From positions 1 through 64,000 of the forward strand of contig JACRKC010000131.1 of NCBI GenBank assembly GCA_016235555.1: 64,000 nucleotides of DNA. The letters are read 5' to 3'. The stretch comes from Verrucomicrobiota bacterium (lineage in GTDB: Bacteria > Verrucomicrobiota > Verrucomicrobiia > Opitutales > Opitutaceae). Within the stretch, counting starts at the first letter, position 1. Every line of letters begins with the position of its first letter. Under the pieces are notes generated by a model. It saw only the letters and a list, made by a program, of their open reading frames with translations, was not told the origin of the DNA and ran no database searches. The position numbers were made by a program, and so were the translations under genes. Positions 1 through 64,000 of this stretch are shown piece after piece.

Positions 1-42
1 CCCCCGCCGCTACCAGCGCCCACACGCTTTTCGATGCTCACT

Positions 43-66
43 GAGGCGGGACGCCTCAGCCACGAC
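43..66. repeat. Short palindromic repeat shared with 57426-57482
   Basis: The stretch reads gaggcgggacgcctcagcc followed by acgac, and contains the small hairpin GAGGCGGGACGCCTC. A near-identical copy, partly inverted, lies at 57426-57482. It sits directly at the stop codon of the ceramidase-like gene, so it may also act as a transcription terminator. Bases 1-42 hold nothing I recognise. Confidence 0.6.
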
Positions 67-1586
67 TACTTCGCCTTCGCACACAGCTCGCGCAACGCGG
101 CGTGCAGCAATGGCGCGGTCTCGGGGCCGAGGGAGTTGACCTCGCCGTAGACGGGCTTTTTCGCGCCGTAGAGATAGGGCGGCCGCTGGTCCCACTCGCT
201 CTTCGGAATGATGTAGCCGACCTCGTCGTTCGCGAGGCCGAACACGAACTTCACCTTGCCGGGCATCAGCTCGCGCAGCGACGGCACCTCGACGGGCGCG
301 ATGCCGAAATCTCCGCCCTCAGCGCGCTCGACCCCGCCGTTGACGATCTCCGGGTAAATCTCGCCGGGGATGCACGCGATGCTCGCCTCGCCCACCGTCA
401 CGAGCGCGACCTCGGTGCGCATCCGCAGCCAGCCCGTGTGACCGCGATCGAGCACACCGAGGATGGGCGCGAGGAGAAAGAGTTTGTTGTCCACCGGCAG
501 CGAAAGGGTGCGCGCGCGGATGGCGATAGGTGCGTGGGTGGTGGCGGCCGCGCCGGGTTCGGCGAGGCGCGCGAGGATGCGCGACGCGAGCTGGCGGCCG
601 ACGGCGACGGACTTCGCGTGCGACGGATCGCGAATCTCCTTCTTCAAATACGGATCCTCGACGGTGACGGTCGGGTGCGTGGTCATGAGGCCGCCGACCG
701 CGCCATTGACGAACACATGCACGCCGCCGAGACCGGCGGCGAGTTGGCGGCCTTCGTGGGTCACGCCGTGCTCGAGCGCGTCGCGGAGCGCGCCGGGGAA
801 GTCCGCGGTGATCTCGGTGTTCTTCGACCAGACGGTTTCCGGGTGATTGCCCCAGCCGACGAGCGTGCCGAGGGTCGCGCCCGTGTCGGGTCGCGTGAAG
901 TGCATCATCCGGATGTCCGCGTCGAACACGATCGGTTTGCGGGTGTCGGTGACGATGTTCTCCGGCGGCGTGCGGATCTCGTGCAACGCGAGCTGGGCGG
1001 GCTGGAGCGAGCCCACCGCCGCGGCCACGGCCTTCGCCGCCGCATCGATCACCTGCTGGCGGTAGGCGGGGTCGATGCCGCTGTGCAGCAGGTCGGGTCC
1101 CCACAGGCCCATGAGGTCGGGCGTCGAGTGGTTGTGCGTCGCGCAGACGATCGTGTAGTCGAGCTTGAGGTCGGCCGCGAGCTGCCGGCGCACGGCGATC
1201 ACGTCGTCATGAAAAAATCCGATCGCATCGAGCGCGACGACGCCGAGGCGCGTGTGCCCGTCGTCGAGCACCACCGCGACCGCCCAGAGGTCGTCGTGAA
1301 TCGCGGTCGCCGCGCGGTGCTGGCTGAAACCAGCCAGCCACACCGGCCGGCGCGGATCGGAGAGGTCGGGATTGATTTTCACGCGGCCGAAACCGACGCG
1401 CAGCGGGCGGGGTTCGCGCGTGGCCGTGGCGCCGTCGAGATCGAGGCGGACGGCATAGCCGGGATTCCGGTCCCGAAAGGACCACCAGGTGCGCGCCAGC
1501 ACCAGGAGCCCAAGCGCGCCGACAAGAATGAGAACGATTCGGGCGATTCGTCGCCAGCGTGGAAGGGGAGAGATTGGACGATGCAT
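66..1586 (-). CDS. Neutral/alkaline ceramidase-like membrane-anchored hydrolase
   Basis: 506 aa. Residues 13-32 form a hydrophobic signal anchor after a basic N-terminus, so the catalytic part probably faces the periplasm. The body resembles the N-terminal domain of neutral/alkaline non-lysosomal ceramidases: a GFGRVKINPD start near residue 65, the HNHSTPD metal-binding motif at 151-157, and a GWGNHPE segment near 245. True ceramidases are usually longer and carry a C-terminal domain that is missing here, so the substrate is uncertain; Verrucomicrobia and Planctomycetes have many such short relatives. The gene is divergent from the epimerase gene across 163 bp, which must hold both promoters. 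Confidence 0.7.
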   Translation of the reverse strand: MHRPISPLPRWRRIARIVLILVGALGLLVLARTWWSFRDRNPGYAVRLDLDGATATREPRPLRVGFGRVKINPDLSDPRRPVWLAGFSQHRAATAIHDDLWAVAVVLDDGHTRLGVVALDAIGFFHDDVIAVRRQLAADLKLDYTIVCATHNHSTPDLMGLWGPDLLHSGIDPAYRQQVIDAAAKAVAAAVGSLQPAQLALHEIRTPPENIVTDTRKPIVFDADIRMMHFTRPDTGATLGTLVGWGNHPETVWSKNTEITADFPGALRDALEHGVTHEGRQLAAGLGGVHVFVNGAVGGLMTTHPTVTVEDPYLKKEIRDPSHAKSVAVGRQLASRILARLAEPGAAATTHAPIAIRARTLSLPVDNKLFLLAPILGVLDRGHTGWLRMRTEVALVTVGEASIACIPGEIYPEIVNGGVERAEGGDFGIAPVEVPSLRELMPGKVKFVFGLANDEVGYIIPKSEWDQRPPYLYGAKKPVYGEVNSLGPETAPLLHAALRELCAKAK

Positions 1587-1749
1587 CGGCGTCGGGAAGC
1601 GCTACCAGCGTCGGCGTGGAAACGAAAGCGCGGAGTCGCCCGCGCGGGCAACAGGCAGCGCCCGTCAGCGAACCGCACGGCGCAAACGACACGCTCCGAA
1701 ACGCGGTTGACCGTCGCGGGCCGCGCGCGCGCAATCGGCGCCGATCGCC

Positions 1750-2775
1750 ATGTTACTCCGTTCCTCGCCTTACACGCTCGAACTGCGCCACGCGTTCGGC
1801 ATCGCCTCCAACACCCGCACGACCACGCCCGCCACGCTCGTCGAGGTCGAGCACGACGGCGTGATCGGTTACGGCGAGGCCGCGATGCCGCCCTACCTCG
1901 GCGAATCGCAGGCGAGCGCTGCGGCGTTTTGCGCGCAGGCCGCGCCGCTGCTCGCGGCGTGCGCCGATCCTGTTCAGTTGGAGGAAATCCTGCCGGCCAT
2001 CGATGCCCTCGCGCCGGGCAACCCGTCCGCCAAGGCCGCGATCGACATCGCGCTGCACGACTGGGTCGGGAAAAAACTCGGCGCGCCGTGGTATCGCATC
2101 TGGGGCCTCGATCCGCAGAAAGCGCCCGTCACGTCGTTCACCCTCGGCATCGATACGCCCGAGGTCGTGCGGCAGAAGACCCGCGAGGCGAGCATCTACA
2201 AAATCATCAAAGTAAAACTCGGCCGCAGCGCCGAGAGCGACCGCGAGATGATCGAGACGATCCGTTCCGTGACCGAGACGCCGATCACGGTCGACGCCAA
2301 CCAAGGATGGAAAAATCGCGACGACGCGTTGCGGATGATCGAATGGCTCGCGGGGCGCGGCGTGGTGTTCATCGAGCAGCCGATGCCGAAAGAGCAGCTC
2401 GACGACACCGCGTGGCTGCGCAGCCACAGTCCGCTGCCGCTGATCGCCGACGAAAACTGCCAGCGTCTCGCCGACGTGCAGCGCTGCGCGGGTGCGTTTC
2501 ACGGCATCAACATCAAGCTCATGAAATGCACCGGCCTCCGCGAAGCGCACAAGATGATCCTGCTCGCGCGCGCGCTCGGCCTGAAGGTGATGCTCGGCTG
2601 CATGACCGAGACGTCGTGCGCGATCAGCGCCGCCGCGCAACTCTCGCCGCTCGTCGACTGGGCCGACCTCGACGGCGCCGTGCTGATCAAGAACGACTGC
2701 TTCGACGGCACGACGATTGTGGATGGCAAACTCACGCTGCCAGATCGGCCGGGCATCGGGGTGGTGAAACGTTGA
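1750..2775 (+). CDS. Dipeptide epimerase (enolase superfamily), probably L-Ala-D/L-Glu type
   Basis: 341 aa, normal length for the family. The muconate-lactonising subgroup signature is complete: a KVK base at 154-156, metal ligands D182 (VDANQGW), E209 (IEQPMP) and D234 (ADEN), and a second base K256 (INIKLMKCTG). GCMTETSCAIS near 283-293 is typical of dipeptide epimerases. Known members convert L-Ala-D-Glu from murein turnover to L-Ala-L-Glu. That fits the other murein-recycling genes in the window, although none is adjacent. Substrate specificity cannot be read from sequence alone. Confidence 0.85.
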   Translation: MLLRSSPYTLELRHAFGIASNTRTTTPATLVEVEHDGVIGYGEAAMPPYLGESQASAAAFCAQAAPLLAACADPVQLEEILPAIDALAPGNPSAKAAIDIALHDWVGKKLGAPWYRIWGLDPQKAPVTSFTLGIDTPEVVRQKTREASIYKIIKVKLGRSAESDREMIETIRSVTETPITVDANQGWKNRDDALRMIEWLAGRGVVFIEQPMPKEQLDDTAWLRSHSPLPLIADENCQRLADVQRCAGAFHGINIKLMKCTGLREAHKMILLARALGLKVMLGCMTETSCAISAAAQLSPLVDWADLDGAVLIKNDCFDGTTIVDGKLTLPDRPGIGVVKR

Positions 2776-2823
2776 AAGACGCCGCGCCATCGTCATCCTC
2801 GCTCGCAGCAGCTTCGTTCCCCC

Positions 2824-3984
2824 ATGCCCGCCCCAGCTGGAATCCGCCCGTCTATCACCGGGCGCACCTACGAGCGATTCCTGGCGGAGCTGAGAAATCG
2901 CGTTGAAGCCGCGCGGGTGTCGGCAGCGCGGGCGGTGAGCCATGAGCTGGTGGCGTTGTATTGGGATATTGGCGGCGCGATTGTGGAGAAGCAGCGTGAG
3001 CAGGGTTGGGGCGATGCCGTGGTGGAGAAGGTGGCGGCGGACCTGCGACGTTACTTCCCGGGCATGGCCGGATTTTCGGAGGCGAATGTGTGGCGCATGC
3101 GCCAACTTTACCTCGTCTGTGCGGCGGAGGAATTTCTCGCACAGCTTGTGCGAGAATTGGAATCCCGCCCGGCGACCGCAGGGGCCGTGGCGCCGGCCCG
3201 TCGCGCGAAGCGTCCAATTCTCGCACAAGCTGTGCGAGAATTGGTGACGGCAGTTCCGTGGGGCCATCACGTGCTGTTGCTGGGGCGAACCGAGTCGCCG
3301 GCGGAGTTGATTTACTACCTCCGCGCCACCGCGCGCTTTGGCTGGAGCCGGAATGTGTTGCTCAACCAGATCAAGGCGCGGGCGTTCGAGCGGTCGCGGC
3401 GCGAGGGCAAGTCGCACAACTTTCCCGTCGCGCTTCCCGCGCATTTCGCCGAGCAGGCGGCGGAGGCGCTCAAGAGCAGCTACAATCTCGAGTTTCTCGG
3501 TCTCGGCCGTGCGGTGCGCGAACGCGAACTGGAAGACCGGCTCGTCGAGCGGCTGCGCGACTTCATTCTGGAGCTGGGTTATGGTTTTTGTTTCGTCGGC
3601 CGCCAGCACCGCCTCGCACTCGGGAAGAAGGAATACTTCGTCGACCTGCTTTTTTATCACCGCTTCTTGAAGACGCTCGTTGCGATCGATCTCAAGGTCG
3701 GGCCGTTCGAACCGGAGTTCACGGGCAAGATGGATTTCTACCTCAATCTGCTCAACGACCGGGAACGCGCGCCCGATGACCGGCCGTCGATCGGCATCAT
3801 CCTTTGCGCGGAGAAAGACAGCCTCGAGGTCGAGTATGCGCTGCGCACCAAGGGCAATCCGATCGGCGTGGCCGAGTATCGGTTGCAGCCGAGCCTGCCC
3901 GCGGAGTTCAAAGGCAAACTTCCCACCGTCCGCCAACTCACCGAAGCGATCCGGTCGATGCTGCCAGCCGGCGCGAAAGCATAA
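2824..3984 (+). CDS. DUF1016 (YhcG-type) PDDEXK nuclease family protein
   Basis: 386 aa. An N-terminal DUF1016 helical domain (about 15-180, with LYWDIGGAI and ANVWRMRQLYL) is followed by a PDDEXK-type nuclease domain (about 200-370) with the KEYFVDLLFYH...AIDLK arrangement of acidic residues and lysine. Members often sit near restriction-modification or mobile genes; their cellular role is not established. The linker between the domains (residues about 104-140) contains two copies of a perfect DNA palindrome translated as FLAQLVREL and ILAQAVREL. The gene starts 48 bp after the epimerase and converges on the GH106 gene with an 18-bp gap. Confidence 0.8.
   Translation: MPAPAGIRPSITGRTYERFLAELRNRVEAARVSAARAVSHELVALYWDIGGAIVEKQREQGWGDAVVEKVAADLRRYFPGMAGFSEANVWRMRQLYLVCAAEEFLAQLVRELESRPATAGAVAPARRAKRPILAQAVRELVTAVPWGHHVLLLGRTESPAELIYYLRATARFGWSRNVLLNQIKARAFERSRREGKSHNFPVALPAHFAEQAAEALKSSYNLEFLGLGRAVRERELEDRLVERLRDFILELGYGFCFVGRQHRLALGKKEYFVDLLFYHRFLKTLVAIDLKVGPFEPEFTGKMDFYLNLLNDRERAPDDRPSIGIILCAEKDSLEVEYALRTKGNPIGVAEYRLQPSLPAEFKGKLPTVRQLTEAIRSMLPAGAKA
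3134..3244. repeat. Two copies of a perfect palindrome inside the DUF1016 gene
   Basis: Copy 1 (3134-3156) has 10-base arms TTCTCGCACA/TGTGCGAGAA around GCT. Copy 2 (3214-3244) has 14-base arms CCAATTCTCGCACA/TGTGCGAGAATTGG around AGC. The loops are reverse complements, so the copies are in inverted orientation. Both remain in frame. Confidence 0.9.
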
Positions 3985-4002
3985 GGAACTCCGACGGGCG
4001 CG

Positions 4003-7000
4003 TTATTTCACCGCGACCGGCACGAGCCGCACGGGGCCGGAGAGGCCGGATTCGATCGGGGAGAGATCCTTCCACGGCTTGCGCTGGGAGATTGCGATGT
4101 TGGTGCGCGTCTGGCGCGACGCGGCGGGAAGAAACGCATCGGCGACGAGGCGGTTGTGCCAGGTGTTGATGACTTCGACGGCGAGCTCGTTGTCGCCGTC
4201 GCGCAGGGCGGCGGTGCAGTCGACGCGGAACGGCGGCGTCCACAGCACGCCGAGCGATTTTCCATTGAGGAAAACTTCGCCGATCGTCCAGAGGCGGCCG
4301 AGGTCGAGCTCGATGTGCCGGCCGGGCGTGCGCCAGCCGGCAGGCAGGGCGAAGGTCTTGCGGTAGGTGCCGGTGCCGGAAAATCCCTTGAGCGCCGTGT
4401 CGCCGGCCGCGGTCCACGGACCGACTTGTGGCAACGTGACGCGCGCGGGGGCGCCGAGCGGCGAAGCGAAGTCGATCGTCCAATCGCGATCGAGGGCGAG
4501 CGGGGCAGGCAGGCCGGGGGCGTTTTCATTGCGAACTTCGAGCGGTTCCGCCGTGGCGCGTTCGCGAAAGACCACGAAGATCGAGCCGTGCGCCGCCAGC
4601 GAGAGCGGCAGTTCGACGCCACCGGCGGTGGAGCGAAACTTGGGCGCTCGGGCGATTTTTCCACTGATCGGATCCCAGAGTTCGGGGGTGCGTGGGCCGG
4701 CGCGGAAGGTCGCCGTCGCGCTCACGGGGGCTGCGGTTTTGTTGCGCACGAAGTAGATTTCTCCCTCGGTGTCGTGACGGTGAGTGAAGTCGAGTGCGGC
4801 GACGGCGGTGAAGTCGGGGGCGATCCCGAGTTGCTGCAACACGGCGCGCTCGGTCACGCCGGTGAACACGCGGCCGCGGCCATGCGCGCGGGTCGTGCGT
4901 GCCTTGCCGTCGAGATCGCCCCAGAGTTTGGCGGCGAGTTCCCGGACGCGCGTGTCGCTCGCGGGGAAGCCTTGGAGGCCGGTGGCACGGGTCGGACGGC
5001 GGCCGAGCACGGTCGCGCCGGCGGCCACGAGCGACTCGATTTTCTCGGGCACGGCGGGCGTGAGGTCGTCGCGCTCGGGCAGGACGAGTAACGCGTAGCT
5101 GAGCCCGTCGGGGAGCGTGAGGCGGCCGTCGCGCACGGAGAGACGCGTGAGCAGCGCCTCGGCGTTGGTGACGTCGTAGTCGTAGCCGGGGCCGAGCGCG
5201 GGCGGGTTTTTGCGCGGGCCGACGAAGTTCATGCCGTCGTCGCCGTAGTAGTAGAGCACGTCGGCGACGAACCGGCCGCGTTGCAGCAGAAACGAGCCGC
5301 GCGCGAGATAGTCGAGGAACGGCCTCGCCTTCGGCCACCAGGTCACGCTGCGGCTGAGGTGGGTGCCGGCGCCGTAAACGAGGCCGGGCAGGCCGAACTC
5401 GGGCGCCTGATGCGTCCACGTGTGCCAGACGAAGTGGTTGCCGCCCTCGCAGAACACGCGGTCGGCGCTTGGCTTCAGATCCTGCGGGCCCTCGGCCCAA
5501 TGATGGAACGACGTGAACGACTCGAGGTGGGCGCGCGCTTTGCCGTAGAGGTGCGCGGCGGAGGCGGTTTCCTTGATGACGTTGATGGCGTCGTTGTCGG
5601 GCCAGAACGGCCAGAATTCGCCTTGCACGCTGTCGACGGAGCCTTGGGCCAGCAGCGCGTCGACCGGCGGTGTGTGGATGGGTGGACCGGGCCCGCCCGA
5701 CTCGGACTTGATCGTGAGGCCGGCGGCGCGGGCGATCTCACGGGCGGTGCGGTAGTAGGCGTCGACCACGACCTCGCCGAGCGTTTTTTTGTAGTCGAAA
5801 AGAAAACGCTCGGTCGCGAGATCGTCGCCGATGCGTGCGCCGAAAATCGCCGGCAACCACTTCGTGAGATCATAGCCGCGGCGGCGCTGGAATTCGCCGG
5901 CGAAGACCGGCGACCACACCTTGCCGACGACTTCGTAGCTCGCGAGGTAGAGATTGCCCACGCCGCTGCGCGAGAGATCGGCGCCGAGGCCGGCGCGCAG
6001 TTGCGCGATCACGTGGTTCATGTGGATGCGCGTGGCCTCGGCGCTCAGGTGATCGCTCGCGAGGCCGTCGGAGGCGGGGCTGGGCACCTTGAGTTTTTCG
6101 CCAGTGATCATGCAGACGTAGCGCAGAAGCGTCCACTCGCCGGGCGGCGCGGCCCAGCGCAAACGGCCCTCGCGATCGACGTGAGCGGTGACGTCGATGA
6201 GTGCAGACTGATCGGGAAGATCGAAGGCGGGCCGGCCTGCGCTGGCGAACACGCCGCCGGCGCCGGCGCGGCCGCCATCGTTGATGCGGGCGGCATTCCA
6301 CGTCGTGTAGGTGAGCGGCACGGGCGCGCGCACGAGCAGGGCGCCAGAACGCTCCTGGGTGTGTTGGTGCGAGGCGGCGACGTTGCGGCCGGCGCGGTCG
6401 AACACCTCGAACTCGCCGAGCGTCCAGCGAGAGCGCGCGGCGTCGTGGCCGCTCCAAAGGCGGAGTTGCACGTAGCGCGCACGGGTGCCGGCGGGGAGAT
6501 CGAAGCGCTGCGGGCCCGCGGTGGCGGCGAGATTGCCGCGTAGCACTTCGCGGAAATCGGCGTCGCGCGTGCCGGTCGTCGAGAGGGCGAGGCTGAACTC
6601 GCGCACCGGTGTCATCGTGGCGGCGAGCGGGGCCGGGGCATTGGGCGTGCCTTGATCGAGGGCGATGGCGGCGAGATCGTGTTCGCCGTCGGGATCGAGG
6701 CGCAGCACGAATTCATGCGCGGGCAGGCGCCGCGGCGCGAGCACGGCGAGCACGGCGACGTCCTGCCAGAAAACCGGACGACCGTCGGCGCCGAGCGGCG
6801 CGGCGCGCTCGGGTGCGGGAAACGGCAGCACGAGATCGAGCGGCGTGCCGGCGACGGCGGTCGCGGTGGCCTCGGTTGCGTAAAGGTTCATGCTCGCGTG
6901 CCGTGGCTCGATCCACGGGCCGCCCATGTCCCAGCTGCTGATGACCGAAAGATCGAGTTCGAGGCCGAGGGCCTTGGTGTGGGTGGCGACCTCGCGCAGT

Positions 7001-7371
7001 TGGGCGAGCCACTCGGGACTCAGGAAGGCCGGGCCGGGGGCGGGGATGGTGGCTTTGTCGCCGCGCGCGCCCATCTCGAAGAGCAGCACGCCACCGAGGC
7101 CGGCATCCTTCATCGCCTGGAGTTCGGCGGATGCGGACGGGAGGTCGACGCGGCCGTTGAGCCAGAGCCAGTAGGTGTGCGGACGGGCGGCGGGTGGAGG
7201 CGTGCGAAAGCCGGCTTCGAGCGAGAGGGTGGGCGCCGGCTCGGCCGCGAAGGCGGAGAGCGTGAAGGCGGCGACGAGGGCGAAGCGCACGAAGTCCCGC
7301 TTCTCACGAAGCGGGCGACGCAGACGAAGTCGCCCGGCTCGTGAGAGCGGGGACGAAAGGGGCGGACTCAT
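4003..7371 (-). CDS. GH106-like alpha-L-rhamnosidase, secreted
   Basis: 1122 aa. ATG at 7371 overlaps the isomerase stop by 4 bp (ATGA), implying translational coupling. The hydrophobic signal segment (VRFALVAAFTLSAFA) lies at about residues 28-42, behind a basic, repeat-coded leader; GTG at 7290 is a plausible alternative start. The mature part matches Glyco_hydro_106: RPHTYWLWLNG at the N-terminus, a beta-sandwich insertion, a TIM-barrel segment with KSESGGPGPP and FCEGGNHF, and a C-terminal galactose-binding-like domain (GTYRKTF...LGVLWTPPFRVD). It probably releases rhamnose, or a related deoxysugar, from plant polysaccharide in the periplasm for the sugar operon. Family assignment is good; the exact bond is unknown. 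Confidence 0.8.
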   Translation of the reverse strand: MSPPLSSPLSRAGRLRLRRPLREKRDFVRFALVAAFTLSAFAAEPAPTLSLEAGFRTPPPAARPHTYWLWLNGRVDLPSASAELQAMKDAGLGGVLLFEMGARGDKATIPAPGPAFLSPEWLAQLREVATHTKALGLELDLSVISSWDMGGPWIEPRHASMNLYATEATATAVAGTPLDLVLPFPAPERAAPLGADGRPVFWQDVAVLAVLAPRRLPAHEFVLRLDPDGEHDLAAIALDQGTPNAPAPLAATMTPVREFSLALSTTGTRDADFREVLRGNLAATAGPQRFDLPAGTRARYVQLRLWSGHDAARSRWTLGEFEVFDRAGRNVAASHQHTQERSGALLVRAPVPLTYTTWNAARINDGGRAGAGGVFASAGRPAFDLPDQSALIDVTAHVDREGRLRWAAPPGEWTLLRYVCMITGEKLKVPSPASDGLASDHLSAEATRIHMNHVIAQLRAGLGADLSRSGVGNLYLASYEVVGKVWSPVFAGEFQRRRGYDLTKWLPAIFGARIGDDLATERFLFDYKKTLGEVVVDAYYRTAREIARAAGLTIKSESGGPGPPIHTPPVDALLAQGSVDSVQGEFWPFWPDNDAINVIKETASAAHLYGKARAHLESFTSFHHWAEGPQDLKPSADRVFCEGGNHFVWHTWTHQAPEFGLPGLVYGAGTHLSRSVTWWPKARPFLDYLARGSFLLQRGRFVADVLYYYGDDGMNFVGPRKNPPALGPGYDYDVTNAEALLTRLSVRDGRLTLPDGLSYALLVLPERDDLTPAVPEKIESLVAAGATVLGRRPTRATGLQGFPASDTRVRELAAKLWGDLDGKARTTRAHGRGRVFTGVTERAVLQQLGIAPDFTAVAALDFTHRHDTEGEIYFVRNKTAAPVSATATFRAGPRTPELWDPISGKIARAPKFRSTAGGVELPLSLAAHGSIFVVFRERATAEPLEVRNENAPGLPAPLALDRDWTIDFASPLGAPARVTLPQVGPWTAAGDTALKGFSGTGTYRKTFALPAGWRTPGRHIELDLGRLWTIGEVFLNGKSLGVLWTPPFRVDCTAALRDGDNELAVEVINTWHNRLVADAFLPAASRQTRTNIAISQRKPWKDLSPIESGLSGPVRLVPVAVK
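7296..7335. repeat. Paired hairpins in the signal-peptide coding region of the GH106 gene
   Basis: CCCGCTTC-TCAC-GAAGCGGG (7296-7315) overlaps GGGCGAC-N9-GTCGCCC (7313-7335). They encode the odd arginine-rich leader of the GH106 protein and look like a mobile intergenic repeat that has come to lie within the reading frame. Confidence 0.6.
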
Positions 7372-8846
7372 GGTGATTTCTCCGAGTTGATGATCACGGT
7401 TTCGAGGCCGAGTGACTCGCCGATGCGGCGGAGCGATTGGGCGCGATGGCCGAGGCCGAGCGCGAAATGGTGCGTCGGCCCCTCGGCGACCCAGCGTTTG
7501 AGGAACGTGCGCACGTCGGGGCGGAAGAAGCCGCGGGTGTTGGTGTTGCCGGTCGCGGGGATCGGGCCGTGCACGCTTTCGCCCTCGGCGATGATGAACT
7601 TGAACTTGCCCTGCGCCGTCACGCCGAGGCTGAGCATCGTGATCGGGCCCTCCTTGAGCTTGAACTCGACGCTCGCGCCGTGGCCGGGCTTGCCGTGGTA
7701 TTTCACGAGACTGCGGAGGACGGGCTTGGCGGCGGCGATGTTGAGGTGGTGGGGGCCGTCGTGGCCCACGAGCACGAAGCCCTCCTTGAAATCGACCGGA
7801 TGAAACTCGGCGAAACTCCCGCCGATCCCGAGGCGGTCCATGATGAGCATGGCCACGCAGGTCTTCAGATCGGACTCGCCGCACATGGGGAAGCCGGCGG
7901 CGGTCAGGAGCGAGTTGCCGACGATGAGGTTGGTGACGAGTTCGCGCAACGGGCTGCCGGGCTCGCCCTCGTGGTAGTAGGCGAGGCCGTCGAGTTCGTG
8001 GTGCGCGATGAACCGGTCCAGCGCGACGGCGGTGCGCGCGGCGGTGTGGAGATCCTCGTCGGTCAATTTGCGGGTGAGCGGGTCGGCCTTGGGATCGGGC
8101 GTGTCGAAGAGCGCGAGAATCTCGGCGCGTTTCGCGGCGATCTCGGCGGGCGTGATGTCGCGGCTGACGCGGAGCAGGTCGTCGGCCTCGGTCTGCACGA
8201 TGTGGCAGCCGAAGGCCGCGGTGAGCGCGGTCTGATCGGTCTGCATGTCGAGCATGTGCTCGATCGGGTGGCCGAAATGCCCGAGGCGCGCGCGCTTGAG
8301 ATCGTGCAGCGCCATCGCGATCTCGCACCACTCGGTGAGCTCGGCTTCGGCCGCGGGATCGTCGTGCAGCGTGCCGAGGATGACTTCGGGCGGACGCTTG
8401 CCCATGCGGATGGCGACGCCGGTGAACTCGGGCACGGAGCAGAAATCGTCGTTGGCGAGCTGCAGGTGCGTGGTCGCCTTCGCGTAGTCCATCGCGGCGA
8501 GCGGCTGGAGCGCGACGAGCACGACCGGCACGTCGAGTCCGCGGATGATCGCGCCAAACGTGGCCGACGTGGCGTAGGTGACCATGTCGCAGAAAACGAG
8601 ATCGAGGTCGGCGGCCTTGAGCCTCGGCAGGAGCGCGTAGGCGTCCTGGGCTTTGTCGACCATGCCAAAGTTGACGACGGTCGCGCCGGTGGCGGCGGCG
8701 CGGCGCTCGAGCACGGCGAGTTTGGCGAGCAGCTCGTCGAGCAGGCCGGGAAACTGGCCCCAGTAGACGTGGTAGCCGACGGCGAAGACGCCGATGCGGG
8801 CGGTGCGCGGTTTGCGACGGGGGATGCGAGGGGCGGAATCAGGCAT
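7368..8846 (-). CDS. L-arabinose/L-fucose isomerase superfamily sugar isomerase
   Basis: 492 aa from ATG at 8846, chosen because the family begins at ARIGVFAVGYHVYWGQFPG and the longer frame upstream is low complexity. The start lies 8 bp inside the end of the transporter gene. The sequence follows arabinose-isomerase-like proteins: DGLAYYHEGEPG, GGSFAEFHPVDF, VLVGHDGPHHLNIA and EGPTHHFALGLGH, which supply the glutamates and histidines expected for metal-dependent aldose-ketose isomerisation. The actual sugar (arabinose, fucose, rhamnose or another) cannot be decided; the GH106 neighbour points to a deoxyhexose. Cytoplasmic. Confidence 0.75.
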   Translation of the reverse strand: MPDSAPRIPRRKPRTARIGVFAVGYHVYWGQFPGLLDELLAKLAVLERRAAATGATVVNFGMVDKAQDAYALLPRLKAADLDLVFCDMVTYATSATFGAIIRGLDVPVVLVALQPLAAMDYAKATTHLQLANDDFCSVPEFTGVAIRMGKRPPEVILGTLHDDPAAEAELTEWCEIAMALHDLKRARLGHFGHPIEHMLDMQTDQTALTAAFGCHIVQTEADDLLRVSRDITPAEIAAKRAEILALFDTPDPKADPLTRKLTDEDLHTAARTAVALDRFIAHHELDGLAYYHEGEPGSPLRELVTNLIVGNSLLTAAGFPMCGESDLKTCVAMLIMDRLGIGGSFAEFHPVDFKEGFVLVGHDGPHHLNIAAAKPVLRSLVKYHGKPGHGASVEFKLKEGPITMLSLGVTAQGKFKFIIAEGESVHGPIPATGNTNTRGFFRPDVRTFLKRWVAEGPTHHFALGLGHRAQSLRRIGESLGLETVIINSEKSP

Positions 8847-10047
8847 GAGAGGAAGCGGGTGAGGCGCGGCCGACGCGCAGGATGAGCCACGCGAGCGGAT
8901 AGACGACGGCGGACGCGAGGAACACCGGCCCGAAGCCGCGCGCATCGACGGTCGGGCCGATCACGAGGTTGGACAACATGCCGGCGACGCCGCCGCAGAA
9001 GCCGGTGAGGCCGACGGTGGTGGCGACCTCGGCCGGCGCAACGGTCTCGCCGACGAGCGTCATGAAATTGGTGATCCAGATGCCGTGGGCGAACATCAGC
9101 ACGGCCATGAGCGCGATCGCGAGGCCGGGCGTGTCCGCGAGCGAGGCGGCAAACGAAGCCGGGGTGAGCAGCGCGGCGATGAGCATGAGCATCATCCGCG
9201 CGCGCGGCCGCGGCCAGCCGCGGGCGGCGAGCAAATCGGAGACGTGGCCGGCCCCGATGTTGGCGATCTCGAGGGCAACAAACGGAATCCACATGAGCGC
9301 GCCGATCTGGGCGACGGACATGCCGCGTTCGCGGGCCAGATACTGAGGAATCCAGAACATGTAGAAGTAAAAGACGGGATCGAAACAGAAGCGGGCGGCG
9401 AGCAACCGCAGCACGTCCGGCTGGGCGAGCAGTTCCGACCACCGCGGGCGTGCGGCGGCTCCAGTGTTACGAGCGGCTGTCGCCGGCAGGCCGCGAAAGG
9501 CGAGTTGCCAGGCGACGAGCCACACCGTGCCCAACACGGCGGTGCCGAGAAAGGCGCCGCGCCAGCCGAAGCGGCCCGCGGCCCATGCGGTCAGCGGCGG
9601 CGCGAGCGTGGAGCCGAGGGCGGCGCCGCTCGTGACGAGGCCGACGGCGAGGCCGCGGCGTTTCCCGTCCATCCATTCGACCGCGCCCTTGATGGCGGCG
9701 GGGATGGCGGGGCCCTCGCCGAGGCCGAGCAGGAAGCGGGCGGCGCCGAGCGACCACGGGCCGGTGACGAGGGCGTGCGCGGCGCTGGCGAGCGACCAGA
9801 AGCCGACCGCCAGCGTGAGGCCGCGCCGGCTGCCGAGCGCATCCATGACGCGGCCGCCGAGCGCGAGCATCAGCGTGTAGGCGCACACAAACGCGAACAC
9901 GATGCGCGAGTAGGCGGTGTTGTTCAGGCCGAACTCCTCCGTGATGCGCGGGGCGAGCACGCTGAGCACCTGGCGGTCGAGGAAGCAGAGCGCGGCCGAG
10001 AAGAAGAGCAGCACGCAGAGCAGCCAGGCGCGACGGGGAGGGATCAT
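8839..10047 (-). CDS. MFS sugar/sugar-acid transporter (ACS/ExuT-like)
   Basis: 402 aa from ATG at 10047, with about 12 hydrophobic segments. The N-terminal part has LCFLDRQVLSVLAP and the loop GGRVMDALGSRRG; FLLGLGEGPAIPAAIKGAVEWMDGKRRGLAVGLVTSGAALG is the usual anion:cation symporter pattern seen in hexuronate and glucarate carriers. Placed between the TonB receptor and the isomerase, it should carry the released sugar across the inner membrane. Its last codons overlap the isomerase start by 8 bp. Confidence 0.8.
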   Translation of the reverse strand: MIPPRRAWLLCVLLFFSAALCFLDRQVLSVLAPRITEEFGLNNTAYSRIVFAFVCAYTLMLALGGRVMDALGSRRGLTLAVGFWSLASAAHALVTGPWSLGAARFLLGLGEGPAIPAAIKGAVEWMDGKRRGLAVGLVTSGAALGSTLAPPLTAWAAGRFGWRGAFLGTAVLGTVWLVAWQLAFRGLPATAARNTGAAARPRWSELLAQPDVLRLLAARFCFDPVFYFYMFWIPQYLARERGMSVAQIGALMWIPFVALEIANIGAGHVSDLLAARGWPRPRARMMLMLIAALLTPASFAASLADTPGLAIALMAVLMFAHGIWITNFMTLVGETVAPAEVATTVGLTGFCGGVAGMLSNLVIGPTVDARGFGPVFLASAVVYPLAWLILRVGRASPASSHA

Positions 10048-10083
10048 GAGCGGCGAGTCGGCCAATCTTTCTCTTCCTGCTTT

Positions 10084-10138
10084 CTCTTTATCTTTCTCCT
10101 CCGAATCCGGCTCCTGGACGAAAGAGAAAGATAAAGAG
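10084..10138 (-). terminator. Long inverted repeat between TonB receptor and MFS gene
   Basis: Perfect 15-base arms CTCTTTATCTTTCTC (10084-10098) and GAGAAAGATAAAGAG (10124-10138) around a 25-base loop. The stem is AT-rich and purine/pyrimidine biased, without a poly-U tail, so it may be an mRNA-stability or attenuation hairpin that lowers transcription past the abundant receptor gene, not a full terminator. Confidence 0.5.
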
Positions 10139-10181
10139 GAAAGAGAAAGAGGAGTGAGTGACGACGAGTTTTGGTCGAGAT

Positions 10182-13163
10182 TTAGAAGCCCAGCGCGACG
10201 GAGAGGCGGAAGCTGCGCGGCTCGCGGGGGACGACGCGCCAGTAACCGTCGCCCACGCGATTGAGGCGGATGACCTGGATGCGGTCGCTGTCGAAGAGGT
10301 TGGCGATGTTGAGTTGCGCGCGGACGGTCGTGCCGCGGCCGAGCGGACCGGCCTTCAGCTTCGTCGACCAGCCGACGAGAGCGTCGACGTTGTAGATTTC
10401 GGGGCCGTAGAGGATCTTGCCGAGGATGTCCTTGCCGAGCGCGTCGAAGCCGACGATGTCGCGCTGGAGCACGTTGTGGTCCTGCCAGCGCACGCCGGCG
10501 CCGGCGAACCAGCCGTTGAGGCGGCCTTCGCTGAACGAGTAGCGGGCGAAGGCGTTGGCCTTGTGCGGGCGGTTGTTGTAGCCGAGTTCGTTCAGCGCGA
10601 AGAGATTCGCGACGCCGGTCTCGATCTGGGCGATCTCGGTTGCGACCGGGAGGTTGGCCGTCGTCGCGAGCGTGGAGGGGAAGCGGCCGTAGTAGGTTTT
10701 CTGCGCGGCGAACCACGGATACCAGTCCTGCCCGAGGTTGCTGCGCTTGAGCTTGGTGTAGGAATACGAGGCGGTGAGGGACCAGTTCTTCGTCGGGTTG
10801 GCCTTCACCTCCAACTCGTAGCCCCGGGTGGCGAGGTCCGACATGAAGTCGCCGAGGTAGGCGTTGAGCGAGCGCGCGTCGGCCTCGGCCTGCGTGATAA
10901 GGCCGGCGTCGCGGTAGGCGGTGATGATGCGGCGGTGGGCGACGATGAAGGCGTTGTCGCGCACGGTCGGGTCGTTTTTCGAGTCGGTGTTGAAGGCCGT
11001 GGCGCGGGCGAAGAGGCGGCCGTCGAAGAAATTCATGATGACGCCGTAGTCGCGGCCCCGGCCCTCGGGCGGCACGGGCAGCGAGGCGTCGGGCAGCATG
11101 CGGCGGTTGGTCTGCGGGGCGCCGTTGTTGTTGGACTCGTTGTAGAACGCGCTCACGCCCTGCACGAGGCCGAGCACGGCGCCGGCGGTATAGGTGTCGA
11201 AATCATACTGGCGCTTGTTCGCGGGGTCCGCGCCGAGCAGTTCGTATTCGTTGGCGATCTTCGCGCCGGAAGCGACGCGCGGATCGGTCGCGGCGATGCG
11301 CGCGTTTTGGAACGGCGTGATGTCGACCTGGTCGCGGTGCAGGCCGCCGGTAAAGATCAACCGTCCCCCGAAGAAACGGCTCTGCGTCGCGAGCATGAGG
11401 CTGTCGATCGCGCGGATGGCGCCGTTGGCGTTGGCATTGGTGATGAGGCGCGGGACGTAGGTCGCGCCGCCGTAGACGATCGGCCGCGCGTCGAGGCGCG
11501 AGCCGGCATACCAGGTCTCGGGCGCACCGGCGGAGACGTAGCTGCGGCGGTAGAGATGATTCTGGCCGTTCTCGGGGGCGGCGGCGTTGAGGATGGGCAC
11601 GCGGGTGGTGGCGTTGACGAGGATCTCAGGACCCTGCGTCGTGCGGTTGGTGGCCTCGGAGCGCTCGAACATGCCCGCGAGCCGGTGCTCGCCGAGCCGG
11701 CCGAGGCGGAGCGTCCATGAGCCCGTGCCGCGGAAGACCTCGTTCCACACATCCTCGATGTTGTGATACCAGATTTGCTCGACGTAGAGCTGGCCGGCGC
11801 GGGGGTTGGCGACGCGCGTGGCGGTGCCGTCGGGGTTGGGTGAGAATTGGTTGGGATCGCCGAGGAGCGCGAAGTCGCCGGACATCTGGTGCGAGAAACC
11901 GCCGCCGTGCTCGCGGTTGTAGGCGAGTTCCACGAAGCCGTCGCGTCCGAGCTGCTGCTCGACGCGGAAAAACTTGCGCTCGATCGCGTTGGTGCGGACG
12001 GCCTCGGGGCCGTAGTAGTTGATGTCGTAGGGCGAGCCGGGGAGGCCGTTGGCGAGGGTCGTGACGGGCAGCAACGTCTGATACGCGCCGGACTCGAGGC
12101 GCGGCGTGGCGATGCCGCTGCCGACGCCCGCCTCGTAGCGGCCGGCGCTGCGGTAGACGACGGTGTTGGCGCTGCCGGTGCGGGAGAAGACGGGGCGGCC
12201 GTCGTTCGAGACCCAGATGTTGCGGAGGCCCGCGCCGCGGGTGCCGGAGGCATTTTGCACGGCGGTGGTGCTCGTGCCGAAGGCGGTGTTGTCGATCGTG
12301 GCGCGGCCGCGCTCCCACCAGAAGGAGAGATTGTCGATGCGGTTGAACGGCCGCTCGGACGGCGTGTGCAGGTCGCCCTTCTCGTAGAGTGCGGTGACGG
12401 TCGTGGTCTGGAACGGCTTGAAGCCGCCGGTGATCGTCCAGCGATCGGTCCGGCGCCCGGCGTAGCGGCGCCAGGTGTCGCGCTCGTCGTGCACGCCCAG
12501 CACGCGAAGGGCGAGGCGGTCTTTTTGGGCGACGACGTTGAGGTCGGCCTCGGCGCGATAGGCGCTCCACGAGCCGGCGATCAGGTTGACGTTGACCGCG
12601 CCGCGGCGCAGATCGGCGGCGCGGGTCTGGGCGTTGACCATGCCGCCGGCGGCACCGAAGCCGAAGAGCACCGAGTTGGGCCCGCTGGAGACGTCGAAGC
12701 GGCCGGTGTTGTAGGCGTCGATCGGCAGCGTGGTCTCGAGGAAATCGACCGTCTGCGAGGCGAAGAGGCCGCGGTTGTTGACGCGCACGCCGTTGAGCAG
12801 CGCGCCATCCATGTAGAAGAAACTCGGGGCGGTGGAGACGGCGTTGAAGTCGGCGTTGGCGTTGACGCCGTATTCGAGCACGTCGGCGAGGCTCGTGGCG
12901 CCGAGGTCCTTGAGGAACTCCTCGGTGAAGACGGAGACGGACGCGGGCGTCTCGCTGAGCTTGGTGGCGAGCCGGCTGCCGGCGAGGGTGTTGCCCGCCT
13001 GGTAGCCGCGGTCGTCGGAGGAGGTGACGGTGAAGGGGCTGAGCACGACCGGCGCAGGATCCTCTTTGGCGGGGGCGGGCGTCGCGACGGACTGGGCGTG
13101 GAGCGCCGGGGACAGGGCGGCGAGGAGGGCGGGGACGAGGGGGAGCGGGTGGAGTTTGGTCAT
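10182..13163 (-). CDS. TonB-dependent outer-membrane receptor
   Basis: 993 aa from ATG at 13163; the longer frame upstream lacks a signal peptide, whereas this start gives KLHPLPLVPALLAALSPALHAQ with an Ala-X-Ala cleavage site. SPFTVTSSDDRGYQAGNTLAGSR is the linker typical of large Opitutaceae receptors, the plug domain (about residues 50-170) includes ETPASVSVFTEEFLKDLG, and a beta-barrel follows, ending in aromatic FRLSVALGF as expected for Bam-dependent insertion. There is no SusD partner. It is the first gene of the sugar operon and probably imports an oligosaccharide. Only 46 bp remain between its start and the proposed prophage end. Confidence 0.88.
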   Translation of the reverse strand: MTKLHPLPLVPALLAALSPALHAQSVATPAPAKEDPAPVVLSPFTVTSSDDRGYQAGNTLAGSRLATKLSETPASVSVFTEEFLKDLGATSLADVLEYGVNANADFNAVSTAPSFFYMDGALLNGVRVNNRGLFASQTVDFLETTLPIDAYNTGRFDVSSGPNSVLFGFGAAGGMVNAQTRAADLRRGAVNVNLIAGSWSAYRAEADLNVVAQKDRLALRVLGVHDERDTWRRYAGRRTDRWTITGGFKPFQTTTVTALYEKGDLHTPSERPFNRIDNLSFWWERGRATIDNTAFGTSTTAVQNASGTRGAGLRNIWVSNDGRPVFSRTGSANTVVYRSAGRYEAGVGSGIATPRLESGAYQTLLPVTTLANGLPGSPYDINYYGPEAVRTNAIERKFFRVEQQLGRDGFVELAYNREHGGGFSHQMSGDFALLGDPNQFSPNPDGTATRVANPRAGQLYVEQIWYHNIEDVWNEVFRGTGSWTLRLGRLGEHRLAGMFERSEATNRTTQGPEILVNATTRVPILNAAAPENGQNHLYRRSYVSAGAPETWYAGSRLDARPIVYGGATYVPRLITNANANGAIRAIDSLMLATQSRFFGGRLIFTGGLHRDQVDITPFQNARIAATDPRVASGAKIANEYELLGADPANKRQYDFDTYTAGAVLGLVQGVSAFYNESNNNGAPQTNRRMLPDASLPVPPEGRGRDYGVIMNFFDGRLFARATAFNTDSKNDPTVRDNAFIVAHRRIITAYRDAGLITQAEADARSLNAYLGDFMSDLATRGYELEVKANPTKNWSLTASYSYTKLKRSNLGQDWYPWFAAQKTYYGRFPSTLATTANLPVATEIAQIETGVANLFALNELGYNNRPHKANAFARYSFSEGRLNGWFAGAGVRWQDHNVLQRDIVGFDALGKDILGKILYGPEIYNVDALVGWSTKLKAGPLGRGTTVRAQLNIANLFDSDRIQVIRLNRVGDGYWRVVPREPRSFRLSVALGF

Positions 13164-13204
13164 GGCGGGGTGGGTCCGGGCGGGGGAGGGGTGGCCGGAC
13201 GGGT

Positions 13205-13209
13205 CGAGT
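13205..13209. repeat. Candidate 5-bp target-site duplication, left copy (CGAGT)
   Basis: CGAGT occurs here and at 42568-42572, just outside the iterated end sites on both sides. Five bases is the duplication length of Mu-like transposition, but a match this short could be chance. Confidence 0.35.
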
Positions 13210-13224
13210 AGGGGGGTTGAGGGA

Positions 13225-13408
13225 GGATTGGGAGTCCCCTCAAAAACCCTCACCTGGGCTCAGAAAGTATGAGCCTCCGAGGTGAGTCCGGCCGCCCAGA
13301 GCAAGTCCGCCGGCCGCCGGGTTGATTGGGAGGGTCCGGGCCGCTCCACCCCGGCATTCGCAGAGGTTTGGGAGGGTTTCGGTGAGTCCGGCGCGCTCGT
13401 TTAACGCG
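13225..13408 (+). promoter_or_regulatory. Left prophage end with three iterated sites (L1-L3-like)
   Basis: GGATTGGGAG (13225-13234), TGATTGGGAG (13323-13332) and GGTTTGGGAG (13365-13374) lie 98 and 42 bp apart, close to the spacing of Mu L1-L2-L3. TTCGCAGAGGTTTGGGAG (13357-13374) is perfectly repeated, inverted, at the right end. CGTTTAACGCG (13398-13408) recurs inside the prophage at 24073-24083. These are probably transposase-binding sites; no protein evidence is available. Confidence 0.55.
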
Positions 13409-13430
13409 TCGTTTTTGCCCAGTTTGAACA

Positions 13431-14189
13431 TCAGAAAAACGTGGTTTGGCCGCTGTCTTCTTTTCGAGTCTTCGCCGCCCGCTTCTGGCTGGCAAGCACC
13501 CGATGCGCGGCTGCCAGCGCATCCATCGGGTCCGGGCCGACCGGCGCTTTCGGTGCGCCGCCCTTCAGGATGCCGAGATCGAGCGCGTCGCGGATGCCTT
13601 TTTGCCGGTAATATAGCTCCTCGCCGTTGTGGACGAACCAGAGGCGGACGCAGTGTTGCAGGTAGCTCGGGAAGTATTCGATTTTAGCCAGGTCACCGTG
13701 CGTCGCGATGCCTGTGACGATCTCGCGCAAGATTTCGCGATAGCGGGCCACGGAAAGGCTCACGCCGCGCGTTTTGAGCCAGCCCGCAGGCCAGGTAAGC
13801 GTCATCATCAGCGGCTTCTGGTCCTGGAGCCATTTCTGCGGCGGCCGGCGGCCTTGGTAAAACCGCCGGCCGATGTCGGCGAGCAGCTCGGACACCATGC
13901 CATCAGGTGACTCGCGGGCCGGCTTGCCGTCGCGTTTCGCCTGCTTCGCGGCCGCATCCGCATCGTCGTCGCGCTGATCCAGGTAGAAACCGTCACAGAT
14001 GAGCGTTCCAAACTGAAACGCATTCCACTCGAACCCACAGCGATCAAGAGCCGCGTGGAGTTGCCGTGGCGTCATGCCTTCGCTTGGGAACACTTCCAAG
14101 ACCCGCGCGACGGGGATGCCGAGGAGCATGGCCAGGCAAGTTTGGTTGCACGCATAGGGCGTGGGCTGAATCTGGTGAATAATCTCCAT
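13431..14189 (-). CDS. Prophage early protein with C39-like papain-fold start
   Basis: 252 aa. The first 60 residues (IQPTPYACNQTCLAMLLGIP...GMTPRQLHAALDRCGF) resemble the catalytic start of C39-like cysteine peptidases, where a Cys in a CGQTxLAMLL context is the nucleophile; here C14 or C18 would serve. The remaining 190 residues are unlike anything I recognise. It is the last gene of the leftward early operon, 2 bp after the preceding gene, and the closest gene to the left end. The peptidase role is inferred from a short motif only. Confidence 0.55.
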   Translation of the reverse strand: MEIIHQIQPTPYACNQTCLAMLLGIPVARVLEVFPSEGMTPRQLHAALDRCGFEWNAFQFGTLICDGFYLDQRDDDADAAAKQAKRDGKPARESPDGMVSELLADIGRRFYQGRRPPQKWLQDQKPLMMTLTWPAGWLKTRGVSLSVARYREILREIVTGIATHGDLAKIEYFPSYLQHCVRLWFVHNGEELYYRQKGIRDALDLGILKGGAPKAPVGPDPMDALAAAHRVLASQKRAAKTRKEDSGQTTFF

Positions 14190-14191
14190 GA

Positions 14192-14743
14192 TCAGAACGG
14201 CACATCGACCTTCGGCGACTCGTTGCGCACCGGCGCGGACGGCGCGGTGCTGGCCGATTCTTGGCTGGCCAACTTTTGGCCTTTCTCTCGCCGCAGTTTC
14301 CGCTGATGCCGGCTCGCGACCGTCAAATGCCGCTTCCGCACCTCGTCGGCGTCGAGCGCTTCGAGCGGGCCGCCCGCCGCCGACGCCGCACCGCCGAAGC
14401 GATCGCGATCGAGCCGGTTCCTGCCCGCGCCATAGGTCTCGCGCTCGTGCCAGTCGGCCTGCTTCGCCCGGTTAAACGTGCGATAGTCCTCCTGGCACGT
14501 CACCCACCGGGCCGACTTGTCCAGGCTCGCGGGATTGCCCAGATGGCGCAGGTAGGTGAACAGCGCCGTGATTTCGTCCGGCCCCAGGGCGCCCGTCGAG
14601 TCCGTCTGTGGCCCGCGCACCAGGCGCATGGCTTCAGCCGTCACGGCGCGCCGACGCGCCTCGTCCTTCACGTCCCACTCGTTGGCGAGACATGCCTCGG
14701 GCCACAGGTGGCCGAAATAGGTGTTGCGCTCGCCCTTGGTCAT
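14192..14743 (-). CDS. Prophage hypothetical protein
   Basis: 183 aa from ATG at 14743, which overlaps the DUF2786 gene by ATGA. Contains YFGHLWPEACLANEWDVKDE and a FTYLRHLGNPASLDKS...CQEDYRTFNRAKQADW segment, then a charged tail rich in R and K. No family recognised. Position among early Mu-type genes suggests a DNA-metabolism or regulatory role, but nothing in the sequence proves it. Confidence 0.6.
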   Translation of the reverse strand: MTKGERNTYFGHLWPEACLANEWDVKDEARRRAVTAEAMRLVRGPQTDSTGALGPDEITALFTYLRHLGNPASLDKSARWVTCQEDYRTFNRAKQADWHERETYGAGRNRLDRDRFGGAASAAGGPLEALDADEVRKRHLTVASRHQRKLRREKGQKLASQESASTAPSAPVRNESPKVDVPF

Positions 14744-15432
14744 GCGAGCGCGAGGGTTTGCTCCGCGGGCGCCTTCACGGCGTTGCGGATCTCCGTCTGC
14801 CGGCCACGGATGTAGCCCGCGTAGCGCGCCGCCGCCGCGCTCGGATCGGCCATACCCTTCGACGAGGTTTCGCCGATGTGCTGTGCGATGTAGCCGTCCA
14901 TCGACAGCGCGAGTTCCGTGCCCCTGGCCTTGCGCTCCGCAGCCGGCGGCTCGGCGTCGGCGAGCTTGGTGTAGAGCCCCTCGAACATGCCGTGCACGTA
15001 GCTGTAGCGGTTGCGCAGCCGCCCGCGGTGCAGGCGCCAGCAATAGCCGAAGTGCCGCACGAGGAAGTGATACACGTAGAGCGCGATCTCGATGTCGCTG
15101 GCCGTGCCCACGAACGACAGCTTTTCGCCGCCGCGCGGCCAGCCGTCGACGACATGGACCGCGAAGCGCACCACCGGCCGCACGCGGAAAAACCGCTGCG
15201 TGATGATCGCCGCGAACCGCCGGTCGTAGCCGAGGCGCGCCAGCGAGTCCGTGTCCTGATGTGTGAGGAGCGGCGCCATCGCGTCGGGGTTGAGTGCATC
15301 GACCGCCACGCGGTGTTCCTCCGCGAGCTGCAGCGCCCGCTGCATGGCGAGCTGGGCCTCGTGCGGGTTCGCGCTGCGCGCGAGGCGCAGCAGCTTCTTG
15401 ATCCGCTCGACGATTTCAGCCGGCGCGCTCAT
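14740..15432 (-). CDS. DUF2786 domain protein
   Basis: 230 aa. The N-terminus, IVERIKKLLRLARSANPHEAQLAMQRALQLAEEH, is the DUF2786 signature (residues 5-45). The central part has GWPRGGEKLSFVGTASDIEIALYVYHFLVRH and a YSYVHGMFEGLYTKLAD helix. DUF2786 proteins are frequent in phages and plasmids and their function is unknown. ATGA overlaps on both sides place it in one translationally coupled operon with its neighbours. Confidence 0.75.
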   Translation of the reverse strand: MSAPAEIVERIKKLLRLARSANPHEAQLAMQRALQLAEEHRVAVDALNPDAMAPLLTHQDTDSLARLGYDRRFAAIITQRFFRVRPVVRFAVHVVDGWPRGGEKLSFVGTASDIEIALYVYHFLVRHFGYCWRLHRGRLRNRYSYVHGMFEGLYTKLADAEPPAAERKARGTELALSMDGYIAQHIGETSSKGMADPSAAAARYAGYIRGRQTEIRNAVKAPAEQTLALA

Positions 15433-16067
15433 GCCGCCTCCGCCCGTGCGCCGCGGTGCCGGGCGCCGTGGTAGCGCGTCACGTCCGCGATCGGCAGGCA
15501 CTCCAGGTTGTCGAGCCGCAGATCGCCGTGGTCCGCGTTCTTGAACGTCACCTGCCAGCCCGCCGGGATCGGGCCGTGGGCGTCCTCCCACAGCGCACGA
15601 TGCAGCGGCCGGCGGTCGCCCGCCGTGGCCCGGTAGTAGCCGTTTTTGCCCGGCGTATAGGCGCGCCCGCGATACTCGATCTTGGCGTGTAAGCGCAGGT
15701 GCCGCGGGCGGAGCCGCAGGCCCCGCACCCGGAACACCTCGTGCACCGACTGCCGCGTGCCGCCGAAGATCGCCGCGACCTCGGCGCACGACCGCCCGGC
15801 GCAATACTCGGCATACATCGCGCGCCAGACGTGCTCCGGCAGCCCCCGGCGGCCCCACGCCCCGCGCCGGCCGGACCGGTCGCGCCGGCCGTCGCGCACC
15901 AGACGCGCGAGACCGCGGCGCGCCTCCTGCGGCGTGGGCAGCTCCACCGGCCGGCACTGCGCCGCCAGCGCGCGCACCTGCGCCGGCGTGAGGCCGATCT
16001 TGGTGACGGCCGTCGCGGGCGGCTCGTGCTTGGCGAGCAACGCGAGGATTTCGGCGGCGGCGCTCAT
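15429..16067 (-). CDS. HNH-type endonuclease-like protein
   Basis: 212 aa. Residues about 20-125 form a helix-turn-helix-like region (EHVWRAMYAEYCAGRSCAEVAAIFGGTRQSVHEVF). The C-terminal part resembles HNH_3 nucleases: YRATAGDRRPLHRALWEDAHGPIPAGWQVTFKNADHGDLRLDNLECLP. The usual second His of the VHHKNGD strand is replaced (VTFKN), so catalysis may be impaired. It could be a homing-type or phage DNA-processing nuclease. Coupled by ATGA overlap to both neighbours. Confidence 0.65.
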   Translation of the reverse strand: MSAAAEILALLAKHEPPATAVTKIGLTPAQVRALAAQCRPVELPTPQEARRGLARLVRDGRRDRSGRRGAWGRRGLPEHVWRAMYAEYCAGRSCAEVAAIFGGTRQSVHEVFRVRGLRLRPRHLRLHAKIEYRGRAYTPGKNGYYRATAGDRRPLHRALWEDAHGPIPAGWQVTFKNADHGDLRLDNLECLPIADVTRYHGARHRGARAEAA

Positions 16068-16336
16068 GCGGCCCTCCCGGCGCGCAGCGCGGCGATTTCC
16101 TTTTCCTCGCGACGGATGCAGTGCAGCGCGAGCGCGCGGTAGCGAGTCCGCGTCTCCTGATCGACGCAGTAGATCGACAACACGTCATCGGGTGTGCGCA
16201 CCGCCTCCCACTTCGCCGGCCATTCGCCGCCGCGCTTATGCACGATCTCGTCGATCTCGCGCTCCGCCGCCGCGAGCAGCGCGTGCGCCACCATCAGCGG
16301 CAGCCGCTCCAACATGCTCCAGGTGATCGCGCTCAT
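16064..16336 (-). CDS. Prophage hypothetical protein, 90 aa
   Basis: Starts at ATG 16336. Mostly helical: WSMLERLPLMVAHALLAAAEREIDEIVHKRGG, then a basic/acidic C-terminus (IRREEKEIAALRAGRAA). No family recognised. ATGA overlaps with both neighbours support that it is translated. Confidence 0.6.
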   Translation of the reverse strand: MSAITWSMLERLPLMVAHALLAAAEREIDEIVHKRGGEWPAKWEAVRTPDDVLSIYCVDQETRTRYRALALHCIRREEKEIAALRAGRAA

Positions 16337-16668
16337 CCCTGCCTCCCCAGCGCCACCGCGTCGTAGTTGCCGTCGATGAACAGCAGCGGCACGGATTTCC
16401 GCGCCCACTCCTCGATCATCGAGCCGCGCAGGCGCTCCACGCACCGCGTGGTGCGCGCGATCGCGCGCCGCGCGTCGCGCAGCTTGAGGAACATCGCCAC
16501 CGGCGCGCCCGCCTGCCCTGAGCCCGCCGAATGGGGCAGCAACACGCCGCCCTTGTGCAGGCCGCTCACATTGGCGAGCGTGCAGGGCAGGCCCTCTTTC
16601 AGGACGATATAGCCGGCCGTCGTGAACGACGCCGCGATCGGCTCCGGTTTCGGGTGATTCTTTTTCAT
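16333..16668 (-). CDS. Prophage hypothetical protein, 111 aa
   Basis: Starts at ATG 16668. The central segment PHSAGSGQAG is encoded by a sequence close to the common CCCTGAGCCTGCCGAA repeat (around 16515-16540), so part of the protein may be repeat-derived. The rest (AMFLKLRDARRAIARTTRCVERLRGSMIEEW) is helical. No function can be assigned. Confidence 0.55.
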   Translation of the reverse strand: MKKNHPKPEPIAASFTTAGYIVLKEGLPCTLANVSGLHKGGVLLPHSAGSGQAGAPVAMFLKLRDARRAIARTTRCVERLRGSMIEEWARKSVPLLFIDGNYDAVALGRQG

Positions 16669-16844
16669 CGGCGGCTCGGGTCGGGGTATTGCGGGTTCGC
16701 CGGGCGATAGATGTCGGGGTCGCGCGGATCGGCCGGCCGCGGGCTGGCACAACCCGCGATCCAGAGGACTGAGGTCAGCAGCCAGAGCACGGCCAGGCGC
16801 ACGCCCCTCCGTCCTCTGTTTTCCGTGTTCTGTGCTCCGTTCAT
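16665..16844 (-). CDS. Small prophage lipoprotein (possible outer spanin)
   Basis: 59 aa. Residues 17-31 are hydrophobic and end in the lipobox WIAGC; the mature part is short and proline-rich (PRPADPRDPDIYRPANPQYPDP). Size, lipobox and proline content match Rz1-type outer spanins, but no inner spanin gene is visible beside it. ATGA overlaps with both neighbours. Confidence 0.55.
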   Translation of the reverse strand: MNGAQNTENRGRRGVRLAVLWLLTSVLWIAGCASPRPADPRDPDIYRPANPQYPDPSRR

Positions 16845-17341
16845 GACGCGAGGCCGAACCACGCCGAGGCGCGCTCCGCGGTGTTGAGTTCCACGCCCGT
16901 GCCCATGCCGGGCTCGAAGAACCGCACGCGGCTTTCGTAATCGACGAACCAGTTGATGCAGTGCCCGCCCTCGACCGAGTAGTTCTCCAGGCGCGCCGGC
17001 CCGGCCTGGTAGAGCAGGAAGCCGAAGGCGAGGCCGCCCCGTCCCGCGCTGGCCCGGCGCGCGGCCAGCGCGTTGCCCACCTGCCCGTGCGCCATCAGGC
17101 CGATCGCGAGGTTGTCGCAGTCGTCGGCCTCGGCCAGCCACAACGGGCGCTGGCGCACGGTCTTGCCGCCGCCGATGTCGGCGAACACGACCAGCTCGCG
17201 CGGCCGGGCCTCGAGCCAGGCGAGGTGGTTGTCCGCCACCCAATCCATGCTGACGGGCTCGTAGGCGAGATCGGGGAGCTGCCACAGCACCGCGGGCAGG
17301 CCCGCGGCGGTGAGAAGATTTCGGAGATCGGATTGAGTCAT
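16841..17341 (-). CDS. Papain-like (MOA/Agglutinin_C-type) predicted peptidase
   Basis: 166 aa. A Cys-His-Glu pattern can be read: EADDCDNLAIGLMAHGQ (Cys near 93), GGHCINWFV (His near 129) and RFFEPGMGTG. This order resembles the papain-fold domain found in Marasmius oreades agglutinin and in many phage proteins. It may be the lysis peptidase, since it is followed by a small lipoprotein gene and no other endolysin is evident, but this is a motif-level guess. Starts at ATG 17341. Confidence 0.45.
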   Translation of the reverse strand: MTQSDLRNLLTAAGLPAVLWQLPDLAYEPVSMDWVADNHLAWLEARPRELVVFADIGGGKTVRQRPLWLAEADDCDNLAIGLMAHGQVGNALAARRASAGRGGLAFGFLLYQAGPARLENYSVEGGHCINWFVDYESRVRFFEPGMGTGVELNTAERASAWFGLAS

Positions 17342-17355
17342 GGTTCGTTTTTTTT

Positions 17356-17440
17356 GACCGCGGATAACGCGGATTATGCGGATGGTTTGAGGTCTCTGGT
17401 CGCTAGTCTCTGGTCCCTGGTCGGCGCCCACAGGCGCGCC
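17356..17440. repeat. Long-palindrome family half-unit plus CTCTGGTC repeats
   Basis: GACCGCGGATAACGCGGATT (17356-17375) followed by tandem CTCTGGTC/CCTGGTC motifs. The same sequence types recur at 28106-28241 and 32948-33033. It forms the C-terminal codons of the next gene upstream. Confidence 0.6.
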
Positions 17441-17670
17441 AGCACCGCATCGCGGTCCTGGGCGGTGAGAAACGTGAAGCCGTCGCCCGGCAGCATCAGC
17501 GCGGCGAAGTTGCCCGTGTTGATCGACTGCACCTCGATCGTCGGGCAACCGCCCATCGTGCCGCCGCGCACCGCGTGCCCGTCGCGCTGCGCGACCTCGC
17601 GCACCGTGGCGATCCACGCGTCGGGCACGGCGGCGGCCGTGATGGCGGGCTTGGCGAGCAGCGGGTTCAC
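17374..17670 (-). CDS. Prophage hypothetical protein, 98 aa, GTG start
   Basis: GTG at 17670 overlaps the upstream stop as GTGA. The body reads AVPDAWIATVREVAQRDGHAVRGGTMGGCPTIEVQSINTGNFAALMLPGDGFTFLTAQDRDAVLARLW. The last residues, APTRDQRLATRDLKPSA, are translated from the CTCTGGTC repeat, so the original stop codon has probably been lost to repeat insertion. No known family. Confidence 0.55.
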   Translation of the reverse strand: MNPLLAKPAITAAAVPDAWIATVREVAQRDGHAVRGGTMGGCPTIEVQSINTGNFAALMLPGDGFTFLTAQDRDAVLARLWAPTRDQRLATRDLKPSA

Positions 17671-18236
17671 GACTTCGCACCGATCTCGTGCACCGCGCCC
17701 TCCTTGAGGATGCGCTTCACCAGTTTCCGCGCGTCGCTGTCGGTGTCGCTCACGACCACATAGTCGCCCACGCCCTCCACCGTCACGCCCAGCTTCGCGA
17801 GCACCGCGGCGTCGAGCTGCTTGAGGCCGTCCTTCGCGGGCGTGACCGCCGTGTGGAGGAGCTGCGCGAGCATCTCCTCCTCGCCCTTGAACAGCTTCGC
17901 GATGCGGGCGACCAGCTCGTCGTCCTCGATCTCCCAGTCGAGTTTGCCGGCGCCCTTCTGCAGGCCCAGCTTCACGCCGCGCAGCACGAGCGTGCGCTTC
18001 TCCTCGAACATGGGTTTGTTCCGCAGCACGGCCGCGACCGCGGCGTCCTGCGCGCTCTTCGCCTCGCCGAGCGCCTTGCGGATGCCGGGGAGTTTGCGGC
18101 GGTAGAGCTCGCGCAGCTCGTGGTCGAGCTCGTCGACGCGCGCGGCCACGCTGTCGGCCGCGGTGCGGTAGGATTTCGCGGCCGAGTCGAGATCGAGCAG
18201 GCCGGCGGTGGTGGGTGATTCGGTGGTGGTTGGCAT
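17667..18236 (-). CDS. Gam-like host-nuclease inhibitor (tentative)
   Basis: 189 aa from ATG 18236. A long N-terminal coiled coil (about 20-85, SVAARVDELDHELRELYRRKLP) is followed by KRTLVLRGVKLGLQKGAGKLDWEIEDDELVARIAKLF and a small C-terminal domain. This coiled-coil plus beta-rich architecture and the early position recall the Mu Gam DNA-end-binding protein family, but sequence identity to Mu Gam is not obvious. It may equally be an unnamed Mu-like early protein. Confidence 0.45.
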   Translation of the reverse strand: MPTTTESPTTAGLLDLDSAAKSYRTAADSVAARVDELDHELRELYRRKLPGIRKALGEAKSAQDAAVAAVLRNKPMFEEKRTLVLRGVKLGLQKGAGKLDWEIEDDELVARIAKLFKGEEEMLAQLLHTAVTPAKDGLKQLDAAVLAKLGVTVEGVGDYVVVSDTDSDARKLVKRILKEGAVHEIGAKS

Positions 18237-18251
18237 TTTTCGAGTTGGGAG

Positions 18252-18272
18252 CTTGCCCGCCTTTGGCGGGTT
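18252..18272. repeat. Prophage hairpin repeat, variant copy
   Basis: CTTGCCCGCCTTTGGCGGG plus flank; hairpin CCCGCC-TTT-GGCGGG. First of seven copies found only within the prophage. Confidence 0.7.
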
Positions 18273-18495
18273 AGGATTGTGGTTCTTGGGTCTCGGGTGC
18301 GGTGAGTGAGGCGAAGGTGGCGAAGGCATCGGCGAGCGCCTTGAGGTCGCGCGCGGCGTCGCGGTGAAAAAACATCTTGGCCTCGCATTTCTTCTGGGAG
18401 GCCCAGGCACCTTCGCAGTCGGCGGCCCGCATCTTCCAGCGGGCGCTTTCCTCCTCGTGCCACTGCGCGAGATCGCGGAGTTGCTTGAGGCTCAT
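18271..18495 (-). CDS. Prophage hypothetical protein, 74 aa
   Basis: MSLKQLRDLAQWHEEESARW then an alanine-rich helix with three cysteines or near-cysteine positions (DCEGAWASQKKCEAKM). Predicted entirely helical. ATGA overlap with the upstream gene. No family. Confidence 0.55.
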   Translation of the reverse strand: MSLKQLRDLAQWHEEESARWKMRAADCEGAWASQKKCEAKMFFHRDAARDLKALADAFATFASLTAPETQEPQS

Positions 18496-18650
18496 GATTC
18501 GTCCTCCCCGTCGAGCGGGCCTTCGTAGGCCGCGCCGAGTTTTTGCTTTTTGCGGGCCTCGGTGAGCATCGCCCAGGCGAAGAGCACCCAGAACAGGATC
18601 AGCCCGCCGAGCGCGAGCGGCAGGCGCAGGAGGCAGCGCAGCGGGTTCAT
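18492..18650 (-). CDS. Small single-span membrane protein, possible holin
   Basis: 52 aa from ATG 18650. One strongly hydrophobic segment (LLRLPLALGGLILFWVLFAWAML, about 6-28), then a charged tail. Size and topology would suit a one-span holin or accessory lysis protein, yet such proteins have no diagnostic motif. ATGA overlaps with both neighbours. Confidence 0.5.
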   Translation of the reverse strand: MNPLRCLLRLPLALGGLILFWVLFAWAMLTEARKKQKLGAAYEGPLDGEDES

Positions 18651-19072
18651 CGGCGGCCTCCCCTCGTCGTCCGCGAGTGGCGAGTGACAGTGGCGAGTGC
18701 TGGGTGCCGCCGCAGCCGCAGCGGTTTCAGCGATCCGTGGTCTTTGGTCTCCTTGCCCGCCTCTGGCGGGTGAAGTCCCTGGTCTCCGCCCGGCTCGGCG
18801 GGCGGCCACGCCAGCGCCTGCAGCAGCGCGTGCCAGCCGCGCGCGTCGAGCACGATGCCCTGGTGTGACGGCAGCAGCGAGATCGTCCCGCTGATCCGGT
18901 TGCGGAAAATTTCGAGCGTGGCCGGCTCGGTGCCGAAGCGGCCGGCCACGCTCGTGTGCAGCACCGCGCCGTTGAGGGCGATGGTCGGCTGGCTCGCGGT
19001 CCCTTGTCCCTTGGTCCCTTGTCCCTTGGTCCCTTGTCCCTTGGTCCCTTGTCCCTTGGTCCTTGGTTTCAT
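18647..19072 (-). CDS. Prophage protein with repeat-coded N-terminus and hairpin-coded insert
   Basis: 141 aa from ATG 19072. The N-terminus is (TKGQG)n, translated from a 15-bp tandem DNA repeat, so copy number would change length without shifting frame. The middle (TIALNGAVLHTSVAGRFGTEPATLEIFRNRISGTISLL) looks like a normal beta-rich domain. The LHPPEAGKETKD segment near residue 105 is the translated hairpin CCCGCC-TCT-GGCGGG. Function unknown; the C-terminus after the insert may be out of its original frame. Confidence 0.5.
   Translation of the reverse strand: MKPRTKGQGTKGQGTKGQGTKGQGTASQPTIALNGAVLHTSVAGRFGTEPATLEIFRNRISGTISLLPSHQGIVLDARGWHALLQALAWPPAEPGGDQGLHPPEAGKETKDHGSLKPLRLRRHPALATVTRHSRTTRGGRR
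18752..18776. repeat. Prophage hairpin repeat, copy inside a gene
   Basis: Hairpin CCCGCC-TCT-GGCGGG followed by TGAAGTC, flanked by CTCTGGTC-like motifs; lies in the reading frame of the 18647-19072 gene. Confidence 0.8.
18998..19066. repeat. 15-bp tandem repeat, about 4.5 units
   Basis: Unit GGTCCCTTGTCCCTT repeated nearly perfectly; translates as TKGQG on the minus strand. No spacers, so not a CRISPR array. Confidence 0.9.
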
Positions 19073-19368
19073 CGCCCACCTCCCGCCAAAAACGACCACG
19101 CGGCCGACAGCGCCGCGCCGATCGCGAGGGGCGCAAAAATCCACCAGAAGAGCTTCGCCCCCTCGCCGCGCATCTGCGCGGTGAAGAGGCGCGGGCCGGC
19201 CCGCCGGAGATCGATGCGGTCCGGCGTCACGCCCAGGAGCAGGCCGGCGAGCTGCCGCGCCGCGAGTTCCGGCGTGGTGCTGTCGGCCCAGGCGCAGCCC
19301 GACTCCGCGCGCCACAATCCGTCCGGCTGGCGCGTGACGACCAGCGTCACGAGATTGCGCGCACTCAT
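19069..19368 (-). CDS. Prophage membrane protein, 99 aa
   Basis: Start at ATG 19368 (an in-frame ATG at 19410 is possible). A soluble N-terminus (SARNLVTLVVTRQPDGLWRAESGCAW) is followed by one C-terminal membrane span (KLFWWIFAPLAIGAALSAAWSFLA). It is the promoter-proximal gene of the leftward early operon. The 119 bp to the first rightward gene should hold both divergent promoters, but no clear -35/-10 boxes stand out in the GC-rich sequence. Confidence 0.55.
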   Translation of the reverse strand: MSARNLVTLVVTRQPDGLWRAESGCAWADSTTPELAARQLAGLLLGVTPDRIDLRRAGPRLFTAQMRGEGAKLFWWIFAPLAIGAALSAAWSFLAGGGR

Positions 19369-19487
19369 GGCCGGCCTCCCTTCGCGCCCGGCCCCGGCCG
19401 CGGCGCGCACGCCGTGAGATACTCGCCGGCGGGTTTCAACACCACGGTCACGCAGTTCATGCGCGACCAGGCCAACCGCTAGACGCC

Positions 19488-19757
19488 ATGTCCCCCGCCG
19501 AACTCGAACGCCTCCGTTTCCGCCTGCTGGAGACGCTCCGCGAAGTCGCCGGCACCGAGCTGCCGGTGTCCACGCTCCTCCAGGCCGCGCGCCTCGCGGG
19601 CTTCCGCAGCGCCGAGCCCGCCACCATCGCCGCCGAACTGAGCTACCTCGCCGACAAGGGCTTCGTCGCCGCGGCCGACAAGGCGCTCTCGCCCGAAATG
19701 CGCGAGTGGCGCGTCACGGCCGCGGGCCGCGACTACCTCGCCTCCCGCGGGATCTGA
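19488..19757 (+). CDS. Small winged-helix-like protein
   Basis: 89 aa. LERLRFRLLETLREVAGTELPVSTLLQAARLAGFRSAEPATIAAELSYLADKGFVAAADKALSPEMREWRVTAAGRDYLAS has the helix-turn-helix-wing outline (helices at 4-18, 27-38, 44-55, then a beta wing). First gene of the rightward late operon. Comparable wHTH genes lie upstream of the small terminase in other Mu-like phages. It could be a late regulator or a structural accessory. Confidence 0.6.
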   Translation: MSPAELERLRFRLLETLREVAGTELPVSTLLQAARLAGFRSAEPATIAAELSYLADKGFVAAADKALSPEMREWRVTAAGRDYLASRGI

Positions 19758-19905
19758 ACCATGCCCGCCCGCCCCGCCATCGTCCGCAGCTTTTCCCGCG
19801 CGCCGGGATGCGCGCGGTCAGGACGCGTGATACGCCAAACCTCCGCGGGCGCCGTCGTAGCGGCCGGCGCCCGCGGAGCAATTTCCGCTCAAGGTCTCTG
19901 GTCCC

Positions 19906-19931
19906 CTTGCCCGCCTCTGGCGGGTGAAGTC
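19906..19931. repeat. Prophage hairpin repeat upstream of the small terminase gene
   Basis: CCCGCC-TCT-GGCGGG hairpin with CTCTGGTCCC motifs on both sides, in the 206-bp gap 19758-19963. A 67-aa reading frame across the gap (ATG 19761) is mostly translated repeat and I do not count it as a gene. Confidence 0.8.
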
Positions 19932-19963
19932 TCTGGTCCCTGGTCCACGCCGGAGGCGTCCTG

Positions 19964-20626
19964 ATGCCCTCGAAAATCGAAAGCAGCCTCACGCCGGAAC
20001 AGTTCTGGTCGTTCTGCGATGCAGTCGCCAAACTCAAGGGTGGCCGCAAGGGCGCCACGCTGAGGGAAATTCAGCGCCTCGCCGCGGAGTGGGACATCGG
20101 CTACGTCTCCACGAACAGCGCGAAGGCGTTTCGCGACGGCGCGTTCTCCGAGTTCCTCGCGGATCTGCGGGCAGACAAGGAACTCGCCGCGCACATCGCC
20201 GGCGTCACGCAGGCCGGCCTCGGCCTGGACGACGCGGCCTCGAAGGTCCTGGAGAAAAAAATCTTCAAGACCACGCTCGGCATGGGCGACCACGTCGACC
20301 CCGAGACGGCCGACCTGATGTCGAAATCGATCGAGCGCATCCGCACGAGCAACCGCCACGCGCGCCGGCTCGAGTCCGATCTGCAGGTCGCCGCGAAAAA
20401 GATCGAGGTGGCGGACAAGCAGCTCGCGCTGCGCGACGAACAGATCGCCAAGCTCACGGCGGAGCGCGAGGAACGCGAAGCGAAGCTCCGCGCCGTCGCG
20501 CAGCAGGTCGATCGCGCGAAGAATGCGCCGGCCGCCAGCGCCGACGAGGTGCGCGCCGCCGCCGTCGCCGAAATCGATCGCATCATGGGCATCACGCCGA
20601 AGGCGCCCCCGGCGGAGAAAAAATGA
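19964..20626 (+). CDS. DUF3486-like (Mu gp27-type) probable small terminase
   Basis: 220 aa. Opens with TPEQFWSFCDAVAKLKGGRKGATLREIQRLAAEWDIG, an HTH-like DNA-binding region, continues with an oligomerisation-like central part (FRDGAFSEFLADLRADKELAAHI), and ends in a coiled coil (about 120-190, ARRLESDLQVAAKKIEVADKQLALRDEQIAKL). Length, coiled coil and position directly before the large terminase fit Mu gp27/DUF3486. The stop overlaps the terminase start (ATGA). Confidence 0.65.
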   Translation: MPSKIESSLTPEQFWSFCDAVAKLKGGRKGATLREIQRLAAEWDIGYVSTNSAKAFRDGAFSEFLADLRADKELAAHIAGVTQAGLGLDDAASKVLEKKIFKTTLGMGDHVDPETADLMSKSIERIRTSNRHARRLESDLQVAAKKIEVADKQLALRDEQIAKLTAEREEREAKLRAVAQQVDRAKNAPAASADEVRAAAVAEIDRIMGITPKAPPAEKK

Positions 20627-22194
20627 CGCTGCTCCTTTTCATGGCCGCCCTCCTCACCAGCACGATCGATCAGCCCGCCGCGGCGTCGCGCTACTGGCTT
20701 CCCTACCAACTCCAATGGATCGAGGACGCCTCGCGCCTCAAGAACTGGGAGAAGTCCTTCCGCATCGGCGCCACCCACTGCGATGGGTTCGCCAACGTCC
20801 GCAAACGGCTCCACTACGCGAAGCGCGACTACCTGTTCGCCACGAAGGACTGGCCCTCCGCGCTCGAATACATGTCGGGCTGCAAACTCTTCTGCGACAT
20901 CTACGGCGTCGCCAGGAGCATCGTCTCGCACGGCGAGGAGCTGGTGCGCGTGCCGATCTTCAACCAGGACGGCAAGGACACGGGCTTCACCGAGGAGGTG
21001 AAGATGGGCGTGATCAAGTTCGACAACGGGAGCCGCATCATCGCGTTCACCTCGAATCCGAATGCGATGCTCGTCTACGGCGGCGACGTGGGCCTGGACG
21101 AATTCCCGCGCCACCAGCGCGCCGAGGAGCTTTACCAGATCGCGCAGGCGCGCGTGACGTGGGGCTACGATCTCTCGATGTGGGGCAGCCACAAGGGCAA
21201 CGACACGCTGTTCTACCAGATCTGCCTCGACGCGCGGAAAGGGAAGGGCGGCTGGTCGCACCACTTCACCACGATCGAGGACGCGGTGGCGCAGGGCCTC
21301 GTCGAAAAAATCAACGAGACGCGCGGCACGCAGTTCACCCGCGAGCAGTTCATCGCCGATTGCAAGCAGCGCGCGCGTGACGAGGCCACCTACCAGGAGA
21401 GCTACATGTGCAACCCCAAGGGCGGCACGGCCTGCATCGTCAACTGGTCGCAGATGGAGCTGTGCATGCAAAACTACGAGGGCGAGCGGCTGCACCTGGA
21501 GCACGCGCAGATTGAATCGATCTTCGGCAAGTTCACGCTGGCCGGTCGCGAGGAGCGCGCGCGCAAGATCGAGCGCTTTCTCGACGGCGCGTTCCCCCAG
21601 CTCTTCGCGAAGGTGGCGCGGCACAATCTCGGCTACGATGTCGCCGCCTCCGGCGAGGGCGACCTCGCGGCGCTCTACGTCGACGAGAAGGATGCGGCCG
21701 GCGCCTGGCTGCGCGGCCTGCTCACGTTCCGCACCGACGACTGGGATTTTCACGACGTGGTCACCCATCACTTCATGCGGCGGGTGACGGCCGTGCGCGG
21801 CGCCGGCGACAAGACCGGCCTCGGCATGAAAATCTGCTGGGAGCTGGAGCAACACTTCCAGGGCCGCTTCGAGGGCCACAACTTCGCGAGCGAGAAACCC
21901 GAGATGGGCTTCGCGCTCATGAACCAGCTCGCGACCGGCGAGAAACGCTTCCCGCGCGCCTGGCAGGATGTGGCGATGGATTTCTTCGCGCTGCGCAAAA
22001 CGCACACGGGGAAAAAATGGATCTTCAGCGAGGGCACGAACAACCTGCTCGACTACTCGCACTGCGACATCGCGTGGGGCGGCGCGCTCGCCACGCGCGC
22101 GGGGCTGACCGCCGGCTACGTGGGCGCCAGCGAAGACATCCAGGCCTGGGGCGCGCCGCGCGGGCGCGGCGAGGACGGGAGCCTCGAAGGGTAG
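20623..22194 (+). CDS. Phage terminase large subunit (Mu gp28-like)
   Basis: 523 aa from ATG 20623, chosen for its ATGA overlap and because LPYQLQWIEDASRLKNWEKSFRIGAT is the usual opening. ATPase: a Walker-A-like KSFRIGATH (deviating from KSRQIGxT) near 45-55 and a Walker B VGLDEF near 160. Nuclease: NLGYDVAASGEGDLAAL (about 340) and a late acidic HCDIAWGGAL (about 485) supply RNase-H-like carboxylates. It packages DNA into proheads. Mu-type terminases package headful from a transposed prophage, which agrees with the Mu-like ends. Confidence 0.85.
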   Translation: MTLLLFMAALLTSTIDQPAAASRYWLPYQLQWIEDASRLKNWEKSFRIGATHCDGFANVRKRLHYAKRDYLFATKDWPSALEYMSGCKLFCDIYGVARSIVSHGEELVRVPIFNQDGKDTGFTEEVKMGVIKFDNGSRIIAFTSNPNAMLVYGGDVGLDEFPRHQRAEELYQIAQARVTWGYDLSMWGSHKGNDTLFYQICLDARKGKGGWSHHFTTIEDAVAQGLVEKINETRGTQFTREQFIADCKQRARDEATYQESYMCNPKGGTACIVNWSQMELCMQNYEGERLHLEHAQIESIFGKFTLAGREERARKIERFLDGAFPQLFAKVARHNLGYDVAASGEGDLAALYVDEKDAAGAWLRGLLTFRTDDWDFHDVVTHHFMRRVTAVRGAGDKTGLGMKICWELEQHFQGRFEGHNFASEKPEMGFALMNQLATGEKRFPRAWQDVAMDFFALRKTHTGKKWIFSEGTNNLLDYSHCDIAWGGALATRAGLTAGYVGASEDIQAWGAPRGRGEDGSLEG

Positions 22195-22196
22195 CC

Positions 22197-23900
22197 ATGC
22201 AAGAGCCGCTCCATATCCGCAATCTGAACCGCGCGCGCGATTGGTATAATCCGCTCCGCGGGCTCAACGTGCAACGCGTGGTCGCGCTCCTCGAGGAGGG
22301 CGAGCGCGGCAAATACGACGCGCTGCAAAAGCTGAACCGCATGGCGGAGAAGCGGCACCCCACGCTGCGCGCGCTCAAGCACCGCCGCCTCGCCGCGCTC
22401 AAGAAACTCGACTGGGACGTGAAGGTCCCGAGCGAACTCCCCGCCGGCATCACGGCCGCGCAGGCCGCCGCGCAACAGCGCACGCTGCGCACCGCGTATG
22501 AAGCGATCGGCAACCTGCCCGAGGTGTTCGAGTGGCTGGCGCTCCCGACGTTCCGCGGCTTCTCGCACCTGGAACCGCGCCATCTCGACGACGATCCGGC
22601 CGCGCCGATCGTCCGCCTCAACCCCGTGCCGCAGTGGCACTGGGGCCGCAACCCCGACAATTTCGACGAGTGGCTCTACGACGCCGAGGCCCGCGGCAGT
22701 CTCACCTCCGCGGTGCCGGTCGATCCAGCCGGGTTCATCATCCGCGAAGTCGACGATCCGCTCTACGAGATCGCGCTGCTGTGCTTCCTGCGCCGCAACC
22801 TCGCGAAGAAAAACTGGACGGTGTTCCAGGAGGACTACGCGCTCGCCTCGATCTTCGCGATGCTCGGCGAGAACACGCCGCTCGACAAGGTGAAGGAGTG
22901 GCTGGAACTGGTGAAGGGCGTCACCGGCAACAGCCGCGGCGCCCTCCCGCCTGGCGCCAAGATCGAGGCGCTCGACCTCGGCAACCTCGACGGCGTCCAG
23001 TTCGAGAACTTCATCAAGGCGGAGGATGCGGACCTCGTGCTCGCCGGCACCAGCGGGCTGCTCACCATGCTCACCGCGGCCGGCGGCCTCGGCAACGAGG
23101 CCCAGGGCCAGAATCACCAGGAGGCGTTCGACACGCTCGCGCTCGCGGAGTCGATGGACATTTCCGCCGTGCTCCAGACCCAGTTCGATCGCCGCATCCT
23201 GGCCGCGGAGTATCCGTCGCAGAAACCGGTCGCCTACTTCCAGCTCGCGGCGCAGGACGTCGAAGACCTCGACGCGCTCGCCGAGCGCCTGGTGAAACTG
23301 CGCAACGCCGGTTTCACCGCGCTGGCCGATGAGTTGTCGGAAAAGTTCGGCCTCACGCTGGAGGCGGCGGCAGGGCAGGGCCCTGCACCCGCCGGTGCTG
23401 GCGCACCGGGTGGCGGCGACCAGGGCGGCAGCGCGGGCGGTTCGCCGCCGTCTGTCGAGACCGCGCTCAAGAACCGCGAGACGCCCGCGCAGAGGCCGGC
23501 GAGCGTCGCCGCCGGTCTGGCCGCCGGCTTGCCCGCCGAAGCCTCGGCGAAGGCGGGCCGCGAGGCGCGCTTCATGGCGGCGGCCGAGGCCGCGTTGGCT
23601 GAGGCCGACCGGGCGGTGATGGCGCCGCTCATCCACCGCGTCGCCCCCATCCGCGCCGAGCTGGTCCGCCTGGCTGGTTTGGATGAAAAAGACGACGCGA
23701 CGTTCGCGGCCGGCCTGGAGGCGCTACAGCCCAGGCTGATCGCCCTGCAGGCCGACATCCCGGCCCTGGAGCGGCAGGTGCTCACCGGCCGCCCCGACCT
23801 GGAGGACGCGTTCACCGACATTGTCGGCACGGCCTTCGTCAGCGGCGTCGTCCAAGCCGGCGAGGCCCGGCAGGCCGCGTTGAAGGAGGCGAAGCCATGA
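22197..23900 (+). CDS. DUF935 portal protein (Mu gp29-like)
   Basis: 567 aa from ATG 22197, 2 bp after the terminase stop. Has the family features: NPLRGLNVQRVVALLEEGERGKYDALQKLNRMAEKRHPTLRALKHRR near the N-terminus, EVFEWLALPTFRGFSHLEP, and EDADLVLAGTSGLLTMLTAAGG...NHQEAFDTLALAESMDISAVLQTQFDR. The C-terminal 150 residues are Ala/Glu-rich. LPAEASAKAGREARF (around 23530-23570) is the translation of a common Verrucomicrobial repeat, so the tail of the protein carries an inserted element. Forms the ring at the head vertex through which DNA passes. Confidence 0.85.
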   Translation: MQEPLHIRNLNRARDWYNPLRGLNVQRVVALLEEGERGKYDALQKLNRMAEKRHPTLRALKHRRLAALKKLDWDVKVPSELPAGITAAQAAAQQRTLRTAYEAIGNLPEVFEWLALPTFRGFSHLEPRHLDDDPAAPIVRLNPVPQWHWGRNPDNFDEWLYDAEARGSLTSAVPVDPAGFIIREVDDPLYEIALLCFLRRNLAKKNWTVFQEDYALASIFAMLGENTPLDKVKEWLELVKGVTGNSRGALPPGAKIEALDLGNLDGVQFENFIKAEDADLVLAGTSGLLTMLTAAGGLGNEAQGQNHQEAFDTLALAESMDISAVLQTQFDRRILAAEYPSQKPVAYFQLAAQDVEDLDALAERLVKLRNAGFTALADELSEKFGLTLEAAAGQGPAPAGAGAPGGGDQGGSAGGSPPSVETALKNRETPAQRPASVAAGLAAGLPAEASAKAGREARFMAAAEAALAEADRAVMAPLIHRVAPIRAELVRLAGLDEKDDATFAAGLEALQPRLIALQADIPALERQVLTGRPDLEDAFTDIVGTAFVSGVVQAGEARQAALKEAKP

Positions 23901-24083
23901 GCCGGTCTCTGGTCTCTTGCCCCCTTGCCCGCCTCTGGCGGGTGAAGTCTCTGGTCCCGCGCAAAGCGCGATTCCCGAAATCGCGCCAGCGGCCCGATCT
24001 CCCCGGCCTCCGCCACAAGGTCCGCCTTTCCGGCCCGAGGCCCGCGTTCGCGGGATTAAACGGCCTTAAACGCGTTTAACGCG
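23901..24083. repeat. Repeat cluster ending in TTAAAC/GTTTAA motifs
   Basis: Holds one hairpin copy (23924-23949), CTCTGGTC motifs and, at 24054-24083, three close TTAAACG-type motifs, including CGTTTAACGCG (24073-24083), identical to the left prophage end at 13398-13408. A 60-codon frame overlapping the portal stop is repeat-derived. The cluster separates the portal gene from a decapitated decoration gene and probably marks a deletion. Confidence 0.6.
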
Positions 24084-24300
24084 CCAGCACCTCCGCAACC
24101 CCCTCGCTCATGGAAGGGCAACGGTGCCGCCGGCGACGTGATCGAAATCGCCGACCTCGTCGAGGGCCAGCCGCTCGTCGCCAGCGCCGATGGGCTCACG
24201 GCGCTCAACTTCACCGCGGGCGGCGCGACCGGTCCCGAAGTCGCCGCGCTCCGCGACGCCGTCAAGGCGATCCTCCAGGCGCAGAAGCTCATGGCCTGAG
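24084..24300 (+). pseudogene. 3' remnant of a head decoration-type protein gene
   Basis: The frame ending at TGA 24298-24300 reads SWKGNGAAGDVIEIADLVEG, then QPLVASADGLTALNFTAGGA and TGPEVAALRDAVKAILQAQK before LMA. It has no ATG after the in-frame TAA at 24057. The text looks like the C-terminus of a phage capsid cement/decoration protein, which normally lies just before the major capsid gene, exactly the position here. The 5' part, and possibly the protease/scaffold genes expected between portal and capsid, are missing. Confidence 0.55.
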
Positions 24301-24345
24301 CCGCCGCGCTGAAATCGAAAATCGAAATTCCAAAATCCAAAATCG

Positions 24346-25057
24346 ATGAAATCTTCCGTCACTCACAATCCGGCCCTCTCGGCGACGTTGAACAAATACT
24401 ACGTCGACTCCGCCGGCTTCGTCGGCCTCACGCTCGCCCCGCTCTTCCGCTCGGGCGAGCAGGCGGCCTTCTATTATGTTTTCGATCGCGAAAACTTCCT
24501 CAACATCCCGCGCCTCGCGGCGCGCGCGCCCGGCACGCCCTACGTGCGCAGCTCCATGAAGCTGTCGGATGCCACCTTCGCCTGCAAAAATTACGGTTCG
24601 GAAATCCCGGTCGCCGACGAGGAGCGCAAGAAATACGCCGTCGCCTTCGACGCCGACCAGGCCGCGATCCGGCGCAACGGCCTCATCATGCTCTTCAACC
24701 ACGAGGTGCGGGTGAAGGCCATCTACGACGCCGCCGGCGTGCCGCACGCCAACGCGCCGGTCAAGTGGGACGACTTCGCGAACGCCGCCAGCGATCCGGT
24801 GGGCGACGTGAAGGCGGCCAAGCGCGTCATCCAGGTCAACTCCGGCCTGATGCCCAACGTGCTCGCGATGAGCCAGACGGTCTACGACAAGCTCACCGAG
24901 CACCCGAAGGTCAAGGGCCTCTATCCGTTCGCGGATGGCCCGCTCACGCGCGACCAGATCCGCAAGGCGTTCGAGGTCGACCAGCTCATCATCGCCGGCG
25001 CGGTCGAGAACAGCGCGGCCGAAGGCCAGGCGCTCAACCCCGCCTACCGCCCAGCCT
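24346..25057 (+). pseudogene. Major capsid protein, C-terminally truncated
   Basis: About 237 intact residues from ATG 24346: NPALSATLNKYYVDSAGFVG, LAPLFRSGEQAAFYYVF, PYVRSSMKLSDATFACKNYGSEIPVADEERKKYA, NSGLMPNVLAMSQTVYDKL and EVDQLIIAGAVENSA. These are hallmarks of a Mu/GTA-type major capsid protein. Around 25050-25060 the frame turns into arginine/serine-rich nonsense and ends at 25350, while a gp36-like sequence begins in another frame. Expected family length is 300-350 residues, so the C-terminal third is lost and capsid assembly should fail. Confidence 0.75.
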
Positions 25058-25316
25058 CAAGCCGCTCGCGATCCGCATGGCGCTGCGCGAGGGCCAGAGC
25101 CGCCTCAACGCGGCCGGCGCGCTCCCGCTCTCCGACGACGAGCGCACCGAGTGGAAGGAGGATCTGCGCTACCTGGAGCGGATCGCCGAGGGCCGCATCA
25201 GCGTTGAGACGTCCACCAACCCCGCGAGCTCACCCACCGCGCAGGCCGCCTCGCCTTCGCCGCTCATCGGCGCCCCCGAGCGCCAGTGGTCCGCCGCCGC
25301 CCAGGACGGCATCTGA
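25058..25316 (+). pseudogene. 3' remnant of a DUF1320/gp36-like head-tail gene
   Basis: In the frame ending at TGA 25314-25316 the text reads SLKPLAIRMALREGQSRLNA, then DDERTEWKEDLRYLERIAEGRIS, resembling the C-terminal half of Mu gp36/DUF1320 proteins (LRxLxxIAxGxIxL). No start codon or N-terminal half exists; the sequence joins the capsid gene directly. One deletion running from the capsid gene into this gene explains both remnants. Confidence 0.6.
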
Positions 25317-25322
25317 GCCATG

Positions 25323-25475
25323 TCACACCGGAAACAGCTTTGTCGGATGATGCCAGCCGAAGCACTCCTCCTCAACCCATACCTGGCAGCCGCGCTGCAG
25401 CAGCACGGTGCGCAGCTCACCGTAGATCGTTTTCACTTTCTGGCCGGGGGTGAACTGCGGGTAGGGCGTCGTCAT
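25323..25475 (-). CDS. Small SH3-like protein, 50 aa, opposite strand
   Basis: Begins MTTPYPQFTPGQKVKTIYGE and continues with RTVLLQRGCQVWVEEE, then ECFGWHHPTKLFPV before a TGA. A beta-rich, glycine- and valine-spaced sequence with an SH3-like look. It runs against the late genes in the gap between the gp36 remnant and the methylase, whose plus-strand frame (79 aa) is less protein-like. Too short for confident assignment; function unknown. Confidence 0.5.
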   Translation of the reverse strand: MTTPYPQFTPGQKVKTIYGELRTVLLQRGCQVWVEEECFGWHHPTKLFPV

Positions 25476-25555
25476 GGCCGCATGCACGCTCCGCCGCCGG
25501 CCGCGGTCGAGTCGATTGGCGGTGGAAACCCCCGCCGCGATTGGAGGCGCGCCGC

Positions 25556-26395
25556 ATGACGCAGCCCTGGCAACACGAGGAGCCCGAGCCCGAACTGCCG
25601 CGCGTGCGGCCGGTGATCGGCTGGCCCGGCGGCAAGACGCGCATGTTGTCGCACCTGCTGCCGCTCATCCCGGAGCACACCTGCTATTGCGAGGTGTTCG
25701 GCGGCGGCCTCGCCGTCTTCCTCGCCAAGCCGGAGAGCCGCGTCGAGGTCATCAACGACATCAACGGCGAGCTCGTTGCGTTCTACCGCTACTGCAAATT
25801 CCACCTGGAGCCGCTCCTGGACGAAATCGATCTCGTGCTCAACGCGCGCCAGGAGCTGCGCGACTACCTCGCGCAGCCCGGCCTCACCGAGCTGCAGCGC
25901 GCGGCGCGCTGGTTCATCCGCAACCGGATTTCCTTCGGCGGCATGGGCGGCGACTTCGCCGTGTCGCGCCTCCAGCCGCTCGGCTCGCGCGTGCAACGCC
26001 AGCTCGCCATCCGCGCGCTCAACCGCCGCCTCGATCGCACGGCCGTCGAAAACATCTCCTGGGAAAAGTGCCTCGCGATCTACGATGCCCCCGGCACGTG
26101 CTTCTTTCTCGATCCGCCCTACCTCGACAGCGGCGGGCGCGCCTACGCCGGCTGGAGCGAACACGAACTCGCGCAGTTCGCCGCCGCGGTCACGCGGCTC
26201 CAGGGCAAATGGATCGTGACCTACCAGGACTGCGACCAGGTGCGCGCGGCGTTCGCCGGCTATCGCATCCAGGCGATCGAGCGGGCCAACGGCATCGGCA
26301 ACAATGGCGGGAAGCGCGGCCGGGTTTACCGCGAAGTCATCATCACGCCCGAGGCGGCCACCGCCGGCCGCGCGCGGAGAGGGGCGAGCGCATGA
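25556..26395 (+). CDS. DNA adenine N6-methyltransferase (D12/Dam-like)
   Basis: 279 aa from ATG 25556, preceded by TTGGAGG. Motif order of class alpha enzymes: PVIGWPGGKTRMLSHLLPLIP (motif X/I), YCEVFGGGLAVFLAK (motif I), VINDINGELVAFY, and catalytic DPPY in CFFLDPPYLDSGG (motif IV, about residue 183). It probably methylates adenine to protect phage DNA or modulate regulation; the target sequence is unknown. It interrupts the head genes and overlaps the MuF-like gene start (ATGA). Confidence 0.88.
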   Translation: MTQPWQHEEPEPELPRVRPVIGWPGGKTRMLSHLLPLIPEHTCYCEVFGGGLAVFLAKPESRVEVINDINGELVAFYRYCKFHLEPLLDEIDLVLNARQELRDYLAQPGLTELQRAARWFIRNRISFGGMGGDFAVSRLQPLGSRVQRQLAIRALNRRLDRTAVENISWEKCLAIYDAPGTCFFLDPPYLDSGGRAYAGWSEHELAQFAAAVTRLQGKWIVTYQDCDQVRAAFAGYRIQAIERANGIGNNGGKRGRVYREVIITPEAATAGRARRGASA

Positions 26396-27228
26396 AATAC
26401 GCGAAGCCGCTCCCCTTCAAGGAGGCCGCCACGGCCGCGCAGGCGCGCACGCTGCTGCCCACCGCCATGCGCACGGCCGAGTTCGAGCAGCTCGTGGCCG
26501 ATGGCCACGCGGCCGTCCTGGAGCGCGCGCGCTTCTCCGCCGGCGTGCGCAAGGTCGAGCACCTGCAGGTGCTCGACGATGGCATCAACGATCTCGTCGC
26601 CGGCCAGACCGATCTCGCGACCGCGCGGCTCGCGGTGAAAAGGTTTGTGCGCGGCACGGGCTACCTGGCGCCGGCCGAGGAGCGCGGCACGCTCACCGAT
26701 CTCGCGAGCGATGCCCGCACCAACCTGCAGCTCACGATGGGCGTGCAGCAGGCCCAGGGCTACGGCTGGTGGAAACAGGGCCAGCAGGAGGACGTCCTGG
26801 ACGCCTTCCCCGCCGATGCGTTCGTGCGCGTGGAGTCGCGCGTGAAGCCGCGCGAGGACTGGCCGGAGCGGTGGAACGCCGCGCGCGCCGCCACTGTCAC
26901 CGATGGCGCGACCGATTCCTCCAGCGGCCGGATGGTCGCGCTCAAGAATCACCCGATCTGGGCGAAGCTCTCGCGCTTCGGCACGCCCTACGAGCCCTTC
27001 GATTTCGGCAGCGGCCGGGGCGTCGAGGATGTGAGCCGCAAAGACGCGATGGATCTCGGGCTCATCGGCCGCGACACGCAGATTTTCCCGCAGGACCGCC
27101 CGTTCAACGAGGGCCTGCAGGCCGCGCCCGCGGTGCGCAGCGAACGCCTGCGCGCGCTCCTCGAATCCACCGGCCTCGGGAAGTTCAACGCCGACGGCGT
27201 CTTCGTCGCCACCACGCCCCAAGCATGA
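26392..27228 (+). CDS. MuF-like head morphogenesis protein
   Basis: 278 aa from ATG 26392. Starts with KPLPFKEAATAAQARTLLPT and contains AVKRFVRGTGYLAPAEERGT, NLQLTMGVQQAQGYGWWKQG, FPADAFVRVESRVKPREDWPERW and RFGTPYEPFDFGSGRGVEDVSRKDAMDLGLI; the last stretch is typical of Mu F-like proteins. Such proteins attach to the portal and enter the prohead. Here it follows the capsid remnant, not the portal, unlike the Mu gene order. Confidence 0.7.
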   Translation: MKYAKPLPFKEAATAAQARTLLPTAMRTAEFEQLVADGHAAVLERARFSAGVRKVEHLQVLDDGINDLVAGQTDLATARLAVKRFVRGTGYLAPAEERGTLTDLASDARTNLQLTMGVQQAQGYGWWKQGQQEDVLDAFPADAFVRVESRVKPREDWPERWNAARAATVTDGATDSSSGRMVALKNHPIWAKLSRFGTPYEPFDFGSGRGVEDVSRKDAMDLGLIGRDTQIFPQDRPFNEGLQAAPAVRSERLRALLESTGLGKFNADGVFVATTPQA

Positions 27229-27331
27229 GCCACAGAGATCACAGAGCGCAGGCACAGAGGCCACCGAGCAATGCCGCGGTGAATTGCTCCGTGCCCTCGG
27301 TTCGGACCTCTGTGCCCTTTGTGTCCAAACT
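27228..27331. repeat. Long imperfect palindrome (CACAGAG...CTCTGTG type)
   Basis: Left arm GCCACAGAGATCACAGAG and right arm CTCTGTGCCCTTTGTG flank about 60 bp that includes AATGCCGCGGTGAATT. Related to the palindromes at 29690-29755 and 52437-52580. Confidence 0.6.
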
Positions 27332-27356
27332 TCAGCGATCCCTGGTCTCTGGTCCC

Positions 27357-27410
27357 CTTGCCCGCCTCTGGCGGGTGAAGTCCCCTTGCCCGCCTCTGGC
27401 GGGTGAAGTC
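27357..27410. repeat. Two tandem prophage hairpin repeats
   Basis: Two direct copies of CTTGCCCGCCTCTGGCGGG plus TGAAGTC (27357-27382 and 27385-27410), 28 bp apart, directly upstream of the gpG-like gene. Confidence 0.85.
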
Positions 27411-27436
27411 TACGCGCGGCCGGAGGCGCGCGCGTC

Positions 27437-28081
27437 ATGAGCCTGGCTGTCACCATCGATCTCCGCGACGAGGCCCGGCCGCACTTCCGCCGCGTCGTCC
27501 AAAACCTCGAGCGCGGCGACGTGCGCCGCGTGATGGGCCGCGCGATCGCGACCACGCTGCGGAAGCACTTCACGCGGCGCGATGAGGCGGGCAACCGGCT
27601 CGGCGGCCAGCGCACGCACTTCTGGGGCCAGGTGCGGCGCAGCGTGCAGCAGCCGCAGCTCATCGGCGGCGATGGCGTGCAGGTGGCGATCAACCACGTC
27701 GCGTTCGCGCAGAAAGTGTTCGGCGGCGACATCGCGCCGGTCGACGCCGAGTGGCTCACCGTGCCGGCGCGCTCCGAAGCTCACGGCCATCGCGCACGGG
27801 AGTTCAACGATCTGCACGCCGTGTTTTTCAGCGCCAGCCTCGGCGCGCTGGTGCAAAACGATCAGACGAGCCTGGGCGGGCGCGTCGACGGCAGCATCAC
27901 GCCCACGCGCCGGAAGCAAGGCGGGGAAATCGGCGGTCTCGTGTTCTACTGGCTGGTCGAGCACGTGCACCAGGAGCCGGACCCGGAGGCGCTCCCGCCC
28001 GAAACCGAACTCCGCGACGCCGCGCTCCAGGCCGGCGCCGATTACCTGCAAACGCTCGACGAGCGCGGAGGCCGCAACTGA
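27437..28081 (+). CDS. Phage virion morphogenesis protein (Mu gpG-like)
   Basis: 214 aa. ARPHFRRVVQNLERGDVRRVMGRAIATTLRKHFTRRDEAGNRLGGQRTHFWGQVRRS fits the N-terminus of virion morphogenesis proteins, which act in tail completion or head-tail joining. HVAFAQKVFGGDIAPVDAEWLTVPARSEAHG and a charged C-terminus follow. Its start is preceded by the tandem hairpin repeats; the stop overlaps an ATG (TGATG) of a repeat-derived frame. Confidence 0.65.
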   Translation: MSLAVTIDLRDEARPHFRRVVQNLERGDVRRVMGRAIATTLRKHFTRRDEAGNRLGGQRTHFWGQVRRSVQQPQLIGGDGVQVAINHVAFAQKVFGGDIAPVDAEWLTVPARSEAHGHRAREFNDLHAVFFSASLGALVQNDQTSLGGRVDGSITPTRRKQGGEIGGLVFYWLVEHVHQEPDPEALPPETELRDAALQAGADYLQTLDERGGRN

Positions 28082-28105
28082 TGAAGCCCTCTTTCAAAAA
28101 CCGCT

Positions 28106-28241
28106 TAACCGCAGATTGCGCAGATAACGCAGATGGTTCGTGGCCTTCCTGCCTTTATCCGCGTTATCTGCGGTCAACCAGATTGGTTGGATCGAGGTCC
28201 CTGGTCTCTGGTCCGCTTGCCCGCCTCTGGCGGGTGAAGTC
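28106..28241. repeat. Long palindrome followed by a prophage hairpin repeat
   Basis: ACCGCAGATTGCGCAGATAA (28109-28128) pairs imperfectly with TTATCCGCGTTATCTGCGGT (28155-28174), and the hairpin copy lies at 28216-28241. These fill the 263-bp gap 28082-28344. The frame from ATG 28081 reads MKPSFKNRLTADCADNADG, which is repeat text, and I do not count it as a gene. Confidence 0.75.
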
Positions 28242-28344
28242 TCTGGTCCGCGCCGACGAAGGAGGCGCCCGCTGATGCCCGCGAACCCCGACAACCGGAG
28301 CGGCTCGATGCCGCGGAGTCCTGAGCGAAGCGAAGGATCAACCC

Positions 28345-28833
28345 ATGCCTAACGCTGAAAATTTCGAGGAGCGCCTCCTGATCGCCACCGATGCGTTTGC
28401 GGCACTCATTGCGGCCGACGCCTATTTCGCCACCGCGCCGGCCGTGCCCGTGCTCACCGAGCGCACGGGCGACATCAACCAGACGATCGCCCAGGCGCTC
28501 GCGAAACTCGGCCTGTGTGTCGTCGTCGTCGCGGCCGATGGCGATTCGCTCGTGCGCTCGGGCAACGGCCTCTCGCTGCGCGTGCGCCTGGTCGCGCAGA
28601 TCTCCGAGCTCTACCTCATCAACCAGGGCGCGACCGGCACGCACAAGCCCGCGCTCGCCGCCGCCACGCGCGTGATGAAGGCCGTCGATCGCCAGCCCAA
28701 CGGCCTCGATGTCGGCCGCCACCTCGCCGGCCTCAACGAGTTCCTCCTGCCCGAGGAGCAGCCCTTCAAACTCACGAAGGACGCGCGCTACGTGGTCTAC
28801 CAGGTGACCGCCTTCACCACGATCGAACTCTGA
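28345..28833 (+). CDS. Prophage structural protein, possibly tail completion
   Basis: 162 aa. Contains NFEERLLIATDAFAALIAAD, LAKLGLCVVVVAADGDSLVRSGNGLSLRVRLVAQISEL and RYVVYQVTAFTTIEL, with a beta-rich core. Position between the gpG-like gene and the tail-tube-like gene and its length match tail terminator or completion proteins (Mu gp37-like), but sequence similarity is too weak to be sure. Confidence 0.5.
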   Translation: MPNAENFEERLLIATDAFAALIAADAYFATAPAVPVLTERTGDINQTIAQALAKLGLCVVVVAADGDSLVRSGNGLSLRVRLVAQISELYLINQGATGTHKPALAAATRVMKAVDRQPNGLDVGRHLAGLNEFLLPEEQPFKLTKDARYVVYQVTAFTTIEL

Positions 28834-28882
28834 CCCATCTCCCCTCTCCGCTTTTGAGCTCAACCCATAACCAAATCCGACC

Positions 28883-29689
28883 ATGCCATTGAACAGCCAA
28901 CTCCATCACTCCCGCGCGGAACTTTCCGGCGCGTGCCGCCTCCTCCTCTCGCTCGATGCGTCCACCCGTGCCGCCGCCGCCCTCGCCGGCTTCGAGGAGT
29001 TCGGCGGGCTCAAAGGCTACGAGCTGCAGGGCGAGTCCAAGACCGAGCCCGTGCTCAAGCCCTTCTTCGGCGTCATGCGCCAGGTCGACGAATCGCCCGG
29101 CCTGCTCACGCTCGGCTACGAACTCACCACCACCGAAATCGCCGATGCGCGGAAGCTGAAATACTTCCTCGCCGGCACCGCCGGCCAGGACCTCGCCCAG
29201 GCCGCGCTCGCCGCCCAGGTGGCCGACGCCATCGTGTTCTCCGCCCAGGTGCCCGCGGTGCTCAACCGCTGGTATGACGTCCTCAAGAACGGCGTGCGCG
29301 TGCGCCAGCTCTCCGCCTTCGCCATCGCCGGCAAGGTCGAGGGCGTCGACTTCATCGTCGACTACGAGAACGGCGCGGTGCGCTTCCCCAGCGCCGCCTA
29401 CCTGCCGGCCGCCAACGTCGCACCCACCATCAGCGCCCCGGCGATCGACGCCACGCACGCCAAGTTCATGCGCGGCCTGCGCCCGATGCAGAACCAGATC
29501 TGGCGCGGCTACGCCCGGCTCTACAGCTACGACCAGAACCAGGCCAACCGCCTCGTGATGGCGCACGAGGATTTCTCGTTCACGCTCACCCTCGGGAAGA
29601 ACTTCGGCCTCAAGCACGACGGCAACGCCGAGGCCAGCATCAAGCTCATGATCGCCGCCGACGAAGGCGTCGTCCTCCACCGGGACTAA
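28883..29689 (+). CDS. Probable major tail (tube) protein
   Basis: 268 aa. LKGYELQGESKTEPVLKPFFGVMRQVDESPGLLTLGYELTTTEIADARKLKYFLAG, then VLNRWYDVLKNGVRVRQLSAFAIAGKVEGVDFIVDYENGAVRFP, resembles phage tail tube proteins in the pattern of an early beta-sandwich followed by a substrate-type description loop. It lies four genes before the frameshifted chaperone, as the tube does in siphophages. Direct family recognition is moderate. Confidence 0.55.
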   Translation: MPLNSQLHHSRAELSGACRLLLSLDASTRAAAALAGFEEFGGLKGYELQGESKTEPVLKPFFGVMRQVDESPGLLTLGYELTTTEIADARKLKYFLAGTAGQDLAQAALAAQVADAIVFSAQVPAVLNRWYDVLKNGVRVRQLSAFAIAGKVEGVDFIVDYENGAVRFPSAAYLPAANVAPTISAPAIDATHAKFMRGLRPMQNQIWRGYARLYSYDQNQANRLVMAHEDFSFTLTLGKNFGLKHDGNAEASIKLMIAADEGVVLHRD

Positions 29690-29755
29690 GGACCAGAGAC
29701 CAGGGACTGGAGACCACAGACATCTGCGCTCTTCGTGCCCTCTGTGTCCCAAATC
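29690..29755. repeat. Repeat-filled gap: GACCAGAGACC motifs and CACAGA palindrome half
   Basis: AGGACCAGAGACCAGGGAC then ACCACAGACATC and CCCTCTGTGTCCC. Same repeat family as 17356-17440 and 27228-27331, inverted relative to the first. Confidence 0.6.
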
Positions 29756-29766
29756 AAATCTCAACC

Positions 29767-30519
29767 ATGAATCTCATCCTCGAAACCACGACCGGCCAGC
29801 TCATCCCGGCCGGCGTGGCGCCCAACCTCCCGCGCGGCGGGCTCGCGCCCGCCTTCTTGCAGTTCGTCACGAACAATGTGGCGGCCCTGCTGGCGGGTGG
29901 CGCGCCCATCGCGCTCAAGCTCTACTCGCCGGCCGATCTGGTGAATCCGCTCGCCACGTTCAACGCGTGGACGGCGTCGCCGGCCGACGCCGGCTACACC
30001 GCGCCGCTCGACACCCTCGCCGATGGCCTCGCCTACCTGCCGCGCGGCACGCTCGTCGCGAAGATCAGTTATGCGAATCCCAATGTGGACTCGCAGGCCT
30101 TCCTCGTGAACTACGGCACCGGCGCCAGCGGTGGCGGCTCGCCGGTCACGCCGATCGTGATCACCCAGCCCACCGGGCCGGTGAACTACGTGCAGCCGAT
30201 CGGCCAGTTCGGCGGCCGGCTCGCCGTCAACCAGGTCGAAGGCTTCTGGCGTGTGAAAGCGCCATGCAGCCTCCTCGGCCTGCAGCTCAACGCCCAGGAC
30301 GCGCCCACTGGCGCGAATCTCCTGGTCGACGTCGTCAAAGGCGGCGTCGCGCAGAACAAAATCGCGCAGCTCACCGCCGCGCAGAAATCCGAGGAGACGA
30401 TCTTCGGCGCGCCGCTCGCCCTCGCGATCGGCGACATCGTCCAGTTCAAGCCCACGCAGATCGGCTCCGCCAAAGCCGGCTCGAACCTCGATGTGAAAGG
30501 CATCGTCACGCTGTTGTAG
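29767..30519 (+). CDS. Prophage structural protein of unknown role
   Basis: 250 aa. The first half (AFLQFVTNNVAALLAGGAPIALKLYSPADLVNPLATFNAW) looks like a phage virion protein of baseplate or tail type. The second half (GGSPVTPIVITQPTGPVNYV...LLGLQLNAQDAPTGANLLVDVVKGG) looks like a beta-sandwich, maybe a surface-exposed domain. Directly after the tail-tube-like gene. No family recognised. Confidence 0.55.
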   Translation: MNLILETTTGQLIPAGVAPNLPRGGLAPAFLQFVTNNVAALLAGGAPIALKLYSPADLVNPLATFNAWTASPADAGYTAPLDTLADGLAYLPRGTLVAKISYANPNVDSQAFLVNYGTGASGGGSPVTPIVITQPTGPVNYVQPIGQFGGRLAVNQVEGFWRVKAPCSLLGLQLNAQDAPTGANLLVDVVKGGVAQNKIAQLTAAQKSEETIFGAPLALAIGDIVQFKPTQIGSAKAGSNLDVKGIVTLL

Positions 30520-30570
30520 GAGCCTGCTGGCAGGCGATTCCTCCACGACGAAACACCCCCAACCCACGAA

Positions 30571-32037
30571 ATGAAAAATACACTCTACCGGATCGGCCTC
30601 TGGTCGCTGCTCCTTGGTCTCTGGTCCGCGGCCTTCGCGCCGCTCCCCGCCCAGGTCGTCACGCCCTGGGCCGACGTCGACAAAACCGGCGCCAGCCTGG
30701 CCGATCTGCCGACGCGCGACTTCTCGCACCTGCAGAACAAACCGGCCCTCGCGCCGCGCCAGGCGCTCGTCTTCGCCGGCACGGCCGGGGCCAGGGTGCT
30801 CAACCTCCCGGCCTTCGGCCCGGCCGATTTCACCTTCGCCTTCTGGCTGCGGCCCGACGCGCTCCCGGCGTATTCCACGGTGTGTTACGGCGGGGCGGGT
30901 TCCTTCTACGCCTACTACACGGCGGCCGGCAGCATCGTGGTGGAAAAGGCGGGTGGTGGCGCGGTGCTGGCGACCGCGGCCGGCACGATCGTGGCGGGCG
31001 AAACCCACCTGTGGTCCATCAGCCGGACCGGCGGCACGACCACGTTGCGCAAGGATGGTGTGGCCGTCGCCTCCGCCGCGGATGCCCACGACTACACGGC
31101 GGCGGTGACCGCCCTCGGCTGGACCGGGTCGACCGAGGTCGTCGTGGGGAGCCTGGCCCCCGTGTGCTTCAACCGCGCCCTCAGCGCCGCCGAGACGCTC
31201 GCGCTGGTCGCGCAAGGCGCGCCCCACGCCAACGATTACAACAGCGCCGGCGCGAGCAACCTCCTCCCCGGCGACAACAGCACGTTTGCCTCCGCGGCGA
31301 ATTGGGTCGTCACCGGCGCGACCACCATCGCGGCCGGCAAGCTCAACCTCGCCGACGGGGACATCTGCTACAACGATCTCCTGCCGTTGATCCGCGGCCG
31401 GCCCGTGCGCTTCGCCGTCACGATCGACAGCCTCACCGCCGGCAACGTCCAATATTTCGACGGCGATAGCTGGGTGATTTTCGCGACCACCGCCGGCACC
31501 TACAGCATCACGTTTTCTCCGGTCGCCACCTACGCCGCCGGCCTCAACCTGCGCGCGAGCGGCGGGGCGGCCGTGCTCGATAACGCGCTCGCCTACCGCT
31601 GCGGTGTCCTGCTCGCGCCCGCGGCGCACGCCCCCGGCAACGGCCTCGTGTGGTCCGACCAATCGGGCAACGGGGCGCACCTCGTGCTGCCCACCACGGG
31701 GGTCGTCTGGGCGCTGCCGGACCCGGCGTCGAACGTCCTGCGCGGCTCGACCGGCACCAACGGCAACCAGCAGCTCCACGGTGCGGCCACCCTCTCGGCC
31801 AACACGCAGATCACGCGCATCCGCGCGCGTGCCCTGAGCGGCACGCCCGCCATCACCCTCGGCACGTCGAGCGGCGGCAGCGACCTCGTCGCCACCGTCA
31901 CGCTCTCGCCGGCCTGGCAGGACCTCACGCTCGCCCTCGCCGGCGGCATCGTGAGCGCCGACTCCTCGGTCTGGGTCGGCTCCAACTCCACCGATGTGGT
32001 GCAGCTCAACCTCGCCCTCGCCCCGCTCACGCCCTGA
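30571..32037 (+). CDS. Secreted LamG/concanavalin-like protein in the tail region
   Basis: 488 aa. A Sec signal peptide (about 1-27, LWSLLLGLWSAAFAPLPAQ) is coded by CTCTGGTC-type repeat DNA. A LamG-like sugar-binding domain follows (about 65-215: FTFAFWLRPDALPAYSTVCYG, VAGETHLWSISRTGGTTTLRKDGV, EVVVGSLAPVCFNRALSAAETLALV), then two beta-rich repeats. Virion proteins are rarely exported, so this could be a host-conversion adhesin or a fibre-like protein that gained a signal peptide. Substrate unknown. Confidence 0.65.
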   Translation: MKNTLYRIGLWSLLLGLWSAAFAPLPAQVVTPWADVDKTGASLADLPTRDFSHLQNKPALAPRQALVFAGTAGARVLNLPAFGPADFTFAFWLRPDALPAYSTVCYGGAGSFYAYYTAAGSIVVEKAGGGAVLATAAGTIVAGETHLWSISRTGGTTTLRKDGVAVASAADAHDYTAAVTALGWTGSTEVVVGSLAPVCFNRALSAAETLALVAQGAPHANDYNSAGASNLLPGDNSTFASAANWVVTGATTIAAGKLNLADGDICYNDLLPLIRGRPVRFAVTIDSLTAGNVQYFDGDSWVIFATTAGTYSITFSPVATYAAGLNLRASGGAAVLDNALAYRCGVLLAPAAHAPGNGLVWSDQSGNGAHLVLPTTGVVWALPDPASNVLRGSTGTNGNQQLHGAATLSANTQITRIRARALSGTPAITLGTSSGGSDLVATVTLSPAWQDLTLALAGGIVSADSSVWVGSNSTDVVQLNLALAPLTP

Positions 32038-32073
32038 GCGCTGCGCCACGAGAATCCAACATCAAAACCGAAA

Positions 32074-32385
32074 ATGAAAAAGCTCCTCGCCCTCGTTCTC
32101 TCGCTCGCGCTCTGCGTGAGCCTCTTGGCCGCGGCTGCCCCGAAGCAGATCGCGTTCGATGCGCCGGTCGATGCCAGCCGCTATGCCGCCGGCGCCGCCA
32201 CGGTCACCCAAATCCTGCCCCTCTCGTTCGACTTCCAGACCGGGCAGCTCCGCTTCCAGTTGCTCGATGCCGGCGGTGCCACCGTGGCCGGCGGCGCCGT
32301 CTTCGGCGTCCTCTGCGCCGATAGCGCCGACGCCACGATCAAGGCCGCCGTGCTCGCCGCCCTCGCCGCCACCGCTGCGCCATGA
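32074..32385 (+). CDS. Small secreted protein, 103 aa
   Basis: Signal peptide KKLLALVLSLALCVSLLAAAAP (1-22). The rest, KQIAFDAPVDASRYAAGAATVTQILPLSFDFQTGQLRFQLLDAGG, looks like a compact beta domain. Follows the LamG gene and overlaps the chaperone gene start (ATGA). Function unknown. Confidence 0.55.
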   Translation: MKKLLALVLSLALCVSLLAAAAPKQIAFDAPVDASRYAAGAATVTQILPLSFDFQTGQLRFQLLDAGGATVAGGAVFGVLCADSADATIKAAVLAALAATAAP

Positions 32386-32822
32386 GCACCACGCCCACCA
32401 TCCTCCGTCCGACGATCACCGTGACGCTCGCCAGCGGCCCGGTCGAACTGCGCGACCTGCCCTGGCAGGATGCGCTGGAATTCCTCCGCCGGCTCTCCTC
32501 GCACGCGAAAGACATCCTGGCCTCCGCCACGGCTGGCGACGGCCGCGTCGACCTGCAGGCGCTCCTGCCGAAGCTCACCGAGCTGGTCACCAACGTCGGA
32601 GAACTCTCCACGTTCCTGCTCACGAAGAGCGCCGGCAAAGATGAGGAGTGGCTGAAGCAATTCGGGACGCTCGAAACGATGGCGCTCCTGGACGCCGCGC
32701 TCGAAGTCAACCTCTCGGACGGCCTCCTCGCGCTGGGAAAAAAGGTCGCCGGCCGGCTGGCTCGGGTGCTGCCGGCGAAAGCGGAGACGACGAGCGCTAC
32801 GCCGCCCTCTGCGACTTCCTGA
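32382..32822 (+). CDS. Tail assembly chaperone, zero-frame product (gpG-like)
   Basis: 146 aa. LRDLPWQDALEFLRRLSSHAKDIL and a helical C-terminus ending in VLPAKAETTSATPPSATS. It stands just before the tape measure gene, where siphophages encode the short chaperone. The sequence LGKKV (codons GGA AAA AAG) at 32735-32744 contains an A_AAA_AAG slippery heptamer in the correct phase. See the frameshifted product entry. Confidence 0.75.
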   Translation: MSTTPTILRPTITVTLASGPVELRDLPWQDALEFLRRLSSHAKDILASATAGDGRVDLQALLPKLTELVTNVGELSTFLLTKSAGKDEEWLKQFGTLETMALLDAALEVNLSDGLLALGKKVAGRLARVLPAKAETTSATPPSATS

Positions 32823-32950
32823 TCGCGCAGGGCCACCCGGCCGACGCCGTGCTGTGCCTGCGCCCCTGGGGCTACACGCTGCGCCAGCTCGACCTCTTCA
32901 CCCGCACCGCGACCGAACGCATCAAGCGGCAAGGCCCTAGGCTGTTTTAA
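32382..32950 (+). CDS. Tail assembly chaperone, -1 frameshift product (gpGT-like)
   Basis: Slippage by -1 at 32738-32744 joins the first 121 residues to GRRPAGSGAAGESGDDERYA and on through ALCDFLIAQGHPADAVLCLRPW to TLRQLDLFTRTATERIKRQGPRLF, about 189 aa in total. The downstream frame has no start of its own that would yield a sensible protein, and its text matches the T-domain pattern of tail chaperones (helices plus WGYTLRQLD). The fusion is needed to load tail tube protein on the tape measure in lambda-type phages. Confidence 0.75.
32735..32744 (+). promoter_or_regulatory. Programmed -1 frameshift slippery site
   Basis: GGGAAAAAAG read as GGA AAA AAG in the zero frame; A_AAA_AAG is the most efficient -1 slippery heptamer known in E. 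coli. G_GGA_AAA overlaps it as a second possible site. The GC-rich downstream sequence could form a stimulatory hairpin. Confidence 0.75.
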
Positions 32951-33033
32951 CCACAGATGACACGGATGAACCCGGATAAAACCCACGCTGTCGCGCCAGC
33001 GTATCCGTTTCATCCGCGTGATCCGCGGTCAAA
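32948..33033. repeat. Long palindrome (ACCACAGATGACACGG type)
   Basis: Left arm ACCACAGATGACACGGATGA (32950-32969) and right arm TCATCCGCGTGATCCGCGGT (33010-33029), with smaller paired segments CGGATAAA and GTATCCG between. No gene; it fills the gap before the tape measure gene. Confidence 0.75.
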
Positions 33034-33039
33034 CCCTCC

Positions 33040-33222
33040 TCAGCGCCTCTTCCGCGCCGGCACGAACATCAACCCGCAACCGAAAGCCGCGATCGCCAGC
33101 ACCGCTGGCACCGCCCCCGAGTGCCACGCCGCCACCAGTTGAGCCCAGACCACCATTCCGCACACGCCCGCGCACAGCAGGCACAGCGGCAGCAGCAGAA
33201 AACCGAGGAGCATTCCAAACAT
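33040..33222 (-). CDS. Possible small two-span membrane protein, 60 aa
   Basis: Reads FGMLLGFLLLPLCLLCAGVC, then VVWAQLVAAW, AVPAVLAIAAFGCGLMFVPARKRR, with two hydrophobic segments and a positively charged end. It lies opposite the late genes between the chaperone and the tape measure and overlaps only the first bases of the latter. Size and topology suit a holin, but the strand is unusual and it may not be expressed. Confidence 0.35.
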   Translation of the reverse strand: MFGMLLGFLLLPLCLLCAGVCGMVVWAQLVAAWHSGAVPAVLAIAAFGCGLMFVPARKRR

Positions 33223-36200
33223 GGCAGGGCCGAATAAAATCGAAGTCACCCTCTCTTTCAAGCCGATCCTCGACGGCCTGAACCGTTTCACCGCGGCCAT
33301 CCACTCGCGGCTGGCGCAGGTGCGCACCTTCAACGAGCAGATCCGCAACGGCGACGCTGCGCTCCAGCGGATGGTCGGGCAGATCGGCGCCGTGGTGGGC
33401 GCCGCCGCGATCGCTCGCTATGCGCGCGAAGCCCGCGAGGCCGACAAGGTGCAGCAGCAGCTCATCCGCACCCTGGAGCGCACCGGCCAGAGCGGCGCCC
33501 TCGCTGCGCTCAATCTCCAGGCCACCGCGCTCCAGCAGCTCACGCTCTTCTCCGACGAGGCCGTGTCCACCGTGCAGCGCCTCCTCGTCAGCTTCGGTCT
33601 CACGGCGCAGCAGGCGCAGGGCATGGCGGAACTCGTGCTCGATTTCGCGCAGGAGACCGGCCAGTCCGCCGAGAGCGCCGCCATGCTCATCGGCCGCACG
33701 CTCGGCGGCGATAGCGAGGAACTGGGCCGCTACCGCATCCAGCTCGATCAGACCAAGGGCAAGGTCGATGCGCTCACCGAGGCGTTGAAAAAATTCGCGG
33801 CCGGCGCGGCGCGCGGCGCCGTCGCGAGCCCGGCCCAGCGTGCGGTCGACGCCCGCTATGCCGACGCGACCGAAACTCTCGGCCGCGCCGCCAATCGCCT
33901 CGCCACGCCGTTCCTCGAAGCGCTCATCCCGCTCTTGGAGCGCGCGGCCGACGCCGCCACGCGTCTCGCCGCGCAGCTCACGCCCATTGCTCCCATGCTG
34001 GGCGACATGGCCGCGGCCGCGGTCCCGCTCGTCGCCGGCCTCGGGGTGCTCGCCGCCGGCTTCACCGCCGTGCGCATGGTCGTCAACCCCTTGCGCGCGC
34101 TCATCGTCCTGCTCGCCGGCACCTCGCTCGTCGAACTCTCCACCCGGCTCTCGGCCGTGACCGCGCGTTTCGGCGCGACCGCCACCGCATCGATCCTGCT
34201 CAAGGATGGTTTCACTTCGCTGGCCGGCGCCGGCCGCCTGCTGGCGGTCGCGGGCGGCATCGCCGCCTCCGCCTTCGCCGGCTGGTCGCTCGGCTCGATG
34301 CTCAACGAGCTGGAACTTAGCGGCCTCAAGATCAAGCAATGGGCCGCCCTCTGGGTCGCCGCCGTGCAGGACACAATCGTCGGCGCCTTTTTTGGACTCC
34401 AGCAGGCCTGGACCAACGTCAGGTTCACGCTTCAGGAAGGGCTCACCGCGCTGCTGCTCTTCATCCGCGAAAAACAACTCGCCGTGCAGGAAGGCATCAA
34501 CGGCCTGCTCGCTTCCTACAACCGCCTCGCGGACAAAGTCGGCGTCAATCGCGCCGCGCTCTTCGACACGAAGGATCTCCGCGGAGAAGTCGCCGCCCTC
34601 GGCCAAAAACTCGGCGAACTGGAGCAGCAACGTCTCGCGGCCATCAAGGCCATCGGCGCGGCCCGCAAGGAAGCCGCCGCCGGCACGGCCAGCGACATGG
34701 CCTTCATCGCCGAGGGCGACGCTGCCTTTCGCTCCGGCAAAAAGCCCGGCGCGGCAAAGTCCGCGACCACCCGCCCCGATCTCAATGCCGATCACTTTGG
34801 CAAGACCGACGACAAGGCGGCGGCCGACGCCGCCGAGCTCGCCCGCAAGCGCGCGCTCTTCGATCTCGAAACGATGGCCATCGAGGCCGAGGCGCGTGGT
34901 GATCATACACGCGCCGATGCCCATCGCCGCGAAATCGCCGAGATCGAGGCCCTCGCCCAGCTCGGCAAGGAAGCCGAAGGCGAGATTGCCCGCCGCTTTG
35001 CGGCTGAGGATGCGCTCAAAAAACGGGAGCGCGAACGCGCCGAGCAGGAGTTCAATCTCACCCGCGATCTGGCCAACCTCGATCAGCAGATCGCCGCCAT
35101 CGAGTCCGACCGCTACCGCACCGCCGAGGAGAAGCAGCAGAAAATCCTCCCGCTCCTGCAGCGGGAAAACGAGCAGCTCGCCGAGCGCATCCGCCTCCTC
35201 GACGAGGAACTGCTGCGCCTCGATGCGAACGACCCGCGCCGCCTCGATCTGCGCCGGGAGCGCGCCGATCTCGCCGACAAGCAGGTCGGCGTCGGCACGA
35301 AGATCGGCGAGGCCCGGCCCCAGACCATCGGCCAGGGCCTCCAGCAGGGCGTGTCCGGGCAGGGCGGCTTCCTCGACTCGCTCGGCACCGCCGCGCAGAA
35401 CGCTGCGGGCGCCGTCAACGCCACCCTCAACAGCGCCCTGCAGGGCACGCAGAACCTGCTCTATAATCTCGCCACGGGCTCGATGACGTTCCGCCAGGCC
35501 TGGGGCACGGCCATCCTGCAGGTCGGCCAGCAATTCCTCCAGGCCACGACGGAGATGGTGGCGAAGATGATCTGGCGCGCCACGATCGAGCGCGCGCTGA
35601 TCGCGCTCGGCGTCACCACGCACGTGGCGGGCGAAGGCGCCAAGACGGCCGCGACCGTGAGCGGCGGTGCCATCCGTATCGCGACGGTCGTGAAAGAGGC
35701 GCTCGCGAGTGTCTATCACGGCGCGATCGAGGCGTTCAAGGCGCTCGCGTCGATCCCCTACGTTGGCCCGTTCCTCGGCGCGGCCGCGATGGCGGCGGCA
35801 CTCGCCGGCGGCATCGCTCTCGTGTCGAAAATCGGCGGCCATGCGGAGGGCGGCTTGATCTCCGGCCCCGGCACCGGCACGAGCGACTCGATCGTCACGC
35901 GCCTCTCCCACGGCGAATTCGTCGCCCGCGCCTCCGCCGTCGACCGTTTCGGCCCGACGTTCTTCGAGCGGCTCAACGCCGGCGTGCTCGATCTCGCCGC
36001 GCTCCCCGGCAACGTCACCCGCGGGCTGGCCTCGCCCGCTGCGGCGCCGGGCGCCGCCGCGCCGGCCGGCGCCGACTCCTCCCGCGACGATCTCCGCACG
36101 CTGCTCGGCGATTTCGCCGGGCGCATCGTGCTCGTGAACGTGGCCGGCGACACCGAGGCCACCCGCATCGCCCGCCGCTCCCGCGCCGCCGGCGACGTCG

Positions 36201-36253
36201 TCCAGATCGTGCGCGACAACCGCGACAGGATTTTCCGCCAGGGTCCGGGCTGA
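33221..36253 (+). CDS. Tail tape measure protein
   Basis: 1010 aa, setting a long non-contractile tail (about 150 nm at 1.5 A per residue). The N-terminal region (about 1-330) is helical with LQATALQQLTLFSDEAVSTVQRLLVSFGLTAQQAQGMAELVLDFAQETG; hydrophobic helices follow at about 260-310 and 345-375. A coiled coil lies at about 535-690 (KRERERAEQEFNLTRDLANLDQQIAAIESDRYRTAEEKQQK), and GGHAEGGLISGPGTGTSDSIVTRLSHGEFV (about 875-905) is the usual conserved end signature of tape measures. Position after the chaperones confirms the assignment. Confidence 0.9.
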   Translation: MAGPNKIEVTLSFKPILDGLNRFTAAIHSRLAQVRTFNEQIRNGDAALQRMVGQIGAVVGAAAIARYAREAREADKVQQQLIRTLERTGQSGALAALNLQATALQQLTLFSDEAVSTVQRLLVSFGLTAQQAQGMAELVLDFAQETGQSAESAAMLIGRTLGGDSEELGRYRIQLDQTKGKVDALTEALKKFAAGAARGAVASPAQRAVDARYADATETLGRAANRLATPFLEALIPLLERAADAATRLAAQLTPIAPMLGDMAAAAVPLVAGLGVLAAGFTAVRMVVNPLRALIVLLAGTSLVELSTRLSAVTARFGATATASILLKDGFTSLAGAGRLLAVAGGIAASAFAGWSLGSMLNELELSGLKIKQWAALWVAAVQDTIVGAFFGLQQAWTNVRFTLQEGLTALLLFIREKQLAVQEGINGLLASYNRLADKVGVNRAALFDTKDLRGEVAALGQKLGELEQQRLAAIKAIGAARKEAAAGTASDMAFIAEGDAAFRSGKKPGAAKSATTRPDLNADHFGKTDDKAAADAAELARKRALFDLETMAIEAEARGDHTRADAHRREIAEIEALAQLGKEAEGEIARRFAAEDALKKRERERAEQEFNLTRDLANLDQQIAAIESDRYRTAEEKQQKILPLLQRENEQLAERIRLLDEELLRLDANDPRRLDLRRERADLADKQVGVGTKIGEARPQTIGQGLQQGVSGQGGFLDSLGTAAQNAAGAVNATLNSALQGTQNLLYNLATGSMTFRQAWGTAILQVGQQFLQATTEMVAKMIWRATIERALIALGVTTHVAGEGAKTAATVSGGAIRIATVVKEALASVYHGAIEAFKALASIPYVGPFLGAAAMAAALAGGIALVSKIGGHAEGGLISGPGTGTSDSIVTRLSHGEFVARASAVDRFGPTFFERLNAGVLDLAALPGNVTRGLASPAAAPGAAAPAGADSSRDDLRTLLGDFAGRIVLVNVAGDTEATRIARRSRAAGDVVQIVRDNRDRIFRQGPG

Positions 36254-36286
36254 GTCCGCCACCCGCCACGCGCACCTGCCACTCTC

Positions 36287-38029
36287 ATGCCTTGGTTGGA
36301 ACCCATCGTCATCGACGGCCTCGACTGCCTCCTGGTCCTGCCGGAGATCAACTGGCGCCGCCGTCCGCGCCTCACGCTGCATGTCGCGACCGACGAAGCC
36401 GAGGGCCGCACCGGCATCGAGGCCCGCGCCTCCGGTCATCACGAGGTGCGGCTCTCGCTCGACTATTTCTGGACGCTGAAAACCGCGCAGGCCCAGGAAT
36501 TTCACGCGGCACTGCTCGCCCTCGATCCGGACGCGCGCCTCGCGCTGCCTCTCTGGCCGGACAAAATCCCGGCGGCGGATTATTTCACGAAGCGCGTCTT
36601 TTACTCGACGCACTGGGTCAACCTCAATCCGGCCACGGGCGCCGCGGCCGTCGATGCGGATGTCGGCTATCCCGAGACCGTCGGGCTGGCGATCGTGTCG
36701 TTGCTTGAGCGCCCGCGCTTCACCCCGAAAACGCACGGCGAGGCCGACGTGGGCCTGCGCCTGGAGGAAGACTCGCCGTGGGAGAGTCGCGTGGAGATCC
36801 AACAACTGGAGCAGCTCGGGTGGAATTTCGAGGCCGACTGGTCCGCGCTGCCGGACGATACGAGCCGCTGGCAGCTGGCGCGCCGCCGCCTCGGCCACGG
36901 CCGCCTGTCGGCCCGCACCGGCACCGAGGGCGCCACGAAGCACGGGCAATCGGCCACCTATCGCTTCCAGGGTCGCGAGGAACTCCGGCGCGCGCTCACC
37001 TTCTGGGCGGGCCGGCGCGGGCCGCACAGCGCCTTCACCGTGCCGCTGGAATTCCGGCCGGGCTGGGATGGCGCGCCGGAGACGATCCCCTCCATGCAGG
37101 CGCGCTTCGCGGAGGAGTCGCTCACGCTCGAGTTCAGTGCGCCGGACGTGGCCAGCGCGCGCATCGCGTTTGCCCAGGACCTCATCCTCACCGGCGGCGA
37201 GCCCAGCCAGGCGCGGCCGTCGCGCGCCTACCTCTACAAGCTCTGGTGGGAGGGCTCGGCGACGGTGATGGCCTGGACGGATTGGGCGCGCAGCTACTCG
37301 CACGCCGGCCTCGACTACCTGCCCACGATCGTCGAGCACCAGAGCAGCACCGAGACGCTCCGCGCCGGCCAGACCGAGTGGGAGCTGCTGGTGACCGACT
37401 TCGCAGGCAACCCCCTGCGCGCCTTCGGCCTCCTCGCCCGCGAGCGCGCGCTCAACCTCGAAATCCGCGAGTGCGATCCGGCGGGCGCCGATACGGCCAC
37501 GCTCGTGTTCGTGGGTGAAATCACCGAGGCCCCGAACAAGGGGCCGGTCTACACGGCGAAGGCGCGGCTCTTCGGCGGCGCGCTGCACGCGCTCATCCCG
37601 CCCCACTTCTGCCAGCAGGGGTGCAACAATACGCTCGGCGACGAGCTCTGCGGCGTAGACCTGGAGGCCCTCAAGGTCGCCGGCACGATCGCCGCCCTCG
37701 ACGGCACCGTGGTGGACGTGGCCTGCGGCTCCGCCGCCTTGGCGGATTATTACGCGCTCGGCTTCGTGCAGTTCACCGCCGGAGGCGAGATCGAGCTGCG
37801 CTTTATCCTGCGCTCGGCGCCGATCGCCGGCGGCCAGCGTCTCACGCTCCACCGGCCGCTGTGGGCGGCCGTCGTCGGCGCCGCCGCCGCGCTCTATCCC
37901 GGCTGCGACCAGCAATACGCGGGCGGCTGCGCCCGCTACAACAACCAGCCGCGCTTCTTCGGCGCGCCGCACAAGCCGGCCTACCTCGAGACGGTCGACA
38001 GCGGCTTCAAGGCCCGCACCGGCAAGTAA
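36287..38029 (+). CDS. Distal tail hub protein, gpL/BR0599-like C-terminus
   Basis: 580 aa. The N-terminal half (about 1-300) resembles distal tail proteins. The C-terminal part contains FCQQGCNNTLGDELCGVDLE (C-x3-C-x7-C) and LYPGCDQQYAGGCARYNNQPRFFGAP, the cysteine-rich pattern of the phage BR0599/gpL domain; lambda gpL binds a [4Fe-4S] cluster with four cysteines, and such a cluster is plausible here. It looks like a fusion of distal tail and gpL functions. Confidence 0.75.
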   Translation: MPWLEPIVIDGLDCLLVLPEINWRRRPRLTLHVATDEAEGRTGIEARASGHHEVRLSLDYFWTLKTAQAQEFHAALLALDPDARLALPLWPDKIPAADYFTKRVFYSTHWVNLNPATGAAAVDADVGYPETVGLAIVSLLERPRFTPKTHGEADVGLRLEEDSPWESRVEIQQLEQLGWNFEADWSALPDDTSRWQLARRRLGHGRLSARTGTEGATKHGQSATYRFQGREELRRALTFWAGRRGPHSAFTVPLEFRPGWDGAPETIPSMQARFAEESLTLEFSAPDVASARIAFAQDLILTGGEPSQARPSRAYLYKLWWEGSATVMAWTDWARSYSHAGLDYLPTIVEHQSSTETLRAGQTEWELLVTDFAGNPLRAFGLLARERALNLEIRECDPAGADTATLVFVGEITEAPNKGPVYTAKARLFGGALHALIPPHFCQQGCNNTLGDELCGVDLEALKVAGTIAALDGTVVDVACGSAALADYYALGFVQFTAGGEIELRFILRSAPIAGGQRLTLHRPLWAAVVGAAAALYPGCDQQYAGGCARYNNQPRFFGAPHKPAYLETVDSGFKARTGK

Positions 38030-38055
38030 CACCGGCGTCCCGCCCGCCTCCGACC

Positions 38056-38592
38056 ATGACTCCCTTCTACCGCACCGATGCCCGCCGCGCCGCGCTCCTG
38101 CAGGAGGCCCGCTCCTGGCTCGGCACGCCTTTTGCCGAGAACTGCGCGATCAAGGGGCCGCGCGGCGGCGTGAGCTGCGAGCGCTACCAGCTCGCCGTGC
38201 ACACCGCGACCGGCGCATGCCCGCCGGTCGCGCTGGCGTCGCTGCCCGTCGAGGTCGTGCGCCACTGGCACGAACACCACGCCGAGAGCCTCATCCTGGG
38301 CTTCCTCGGCCGCGAGGAGGTGCGCGGGCGCGTGCGCCGCGTCGACGACGGCGGGCCGCCGCTGCTCGGCGATCTCGCCATCTTCCGCTTCGCACAGACC
38401 GAGCATCACCTCGGCCTCTGGTGCGGGCACGAGCTCCTGCACGTCGCGATCCCGGCCGGCGTGGTGGTCCACAGCACCCGCGACCCCAAGCTCCGCGCGG
38501 CGCTCCGCTGCCTCTACCGCATCCACGAGGCTCCGCCGTCCGCCCTCGGTCCGCCGTCCTCCGTCCTCGGTTCTCCGTCCTCCGGCCCATGA
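38056..38592 (+). CDS. NlpC/P60-type tail tip peptidase (gpK-like)
   Basis: 178 aa from ATG 38056. RAALLQEARSWLGTPFAENCAIKGPRGGVSCERYQLAVH gives the catalytic Cys (SCERYQ, near residue 42); QTEHHLGLWCGHELLHVA gives the His region (near 118). This is the usual peptidase after gpL in siphophages, opening murein or maturing the tip. The last residues PPSALGPPSSVLGSPSSGP are low-complexity, likely repeat-derived. The stop overlaps the gpJ-like start (ATGA). Confidence 0.8.
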   Translation: MTPFYRTDARRAALLQEARSWLGTPFAENCAIKGPRGGVSCERYQLAVHTATGACPPVALASLPVEVVRHWHEHHAESLILGFLGREEVRGRVRRVDDGGPPLLGDLAIFRFAQTEHHLGLWCGHELLHVAIPAGVVVHSTRDPKLRAALRCLYRIHEAPPSALGPPSSVLGSPSSGP

Positions 38593-41500
38593 GCTTCCTC
38601 ACCCCCAAGGTCGAGACCGGCGTCAACACCGGCGACAACACGCCCGGCCGCACCGCCACGCAGAGCCCGCGCCAGACCCTGCCGCTCGTGCTCGGCCGCG
38701 GGCGTGTGGTGGTGCAATGGGTGACGCCGGTGCTCGAATGGTTCCCCCGCACGACCAGCCGATCACAGTATTGGTTTTTCTCGTGCTACGGCTGGCTGTG
38801 CTGTGGGCCGATCGACGAGATCGAGCAGCTCATTGTTAACGACAAACCCTACTTCGCGCTCTCCAAGCAACGCGAAGACTATCCTGGCACCGACTATGTC
38901 GACGATGTGCTCTCGAAAGAGACACCGGAAAAGTTCCGTCTCTATTGGGGCCGCGAGGACGGCGGCAGCCGCACCGCCCACCTGCACAGCCTGATCGTCC
39001 CGCAATATGCACCCGGCCTGATCGAGCCCGACGGTATCACAATAAAACCCTTCCCCTACGATCTCGGGATTGCCGCCCTCGCAGTGCAGCACATGGAAGC
39101 GGGGCAAAGTGCCGACGGCCGGACACCACCACTGCCGAAAGTCGAAGCCATCGTTTATCGCCGCAGCCCGGCGGCCTACAGCTTCGGCTACTCCGCCAAG
39201 GGCACGCATCCGGTCGGCCTCGTGAAGGACCTGCTCACGCTCAAGCGGGGCGGGCGCGGCCTGCCGGCCGCGATGTTCGACGACGCGGACTGGACCGCCA
39301 AAATGCAGCGCCTGATGGACGACGGCGTCGCGACGATGAAGGGCCACGATCTCTACCTGTCGCTGGTCGCGGCCGAGGCGAAGGAGGTCGACCAATACGT
39401 CGCCGATGTGCTCGCCTACCTCGGGGGCTGGCTGGTCGAGCGCAACGGCCAGCTCTACCTCGACTGGCAGCCCAACGACGGCACCTCGCTCGACGAGACC
39501 GGCCTGCGCGTGATCACCGAGCATCACCTGGCCGGCGAGGTCGACGAAGACCCCGGCCACCTCGACGGCGTGCCCTCGCAGGTGATCGTCACCGGATTGG
39601 ACTGGACGGCCAATCCGCCGCTCACCGAGGTCAGCGAGTCCGCGCCGGTGCCCTTCGTCTCGCGCCTCGTCAAGGGCCGCCGCGAGCCGGAACAGCTCAA
39701 CCGCCCCGGCTTCACCGAGCGCGCCCAACTCAAGAGCTACGCGACCATGCTCGCCGCGCTCCGCCCGAGCCCCGAGGCCAGCTTCACCGTGCCGCTCCTG
39801 CGCCAGTATGCGGTGCAGCCGGACAACCTCACGCCGCTGCGCCCCGGCGATCGCTTCGTGCTCAACCTCGCCGGCAACGGCGGCAAGCGCGTGGTCGTGC
39901 GCGTGACCGAGCGCAGCGGCGAGGATGCCGTGCGGGTCACGCTCAAAGGCCAGCGCGAGCGCGGCACCTACCCGCAGCCGGCCCAGCCCGTGCTCGACCC
40001 CCGCATCGATCCCACGATCGACCCTCCGGCGGACCTCGCGCGCTACGCCGTCGCCCAGCTCCCGCCCGATCTCAGCGATCCGGCCGACACGCTGGTGGCC
40101 GCCCTCGTCGAGCGGCCGTCGAGCAGCGTGCATGCGCACCAGGTGCATCTGTCGCCGACGAACAGTTGGCCCGGTCAGGTCATCGCGCCGCGCAACGTCA
40201 ACTTCGCCGTCGCGGCCGTCCTCCAGACCAACCTCGGCGTGAGCTATGCCGACGCCACCGTGAACGTCGACACCGTGGGCCACGAGTGGAGCTACCTGCG
40301 CAGCCAGAGCGCGCTGGAGCAGGGTGACGATCAGCTCCTGTGCTGGCACGGGGGCGAGTGGTGCTCGATCGGCGCGATCACGCCGCTCGGCGGCGGCAGC
40401 TACTCTATGACCATAAAACGCGCCCGGCTGGGCTCCCTGCCCCTCGCGCACGCCATCGGGGCGGTGCTGTTTCTCATCCCGCGCAACGATCTCGTCGCGC
40501 TCACGCACGCCGAATTCGCCAACGTCGAGGCCGCGGGCAGCTACGATGCGGCCACGGCCACCAAGTGGTTCAAGCTCCGCCCGCTCGGCGCCGGCGGCCT
40601 CGAAGGCAACCTCACGGCCGCGTTTTCCCTGCCGTTGCGCGATCCCACGCCCGACGCCGTCACCGACCTGCAGGCCCGCACCGGCACGGGCAAGCTCGTC
40701 GAGCTGCGCTGGACCAAGATCGCGACCGCGCTCGTCAACGAGTATCATATCTACCGCGGGACCGGACCGGCCTACGCCGACGAGGCCAAGGTGGCCGAGG
40801 CCGGCGGCGAGGAGTCGCGCTGGATCGACATCGGCGTGGCCTTCGGCGTGACCTACCGCTACCGCCTCAAGGCCATTACCACCGATGAGCACGATTCGGC
40901 CTTCTCCAACGACGTGCTCGCCACGCCCGGCGTCGTCAGCGGCCTGGATGTCGACTACACGCCGCCTGCGAACCCCGGCAACATCACGCTCGACTCCAGC
41001 GGCACCTACCTCGGCGACGATGGCACGGTCTTCTCCTACGTCATCCTCAATCTCCCGCCGCTGCCGGCCGGCGCGATCGGGCAGACCGTGAAGCGCCGCC
41101 GCGCGGGTGAGGCCGGCGCATGGGAGGACGTGGGCCAGACCTTCAACGCCGCCGCCACCACGATCCGCCAGGACGATCTCACTCCCGGCACAAGCTATGA
41201 TTTCGCGTTGGAGGCGTTCTCCTGGAGCGGCGTGCCGAGCGCGATCGTCGTCCCGCCCACGTCGCCCTATCTCGCGCCGAAAAAATCCACCAACCCGACC
41301 GCGCCGGGTGCCATCACCTACACGGCGGGCAACAGCACTTCGTTCAACCGGCCGCCGGTTTTCAGCCGCGACGCCAATGGCAATGTGCAAATGTTGATGT
41401 CCGTGCTCATGACCTGGCCGACGTCGACGGACAAGGACATCGCCGGCTACGAGTGGGTCGCCACGTCGGACTCCAACACGGCGGCTGACAACGTGGCCGC

Positions 41501-42050
41501 GGCTGGTCTCGCCACCTTCACCGTGATGCCGGAGGCGATCTACTCCTTTCCTACCCCGGCCCCGCTCTATTTTCGCGTCCGCTGCGTCGACTCCAGCCGG
41601 CGGCGCAGCGCTTGGTCGGGCGGCGGCACCGTCCTGAGCGGGTTGATGGCGTTGCCAGCCGGCAGCATGTCGCAACAGCAAGCCAGCGCCGTCGCCATCA
41701 GCGGAGGCACGGCCACCGGCCTCACGCAACTCGCGACCACCGGCCTCACGATCGGCGCCGGCACGTCTCAGCGCAAGGTGATCGCCCGTCAGCCCATCTA
41801 CGCCACGATCGATCTCGTCGGCGGCCTGGCCCAGGAGACGATCGATTTCAGCCTGGCCGGCTTCGGCTTCAGCACGCGCCCGGACAGCGGCTGGATGCAG
41901 TCGGCGGACTGGGATGGCCTGCTGATCCGCTACGATCTCGACGACTCCACGTCGACGGTGGCGAAGCTGCGCGTGACGATGGCCAACGGCGGCAACACGC
42001 CGGCGGTGACCGGCCTCGAAGTCACCGGGGAGTTTCTCGAATACGACTGA
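38589..42050 (+). CDS. Tail tip/central fibre protein (gpJ-like)
   Basis: 1153 aa from ATG 38589. LPLVLGRGRVVVQWVTPVLEW and the hub portion (about 1-520) correspond to lambda gpJ-type tip attachment proteins. Fibronectin type III-like modules follow (about 690-1000: TDLQARTGTGKLVELRWTKI...YHIYRGTGPAY, then LPPLPAGAIGQTVKRRRAGE and IAGYEWVATSDSNTAADN). The C-terminal 130 residues (GLTIGAGTSQRKVIARQPIYATIDLVGG) should contact the host receptor. It probably determines host range. Confidence 0.85.
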   Translation: MSFLTPKVETGVNTGDNTPGRTATQSPRQTLPLVLGRGRVVVQWVTPVLEWFPRTTSRSQYWFFSCYGWLCCGPIDEIEQLIVNDKPYFALSKQREDYPGTDYVDDVLSKETPEKFRLYWGREDGGSRTAHLHSLIVPQYAPGLIEPDGITIKPFPYDLGIAALAVQHMEAGQSADGRTPPLPKVEAIVYRRSPAAYSFGYSAKGTHPVGLVKDLLTLKRGGRGLPAAMFDDADWTAKMQRLMDDGVATMKGHDLYLSLVAAEAKEVDQYVADVLAYLGGWLVERNGQLYLDWQPNDGTSLDETGLRVITEHHLAGEVDEDPGHLDGVPSQVIVTGLDWTANPPLTEVSESAPVPFVSRLVKGRREPEQLNRPGFTERAQLKSYATMLAALRPSPEASFTVPLLRQYAVQPDNLTPLRPGDRFVLNLAGNGGKRVVVRVTERSGEDAVRVTLKGQRERGTYPQPAQPVLDPRIDPTIDPPADLARYAVAQLPPDLSDPADTLVAALVERPSSSVHAHQVHLSPTNSWPGQVIAPRNVNFAVAAVLQTNLGVSYADATVNVDTVGHEWSYLRSQSALEQGDDQLLCWHGGEWCSIGAITPLGGGSYSMTIKRARLGSLPLAHAIGAVLFLIPRNDLVALTHAEFANVEAAGSYDAATATKWFKLRPLGAGGLEGNLTAAFSLPLRDPTPDAVTDLQARTGTGKLVELRWTKIATALVNEYHIYRGTGPAYADEAKVAEAGGEESRWIDIGVAFGVTYRYRLKAITTDEHDSAFSNDVLATPGVVSGLDVDYTPPANPGNITLDSSGTYLGDDGTVFSYVILNLPPLPAGAIGQTVKRRRAGEAGAWEDVGQTFNAAATTIRQDDLTPGTSYDFALEAFSWSGVPSAIVVPPTSPYLAPKKSTNPTAPGAITYTAGNSTSFNRPPVFSRDANGNVQMLMSVLMTWPTSTDKDIAGYEWVATSDSNTAADNVAAAGLATFTVMPEAIYSFPTPAPLYFRVRCVDSSRRRSAWSGGGTVLSGLMALPAGSMSQQQASAVAISGGTATGLTQLATTGLTIGAGTSQRKVIARQPIYATIDLVGGLAQETIDFSLAGFGFSTRPDSGWMQSADWDGLLIRYDLDDSTSTVAKLRVTMANGGNTPAVTGLEVTGEFLEYD

Positions 42051-42058
42051 CCAAGCAC

Positions 42059-42430
42059 ATGGCCTTTCAAAAAAACCTCGCCCTGCCCACCGGCGTCTCC
42101 GCCGACTATTTTCGCCTCACCTCCTTTCGCTGGGATCGCTCGGCGCGGGAGGCGTCCGCGCTCTTCTCGCTCTTCAAGGATGCCGCCACGGCCGCCGCCG
42201 GTCAGCCGCTGGTGCCCGTCGTGGCCAAGCTGCGGCTGACGGCCGCCGAGTTTGACGCCTTTCTCGGTCCGACCGCCCTGGCCGCGGCAGCGGATGACGT
42301 GGTGGCGCAACTCTACGCCGCCGCTCGGGAGACGTGCGAAGACCGGCACGAGACGGGTGAGCCGACGCCCGGCGCCGAGTTGATCTCGGACCACGGCCCG
42401 GACCTCTTTTGGGATGCGGACGATGTTTGA
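42059..42430 (+). CDS. Last prophage gene, hypothetical 123 aa
   Basis: From ATG 42059: FQKNLALPTGVSADYFRLTSFRWDRSAREASALFSLFKDAATAAAG, then AKLRLTAAEFDAFLGPTAL and an acidic end (GPDLFWDADDV). It follows the tail tip gene by 8 bp and is the last gene before the right end; it may be a tip accessory or tail-fibre assembly protein. No family recognised. Confidence 0.55.
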   Translation: MAFQKNLALPTGVSADYFRLTSFRWDRSAREASALFSLFKDAATAAAGQPLVPVVAKLRLTAAEFDAFLGPTALAAAADDVVAQLYAAARETCEDRHETGEPTPGAELISDHGPDLFWDADDV

Positions 42431-42483
42431 AGGCTGGAAAAACAGCCTTTCAGTCGCCGTTCAAACGAGGTTTAACCGTGCCC

Positions 42484-42567
42484 GTGTCCGCGCCCGTTAA
42501 ACGCCCGGAATTTCGCCGAGACTCCCAAACCTCTGCGAAACCCTCCCAAACCTGACGGCGCGTTACC
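42484..42567 (-). promoter_or_regulatory. Right prophage end with two adjacent iterated sites (R1-R2-like)
   Basis: CTCCCAAACC at 42543-42552 and 42522-42531, 21 bp apart, matches the adjacent R1-R2 arrangement of Mu. CTCCCAAACCTCTGCGAA (42522-42539) is the exact inverse of 13357-13374. CGTTAAACG (42495-42503) is the inverse of the left CGTTTAACG. This is probably where transposase would bind. Confidence 0.55.
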
Positions 42568-42572
42568 CGAGT
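42568..42572. repeat. Candidate 5-bp target-site duplication, right copy (CGAGT)
   Basis: Same five bases as 13205-13209; see that entry. Confidence 0.35.
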
Positions 42573-42625
42573 GAAGCGGCCGGCGGCGCGGGAAGACAAG
42601 GCCGGAGTTCGGTATTGCGTTACGA

Positions 42626-42644
42626 TGTTCGGTTTAGCCGAACA
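42626..42644. promoter_or_regulatory. Operator-like palindrome upstream of the IclR gene
   Basis: Perfect TGTTCGG-TTTAG-CCGAACA, 53 bp before the IclR start. IclR-family proteins bind such short palindromes, often controlling themselves and a divergent operon. The likely divergent operon, headed by the TonB receptor, now lies on the far side of the prophage. Confidence 0.5.
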
Positions 42645-42696
42645 ATGGGCTTGCCGGCGGCGCGGGGCGGTCCTTGGCTGCGGGACCTCCTCCACC

Positions 42697-43473
42697 ATGG
42701 TCCAGTCCGTCGAAAAAGCCCTCCGCCTGCTCCAGCTCCTCGACCAGCACCGCGAGTGGATCGGGGTGCGCGAGCTGGCCCGCCAACTGGTGTTGTCGCC
42801 CCCGGCGACGCACAGCCTGCTCCAGACGCTCGTTGCAGCCGGGTTTGCCGAGACCAATGCACTGACGCGTCAATACCGGCTCGGCCTCTCCGCGGTGCGC
42901 CTCGGCGGCGGGATGGATCCGCTGCGAAAAATCCGGGGCTTCGCCCGGCCGCACATCGAGCAACTCGCCGCCAAGTTCGACGAAACCATCGTGGTGCTGG
43001 CCTGGCATGACGAGCAGGCGCAGGTGGTGGACTGGATTCAGGCCGGGCACTCGCTGGCGGTCACGCATCATCACGGCGTGATCGAGCATCCCACCGGTCT
43101 CGCCTCGGGCCGCGTCCTGCTCGCCTATCAGGATCGCGAGACGCAGGTGCGTCATGCCCGCGCGGAGAATCTCGCGGCGATCGGGGCGAACTCGCCGCGC
43201 ACGGTCGCGGAGTTGCTGGCGGTGCTGGCGAAGGTGGCGGCGGATGGCTGCGCGGTCACGCGCGACATCGGCAACAGCGGCGTGGTGGCCGTGGGCGCGC
43301 CGGTGTTCGATGCCAATCACCAACTCGTGATCGCCGTCGGTTGCAGTGCGCCCATCTCGCGCATGCCGCCGAAACGGCTGGCGGCCGTCCGCACCCAACT
43401 GCTCAAGCTGACCGGCGCGATGACCCGCAGCCTCCAGGCCGGCGCGCGCGACAGACACGCCGTAGCGATGTAG
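42697..43473 (+). CDS. IclR-family transcriptional regulator
   Basis: 258 aa from ATG 42697; the upstream extension is not protein-like. The N-terminal winged helix (about 1-65: VQSVEKALRLLQLLDQHREWIGVRELARQLVLSPPATHSLLQTLVAAGFAE) and the C-terminal effector domain (about 80-250: HPTGLASGRVLLAYQDRE, DGCAVTRDIGNSGVVAVGAPVFDANHQLVIAVGCSAP) are complete. IclR proteins usually control sugar or aromatic catabolism; the original target is probably the TonB/MFS/isomerase/GH106 operon. Confidence 0.88.
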   Translation: MVQSVEKALRLLQLLDQHREWIGVRELARQLVLSPPATHSLLQTLVAAGFAETNALTRQYRLGLSAVRLGGGMDPLRKIRGFARPHIEQLAAKFDETIVVLAWHDEQAQVVDWIQAGHSLAVTHHHGVIEHPTGLASGRVLLAYQDRETQVRHARAENLAAIGANSPRTVAELLAVLAKVAADGCAVTRDIGNSGVVAVGAPVFDANHQLVIAVGCSAPISRMPPKRLAAVRTQLLKLTGAMTRSLQAGARDRHAVAM

Positions 43474-43479
43474 CCGTCC

Positions 43480-43533
43480 GTAGCAGCCGACGTGAGGAGG
43501 CTGGGATCACAGCCTCGTGACCTCGGCTGCTAC
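43480..43533. repeat. REP pair (BIME-like), host family
   Basis: GTAGCAGCCGACGTGAGGAG (43480-43499) and the inverted AGCCTCGTGACCTCGGCTGC (43511-43530). Same family as the elements flanking the RAYT gene. Confidence 0.85.
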
Positions 43534-43622
43534 CTCGCTGCGCGGCTTTCGACTGCATGGTTGCGGATAAGCGTTGTCGCGGGGACGGGACGCGGGCGAG
43601 ATTCGCCGGCGATCACTCCTGC

Positions 43623-44690
43623 ATGAACTCCGTCTCCGCCTCGAATCTCTCCCTGCGCGAGAAGATCGGTCAGTTGCTCAGCGTCGGCTTTCGTGGCGCT
43701 CGGCCCGACGAGTGCGCGCTGATCGTGCGCGACATCCGTGAGCAGCACATCGGCGGTGTGATTCTCTTCGATCAGGAAATGGCCGACCCGACGACGAAGC
43801 GGCGCAACATCGAGTCGCCGGCGCAGGTGAAGGAGCTGCTGGCGTTTCTCCAGTCGCACGCGCGCATCCCGCTGCTCACCTCGATCGACCAGGAGGGCGG
43901 GCGCGTGAACCGGTTGAAGCCCGTCTATGGTTTCCCGGAGAGTATCTCCCATGAGGAGCTCGGCCAGCTCGACCAGCCGGCCGAAACTTACCGCCAAGCG
44001 GCGGCCACGGCGCAGACGCTCGCGGGTCTCGGCCTGAACTGGAACCTTGCGCCCGTGGTCGACCTCGCGGTGCGCGCCGACAACCCGATCATCAAGGGCA
44101 AGGGCCGCAGCTTCTCCGGCGATCCCGAGGCGGCGGCGCGGCACGCGGCGGAGTTTGTGAAGGCGCACCGCGCGCACGGCGTGCTCACCTGTTTGAAACA
44201 TTTTCCCGGCCATGGCAGCGCGACGGGTGACACGCACCACGGGCTCGTGAACGTTACCGATACCTGGAGCGAGCAGGAGCTGACGCCCTTCCGCCGCCTG
44301 ATCGAGGCGGGCTTGTGCGATGCGGTGATGAGCGCGCACGTGTTCAATGCGAAGCTCGATCCGGAGCGGCCGGCCACGCTGTCGCGCAAGGTCATCACCG
44401 GCATCCTGCGCGAGCGGCTCGGCTTCCGGGGCGTGGTGTCGAGCGACGACATGGAGATGAAAGCGATCTCGAGCCACTACGGTCTCGAGAACTCCGTGCC
44501 CGACGCGATCAATGCGGGCATCGACGTGCTCTGCTTCGGCAACAACCTCAGCTACGATCCCAACCTCGCGCAGCGTGCGGCGGATATCCTCGTGCGCGCG
44601 GTCGAGAGCGGTCGCGTGCCGGCGGCGCGGATCGACGAAGCATGCGAGCGCGTGCTCGCGTTGAAGCGGAAGGCGGGGTTGATTGGATGA
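43623..44690 (+). CDS. nagZ: GH3 beta-N-acetylhexosaminidase (NagZ-like)
   Basis: 355 aa from ATG 43623, the natural NagZ start (SLREKIGQLLSVGFRG). TSIDQEGGRVNRLKP and KHFPGHGSATGDTHHG (the Asp-x-His general-acid loop, about 194-209) and SSDDMEM with the nucleophile Asp (about 280) are present. NagZ splits GlcNAc from anhydromuropeptides in the cytoplasm. There is no signal peptide, in agreement. The AmpG-like permease gene that follows would supply the substrate. Confidence 0.85.
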   Translation: MNSVSASNLSLREKIGQLLSVGFRGARPDECALIVRDIREQHIGGVILFDQEMADPTTKRRNIESPAQVKELLAFLQSHARIPLLTSIDQEGGRVNRLKPVYGFPESISHEELGQLDQPAETYRQAAATAQTLAGLGLNWNLAPVVDLAVRADNPIIKGKGRSFSGDPEAAARHAAEFVKAHRAHGVLTCLKHFPGHGSATGDTHHGLVNVTDTWSEQELTPFRRLIEAGLCDAVMSAHVFNAKLDPERPATLSRKVITGILRERLGFRGVVSSDDMEMKAISSHYGLENSVPDAINAGIDVLCFGNNLSYDPNLAQRAADILVRAVESGRVPAARIDEACERVLALKRKAGLIG

Positions 44691-44723
44691 CACTGTTCAT
44701 GCGAACGACGCGAGCCAGCCGAT

Positions 44724-44793
44724 GTAGCAGCCGAGGTGACGAGGCTGGTGTCTTCGATGCGCAACCGGCCGGCCTCCTCACGTCGGCCGCTAC
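44724..44793. repeat. REP pair between nagZ and ampG
   Basis: GTAGCAGCCGAGGTGACGAG (44724-44743) and inverted GGCCTCCTCACGTCGGCCGC (44771-44790). Confidence 0.85.
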
Positions 44794-44816
44794 GCTCAGG
44801 CGATTCTCACGCTAAC

Positions 44817-46094
44817 ATGGACGCCCCCAAATTCCGCAACCCCTGGGCGTGGATTCCCACGCTCTACTACGCGCAGGGCATCCCCTACGTCGTGGTGATG
44901 ACGCTCTCGACGGTGATGTATAAAAACCTCGGCGTCTCCAACACCGACATCGCGCTCTACACGAGCTGGCTCTACCTGCCGTGGGTGATCAAGCCGCTGT
45001 GGTCGCCGTTCGTGGATCTTTATGGCACGAAGCGGCGCTGGATTTTCGCGTTGCAGTTCGTGATCGGCGTGGCGTTTGCGCTCGTGGCGGTGACGCTGCC
45101 CGGGCCGATGTATTTCCGGATGTCGCTCGCGGTGTTCTGGCTGATGGCGTTCGGGTCGGCGACGCACGACATCGCGGCGGATGGATTTTACCTGCTCGCG
45201 ATGAAGCAGGGCGATCAGGCGGCGTTCGTGGGCGTGCGCAGCACGTTTTACCGGCTGGCGACGCTCTCGGCGCAGGGCGCGCTCGTGTGGGTGGCGGGCA
45301 GGTGGGCCGAGCGCTCGGGCAACGTGGTGCAAGGCTGGGTGCTCGTGTTTGCGCTGCTGGCGGCGGTTTTCCTCGCGGTGGGCGCGTATCACTTCTTCGC
45401 GCTGCCGAAACCGGAGAGTGACCGGCCGACGACCGGTGGGCAGACGCTCGTGAAGGAGTTTTTCCAGATCTTCGGGGAGTTCCTGCGCAAACCCGGCATC
45501 GGGCTCATCCTCGCGATGCTGCTGCTTTACCGCCTAGCGGAATCGCAGGCGCTCAAACTGCTATCGCCGTTCCTGCTCGATGCGCGCGACAAAGGCGGTC
45601 TCGGCCTCACGACGCAACAGGTCGGCATCGTCTACGGCACGGTGGGCGTCGCCGCGCTCACGATCGGCGGCATCATCGGTGGCGTGGTGATTTCGAAGTT
45701 TGGGCTGCGGCGGTTGCTGTGGCCGATGATCATCGCGATGCACACGCCGATCGTGGCGTTTTTGCTGCTGGCGGTTTACCAGCCGGCGAGCGTGTGGATC
45801 GTCGGCACGGCGCTGGCGGTGGAGCAGTTTGGCTACGGCTTCGGATTCACGGCCTACATGCTCTACATGATGATGGTGGCTGATGGTCCGCACAAAACGG
45901 CGCACTACGCGATCTGCACCGGCTTCATGGCGCTCGGCATGATGCTGCCCGGCATGGCCGCCGGCTGGATCGAGGACCACGTCGGCTATGTGAAGTTCTT
46001 CGGGTGGGTGCTCGCCTGCACGATCCCGTCGTTCGTGGTGATCGCGCGGCTGAATATCCCGCCGGAATTCGGCAAGAAAGTGGACGCGAAGTAG
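44817..46094 (+). CDS. ampG: AmpG-like muropeptide permease
   Basis: 425 aa from ATG 44817, just downstream of a REP pair. Multi-span MFS protein with the AmpG pattern: NPWAWIPTLYYAQGIPYVVVMTLSTVMYKNLGVSNTDIALYTSWLYLPWVIKPLWSP, then GSATHDIAADGFYLLAM and, late, FGYGFGFTAYMLYMMMVADG. AmpG imports GlcNAc-anhydroMurNAc-peptides. The neighbouring NagZ supports this, although the Opitutaceae family may import other substrates. Confidence 0.75.
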   Translation: MDAPKFRNPWAWIPTLYYAQGIPYVVVMTLSTVMYKNLGVSNTDIALYTSWLYLPWVIKPLWSPFVDLYGTKRRWIFALQFVIGVAFALVAVTLPGPMYFRMSLAVFWLMAFGSATHDIAADGFYLLAMKQGDQAAFVGVRSTFYRLATLSAQGALVWVAGRWAERSGNVVQGWVLVFALLAAVFLAVGAYHFFALPKPESDRPTTGGQTLVKEFFQIFGEFLRKPGIGLILAMLLLYRLAESQALKLLSPFLLDARDKGGLGLTTQQVGIVYGTVGVAALTIGGIIGGVVISKFGLRRLLWPMIIAMHTPIVAFLLLAVYQPASVWIVGTALAVEQFGYGFGFTAYMLYMMMVADGPHKTAHYAICTGFMALGMMLPGMAAGWIEDHVGYVKFFGWVLACTIPSFVVIARLNIPPEFGKKVDAK

Positions 46095-46124
46095 CGAAGC
46101 TGGGATCGGGTGCTTTCGCGCAGG

Positions 46125-46200
46125 GGGTGGGCCGTGCACTCCGTGCGCGGCCAGTCGTGGCGGATACGAGATGGCCGCGCGCGGAGCGCACGGCCCACCC
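46125..46200. terminator. Large inverted repeat between convergent genes
   Basis: GGGTGGGCCGTGCACTCCGT (46125-46144) pairs with the reverse complement in GCGGAGCGCACGGCCCACCC (46181-46200). About 28-base imperfect arms. Can terminate transcription in both directions; also an intergenic repeat type of this genome. Confidence 0.6.
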
Positions 46201-48713
46201 TAATACAGAGTTACTTCACCATTCATGCCGTTCACGCGCACGCGCTGGCCGTTGGTGAGGGTTTGCAGGCAGCCGGAGACGGACATGACGGCCGGGATGC
46301 GCATCTCACGGGCGGTGACGGCGCCGTGCGACAACGGGCCGCCGCTCTCGGTGATCACCGCGGCGGCGCTGTAGAAGAGCGGCGTCCACGTCGGGTTGGT
46401 CGTGCGGGCGACGAGCACGGAGCCTTTGGGGAACTTGGCGAAATCGTCGGCATGAAGCACGAGATAGACGGGGCCTTCGGCTTCGCCGGGACTGCCGGGC
46501 AGGCCGTGCAGATGGCGGCCGTTGGGCGAAGTGGCGGCAAGTGAGGGACGGGTTGCGCCGAGCGTCCACTCCGGCGTGCGGACGCGGTCGGCGAGGTAGA
46601 CGGTTTTTTGGCGGCGCACGGTCGCGGTGAATTCCTGCCACGCGGTATCGCGGTCGGCGGCTATGGCAGCGTCGATTTGCGCGCGGCGGGCGAAGAAAAT
46701 GTCCATCGGTTCGTCGAGCACTCCACGACGGACGAGGCGTTGGCCGAGTTCGCGCAGGGCGCGGCGGAGCGGCAGCGCGAGGCGGGTGGTCTGGTAGTGC
46801 TCGAGGTCGTCGAGGCTGGTGTAGGTGCGGGCGAGGCGGAGGATTTCGGAAAAGAAAAAGTGAACTTCGGCCGGCAGGCGCTGGAACAGTTCGCGCTCGG
46901 CTTCCTGTGTGCGCACGCGCAGGGCGCGCTCCTTCTCGGCGGGGGTGGGCGTCATCGGCGTTTGCAGAATGAGCCGCAGGTTATCGAGGACGATCCATGG
47001 GGCCTCGAGCCAGGTGGCGTGATACATGTCGAAATCGACCTCGCGGTGGCCGTGGTCGCGCAGGAATTTTTGGAAACGTGTCTCGAAGGCCGGAAAACCG
47101 GCGAGCGTCTGGTCGTCGATCAGTTGGCGCGAAGCGGTCGCACGGAGCAACGGTTCGAGGCCGGGTGTGGCGCGGGCGAGGGCGGCGAGTTCGAACAGCT
47201 CGCGGTTGATGATGCCGGTCTTGGTTTCGCAGAAGGCGAGCAGGCCGTCGAAGAGGCGGTTGGCGTCGGCGCCGGCGAACATCTTCAGCAGCCGGTGCAG
47301 AAGGTGGTGAAGCGTGCCGTGGGTGATCGAGATCGCGATATTGGGCTGGAAATACTGCGCGCCGCGTTCGTTGACGCGGATGACGAATTGCCAGAGCTCG
47401 GACAGCGATTTGTCGGCGAGCGGTTCGGCGAGATACTCACCGAGGTTGAGCAGGTAATCGTCGAGGTCACGCGACCATTGCACGGGAAGTTCGAGCACCC
47501 AGCGGTATTCTTCGCGCAGGCGGGGGATGACGGTTTTGAGTTCGTCGAGCGACGAGGCCTCGAACGGCGCGCGTTTCAGGTAGAGGTCGACGACGTTCTG
47601 GTTGCCGTAGATGTAGTGGCCGTGCATGCCGAACCACTTGCCGTGGCAGGGCGGGTTGCCCATCAGGCGGAAGGAGTAGGCGAGCGAGCGGTGAAAACCC
47701 TCGTCGACGAAATCCCACGTGAGCGGCGTGATGACGTTGGGGAAACGCTCGGCCGATTCGTCGCGCGTCCAGCGGGTGGGGATGGTGGTGACGGGACGCG
47801 ATTGCAGGAGGAAGAGCTCGCTCCCGGCGAAGCCCCACTCGATGTCCTGTGGGAAACGGTAGCTGCGCTCCACGCGCAGGAGCAGATCGGCGAGCGCGGC
47901 GAGTTGCGCGGCGTCGAGGCACGGGCGCGCGGCCTCCGCGCCGGAGAGCGCGACCTCGGTGGTGCCGTCGGCGGTGCCGACGATCTTGGCGGTCTTTTGC
48001 GCGATGCGGGAGCGGCGGAGCGAGCGGTCGGACTTGGCGAGTTCGAAGTGGTCGACGGGGGTCTCGCCGCCGACCACGGATTCGCCGAGACCGAAGTTGG
48101 CGTCGATGACGAGCTCACTGAGATCGCCGCTCACCGGATTGATGCTGAAACCGACGCCGGCGACATCGCACGGCACCATCTGTTGCACGACGACGGCCAT
48201 CGCGGCGTGCGCGTGATCGAAGCGTTGCTGCTGGCGGTAAGCGATGGCGCGATCGTGCCAGAGCGAGAGGAAGCAGGCCTTGATTTTGGCGAGCACGGCG
48301 TCGGCGCCGGTGATGTTCAGGAAAGTGTCGTGCTGTCCGGCGAAGGCGGCGCTCGCGAGGTCCTCCAGCGTGGACGAGGAGCGGACGGAAAACGCCTGAG
48401 TGGGTGGGAAGCGCGTGAGCGCGGCGCGCACGTCTGCGATCAGGTCCGGTGGCAGCGGCAGCGCGGCGAGGTCGGCGCGAAGTTGTTCGCCGGCGCGCTG
48501 CAAGGCGGGTGCGTCGCCCACGGGCAGTGCGGCGATGCGCGCAGGTAGTTCGGGAAAGGCGCGGATGAAGTCGCGGTAGCCGGCGGCGGTGACGACGAAG
48601 CCGGGCGGCACGGGAAAGTCGCGCTGCGTGAGGAGCGAGAGATTGGCGCCCTTGCCGCCGGAGATGTTGGTGGCGGTGGCTGCGGGATCGGTGAAGAGGA
48701 TGACGTAGTTCAT
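46200..48713 (-). CDS. PEP-utilising enzyme (PEP synthase/rifampin phosphotransferase-like)
   Basis: 837 aa from ATG 48713 (overlap ATGA with the PAP2 gene). The N-terminal pyruvate/PEP-binding ATP-grasp domain (about 10-320: GGKGANLSLLTQRDFPVPPGFVVT, FSVRSSSTLEDLASAAFAGQHDTFLNI, QDIEWGFAGSELFLLQSRPV) and the C-terminal swivelling domain with the phospho-acceptor His (TESGGPLSHGAVTAREMRIPAV, about 785-805) are complete. The central 400 residues are unlike PEP synthase. The operon context suggests an acceptor linked to lipids, but this is a guess. Confidence 0.75.
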   Translation of the reverse strand: MNYVILFTDPAATATNISGGKGANLSLLTQRDFPVPPGFVVTAAGYRDFIRAFPELPARIAALPVGDAPALQRAGEQLRADLAALPLPPDLIADVRAALTRFPPTQAFSVRSSSTLEDLASAAFAGQHDTFLNITGADAVLAKIKACFLSLWHDRAIAYRQQQRFDHAHAAMAVVVQQMVPCDVAGVGFSINPVSGDLSELVIDANFGLGESVVGGETPVDHFELAKSDRSLRRSRIAQKTAKIVGTADGTTEVALSGAEAARPCLDAAQLAALADLLLRVERSYRFPQDIEWGFAGSELFLLQSRPVTTIPTRWTRDESAERFPNVITPLTWDFVDEGFHRSLAYSFRLMGNPPCHGKWFGMHGHYIYGNQNVVDLYLKRAPFEASSLDELKTVIPRLREEYRWVLELPVQWSRDLDDYLLNLGEYLAEPLADKSLSELWQFVIRVNERGAQYFQPNIAISITHGTLHHLLHRLLKMFAGADANRLFDGLLAFCETKTGIINRELFELAALARATPGLEPLLRATASRQLIDDQTLAGFPAFETRFQKFLRDHGHREVDFDMYHATWLEAPWIVLDNLRLILQTPMTPTPAEKERALRVRTQEAERELFQRLPAEVHFFFSEILRLARTYTSLDDLEHYQTTRLALPLRRALRELGQRLVRRGVLDEPMDIFFARRAQIDAAIAADRDTAWQEFTATVRRQKTVYLADRVRTPEWTLGATRPSLAATSPNGRHLHGLPGSPGEAEGPVYLVLHADDFAKFPKGSVLVARTTNPTWTPLFYSAAAVITESGGPLSHGAVTAREMRIPAVMSVSGCLQTLTNGQRVRVNGMNGEVTLY

Positions 48714-49567
48714 GGCTTTTCCGTGGGGAAGGCGCGCTGGACGAACCAAAGAGCCGCGGCGGAGAGCGCGAAGCCCGCGAGCACGTCGACGAAGTAGTGG
48801 TAGCGCAGGTAGAGGGTGGAAACCCACAGCCCGACGCACGGGACGAGATAGAGCCAGAAGCGCCAGCGGCGGTGGCGCAGATCGAAGAAGAGGATGTAGC
48901 TCGAGATCGCGCAGTGCAGGCTCGGGAAGCAGTCGACGCGATTGCTGCCGGAGAGGACGATGCGGGTGTTGAGATCGGTGATGGGGCCGTGGAAGGGCGT
49001 GAATTGCGCGGCGAGTCCGGGCTCGAGGTGCGGCCCGATGGCGGGCACGAGCAGGTAGCCGAGAAAACCGAGACCGTAGATCGCGAAAAAGCCGCTCCAG
49101 AATTTCTGCGCGAGCCGCAGGTCGGGCTGCGCGAGGTAGGTGATCCAGGAGAAGAGGAGATACGGGAAAAAGATTACGTAGCAGAAACTCATGAACTCCG
49201 TGAGCGCGGGATGGGCGAAGCGTTGCAGCCAGAGGCTGGCGTTGCCGCCGAGTAGTGTGTGGTCGGCGGCTTGGAGCGCGGCGTCGTAGAGGCGCGGGTG
49301 CAAGGCGGGGACGGCGGTGCGCAGCGCGAAGTAGGCGGCGTTCATCGCGACCGGATAGAACGCGAGCCGCACGCACCAGCGGGCGCGGCTGGCGCCGGCC
49401 GGACACCACCACACGAGCGCGCCGGCCGTGACGAGCAACGCGGCGAAGAGGAGCGTGTCGCGCGCGATGGGGCCGACAACCACGGTCAGCGCAGAGGTGA
49501 GGAGCGCAAGAAAGCCGCCGAAGACAATCTCGTGCGGAAGCAAACGGAAGCGGGGCGAGTCACGCAT
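48710..49567 (-). CDS. PAP2 superfamily membrane phosphatase/phosphotransferase
   Basis: 285 aa, six or more membrane spans. PAP2_3-like motifs: VDCFPSLHCAISSYI (His of the phospho-enzyme, about 219-233) and RYHYFVDVLAG (about 258-268), the Aur1/inositol-phosphotransferase style. It would hydrolyse or transfer a lipid phosphate head group at the periplasmic face. Start at ATG 49567 overlaps the acyltransferase gene by 8 bp. Confidence 0.8.
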   Translation of the reverse strand: MRDSPRFRLLPHEIVFGGFLALLTSALTVVVGPIARDTLLFAALLVTAGALVWWCPAGASRARWCVRLAFYPVAMNAAYFALRTAVPALHPRLYDAALQAADHTLLGGNASLWLQRFAHPALTEFMSFCYVIFFPYLLFSWITYLAQPDLRLAQKFWSGFFAIYGLGFLGYLLVPAIGPHLEPGLAAQFTPFHGPITDLNTRIVLSGSNRVDCFPSLHCAISSYILFFDLRHRRWRFWLYLVPCVGLWVSTLYLRYHYFVDVLAGFALSAAALWFVQRAFPTEKP

Positions 49568-50768
49568 CGGGCAGGGCCTCCTGAACCAGACGGTGGAACG
49601 CGAGCGCGCGGGGCCGGAGATCGGCGTGGAAGACGGCGTTGTGTGCGGCGACGAGGATTTTGTGTGCCACGCGATAGCGACTGAGCCCGACGGCGGTGAG
49701 CGCGGCGTAGCCGGCAAACCACAGCGCGTGGCCCGTCGCAGACGTCGCCACCGCCACGACGGCGATCCAGAGCAGAAACGCCGGCACGCCGACGAGGATG
49801 CGCCAGAGGGAGGTCACGTTGCGATCGTCGGGAAAATTTTGGCCGGCCCAGGCGGCGGCGAGAAACGGCGGGGCGTTGACGGCGAGGGCGGCGAGCATCA
49901 CCGGCGTGACCAGCAACGCGGCGGCGACGTAGAGCCACGGCGGGCGGATGGGGAAGAGCGGGATGCCCTGATGCCGCCACAGGCGGCGGCGGGCGCATTC
50001 GGTGTCGAGGCTCTGCCACGCGTGGGCGACGGTCGGAGGGATGTGGCGTTCGAGAGATTTGAGCGCGGAAAAATAGGAGCGCGACGTGCCGAGCGTCGCG
50101 ATGTAGGCGAGTTGCTCGATGGTGCGGAGGCGCTCGGCGGATTCGACGTTGATGCCGACGGCTTCGAGGGCGGGCTGGATGCGGCGGCGCAGTTCCTTGA
50201 GGCGTTCGAAGGCGGTCGCTTCGGCCGGAAGATCCGTGGCGATGGGCGGACCGACGACGACCTCGACCTTGCTGCGAAAGCCCCAGGCGCAGTCGTAGTG
50301 GATGCCGAGCGGCACGACGGTGATCGGGCGACCGGTGGCGAGATGGTCGGAGAGCAAACGCGCGGCGCCGCTCTTGAACGGCAGGTGGCGCGGACCGAGC
50401 GTGCTGGTGCCCTCCGGCATGATGAAGAGTTCGCGGCCGGCGGCGAGATGGTCGAGACAGCGCTGGAGCGCGCCGGCGTTGTGCGGATCGTCGGCGCCGT
50501 CGGTGGCGCGGTCCTTTTCACGGACGACTTCGATGCCGGTGAAGAAGAGGCGACCGAAGGCGTTTCTACGGAGTTGCGCGGCGAGCATGAAGACGGCGCG
50601 CGGCAGGACGCCGTGATAAACGAAGCCGTCGACGGCGCCGTTGCGGTGGAGGCCGAGGTAGAGCACCGGGCCGGCGGGCGGCAGGCGTTCCGCATGGATC
50701 ACCGACACGCGGTGAAAGTAGACCGCGTTGCAGAAGCGGTGGAACCAGCGATACCAGAGATCAGGCAT
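49560..50768 (-). CDS. 1-acyl-glycerol-3-phosphate acyltransferase-like membrane protein
   Basis: 402 aa from ATG 50768. LGLHRNGAVDGF (41-47, an H-x5-D variant of the usual H-x4-D motif) and FIMPEGTSTLGPRHLPFKSGAARL (about 113-135) are PlsC-type motifs. The C-terminal third has three to four hydrophobic segments (YVAAALLVTPVMLAALAV, LLWIAVVAVATSA). The acceptor is unknown. Third-to-last gene of a four-gene overlapping operon. Confidence 0.78.
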   Translation of the reverse strand: MPDLWYRWFHRFCNAVYFHRVSVIHAERLPPAGPVLYLGLHRNGAVDGFVYHGVLPRAVFMLAAQLRRNAFGRLFFTGIEVVREKDRATDGADDPHNAGALQRCLDHLAAGRELFIMPEGTSTLGPRHLPFKSGAARLLSDHLATGRPITVVPLGIHYDCAWGFRSKVEVVVGPPIATDLPAEATAFERLKELRRRIQPALEAVGINVESAERLRTIEQLAYIATLGTSRSYFSALKSLERHIPPTVAHAWQSLDTECARRRLWRHQGIPLFPIRPPWLYVAAALLVTPVMLAALAVNAPPFLAAAWAGQNFPDDRNVTSLWRILVGVPAFLLWIAVVAVATSATGHALWFAGYAALTAVGLSRYRVAHKILVAAHNAVFHADLRPRALAFHRLVQEALPDA

Positions 50769-52221
50769 GGAGCGGGGAGGCTTCGCGACGAGTGACCGGG
50801 GTGGGCACGGCGCGACCCGGGCGCCAGCCTTCGGCGATCCGGCGGAGCGCGTGGCGGGCCGCGCCGCCATGGAAGAAATGGGCGCGGTCGCTGCGCAAGC
50901 GAAGCACCGCGGTCACGAGTTCGAACGGTGCGGGTCGATCGTCGTCGCCGTGATGGAGAAAATGCCCGGCGAGATCGTCGCCGGTGAGCGTGTAGCGGCC
51001 GAGGCGCTTGACCAAGCTGAACTCGCAGCCGCCGCGGCGGTGAAAGCTGCGGTAGATCAGCTCGGTGCAGACGATGCGGTGCGAGATGTTGAAATCGAAT
51101 TCGTAGTCGTAGGGTTTGCCGAGATGGGCGAAGGCCTCGCGCAGCGCCGTGCGGAGTTCGCCGGGGGCAAGCGACGGACGAAAGACGGCGACGTGGTCGG
51201 CCGAAAGGGAGCGCGAGAGCGGATTGAGTTGAACGCGCGGGCTGATCGCTTCGATGACCCAGCCTTGCGCAGATTCCTCCGAGGGGAGTGCCGCGATTGT
51301 CGTGGGGCTCTGCCTGCCGTCAGTCAGTCCGAGCGACTCCCAGTCGGCGCGGTCGCCGAGGTAGATCGCCGCGTGGGGCCAGAAACCCGGGAGCAACGCG
51401 GTCGTGAGTTTCTGTTCGGCGCGGATCAGTAGCACGTCCCCGGGGCGCAGATGGGGTTTGAGCTGATCGAGTGTGGCGGGGTCGAGGGCGGGGCGATAGC
51501 GCTCCGTGGAGGGCTCGGCGGTGACCGTGCGCGCGACGCGCGACTCGAGCTTCTGGCGCAGCAATCGCACGGGACGCCAGGTCTTGCGCCACAGGTCGCG
51601 CCAGTCGTGCCGCAGGCGGCACCACAACACGCGCGCGAGGCGGCGGCGCATCGCGGTGCGTTGGAGCCGGATCGTGTCGCAGAGCCACGCCCAGTCGCCG
51701 CCGTCGGTGCGGCGCAGCCGTTCGATCGCCCGCAGATGACTGCGCCAGAAGCGCAGGCCGGTCATGATCGCGCGGTAATTGCGGAGCGAGCTGTAGGCGC
51801 GGATGACCTCATCGAAGAACCCGGTGGGCAGACCGAATTTCTCGTCGGGCTCGTTCAGCTTGCGGCGGACGAGCGGCTGGTGCTCGTAGGCGCCGACGAG
51901 TTTCAGCGATTTCGAGTAGAGGGTGAGCCCGGCGGCGAGGCCGATGAGCAGCTGGCGGATCTGTTGGTCGGGCGTCGGCGCGATCGCGTAGTGCTCGTGG
52001 CGATGGATGATCGCGTAGAGGGCGAGGCGGTAGTTGCGGTAAGCGAGGAGGAGCTGGCGCGTGCGATCCTCGTCGTCCGGCGTGAAGTAGCCCCGGCGCC
52101 GGACACGGGTGGCGAGGCGGCCGTCGCGCAAGGAGCCTTCGAGCCGGCCGACAGCGCCGATGATGTCGCGCAGGGTGTCGATGTCGTCGCGGAGCTGGCG
52201 GTCGAATTCGGTCGGGTTCAT
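50761..52221 (-). CDS. YiiX-like permuted papain (NlpC/P60 clan) hydrolase
   Basis: 486 aa from ATG 52221. The N-terminal half (about 1-250) is helical and basic with several arginine-rich stretches. The C-terminal half holds the permuted catalytic domain: LRPGDVLLIRAEQKLTTALLPGFWPHAAIYLG (catalytic His near 306) and ISHRIVCTELIYRSF (catalytic Cys near 415). YiiX-like enzymes are thought to act on lipid or murein amide/thioester bonds. First gene of the operon; its end overlaps the acyltransferase start by 8 bp. Confidence 0.78.
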   Translation of the reverse strand: MNPTEFDRQLRDDIDTLRDIIGAVGRLEGSLRDGRLATRVRRRGYFTPDDEDRTRQLLLAYRNYRLALYAIIHRHEHYAIAPTPDQQIRQLLIGLAAGLTLYSKSLKLVGAYEHQPLVRRKLNEPDEKFGLPTGFFDEVIRAYSSLRNYRAIMTGLRFWRSHLRAIERLRRTDGGDWAWLCDTIRLQRTAMRRRLARVLWCRLRHDWRDLWRKTWRPVRLLRQKLESRVARTVTAEPSTERYRPALDPATLDQLKPHLRPGDVLLIRAEQKLTTALLPGFWPHAAIYLGDRADWESLGLTDGRQSPTTIAALPSEESAQGWVIEAISPRVQLNPLSRSLSADHVAVFRPSLAPGELRTALREAFAHLGKPYDYEFDFNISHRIVCTELIYRSFHRRGGCEFSLVKRLGRYTLTGDDLAGHFLHHGDDDRPAPFELVTAVLRLRSDRAHFFHGGAARHALRRIAEGWRPGRAVPTPVTRREASPLHA

Positions 52222-52360
52222 GGCGGCGGATCGGTTGGGGTTGCGGCCAGAGCATAGCCGAACCGCGCGCGGGGCCGTTAATTGATAAACCTGATCCGGG
52301 CTATCGCGCCGGGTGATGGGGGCGGCCGTGACCAAGCTGTAGAAATAGCCAAAGCAGAAT

Positions 52361-52383
52361 AGCAGCCGAGATAACGAGGCTGA
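52361..52383. repeat. REP element, variant
   Basis: AGCAGCCGAGATAACGAGGC, one copy with ATAACGAGG in place of GTAACGAGG. Confidence 0.75.
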
Positions 52384-52436
52384 AGTTGAGATGAGCCTTG
52401 GGCGATTTGTCGTCTATCATCCAAAATCCCGCAATT

Positions 52437-52580
52437 GAACCGCAGAGAGCGCAAAGCGCGCAGAGAGAAAAAACTCGTTTGTTGCCCTTCATGCGCATTC
52501 ACCCACGAGGAGAAGGTCTCCCGCCCGCTCAGAAAAGCCGGAGCGTCTCGCTTTGAGTTCTTTGCGCTCTTTGCGGTTAA
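52437..52580. repeat. Long palindrome (AACCGCAGAGAGCGCAAAG type)
   Basis: AACCGCAGAGAGCGCAAAGC (52438-52457) pairs with CTTTGCGCTCTTTGCGGTTA (52560-52579). The same repeat kind, with other loops, lies at 27228-27331 in the prophage. Confidence 0.8.
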
Positions 52581-52626
52581 TACCAACTGCGCCTTTTGGG
52601 ATCATCCAGGGCGTCAGAAGTCGCGG

Positions 52627-52701
52627 TGTAGCGGCTGGCGTCCCGGCCCGCCGGTCCAGGTGTTCGGCCAAACCTCGGCGGGCAGGGACGCCCGCCGCTA
52701 C
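52627..52701. repeat. Inverted repeat with GTAGCGGC ends
   Basis: GTAGCGGCTGGCGTCCCGGC (52627-52646) and GCAGGGACGCCCGCCGCTAC (52682-52701) form imperfect arms; a dispersed host repeat related to 61942-61993. Confidence 0.7.
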
Positions 52702-52760
52702 GCGATCGCCAATCCCGGTCGGAGACTGCTGACACTCTGGATAGATGACAATTGACCCGA

Positions 52761-52787
52761 GGCCGGCCTCCTCACGTCGGCCGCTAC
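52761..52787. repeat. REP element
   Basis: GGCCTCCTCACGTCGGCCGC; single half near the stop of the PL8 lyase gene. Confidence 0.8.
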
Positions 52788-52813
52788 CGCCGACAAATTG
52801 GCTACGCCCGACG

Positions 52814-55800
52814 TCAGGGCACGATGTAGACCTCGACCAGCGTCTGGCCGGTGGTGGTGCCGGCGCCGGACGCGATGGCGGTGTAGGTGCCGGGCGTGAG
52901 CATGGGCAGGGCGGCAGCGTCGCGGCTGGTGGGCGCGAGGGCGAAGGCGGCGACGCTCGTCGCGGCGGCGGTGATCTCGGGGGCGAAGACGGAGGCGCCC
53001 CAGTTGTCGTTTTGCGCGAGAGTGACGCCGGCGCTGTTCACGACGCGGAGCTGCGGATCGGTGAGGGCGCCGGTGACGCCGAACGCCGTGAGCGCGGGGC
53101 CGGCGGCGCGGACGAGGACGGGTTGCGCGCCCGTGCCGCCGAGGCCGAAGCCGACGATGGCGGTTTGCTCGCCGGTGCCGGAGAAGGTGCGCGTGGAGAG
53201 ATTGACGAGGCGCGCGGGCGCATCGGGCGCGAGATCGTAGAGTTCGACGAGGGCGACGCCGCTGGTGCCATCCATGCTGCGCACGACGGCGGAATACTGG
53301 CCGGGTGGCAGTGAGACGACCGCGGCGGCGTCGCGGCTGGTCGCGGAAAGGGCAAAGGCGCCGGCGACGGGGAAGATCGCGGCGAGTTCGGCGGCGGTGC
53401 CGGGCGCGGAACCCCAGTCGTCGTTTTCGGCGACGGTGGCGCCGGCTTGGTTGACGATGGCGAGGCGCGGATTGGCGAGGGCGCCGGTGAGTCCGAAGGT
53501 GGCGAGGGTGGGGCCGATGGCGCGGACGAGCAGACGCTTGGTGCCGGTGCCGCCGACGACGAAGCCGGCGATGATCGTGTCGTCGCGCGCGGCGAGGTAG
53601 GCGCGCGTGGAGAGGTTGGTGAGCGTGGCGGTGGTTTTCGTCGGCGCGGTGGCGAAACGGGCGCGGAAGGATTTGCCGCGGGCGCCGGCGACGTTGACGG
53701 AAAGGCGCAGTGTCGGGGCGAGCTGGACGACGGTGATGCCCGGGTCGGCCTGGAGGGCGGACGTTGCGGCGGTGTCGAGTTCGACGATGATGGAGCCGGG
53801 GTTGGCCTGCGTGGGATCGGCGAGGGCGAGGGTGAGCTCGCCGGCGCCTTCGTCTTGCACTACGACGCTCGCCTTTTTGTCGACGGTGAGTCCGCCGATG
53901 GTGGCGCGGCCGTCGTTCCAGAAATTGGCGGCGGTGATCCCGAGCGTGGTGTGGCGCACGGCCTGGATCGCGGGGGAGTTTTCGAGAAGGATGACGGTCG
54001 GCGTCGTGGCGAAGTCAGCCACTTCGGCGGCGGAGCGGTTGGGCAGGAGGTAATAGGCGTAGGTGGCGTTGGTGGGATTGGCGCCGTGCTCGAGCCAGAG
54101 CGTGAGGTAGTTGCGCGTAATGGCGGTGGTGGGGCCGCCGCCATTGATGTCGGACCACGCGCCCGTGCGGGCCTCGCGCAGGGCCTTCACGGTGGCGCCG
54201 CCCGGGAAATAGTAACCGATGTCGGCGGCGGTGGTGCGGCCGGCGAGGTGCGCCCAGCGCGCGCCGTCGAGCGCGGCGGACCAGCCGAGCGTGGTGGGCT
54301 GTGGGGTGTCATCGACGGTGAACGCGCCGGCGGCGGTGGTGTTGTTGAGCAGGCGGTTTTCGACAGTGGTCTCGATCGGGCGGTTGTCGGTGCTGGTGAT
54401 GCCGGCGCCGAGGCACGCGATCTCGTGCTCGAACATGAACCACGATTTTTTCGCGGTGAGCGTGTTGCTCCAGCCGTCGAGCTGCATGCCGGCGGCGCCG
54501 TAGCGACCGAGGGAAACACCGCCGACCCAGTTGTAGGTGGGGTTGGTGCTCTGGCCGGAGGCGTTGGCGCGCGACTGCGTGGCGTCGACGGTGGTGCCGG
54601 GGAGGCGGCGCGGGTTGACGGTGGGCCAGTAGGCGTCGCTGAAGTGGGCGAGGTCGTTGTTGTAGAGGTAGAGCAGGCCGTCGCCCGTATACCAGCCGCG
54701 GAGGTTTTCGGTGTTGATGCTCTCGTAGGTGTAGATGCGCGAGGAGGACAGCGCGAGGCCGGCGGCGAAACCGGGCCCGAGGTGGACCATGCGGTCCATG
54801 CTGCCATACATAACGTTGCCGCGGAGTTCGGCGCGCGGCGTGACGGCGGGATCGGCGAGGAGTTGTTGGGCGTCGGCGATCTGCGGAAGCGGCGCGGAGG
54901 CGACGAAACTGCGCGAAGTGTCGGATTCGGCCCAACCGCGCAGGAGGGCGCGGAGGCGGGTGCGGTCGGCCTCGGGCGCGAGCTCGGAGAGGCGGAGGAA
55001 GTTGAGCATGAGGCCGTGGCCGAGGCCGTGTTCGCTGGTGCCGTTGCGCGAAATGGCGCGGCCTTGGAGCATCGCCATCATGCCGCCGCGGTAGATGACC
55101 GGCTCGTAGGCCTCGTAGATCCAGCGGAAGATGTTGCCGAGATTTTGGTCGGTGACACGCCAAGTGGAGCCGGTGGGGCTGTCGGCGTTGGGGCCGTTGA
55201 TCAGGGCGAGAATCGGCGCGATGGCGGACATGAGCGCGGCGCCGTAACTGCCGGTGTAGGGGTGGCGGTTATGCTGGATGAACGAACCGTCGACGTAGAA
55301 ACCGTCGCCGCTCGTGACGTAGAGGAAGAGGTTGCTGAACGCATCGCGGGCGGCGCGGAGCTTGGCGTCGTCCTTTGCGAGGAGGCCGCGGATGGCGACG
55401 ACGTAGATCTTGTCCATGCGGTTCGCGCCGGTGAAGGTGCCGGTCGAGCCGCCCGGCGCCTGCGTGGTGGCGGACGGCACGAACTTCTCGACGGCGCGCA
55501 GGTAGTTGGCGAGCTGCGTCGGGCTCAGATCGGCGTAAAGGAGCGTGACGGCGTCGACGAAGAGCTTGGGCGAGCCGATTTCCCAGTCCCACCAGTTGTC
55601 GTAGATGCGCTTGGTCTCGTTGTAGCGATTGGCATACATCCAATCGAGGCCGCCGAGGATGTCGTCGCGGAGGGCGGTGTTGCCGCGGAGCGTCGAGCCG
55701 GTGGTCGCGTAGGCGAGGGCCATCGCGCGCAGCCGGGAGAAGTTGGTGCTGAGGTGCGACGAGTCGGTGGTGCTGGCGGCGTCGCTCCAGAGGGAGGTGC

Positions 55801-56005
55801 GCGTGGCGGATTTGTTGAGGGAGTTCCAGTTCGAGTTGGCGGTGTTGGTGATGCTGGTGATGGCGCTGGCGGTCTGGGTGTCGGTCAGGCGGAGGCTGGC
55901 GCCGCCGGTGAGCATGTCGGACCACTTCTGGCGGAGCGTGTCGAACTCGTCGGCGCGGGCGGAGAGAACCGTGAGGGCAAAGATGACGACCACGAACGCA
56001 TGCAC
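52814..56005 (-). CDS. PL8 family polysaccharide lyase with two C-terminal tandem domains
   Basis: 1063 aa from GTG 56005, chosen because HAFVVVIFALTVLSARAD is then a signal peptide; the longer frame from ATG 56131 would translate REP sequence. The alpha/alpha toroid (about 20-370) carries YDNWWDWEIGSPK and FIQHNRHPYTGSYG (catalytic His/Tyr), and YESINTENLRGWYTGDGLLYLY and SWFMFEHEIACLGAGI complete the PL8 fold. Two about 125-residue repeats follow (LSTRAYLAARDDTIIAGFVV and LSTRTFSGTGEQTAIVGFGL), a domain common at C-termini of secreted Verrucomicrobial enzymes. Cleaves a uronic acid-containing polymer such as chondroitin, hyaluronate or xanthan. Confidence 0.85.
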   Translation of the reverse strand: MHAFVVVIFALTVLSARADEFDTLRQKWSDMLTGGASLRLTDTQTASAITSITNTANSNWNSLNKSATRTSLWSDAASTTDSSHLSTNFSRLRAMALAYATTGSTLRGNTALRDDILGGLDWMYANRYNETKRIYDNWWDWEIGSPKLFVDAVTLLYADLSPTQLANYLRAVEKFVPSATTQAPGGSTGTFTGANRMDKIYVVAIRGLLAKDDAKLRAARDAFSNLFLYVTSGDGFYVDGSFIQHNRHPYTGSYGAALMSAIAPILALINGPNADSPTGSTWRVTDQNLGNIFRWIYEAYEPVIYRGGMMAMLQGRAISRNGTSEHGLGHGLMLNFLRLSELAPEADRTRLRALLRGWAESDTSRSFVASAPLPQIADAQQLLADPAVTPRAELRGNVMYGSMDRMVHLGPGFAAGLALSSSRIYTYESINTENLRGWYTGDGLLYLYNNDLAHFSDAYWPTVNPRRLPGTTVDATQSRANASGQSTNPTYNWVGGVSLGRYGAAGMQLDGWSNTLTAKKSWFMFEHEIACLGAGITSTDNRPIETTVENRLLNNTTAAGAFTVDDTPQPTTLGWSAALDGARWAHLAGRTTAADIGYYFPGGATVKALREARTGAWSDINGGGPTTAITRNYLTLWLEHGANPTNATYAYYLLPNRSAAEVADFATTPTVILLENSPAIQAVRHTTLGITAANFWNDGRATIGGLTVDKKASVVVQDEGAGELTLALADPTQANPGSIIVELDTAATSALQADPGITVVQLAPTLRLSVNVAGARGKSFRARFATAPTKTTATLTNLSTRAYLAARDDTIIAGFVVGGTGTKRLLVRAIGPTLATFGLTGALANPRLAIVNQAGATVAENDDWGSAPGTAAELAAIFPVAGAFALSATSRDAAAVVSLPPGQYSAVVRSMDGTSGVALVELYDLAPDAPARLVNLSTRTFSGTGEQTAIVGFGLGGTGAQPVLVRAAGPALTAFGVTGALTDPQLRVVNSAGVTLAQNDNWGASVFAPEITAAATSVAAFALAPTSRDAAALPMLTPGTYTAIASGAGTTTGQTLVEVYIVP

Positions 56006-56036
56006 GCCTGATGATGAGCGGTGTCGACGGGCGGGG

Positions 56037-56106
56037 GTAGCGGCCGACGTAAGGAGGCCGGCGCGAGGTGAAGCGCATTCGCCAGCCTCGTTACCTCGGC
56101 TGCTAC
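56037..56106. repeat. REP pair upstream of the PL8 lyase gene
   Basis: GTAGCGGCCGACGTAAGGAG (56037-56056) and inverted AGCCTCGTTACCTCGGCTGC (56084-56103). Confidence 0.85.
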
Positions 56107-56140
56107 ACCAATTCGTGGCACGTGATCGCATGGTTACGAT

Positions 56141-57370
56141 TCAGTAGAGCAGGGAGGGCTTCCGCATCTCGCGGAATTTCTCTTCGGCGGCGCGCCACGA
56201 GGCGACGATCTCAGCGGCGGTTTTGCCGGCTTGGAGGGCGAGGCGGGTGGCGTCGGTGCCGTTGACCTTGTCGAACATGTCGAACTTCTTGCCGGCCTTC
56301 ACGGCGTCGTCGAAGACGTCGCGGCCGGCGGCCTTCAGCGCGTCGAGCAGGTAGTAGTTGATCGCGGTGAGCGGGGCGGCGGCGGGATCGGTGAAGTGCA
56401 ACTGCACGCCGCCGACGACCTCGTCCTTGAACGTGGCGTAGTAGGGCTTGTAGGTGAGCGGGCGGAAGTGCACGCCGGGCAGGCCGTAGGCGTTGAGCTT
56501 CGCGGCGAACGCATGCGGATCGAGTTTCGGCAGGCCGACGACTTGGAAGGGCAACGGATAGCCGACACCGACGCTCACGGTGCCGAGCTCGCCGAGCATA
56601 CCGGTGGCGACTTGGAAGAGTGGCGACTCGCCGTGCGGGATGTGCGGCGAGGCGGGCACCCACGGCAGACCGGTGTCGCGCCACACCATGGTGCGCGTCC
56701 AGCCGCGCAGCGGGACGACGGTGAGCTTGCAGGATTGCTTGAGGGCGCCGCGGTCGTTGAGGAGGCGGGCAACCTCGCCGCAGGTGAGGCCGTAGACGTA
56801 AGGGATGTCCCACTGACTCACGAACGAGCGGAATTTTTCCTCCACGAGCGGGCCCTCGACGCGCACGCCGCCGAGCGGGTTGGGGCGGTCGAGCACGATG
56901 AACTCGATGCCGGCTTCGCCGCACGCCTCCATCGCGAGCCCCATCGTGCTGATGAACGTGTAGGAACGCGCGCCGGTGTCCTGCAAATCGTAGACGAGGG
57001 CGTCGAGGCCTTCGAGCATCTTGGGCGTGGGTTTGCGCGTGGCGCCGTAAAGCGAATGCACGGGCAGGCCGGTGCGGGTGTCGGTGCGGCTCTCGATTTT
57101 GTCGCCGGCGGGGACGTCGCCGTAGATGCCGTGCTCGGGGCCGAAGAGCGCGACGAGCTGCACGCCCGGCGCGGCGCGCAGGACTTCGATGGTGGTGGCG
57201 AGGCGGGAGTTGACGCCGGACGGATTGGTGATGAGGCCGACGCGCTTGCCGGCGAGTTCGCGGAAGCCGTTTGCGGCGAGGACCTCGTTGCCGAGTTTGA
57301 CGCGGGGTTCGGCGGCGAGAGCGGTGAAGGCGACGGCGCCGAAAAGGGGGAGAAAGCGCAGCAGACGCAT
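56141..57370 (-). CDS. namZ: DUF1343/GH171 exo-beta-N-acetylmuramidase (NamZ-like)
   Basis: 409 aa from ATG 57370, giving a signal peptide (RLLRFLPLFGAVAFTALAAEP). Family motifs: GKRVGLITNPSGVN, LVALFGPEHGIYGDVPAGD (with the catalytic-glutamate EHG), LVYDLQDTGARSYTFISTM, VLDRPNPLGGVRVEGP, and GWTRTMVWRDTGLPWVPASPHIPH. NamZ removes non-reducing-end MurNAc from murein fragments. It faces the amidase gene across about 170 bp of repeats and shares the murein theme with the GH3 and AmpG genes 10 kb away. Confidence 0.85.
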   Translation of the reverse strand: MRLLRFLPLFGAVAFTALAAEPRVKLGNEVLAANGFRELAGKRVGLITNPSGVNSRLATTIEVLRAAPGVQLVALFGPEHGIYGDVPAGDKIESRTDTRTGLPVHSLYGATRKPTPKMLEGLDALVYDLQDTGARSYTFISTMGLAMEACGEAGIEFIVLDRPNPLGGVRVEGPLVEEKFRSFVSQWDIPYVYGLTCGEVARLLNDRGALKQSCKLTVVPLRGWTRTMVWRDTGLPWVPASPHIPHGESPLFQVATGMLGELGTVSVGVGYPLPFQVVGLPKLDPHAFAAKLNAYGLPGVHFRPLTYKPYYATFKDEVVGGVQLHFTDPAAAPLTAINYYLLDALKAAGRDVFDDAVKAGKKFDMFDKVNGTDATRLALQAGKTAAEIVASWRAAEEKFREMRKPSLLY

Positions 57371-57425
57371 GGGGTGAGTTTCTCTCGCGCCATGAGGCGA
57401 GGCGAGACGGATGTGGTGAACCACT

Positions 57426-57482
57426 AAGGCGAGACGCCTCAGCCACGACTGAGAGCCGTCGTGGACGAGGCGTCCCGCCTCG
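57426..57482. repeat. Inverted pair of the 43-66 repeat
   Basis: GGCGAGACGCCTCAGCCACG and the inverted CGTGGACGAGGCGTCCCGCC around a short loop; lies in the divergent promoter region of the NamZ-like and amidase genes. Confidence 0.75.
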
Positions 57483-57539
57483 TTTCCGGCACCAGCCTTT
57501 CGCGTTGAGCCGGCGGCGGGTGTGGCCTCGTATAACGCG

Positions 57540-58580
57540 ATGCGTCTGTCACCCCGTTCGCTCATCCTGTTGGTCGTTTCAATTACGGCGCTCGCCGTCA
57601 CCGGCTGCCGCACCACGCCGGGCACGCCGCTCGCGCGCAAGGGCGACGAGATCGTCGTGGCAGGACAACTTTTCCATACGGGAACGCGCGTCGTCACCTG
57701 GATGGATGCAGGTGGCTACGATGCGTATCGCGTGGAGCGGCGGTTCGCGCCGATTGAGGAAAGCAATTGGGACAAAACGAAAGCGGCGGTGAAGGATCTC
57801 TCGTCGCCTAATCGCTACGGCCTGCGCCGGTCGGGTCTCACGCCCGAGGAAATTGAGAAAGTGCGCGGCGGTGGCTGGGACCTGTCGCGGCTCCAGTCAG
57901 TGGTCGATCAGTTCGTGCTGCACTACGACGTGTGCGGCATCAGCAAACAGTGCTTCAAGGTGCTGCACGACCTGCGCGGGCTGAGCGTGCATTTCATGTT
58001 GGATATCGACGGGACCATTTACCAGACGCTCGACCTGAAGGAGCGGGCGTTTCACGCGACGACGTCGAACGACCGCTCCATCGGCATCGAGATCGCCAAC
58101 ATGGGCGCCTATCCGCCCGGGGCGCACAAGGCGCTCGACGAATGGTATCAACGCGACGCCTCCGGGCGCATCGCGATCAAGGTGCCCGAACGCCTCGGCG
58201 ATCCGATGATCTTCACGCCCAATTTTACCGGCCGCCCGACGCGTTCCGACCTCGTGCCCGGCAACGTGCAAGGCACGCAGCTCCTGCAATACGACCTCAC
58301 GCCCGAGCAATACGCCGCACTCACCAAGCTCACCGCCGCGCTCTGCAAGGTCTTCCCGAAGATCACGCCTGACTACCCGCGCGACGCGGCGGGCAAGCTC
58401 GTCACGAAGAAACTCCCCGACGACGAGCTCAAGAAATACGGCGGCGTGCTCGGCCACTATCACGTGCAGACGAACAAGACCGACCCGGGCCCGGCCTTGC
58501 AGTGGGACGCGCTCATCAATGGCGCGCGGGATTTGAATGGGCTTTCGCCGCTGAAGGCCGGCGCCGAAGGCAGCCGGTAG
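57540..58580 (+). CDS. Lipoprotein N-acetylmuramoyl-L-alanine amidase (Amidase_2, AmiD-like)
   Basis: 346 aa from ATG 57540, which gives a lipoprotein signal (LILLVVSITALAVTGC, lipobox Cys near 22). Amidase_2 zinc site: FVLHYDVCG (His near 127), GHYHVQTNKTDPGPALQWD (His and Asp near 308-318), plus HATTSNDRSIGIEIANMG typical of AmpD/AmiD. It cleaves the amide between MurNAc and L-Ala in murein or its fragments, from the inner face of the outer membrane. The stop codon TAG is part of the REP element that follows. Confidence 0.85.
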   Translation: MRLSPRSLILLVVSITALAVTGCRTTPGTPLARKGDEIVVAGQLFHTGTRVVTWMDAGGYDAYRVERRFAPIEESNWDKTKAAVKDLSSPNRYGLRRSGLTPEEIEKVRGGGWDLSRLQSVVDQFVLHYDVCGISKQCFKVLHDLRGLSVHFMLDIDGTIYQTLDLKERAFHATTSNDRSIGIEIANMGAYPPGAHKALDEWYQRDASGRIAIKVPERLGDPMIFTPNFTGRPTRSDLVPGNVQGTQLLQYDLTPEQYAALTKLTAALCKVFPKITPDYPRDAAGKLVTKKLPDDELKKYGGVLGHYHVQTNKTDPGPALQWDALINGARDLNGLSPLKAGAEGSR

Positions 58581-58642
58581 CAGCCGAGGTAACGAGGCTG
58601 GTTCTCCACGCGACCGACCGGCCTCCTTACGTCGGCCGCTAC
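58577..58642. repeat. REP pair downstream of the amidase gene, one side of the RAYT gene
   Basis: GTAGCAGCCGAGGTAACGAG (58577-58596) and inverted GGCCTCCTTACGTCGGCCGC (58620-58639). Supplies the amidase stop codon. Confidence 0.9.
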
Positions 58643-58652
58643 GAGCGACGGG

Positions 58653-59246
58653 CTACATGCTTGCGGTGTTGCCGATTTTTCCGAGGTAGCCGCGTGCGGT
58701 CGCGGCGGCGTAAATTCGCCAGAACTTTTCCCAGAAGCCATCAGCCAGAGGACGCAGCACCGGATAGCCGGGCACGATGCAACCGGTAAACGGCCACGCA
58801 GTCGTGGAATTGGCAAGCCCGGCGCGGATGGGATTTTCAGCGATGTAGTGGCAGGTGCTCACGAACGCGCCGCGTTTTCGCTCGTCGTCACGCAAAACGT
58901 GGTCGTGTGGCTGATGTTGCCAGCGGGCCGGTGCGAGGCGCGGTTCAAGTTGATCGCGCAGGAACGAGGTCGCCGGCCGCTGTTCCGAAGAGGCGCTCAC
59001 GCCCATCCAGATCAGATGAAGGTGATCGGGCATGAGCGTGTAGATCGGGCAAAGAAGTTGTTCGCGGGCTGCGGCGTGCAGCATGAGTTCGCGGAACGCC
59101 GTGTGAAATGTCGCGTCGAGCCAGCCTTTGCGGCGGCGGGCGATCGTGTGCGTCCAGAAGACGACGGCTTGGCCGCGATACCATTCGGGCGGGAGGCGCG
59201 GTAGGAAACTGGATGGCCGGCGGAGCGGGGGCTCGGGTGCGCGCAT
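58653..59246 (-). CDS. REP-associated tyrosine transposase (RAYT, IS200/Y1-like)
   Basis: 197 aa. FWTHTIARRRKGWLD opens the domain, the metal-binding HUH-type motif is MPDHLHLIWMG (His-x-His, about 72-82), and the catalytic Tyr lies in STCHYIAENPIRAGL (Tyr near 133), both as in RAYTs. The protein is short, complete, and sits between REP pairs at 58577-58642 and 59249-59377. RAYTs cut single-stranded REP DNA and are thought to spread REPs. It probably mobilises the host REPs found at nine places in this window. Confidence 0.88.
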   Translation of the reverse strand: MRAPEPPLRRPSSFLPRLPPEWYRGQAVVFWTHTIARRRKGWLDATFHTAFRELMLHAAAREQLLCPIYTLMPDHLHLIWMGVSASSEQRPATSFLRDQLEPRLAPARWQHQPHDHVLRDDERKRGAFVSTCHYIAENPIRAGLANSTTAWPFTGCIVPGYPVLRPLADGFWEKFWRIYAAATARGYLGKIGNTASM

Positions 59247-59248
59247 GG

Positions 59249-59377
59249 GCCAGCCTCGTTACCTCGGCTGCTACCCAAGGCAAGCGTTGCTTGACCGCGT
59301 AGCGGCCGAGGTAACGAGGCCGGCACGAATCATCCGGTGCGGGGGCGAAGCGCCGGCCTCCTTACGTCGGCCGCTAC
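59249..59377. repeat. REP cluster on the upstream side of the RAYT gene
   Basis: Three units: inverted AGCCTCGTTACCTCGGCTGC (59252-59271), direct GTAGCGGCCGAGGTAACGAG (59299-59318), inverted GGCCTCCTTACGTCGGCCGC (59355-59374). The unit nearest the RAYT start lies 3 bp from its ATG. Confidence 0.9.
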
Positions 59378-59390
59378 GAGTGAGTCCGGT

Positions 59391-62018
59391 TCACGGCCGA
59401 TACCACAGCGACTGCCAGTAGCGTTGCTCGACTCCGCGGAAATCGGCGACGGTGGCGGGCGCGGTGTTGGGGGGGAGGACGCCGTAGCGGATCATTTCGC
59501 GGACCCAGGCGGGGCGGGGGCGGAAATCGGCCATGTCGAAGCGGCCCATTTTTTCGAGGCGCGCCTGGCCGGCGCGGATTTGCGTGAGCAGTGTTTGGTA
59601 GTCGGGGTCGGTTGCGTCGGCGAAGATCGTGCGCGGTTCCTTCGTCTTCGGGTCGCGGCAGATGGACCAGCCGCCGGCGGACTCGGCGAGCGGGGCGAGG
59701 AGCATGAGCGATTTTTCCGGGCGCGAGAGATTGAAGAGGATGTGGCGGCTCGTGAGCAGGCGCGGGTCGTTCCAGTCGGGACGCCAGAACGAGACGCCGC
59801 GTTCGTCGGCGAGGGCGCGGGGGAGGAGTTTTTCCTTTTCGCCGTGACACGAGGCGCAGCGACGGTCGATCACGGCGGCGGCGGCGCGGGTTTCTGGCCA
59901 GTCGAAGTCGGTTTCGATGGGTTTGTTTTCGGCGTAGCCGCCGATCATGCCGGTGCCGAGCGCGGCGTAGGTGCCGGGGTAGGCGGCGCCGGAGTCGATC
60001 CAGAGGCGCAGGCGCTTGAACTCGTCGGACGTGGCTTTCGCGCCGTAGTGCGAACCATCGACGAGCTTGAGGATGCGGCTGGCGGAGGAGCCGAGCGTGC
60101 GCGGGGCGTAGTTGCTCTGCGGTTTGTTGCGGCCGTCGGAGAAGAGGCGCGCGACGGTCATCATATAGTAGCTGTGGCTATACATCGGGCCGCGGTCGCC
60201 GGTGAGCACGAGGCGGCCGGCGCGCGGGCCGCCGGCGGCGGTGCGTTCGTAGCCGTGGCAATCGACGCAGAGCCGGTCGAGAATCGGCTGGATGTCGCGC
60301 GGGTAGTCGAAGACGTCGGGCACGCCGGTGATGGGCTCGATGCGGCTGGCGGGGCGGCGCGTGGCGGCGAGTTCGTAGGCGGCTGCCGACGGAGTCTTGG
60401 TGCGTTGCTCGTGGCAGCCGAGGCAGCTCGTGACCTCGCCGGGCTGCACGGTGAGGAAACTCTGCATGCGCTTCACGGCGAGGTCGTGTTCGTCGAGGGC
60501 GACGAGGAAGAAGCTGCGCAGAGCGGGCAGCTCGAAATACGCGGAGCCGTCCGACTCGACGGGCACGGTGCCGACGATGCGCTCGAGCGTGAACGTGCCG
60601 CCGTAACTGAGCGGTTCCATGCCGCCGGTGTAGTGGATCGGCATCGGGAGCGTCTCGAGCACGAGCAGTCTCTTGATCTCGCCGGGCGTGAGGCCGGTCA
60701 TGTTGCGGCCATCGTAGATGTTGGCGAGGATGAGGCGGCCGGTGGATTCGTCGGGCCGCACGCGGGCGGGCATGGCGCGCTCGCGCGGGCGCGGTGCGAT
60801 GGGACGCGGCTCGTGGATCAGCCAGCCCTCTTTGGCCTCGGCGGCGGTGAGGCGGACGATGTCCTGCTGGCGGCCCTCGCCATCGATCGCGACGACAGCG
60901 GGGCCGAGGGCGGCGAGGAAACAGCTTTCGGAGAACGCCCACGGGTCGCGATACGCGGCGGCGCCCTTGGTGATCTGGCGCGCGGATTTTTTCTCGTCGG
61001 GGCCGGCGCGCGGATCGACGAGCGTGACGTGGCCGGCGTGATCGCGCGCACCGTGACCGGGAGAGAAGATGGAGACGATGAGGTCGGAGCGCGGGATCGG
61101 CTTGGCGTCGATCATCACGACGCCGGGGTGGAGGTTGCCATACCACACGGTCTGCGCGGTGCCGTCGGGGTTGGCGGCCCAGAGATGGTGGTAGTCGACC
61201 TGGCTGCGATCGACGTATTCCCAGCGCGTGTAGAGCAGGCGGCCGTCGGGGAGCGGCCACGGGGTGTTGTCGTGCTCGTTGTTGCTGGAGATCGGGCGGA
61301 GTTGCGAGCCGTCGGGGTTGCAGCGGTGGAGGACGGCGACCTGCGTGAGCCAGCAGTTCACCCAGCGTTTGCAGCGCGTGGAGATGAACACGATCGAATC
61401 GTCGGGCAGGTAGGTGGGCTCGAAGTCGTCGTAATCGCCGTCGGTGATCTGGCGGAGGCCGGAGCCGTCGATACCGATCTCGTAAAGGTGATAAGCTTCG
61501 GTGCCGCCGCGGCGGTAGCTGAAGAGGATTTTCTTGCCCGAGTAATGCAGCTGCGGGTCGCGCACGCCGCCGAGCGGATCGTCGAGGAGGTTGGAGAGTT
61601 GGCGGGTCGCGAGATTGTAGCGGACGAGGCGGCCGCCCTCGCGCCAGGCTTTGCGGGTGGGGTCGTCGGCGTAATAGCCGATGTTCGCATACCAGTGGCC
61701 GTCGGTCTCGTTGGGCTTGCGCATCGCGAAGGCGATTTCATCGAAGCCGGCCATGGGGCCGCCGGGCGCGCGGAAGTCGGGAAGGAGGTTGGCAGCAGGC
61801 GGCGGGGCGGGGGCTTTGGGGGCTTTCTTCGGGGCGGGATCGGCGGCGAACCCGTTCGACAGGCTCAGGGCAAGCGTGGTGGCGGCGAGGAGGAGAGAAA
61901 CGAAGTGCCCGCTGGACACGGCACGGTTTGAAGGGGATTTCGTAGGGGCGTCGCTTGACGACGCCCGCGGGCGCCGGCAAGCGGCGCCCCTACACGAAGC
62001 AGCGAAGTTCGTTTTCAT
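59391..62018 (-). CDS. HzsA-like secreted multihaem c-type cytochrome/hydrolase
   Basis: 875 aa from ATG 62018, whose ATGA overlaps the stop of the upstream cytochrome gene; GTG 61919 is an alternative that would skip the repeat-coded residues and leave the signal FVSLLLAATTLALSLSNGFA. The N-terminal beta-propeller-like half (LVRYNLATRQLSNLLDDPLGGVRDPQLHYSG) and the HzsA-type middle domain follow hydrazine-synthase-alpha-related proteins of Planctomycetes and Verrucomicrobia. Three CxxCH haem motifs are visible: CLGCH, CVDCH and CASCH. Real function in non-anammox bacteria is unknown; probably a periplasmic redox protein. Confidence 0.75.
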   Translation of the reverse strand: MKTNFAASCRGAACRRPRASSSDAPTKSPSNRAVSSGHFVSLLLAATTLALSLSNGFAADPAPKKAPKAPAPPPAANLLPDFRAPGGPMAGFDEIAFAMRKPNETDGHWYANIGYYADDPTRKAWREGGRLVRYNLATRQLSNLLDDPLGGVRDPQLHYSGKKILFSYRRGGTEAYHLYEIGIDGSGLRQITDGDYDDFEPTYLPDDSIVFISTRCKRWVNCWLTQVAVLHRCNPDGSQLRPISSNNEHDNTPWPLPDGRLLYTRWEYVDRSQVDYHHLWAANPDGTAQTVWYGNLHPGVVMIDAKPIPRSDLIVSIFSPGHGARDHAGHVTLVDPRAGPDEKKSARQITKGAAAYRDPWAFSESCFLAALGPAVVAIDGEGRQQDIVRLTAAEAKEGWLIHEPRPIAPRPRERAMPARVRPDESTGRLILANIYDGRNMTGLTPGEIKRLLVLETLPMPIHYTGGMEPLSYGGTFTLERIVGTVPVESDGSAYFELPALRSFFLVALDEHDLAVKRMQSFLTVQPGEVTSCLGCHEQRTKTPSAAAYELAATRRPASRIEPITGVPDVFDYPRDIQPILDRLCVDCHGYERTAAGGPRAGRLVLTGDRGPMYSHSYYMMTVARLFSDGRNKPQSNYAPRTLGSSASRILKLVDGSHYGAKATSDEFKRLRLWIDSGAAYPGTYAALGTGMIGGYAENKPIETDFDWPETRAAAAVIDRRCASCHGEKEKLLPRALADERGVSFWRPDWNDPRLLTSRHILFNLSRPEKSLMLLAPLAESAGGWSICRDPKTKEPRTIFADATDPDYQTLLTQIRAGQARLEKMGRFDMADFRPRPAWVREMIRYGVLPPNTAPATVADFRGVEQRYWQSLWYRP
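61858..61877. repeat. CCCTGAGCCTGTCGAACGGG repeat read as ALSLSNG in a signal peptide
   Basis: Minus-strand copy of the common CCCTGAGCxTGTCGAA-type repeat; it codes residues of the HzsA-like signal peptide. Another copy codes PEPAERA in the upstream cytochrome gene (about 62798-62820). Confidence 0.8.
61942..61993. repeat. Inverted repeat GTAGGGGCG...CGCCCCTAC in the leader of the HzsA-like gene
   Basis: GTAGGGGCGTCGCTTGACGA (61942-61961) and GGCAAGCGGCGCCCCTAC (61976-61993). It is translated in the long version of the protein, hence the doubt about the start. Confidence 0.8.
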
Positions 62019-63847
62019 AACGACAGGAGGTAGGCGACGAGGTCGTCGAGTTGCGCGGGCGTGAGGTGCGACGTGCGGCCGTGGCGGTCGGCGGCATTTC
62101 GGTCGATGAGCACTTCGCGCATCGTGCGCGCGGAGCCGTCGTGCAGGTAGGGCGCGGTCCGCCAGATTTCGATGAGCGTGGGCGTGTCGAACGGTTGCTC
62201 GGGCGGATCGGTGCGGTTGCTGGTGCCGACGGCGTAGCTGTGCAGGTCGGTGAAGTAGCGGCCGGAGTGGCAGGAGGCGCAGGCGACCTTGCGGTCTTCA
62301 AAGATTCTTTTGCCGCGCTGGGCGGCGGCGGAGAGGCGGCCGTTTTCGAGGAGCGGGCTCGGCTCGGGCGTGAGCGATTTTAGCCAGGCATCGACGGCGC
62401 TGGGCACGTCTTCCGGCGGGTTGGCGAACTGGATGTGGCGGAAGCCGGCGCGCACGGCGATCTCGGCGGATTCGCGGACGCCGATGCTCATGGCGGGCGG
62501 CGTGCGGTGCGCGTGGAGGAGGCTCTTGGCGTTTTTCGGGTTACCGATGCCGTCGTTGAGGTTATCCCAGTTGAAGCCGTCGGCACGCGCGTCCCACGAG
62601 TGGCAGGAGAAGCAGCTCTGCCAGTGCTGGAAACAGTAGGTGGCGTCGTTGAAGTAGAGTTCGCCGAGACGTTCGCGCGACGGGCGCGGCGGCGGGCCGA
62701 GCGGGATCAACTGCGGAGTTTTCTTGGGATTGGCGAGGTCGACGGACTCGAGGGCGTCGGAAAAATAATGGGTGACCCATGCGCGGTCGGCGGCCCGTTC
62801 GGCAGGCTCAGGGCGGGCGATGGCGAGGGCGCGCGGGCCTTTGCCCTGCAACGGCACGCGGCGACGGGCGCCGAGCAGGAAGGCGAGATCGGTCGCGGCG
62901 GTGGCGGGTGCGCGGGCGAGGCGTGCGAGCAGCTCGGGAAAATCGATCACGCTCAACTCGTGCGTGCCGGCGTGGGTGACGACGAGTTGCGCGCCGGTGG
63001 AGGCGAAGGCGACGGCCCAGGGGTTGGCGGCGCCGGCGTCGAGCTCGTCGAGCAGCACGGTGGCGAGCAGGCGCGGTTCGGCGGCGTCGAGGAGCGTGAG
63101 GGCGGCGCTGTTGATCCAGCCGCGTTCGACCTGCGTGGTCGGGAGTTGATAGCGGGCGAGGTTGTGCGTGATGGCGACGTGACGGCCGTCGGGCGGGATG
63201 GCGACGCCGAGCACGAGGCCGCTGCCGTTGGGCAGGCGCAACGTGTGCGAGACGGTGCGCGCGGCGGTGTCGATCACGCTGATCATGGCGGAGACGATCG
63301 GAGCGTCGGCGGCGTCGGCGGGCAGGTGGTTGGCGACGAAGAGCCGGCGGTCGTCGGGCGTGAGCGCGGCGGCGAGGGGCTGGCGCACGACGGGGAGGCG
63401 CGTGAGCGTGGCGCCAGTGGCGAGGTCGAGCAGGGCGACCTCGTCGTTGAAGCGGTTGCAGATCCAGAGCGTGCGGCCGTCGGCGCTGAACACGGGCGCG
63501 GTCGCGGTGTGGCCGGCGCGCAGGCGGGCGGTGATTTTGCCGGAGGCGAGATCGACGAGGGCGACGGTGCTTTGAGGCGCGGCGCAGGTGACGGCGAGGG
63601 TGCGGCCGTCGGGCGAGAGGGCGAGGCCGGTGGGCGCGGGATCGACGAGAAATTTGCGTTTCAGTTCACCGCGGGCGGCGAGTTCCTGCACGGTGGCGGC
63701 GGCGGTGTTGGCGACGAAGAGCGTCGAGCCGTCGGCGGTGGCGACGAGGGCGACGGGGGCGAGGGCGTTGCGGTCGGCGGCGGGGAGGGGGCAGGCGGCG
63801 GCGAGGCAGAGTGCAGCTGCCGACGTGAGCCGTTTCGACCAGCTCAA
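62015..63847 (-). CDS. Di-haem cytochrome c peroxidase/MauG-like protein with beta-propeller
   Basis: About 610 aa if it starts at TTG 63847, placed so that SKRLTSAAALCLAAACPLPAAD becomes the signal peptide; ATG 63991 would translate a REP element and is unlikely. A YVTN-type seven-bladed propeller (about 50-330: GKITARLRAGHTATAPVFSADGRTLWICNRFNDEV) is followed by two CxxCH domains: QSCFSCHSWDARADGFNW and KVACASCHSGRYFTD, with APYLHDGSARTMREVL and LTPAQLDDLVAYLLSL as in MauG/CCP enzymes. Coupled by ATGA to the HzsA-like gene; both are probably periplasmic electron carriers acting together. Confidence 0.75.
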   Translation of the reverse strand: MSWSKRLTSAAALCLAAACPLPAADRNALAPVALVATADGSTLFVANTAAATVQELAARGELKRKFLVDPAPTGLALSPDGRTLAVTCAAPQSTVALVDLASGKITARLRAGHTATAPVFSADGRTLWICNRFNDEVALLDLATGATLTRLPVVRQPLAAALTPDDRRLFVANHLPADAADAPIVSAMISVIDTAARTVSHTLRLPNGSGLVLGVAIPPDGRHVAITHNLARYQLPTTQVERGWINSAALTLLDAAEPRLLATVLLDELDAGAANPWAVAFASTGAQLVVTHAGTHELSVIDFPELLARLARAPATAATDLAFLLGARRRVPLQGKGPRALAIARPEPAERAADRAWVTHYFSDALESVDLANPKKTPQLIPLGPPPRPSRERLGELYFNDATYCFQHWQSCFSCHSWDARADGFNWDNLNDGIGNPKNAKSLLHAHRTPPAMSIGVRESAEIAVRAGFRHIQFANPPEDVPSAVDAWLKSLTPEPSPLLENGRLSAAAQRGKRIFEDRKVACASCHSGRYFTDLHSYAVGTSNRTDPPEQPFDTPTLIEIWRTAPYLHDGSARTMREVLIDRNAADRHGRTSHLTPAQLDDLVAYLLSL

Positions 63848-63896
63848 GGCCCCGAGCCAGTCGAGGGGGAGGCGGGCGAGACCCGATCGCAGTGCG

Positions 63897-63921
63897 CCAG
63901 CCTCGTGACCTCGGCTGCTAC
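63897..63921. repeat. REP element upstream of the cytochrome gene
   Basis: AGCCTCGTGACCTCGGCTGC, an inverted unit. The last 80 bases of the window hold another short inverted pair (GGCGGGGTTCGGCGACCCCG and GCGCGTTGAGGTCAACGCGC). Confidence 0.85.
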
Positions 63922-64000
63922 GAATGGAGTGCGCCGTCGGCGGAGGAGGCGGGGTTCGGCGACCCCGCCCTACAAAGCGCGTTGAGGTCAACGCGCTCCA

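Follow-up and report, generated by a model that had tools for sequence, protein, structure and literature searches.

Mu-type end sites of a defective prophage point to a Mu-like lineage in Verrucomicrobiota

The 64,000-nucleotide stretch of DNA from a Verrucomicrobiota bacterium analysed here (the window) holds a prophage with short repeated words near both of its ends, which raises the question of what these words are and how the prophage came to lie where it does. The explanation that we consider, as a whole, very probable is that the sites form the putative transposase-binding array of a Mu-like Verrucomicrobiota lineage, and that the copy in the window is a remnant without the transposase A, the ATPase B and the repressor. 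The sites are arranged as follows.

13225-13234, plus strand: L1 site, GGATTGGGAG, with the core TTGGGAG at 13228-13234
13323-13332, plus strand: L2 site, TGATTGGGAG, 98 bp from L1
13365-13374, plus strand: L3 site, GGTTTGGGAG, 42 bp from L2, within an 18-mer at 13357-13374
42522-42531, minus strand: R2 (inner) site, GGTTTGGGAG, within an 18-mer at 42522-42539 identical to that of L3
42543-42552, minus strand: R1 (outer) site, GGTTTGGGAG, 21 bp from R2

The sequence-only reading had described five motifs spaced by 98 and 42 bp on the left and, inverted, by 21 bp on the right, and this proved exact. All five occurrences of the word DGWTTGGGAG in the 64 kb lie at the prophage ends; the number expected by chance is 0.43 (the mean of 100 dinucleotide shuffles, of which the largest count was 4 and none held at least 5). 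The 18-base exact inverted match reported between the two ends, TTCGCAGAGGTTTGGGAG, was found as well, with one copy per strand (13357-13374, plus; 42522-42539, minus). The limits given for the prophage, 13225 to 42552, are right for the motifs but not for the insert, which extends to a direct repeat outside them.

13210-42567, no strand: the element, a Mu-like defective prophage of 29,358 bp bounded by the duplication
13205-13209, no strand: left copy of the target-site duplication CGAGT, a direct repeat 18 bp outside the outer core
42568-42572, no strand: right copy of CGAGT, likewise 18 bp outside the outer core

The prophage is inserted between a TonB-dependent receptor gene (recognized by its Plug domain, PF07715, 7.4e-11) and an IclR-type regulator gene. 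Its left end is 93% identical over 261 bp to that of another prophage of this genome (on contig C31), and the flanks of the two are unrelated. In all seven elements that have both ends on one contig, a direct repeat begins exactly 18 bp beyond both outer cores; of the 1023 alternative offset pairs, 968 are matched by no element, 55 by a single one and none by more. The duplication is 4 bp long in six of these elements and 5 bp in the window element alone, and all seven duplications differ, in unrelated targets with no common attachment core. Joined-flank frames were informative in two elements (G020 and G049), through homology of the protein ends and not through frame length, and in both of them dropping exactly 4 bp restores the homologous gene ends; in the remaining five the joined flanks lie between genes or are ambiguous. 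A 5-bp duplication with the ends shifted by one base for all elements was rejected, the fifth base being different in six of six 4-bp cases. The terminal base varies among the elements; TG stands at both ends only in G020, and a 5'-NG terminus is present in six of the seven (the exception is G003).

The matching flanks show that the prophage arrived by transposition. The opposing proposal, that a site-specific tyrosine or serine integrase placed it and that the Mu likeness is chance, gains from the window element having no detectable transposase gene; it is nevertheless hardly credible when seven elements show seven different duplications of 4-5 bp and no shared attachment core, when the sequence shared by the window and C31 copies breaks off where the elements end, and when no integrase appears among the 29 window ORFs scanned (a subset of its ORFs).

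The C31 prophage, and others in four further genomes, carry the cores TTGGGAG or TTGGGAC at distances of 96-98, 41-42 and 21 bp. A de novo 7-mer scan recovered the layout in five of six loci, and the sixth, cut by a contig end, shows the left half; among related prophages whose transposase is close, five of six loci thus have the sites at either end, as expected. With the windows set to 90-111, 38-45 and 19-23 bp, the 7- and 8-mers were all of the TTGGGA type (rows of 6-mers were filtered to TTGGG and TTTGG words), and controls with shifted spacings gave no match in 11 (7-mers, narrower windows of widths 4, 4 and 3). An earlier, wider scan (80-124, 30-55 and 18-27 bp) returned very many chance 6-mers; the 7-mers CCTCGCC in G020 and CGGCCGC in G049, among the matches listed from it, were set aside as chance. 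Across the family, 16 right-end pairs were found in 12 of 252 genomes (none with the reversed control pattern), and eight left triplets in seven of 24 chosen genomes, comprising the 12 with right ends and 12 others (none in the control). A relative, G001, holds on contig C8 an element of 1,778 bp that consists of just the two ends around a single long open frame, which matches neither Pfam nor PHROG.

Several direct 10-mers near the end of an operon can be operators, and the repeats could be read, then, as operators of a phage regulator that lie near both ends by chance. We regard this as highly improbable, since in seven elements the words stand at either end in opposite orientation, their spacing hardly varies and their distance to the duplicated target is always 18 bp; one of the seven is the 1.78-kb element, the open frame of which has no Pfam or PHROG match.

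How closely does the putative transposase-binding array follow that of phage Mu? Mu has a third right site, R3. On the Mu genome (AF083977) the CGAAA cores lie at 22, 127 and 167 from the left end, that is 105 and 40 bp apart, and at 13, 22 and 44 from the right end; those at 22 and 44, which are 22 bp apart, we take to be R1 and R2. The Mu-like arrangement claimed for the window holds when measured in this way (105/40 and 22 in Mu, 98/42 and 21 in the window), as does the claim of a different recognition sequence, TTGGGAS in place of CGAAA. In both systems three sites on the left and two neighbouring ones on the right all point inward, and the outer cores are equidistant from both termini; the spacings are 105/40/22 in Mu and 96-98/41-42/21 in this lineage. 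On the other hand, 21 bases lie outside the outer core in Mu and 18 in this lineage; the early operon of this lineage is reversed, being transcribed toward the left end; and Mu has fixed TG..CA termini, whereas none are fixed here. The duplication of Mu is 5 bp according to the available part of PMC8705779, compared with 4 bp here and 5 bp in the window element.

The likeness extends to the proteins, namely a MuA-fold transposase, a MuB-like ATPase, a Gam-like protein and a Mu-type portal. The A gene of C31 was located by reading ORFs, and its product has no Pfam or PHROG match and no PDB match by sequence. Its structural model, of middling confidence, has MuA as the best match among solved structures (Foldseek, 4fcy, E 5.2e-11) and aligns to 1bco with Z 17.5 over 268 residues. 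A profile of A (73 members, 67 used) matches MuA with probability 92.9 and E 3.8e-7 over 452 columns, placing D214 opposite D269; with just 10 sequences the profile gave a probability of 4.2%. Two distant A relatives match phrog_310 (4.3e-6 and 1.2e-14), which MuA itself matches at 8.6e-199. The Pfam Mu-transposase models PF09039 and PF09299 gave no matches in the own genome, but 14 controls were equally silent, so that this result does not speak for a missing gene. A search of two A proteins against 50,697 phage records (E limit 1) gave no match. The B protein of C31 is a MuB-like ATPase (phrog_296, E 2.6e-22; AAA_22, 4.8e-10). From the model and the profile match, C31 is predicted to encode a transposase with the MuA fold. 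An unrelated transposase family could have arrived at a similar five-site layout by convergence, as the 12-17% sequence identity between A and MuA and the different recognition word might suggest, but this is very unlikely in view of the MuA fold and the 452-column profile match, the distant relatives that match phrog_310, and the accompanying MuB-like partner, Gam and Mu-type portal. The earlier Mu-type interpretation of the ends is supported. Its further claim, that the ends are a sign of replicative transposition, stands for transposition (duplications in 7 of 7 elements, a MuA-fold A in C31); the flanking duplications do not demonstrate the replicative mode in particular.

The genes of the window prophage are those of a phage with a missing part.

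13431-18495, minus strand: what is left of the early operon, with transcription running toward the left end; it encodes a DUF2786/DUF7168 protein, an HNH endonuclease and the Gam-like protein, and also holds unassigned genes
17667-18410, minus strand: Mu Gam-like end-protection protein (phrog_491, E 1.4e-6)
18411-19963, no strand: stretch from which A, B and the repressor are missing, 1,553 bp compared with 11,778 bp between the matching C31 genes
19488-19757: ORF for an 89-residue regulator-like protein, within the preceding interval alongside short ORFs
19924-22194, plus strand: terminase large subunit, ORF limits (phrog_2, E 1.1e-13)
22017-23900, plus strand: Mu-type portal protein, ORF limits (PF06074 Portal_Mu, E 9.7e-32)
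24346-25350, plus strand: gene for the major head protein, which seems to have been cut and now to run on into the gene that follows (phrog_1005, E 5.9e-36)
33221-36253, plus strand: tail tape-measure protein (phrog_2854, E 1.6e-19)
36287-42430, plus strand: tail assembly and tail protein genes, to the right end (phrog_778, E 8.6e-29; phrog_1101, E 2.5e-16)

The early operon is mostly collinear with that of C31; the exceptions are the HNH gene and the adjacent gene at 16064, neither of which has a C31 match. The Gam-like protein has no match in Pfam; its C31 homologue matches PF07352 at 2e-7. Residues 1-235 and 235-327 of the head protein match G020 stretches about 0.7 kb apart, and in the second of these the G020 frame has stops; in a separate tblastn search residues 1-323 align to a single G020 stretch at 52%. 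From these matches the head gene has apparently lost a part. No homologue of A was found in the window prophage (best tblastn E 0.26), nor was a MuB-like gene detected. With no detectable A or B gene, it is classed from its gene content as a non-autonomous derivative, which should not move alone. The absence of A, B and the repressor could instead be an assembly join in a prophage that is really complete, considering that the genome is a draft of 140 contigs with a second related prophage and that the gap contains copies of a repeat (18739-18807 and 19893-19961). This is unlikely, for the stretch from Gam to the terminase has no DNA match to C31 and is not a clean cut, a second loss seems to have occurred in the head gene, and the contig is continuous over 132.7 kb.

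Taking the loss as real, a course of events can be proposed. The MuA-fold A, aided by the MuB-like ATPase, would bring the two ends together by binding L1-L2-L3 and R1-R2. It would then nick both strands at a point 18 bp beyond the outer cores and link the ends to target DNA with a 4-bp stagger (5-bp for the window copy), which would leave the flanking repeats. After insertion, the window copy would have lost A and B, its repressor and, as it seems, a piece of the head gene. From the fold, the linkage and the Mu precedent we infer both that A would bind these sites and that transposition would be replicative in lytic growth. In principle, the A protein of C31, in the same genome, could act in trans on the intact ends of the window element.

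In 75 loci of distant A relatives, the exact 7-mer triplet scan gave 11 matches, three of which are TTGGGAG in close relatives (L058, L059 and L060), and the remaining eight are no more than in seven shifted controls (range 10 to 54); when 69 distant loci were scanned for 6-mers over their terminal 700 bp, 7 matches were obtained, a number within the range of six shifted controls (1 to 7). The distant A relatives thus show no triplet above background in either scan. L088, with an A of 72% identity, has no right-end pair and no left triplet, and the left end probably lies just beyond the edge of its contig. Relatives without the motifs had been named as evidence against the Mu reading, and G052 is partly such a case: no TTGGGAS core pair occurs at any of the three spacings in the 39.8 kb of it that were examined, but it is kin through head and structural genes only, with no match to A, while relatives with a close A have the array. 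The ends of five further head-protein relatives (G080, G035, G043, G082 and G013) were covered solely by the family-wide right-end pattern, where they are in the family. Copies in Akkermansia glycaniphila (L070, L077 and L078) were discarded, as their identity breakpoint did not resemble an element end. These comparisons of sequence establish the five-site layout in the close subfamily and no further.

By its MuA-fold transposase, MuB-like ATPase, inverted multi-site ends and short duplications, the lineage, as predicted here, is Mu-like in the wide sense. It is outside Phage Mu proper (Muvirus), from which duplication length, termini and recognition word all depart. B3/D3112-type and Leptospira prophages are also transposable with MuA-like transposases; the available part of PMC8705779 gives 6-bp duplications for B3 and Leptospira prophages and unusual TA-TA ends for one Leptospira group, the terminal dinucleotide being fixed within a group, whereas the first base varies in this lineage. 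KS10 of Burkholderia, as described in the available part of PMC2628397, resembles the lineage in having no TG..CA termini, its own binding word and an early region inverted relative to Mu, and differs in four putative sites, no flanking direct repeat and a D3112-like transposase. Among the open-licence PMC papers listed on such phages, titles and abstract beginnings show no description of this lineage; degraded Mu-like remnants are mentioned for a verrucomicrobial genome in the available part of PMC6920513.

Our results allow a wider reading, which we offer tentatively and hold to be somewhat less probable than its opposite. Verrucomicrobiota would have a deep transposable-phage lineage of their own, in which the plan of the Mu transpososome was kept while the word, the terminal dinucleotide, the stagger and perhaps the active site (D214, E294 and E348, D-E-E for D-D-E) were changed, and which feeds non-autonomous riders, A/B-less prophages and single-cargo mini-elements, that are moved in trans. 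Mu serves as the model system for large complexes of DNA transposition and, to our knowledge, the essential parts of its end layout have so far been hard to tell. Near-identical site distances, in spite of 12-17% identity and another word, point to geometry rather than sequence as the conserved constraint, which this lineage makes testable. The lineage also breaks two rules used for spotting prophages of this kind, the 5-6 bp duplication and the TG..CA ends. Finally, an engineered mini-Mu is a short unit bracketed by two Mu ends; the G001 element is likewise bracketed by two ends but is natural and carries an open frame, and this 1.8-kb derivative may show the minimal requirement in cis.

Five end sites mark the prophage in the window, which covers bases 1-64000 of a 132.7-kb contig (C103) of a genome of 8.03 Mb in 140 contigs. 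They were located by sequence match:

13225, plus strand: L1, GGATTGGGAG
13323, plus strand: L2, TGATTGGGAG
13365, plus strand: L3, GGTTTGGGAG
42522-42531, minus strand: R2, GGTTTGGGAG
42543-42552, minus strand: R1, GGTTTGGGAG

When the window was searched again, all five lay where the sequence-only reading had placed them, and the spacings it had claimed (98 and 42 bp on the left, 21 bp on the right) and the inverted 18-mer TTCGCAGAGGTTTGGGAG common to L3 and R2 were found exactly so. The five sites are all the matches to DGWTTGGGAG within the 64-kb window; 100 shuffles of the window gave a mean of 0.43 matches, and none gave five. The insert is flanked by a TonB-dependent receptor plug domain gene (PF07715) and an IclR-type regulator.

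A second, related prophage on contig C31 of the same genome has left cores (the TTGGGAG or TTGGGAC word of each site) at 8317, 8415 and 8457, 98 and 42 bp apart, and a right pair spaced 21 bp. The two copies share 93% identity over 261 bp at the left ends and 94% over 50 bp at the right ends, and their flanks beyond the element ends are unrelated. Of 189 related genomes, 18 carry a homologue of A, the C31 transposase, with its own genome counted. Six loci, comprising the window itself and loci encoding a close A (C31 and genomes G003, G020, G049 and G135), were scanned de novo for any 7-mer that forms a same-strand triplet with spacings of 90-111 and 38-45 bp together with an inverted pair, spaced 19-23 bp, at a distance of 15-60 kb. 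In each of five loci the matches fell at a single place, and 11 sets of shifted-spacing controls, with narrower windows, gave no match; in a wider-window scan run before, chance 7-mers also appeared. Examining the ends of related prophages, the check named by the sequence-only reading, recovered the same site plan in five of six loci and its left half in G135 (97/41), where the contig stops before the right side.

Core from the de novo scan, spacings in bp (left/left/right) and target duplication
Window: TTGGGAG; 98/42/21; CGAGT, 5 bp
C31: TTGGGAG; 98/42/21; CGGC, 4 bp
G003: TTGGGAC; 96/41/21; GGGC, 4 bp
G020: TTGGGAC; 97/41/21; CCCG, 4 bp
G049: GGTTTGGGAG; 97/41/21; TCAA, 4 bp
G189 (= G221, identical place): duplication CCTA, 4 bp
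G001 mini-element (locus L177, contig C8, 6300-8077, 1,778 bp): 96/41/21, not from the scan; CAGC, 4 bp

With the spacing fixed at 21 bp, the right-end pattern was found at 16 places in 12 of 252 family genomes, and its reversed control at none among the 252. The left-triplet pattern was sought in the 12 right-end genomes and a further 12; it occurred at eight places in seven genomes, all among those with right ends, and its control at none in the 24. The five right-end genomes in which no left triplet was found hold six right ends, on contigs that reach only 0.2 to 20.6 kb into the element. The array was absent from the 39.8 kb fetched from G052, a genome that shares the structural genes and has no A match.

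All seven elements having both ends on a single contig are bracketed by a direct repeat, 4 bp or longer, each copy of which starts exactly 18 bp beyond the outer core of its side (L1 or R1). This offset was first spotted by eye; in a scan of 1024 offset pairs (8-39 per side), run on six elements and then on seven, only 18/18 fits more than one element, with 55 pairs fitting one and 968 none. The G020 and G049 elements are each inserted at a PDDEXK_3 (PF13366) gene, close to its end, and joining their flanks minus exactly 4 bp yields homologous protein ends, ..LLINFGAPVLTVKKYVLNT and ..LLINFGSAKFEINKYVL, which are not obtained on removing 0, 3, 5 or 6 bp. The insertion of two independent elements near the 3' ends of such genes could reflect a target preference or simply the abundance of the gene family. 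Across the seven, the elements differ in their first base; at the second, six have G at both ends and G003 at neither.

In C31 the transposase gene is adjoined by that of a MuB-like ATPase:

L018, 5860-7893, minus strand: A, 677 codons used

The partner, B (353 residues), matches phrog_296, DNA transposition protein (2.6e-22). A alone has no match in Pfam, PHROGs or, by sequence, the PDB; two distant relatives match phrog_310 (4.3e-6 and 1.2e-14), which MuA matches at 8.6e-199. The best match of an AlphaFold2 model of A, built from ten relatives (mean pLDDT 69.6, pTM 0.50), is the Mu transpososome (4fcy, E 5.2e-11), with Z 17.5 and rmsd 4.1 over 268 residues of the MuA core at 12% identity. 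A ten-sequence profile gave MuA a probability of 4.2%, and a 73-member profile (C31 A plus 72 of 75 loci; 67 kept by filtering, some near-duplicates) one of 92.9, E 3.8e-7, over 452 columns, with D214 aligned to the catalytic D269 of MuA. Strongly conserved core acids are D214 and D215 (68/68), E294 (72/72) and E348 (73/73), followed by D219 (61/68) and E378 (64/73); residues 200-400 contain no further Asp or Glu conserved to at least 85%. In the model E294 comes after the fourth core strand, the place of the second DDE aspartate, and lies two positions from D336 in the sequence alignment, so a D-E-E active site is put forward as a proposal: alignment and model suggest that the second catalytic acid of this MuA-fold transposase is apparently E294. 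Distant A homologues also occur at three loci (L070, L077 and L078) of Akkermansia glycaniphila Pyt, and two of these loci share 12.9 kb of identical sequence.

In the Mu record, CGAAA cores, every one inward-facing, lie at left-end positions 22, 127 and 167 and right-end positions 13, 22 and 44, and these measurements bear out the Mu spacings quoted by the sequence-only reading; the right-end cores at 22 and 44 we take to be R1 and R2. Transcription of the Mu transposase gene runs inward from the left end, whereas in the window the early genes point to the left end with its three sites and the structural genes to the right end. The duplication is 5 bp in Mu and 6 bp in B3 (PMC8705779), against 4 bp in six of our elements and 5 bp in the window element. 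TG-CA termini are stated in PMC8705779 for all Mu- and B3-like ends known before the TA-TA ends of Leptospira. The present elements have no fixed TG..CA termini and an inverted early region, and in both respects resemble KS10 as PMC2628397 describes it.

Gene order from the left end to Gam is largely that of C31 and resumes at the terminase side; no match in C31 was seen for the HNH gene of the window prophage or the gene next to it. The region of A, B and the repressor measures 1,553 bp in the window versus 11,778 bp in C31, where it holds B, A, small regulator-like genes and an S24-type repressor. Searching the window with A, B and the repressor gave no match (best E 0.26, 2.6 and 0.75, respectively), so the element has both ends without the enzyme and, judged by its sequence, the window prophage is defective. 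Its head gene matches two separate G020 stretches roughly 0.7 kb from each other, and the reading frame of the second contains stops there; an alternative search joined it to a single G020 stretch at 52% identity.

The G001 mini-element holds one long frame of 406 codons, with no Pfam or PHROG match, and two frames on the opposite strand, of 205 and 190 codons. A search of 20 other genomes gave no second copy of its gene, and G001 showed no A match among the six of nine candidates scored; a second right end lies on contig C48 of that genome.

On the one hand, the site plan, the limits, the duplication and the MuA-fold gene in C31 favour the Mu-like reading; on the other hand, the window copy has no A or B match. 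With two corrections, on the missing enzyme and on the replicative mode, the sequence-only reading was right about the Mu-type end layout and its meaning, and the prophage is a variant of the known Mu-like kind, itself new. Beyond the established sites, spacing, limits, duplication and linkage to a MuA-fold gene, it can be proposed that A would bind the end sites, that the ends would be paired in a Mu-type complex, and that strand transfer would proceed with a 4-bp stagger. Transposition would probably be replicative, and the window element may be used in trans.

Several other features of the window were observed. A 27-bp repeat with a perfect hairpin, CCTTGCCCGCCTCTGGCGGGTGAAGTC, is present in six copies in the same direction (18751, 19905, 23923, 27356, 27384 and 28215), several directly upstream of structural genes, and in one copy with two mismatches in the rest of the genome. 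A period-15 tandem repeat (18997-19067) lies where the early genes are missing. The head region encodes a D12-class adenine DNA methyltransferase (25541-26395; PF02086, 2.7e-19), whose counterparts in C31 and G020 are 78% and 71% identical. A tail-region protein (30571-32037) carries a Laminin_G_3 (concanavalin-like) domain and possibly serves in host binding.
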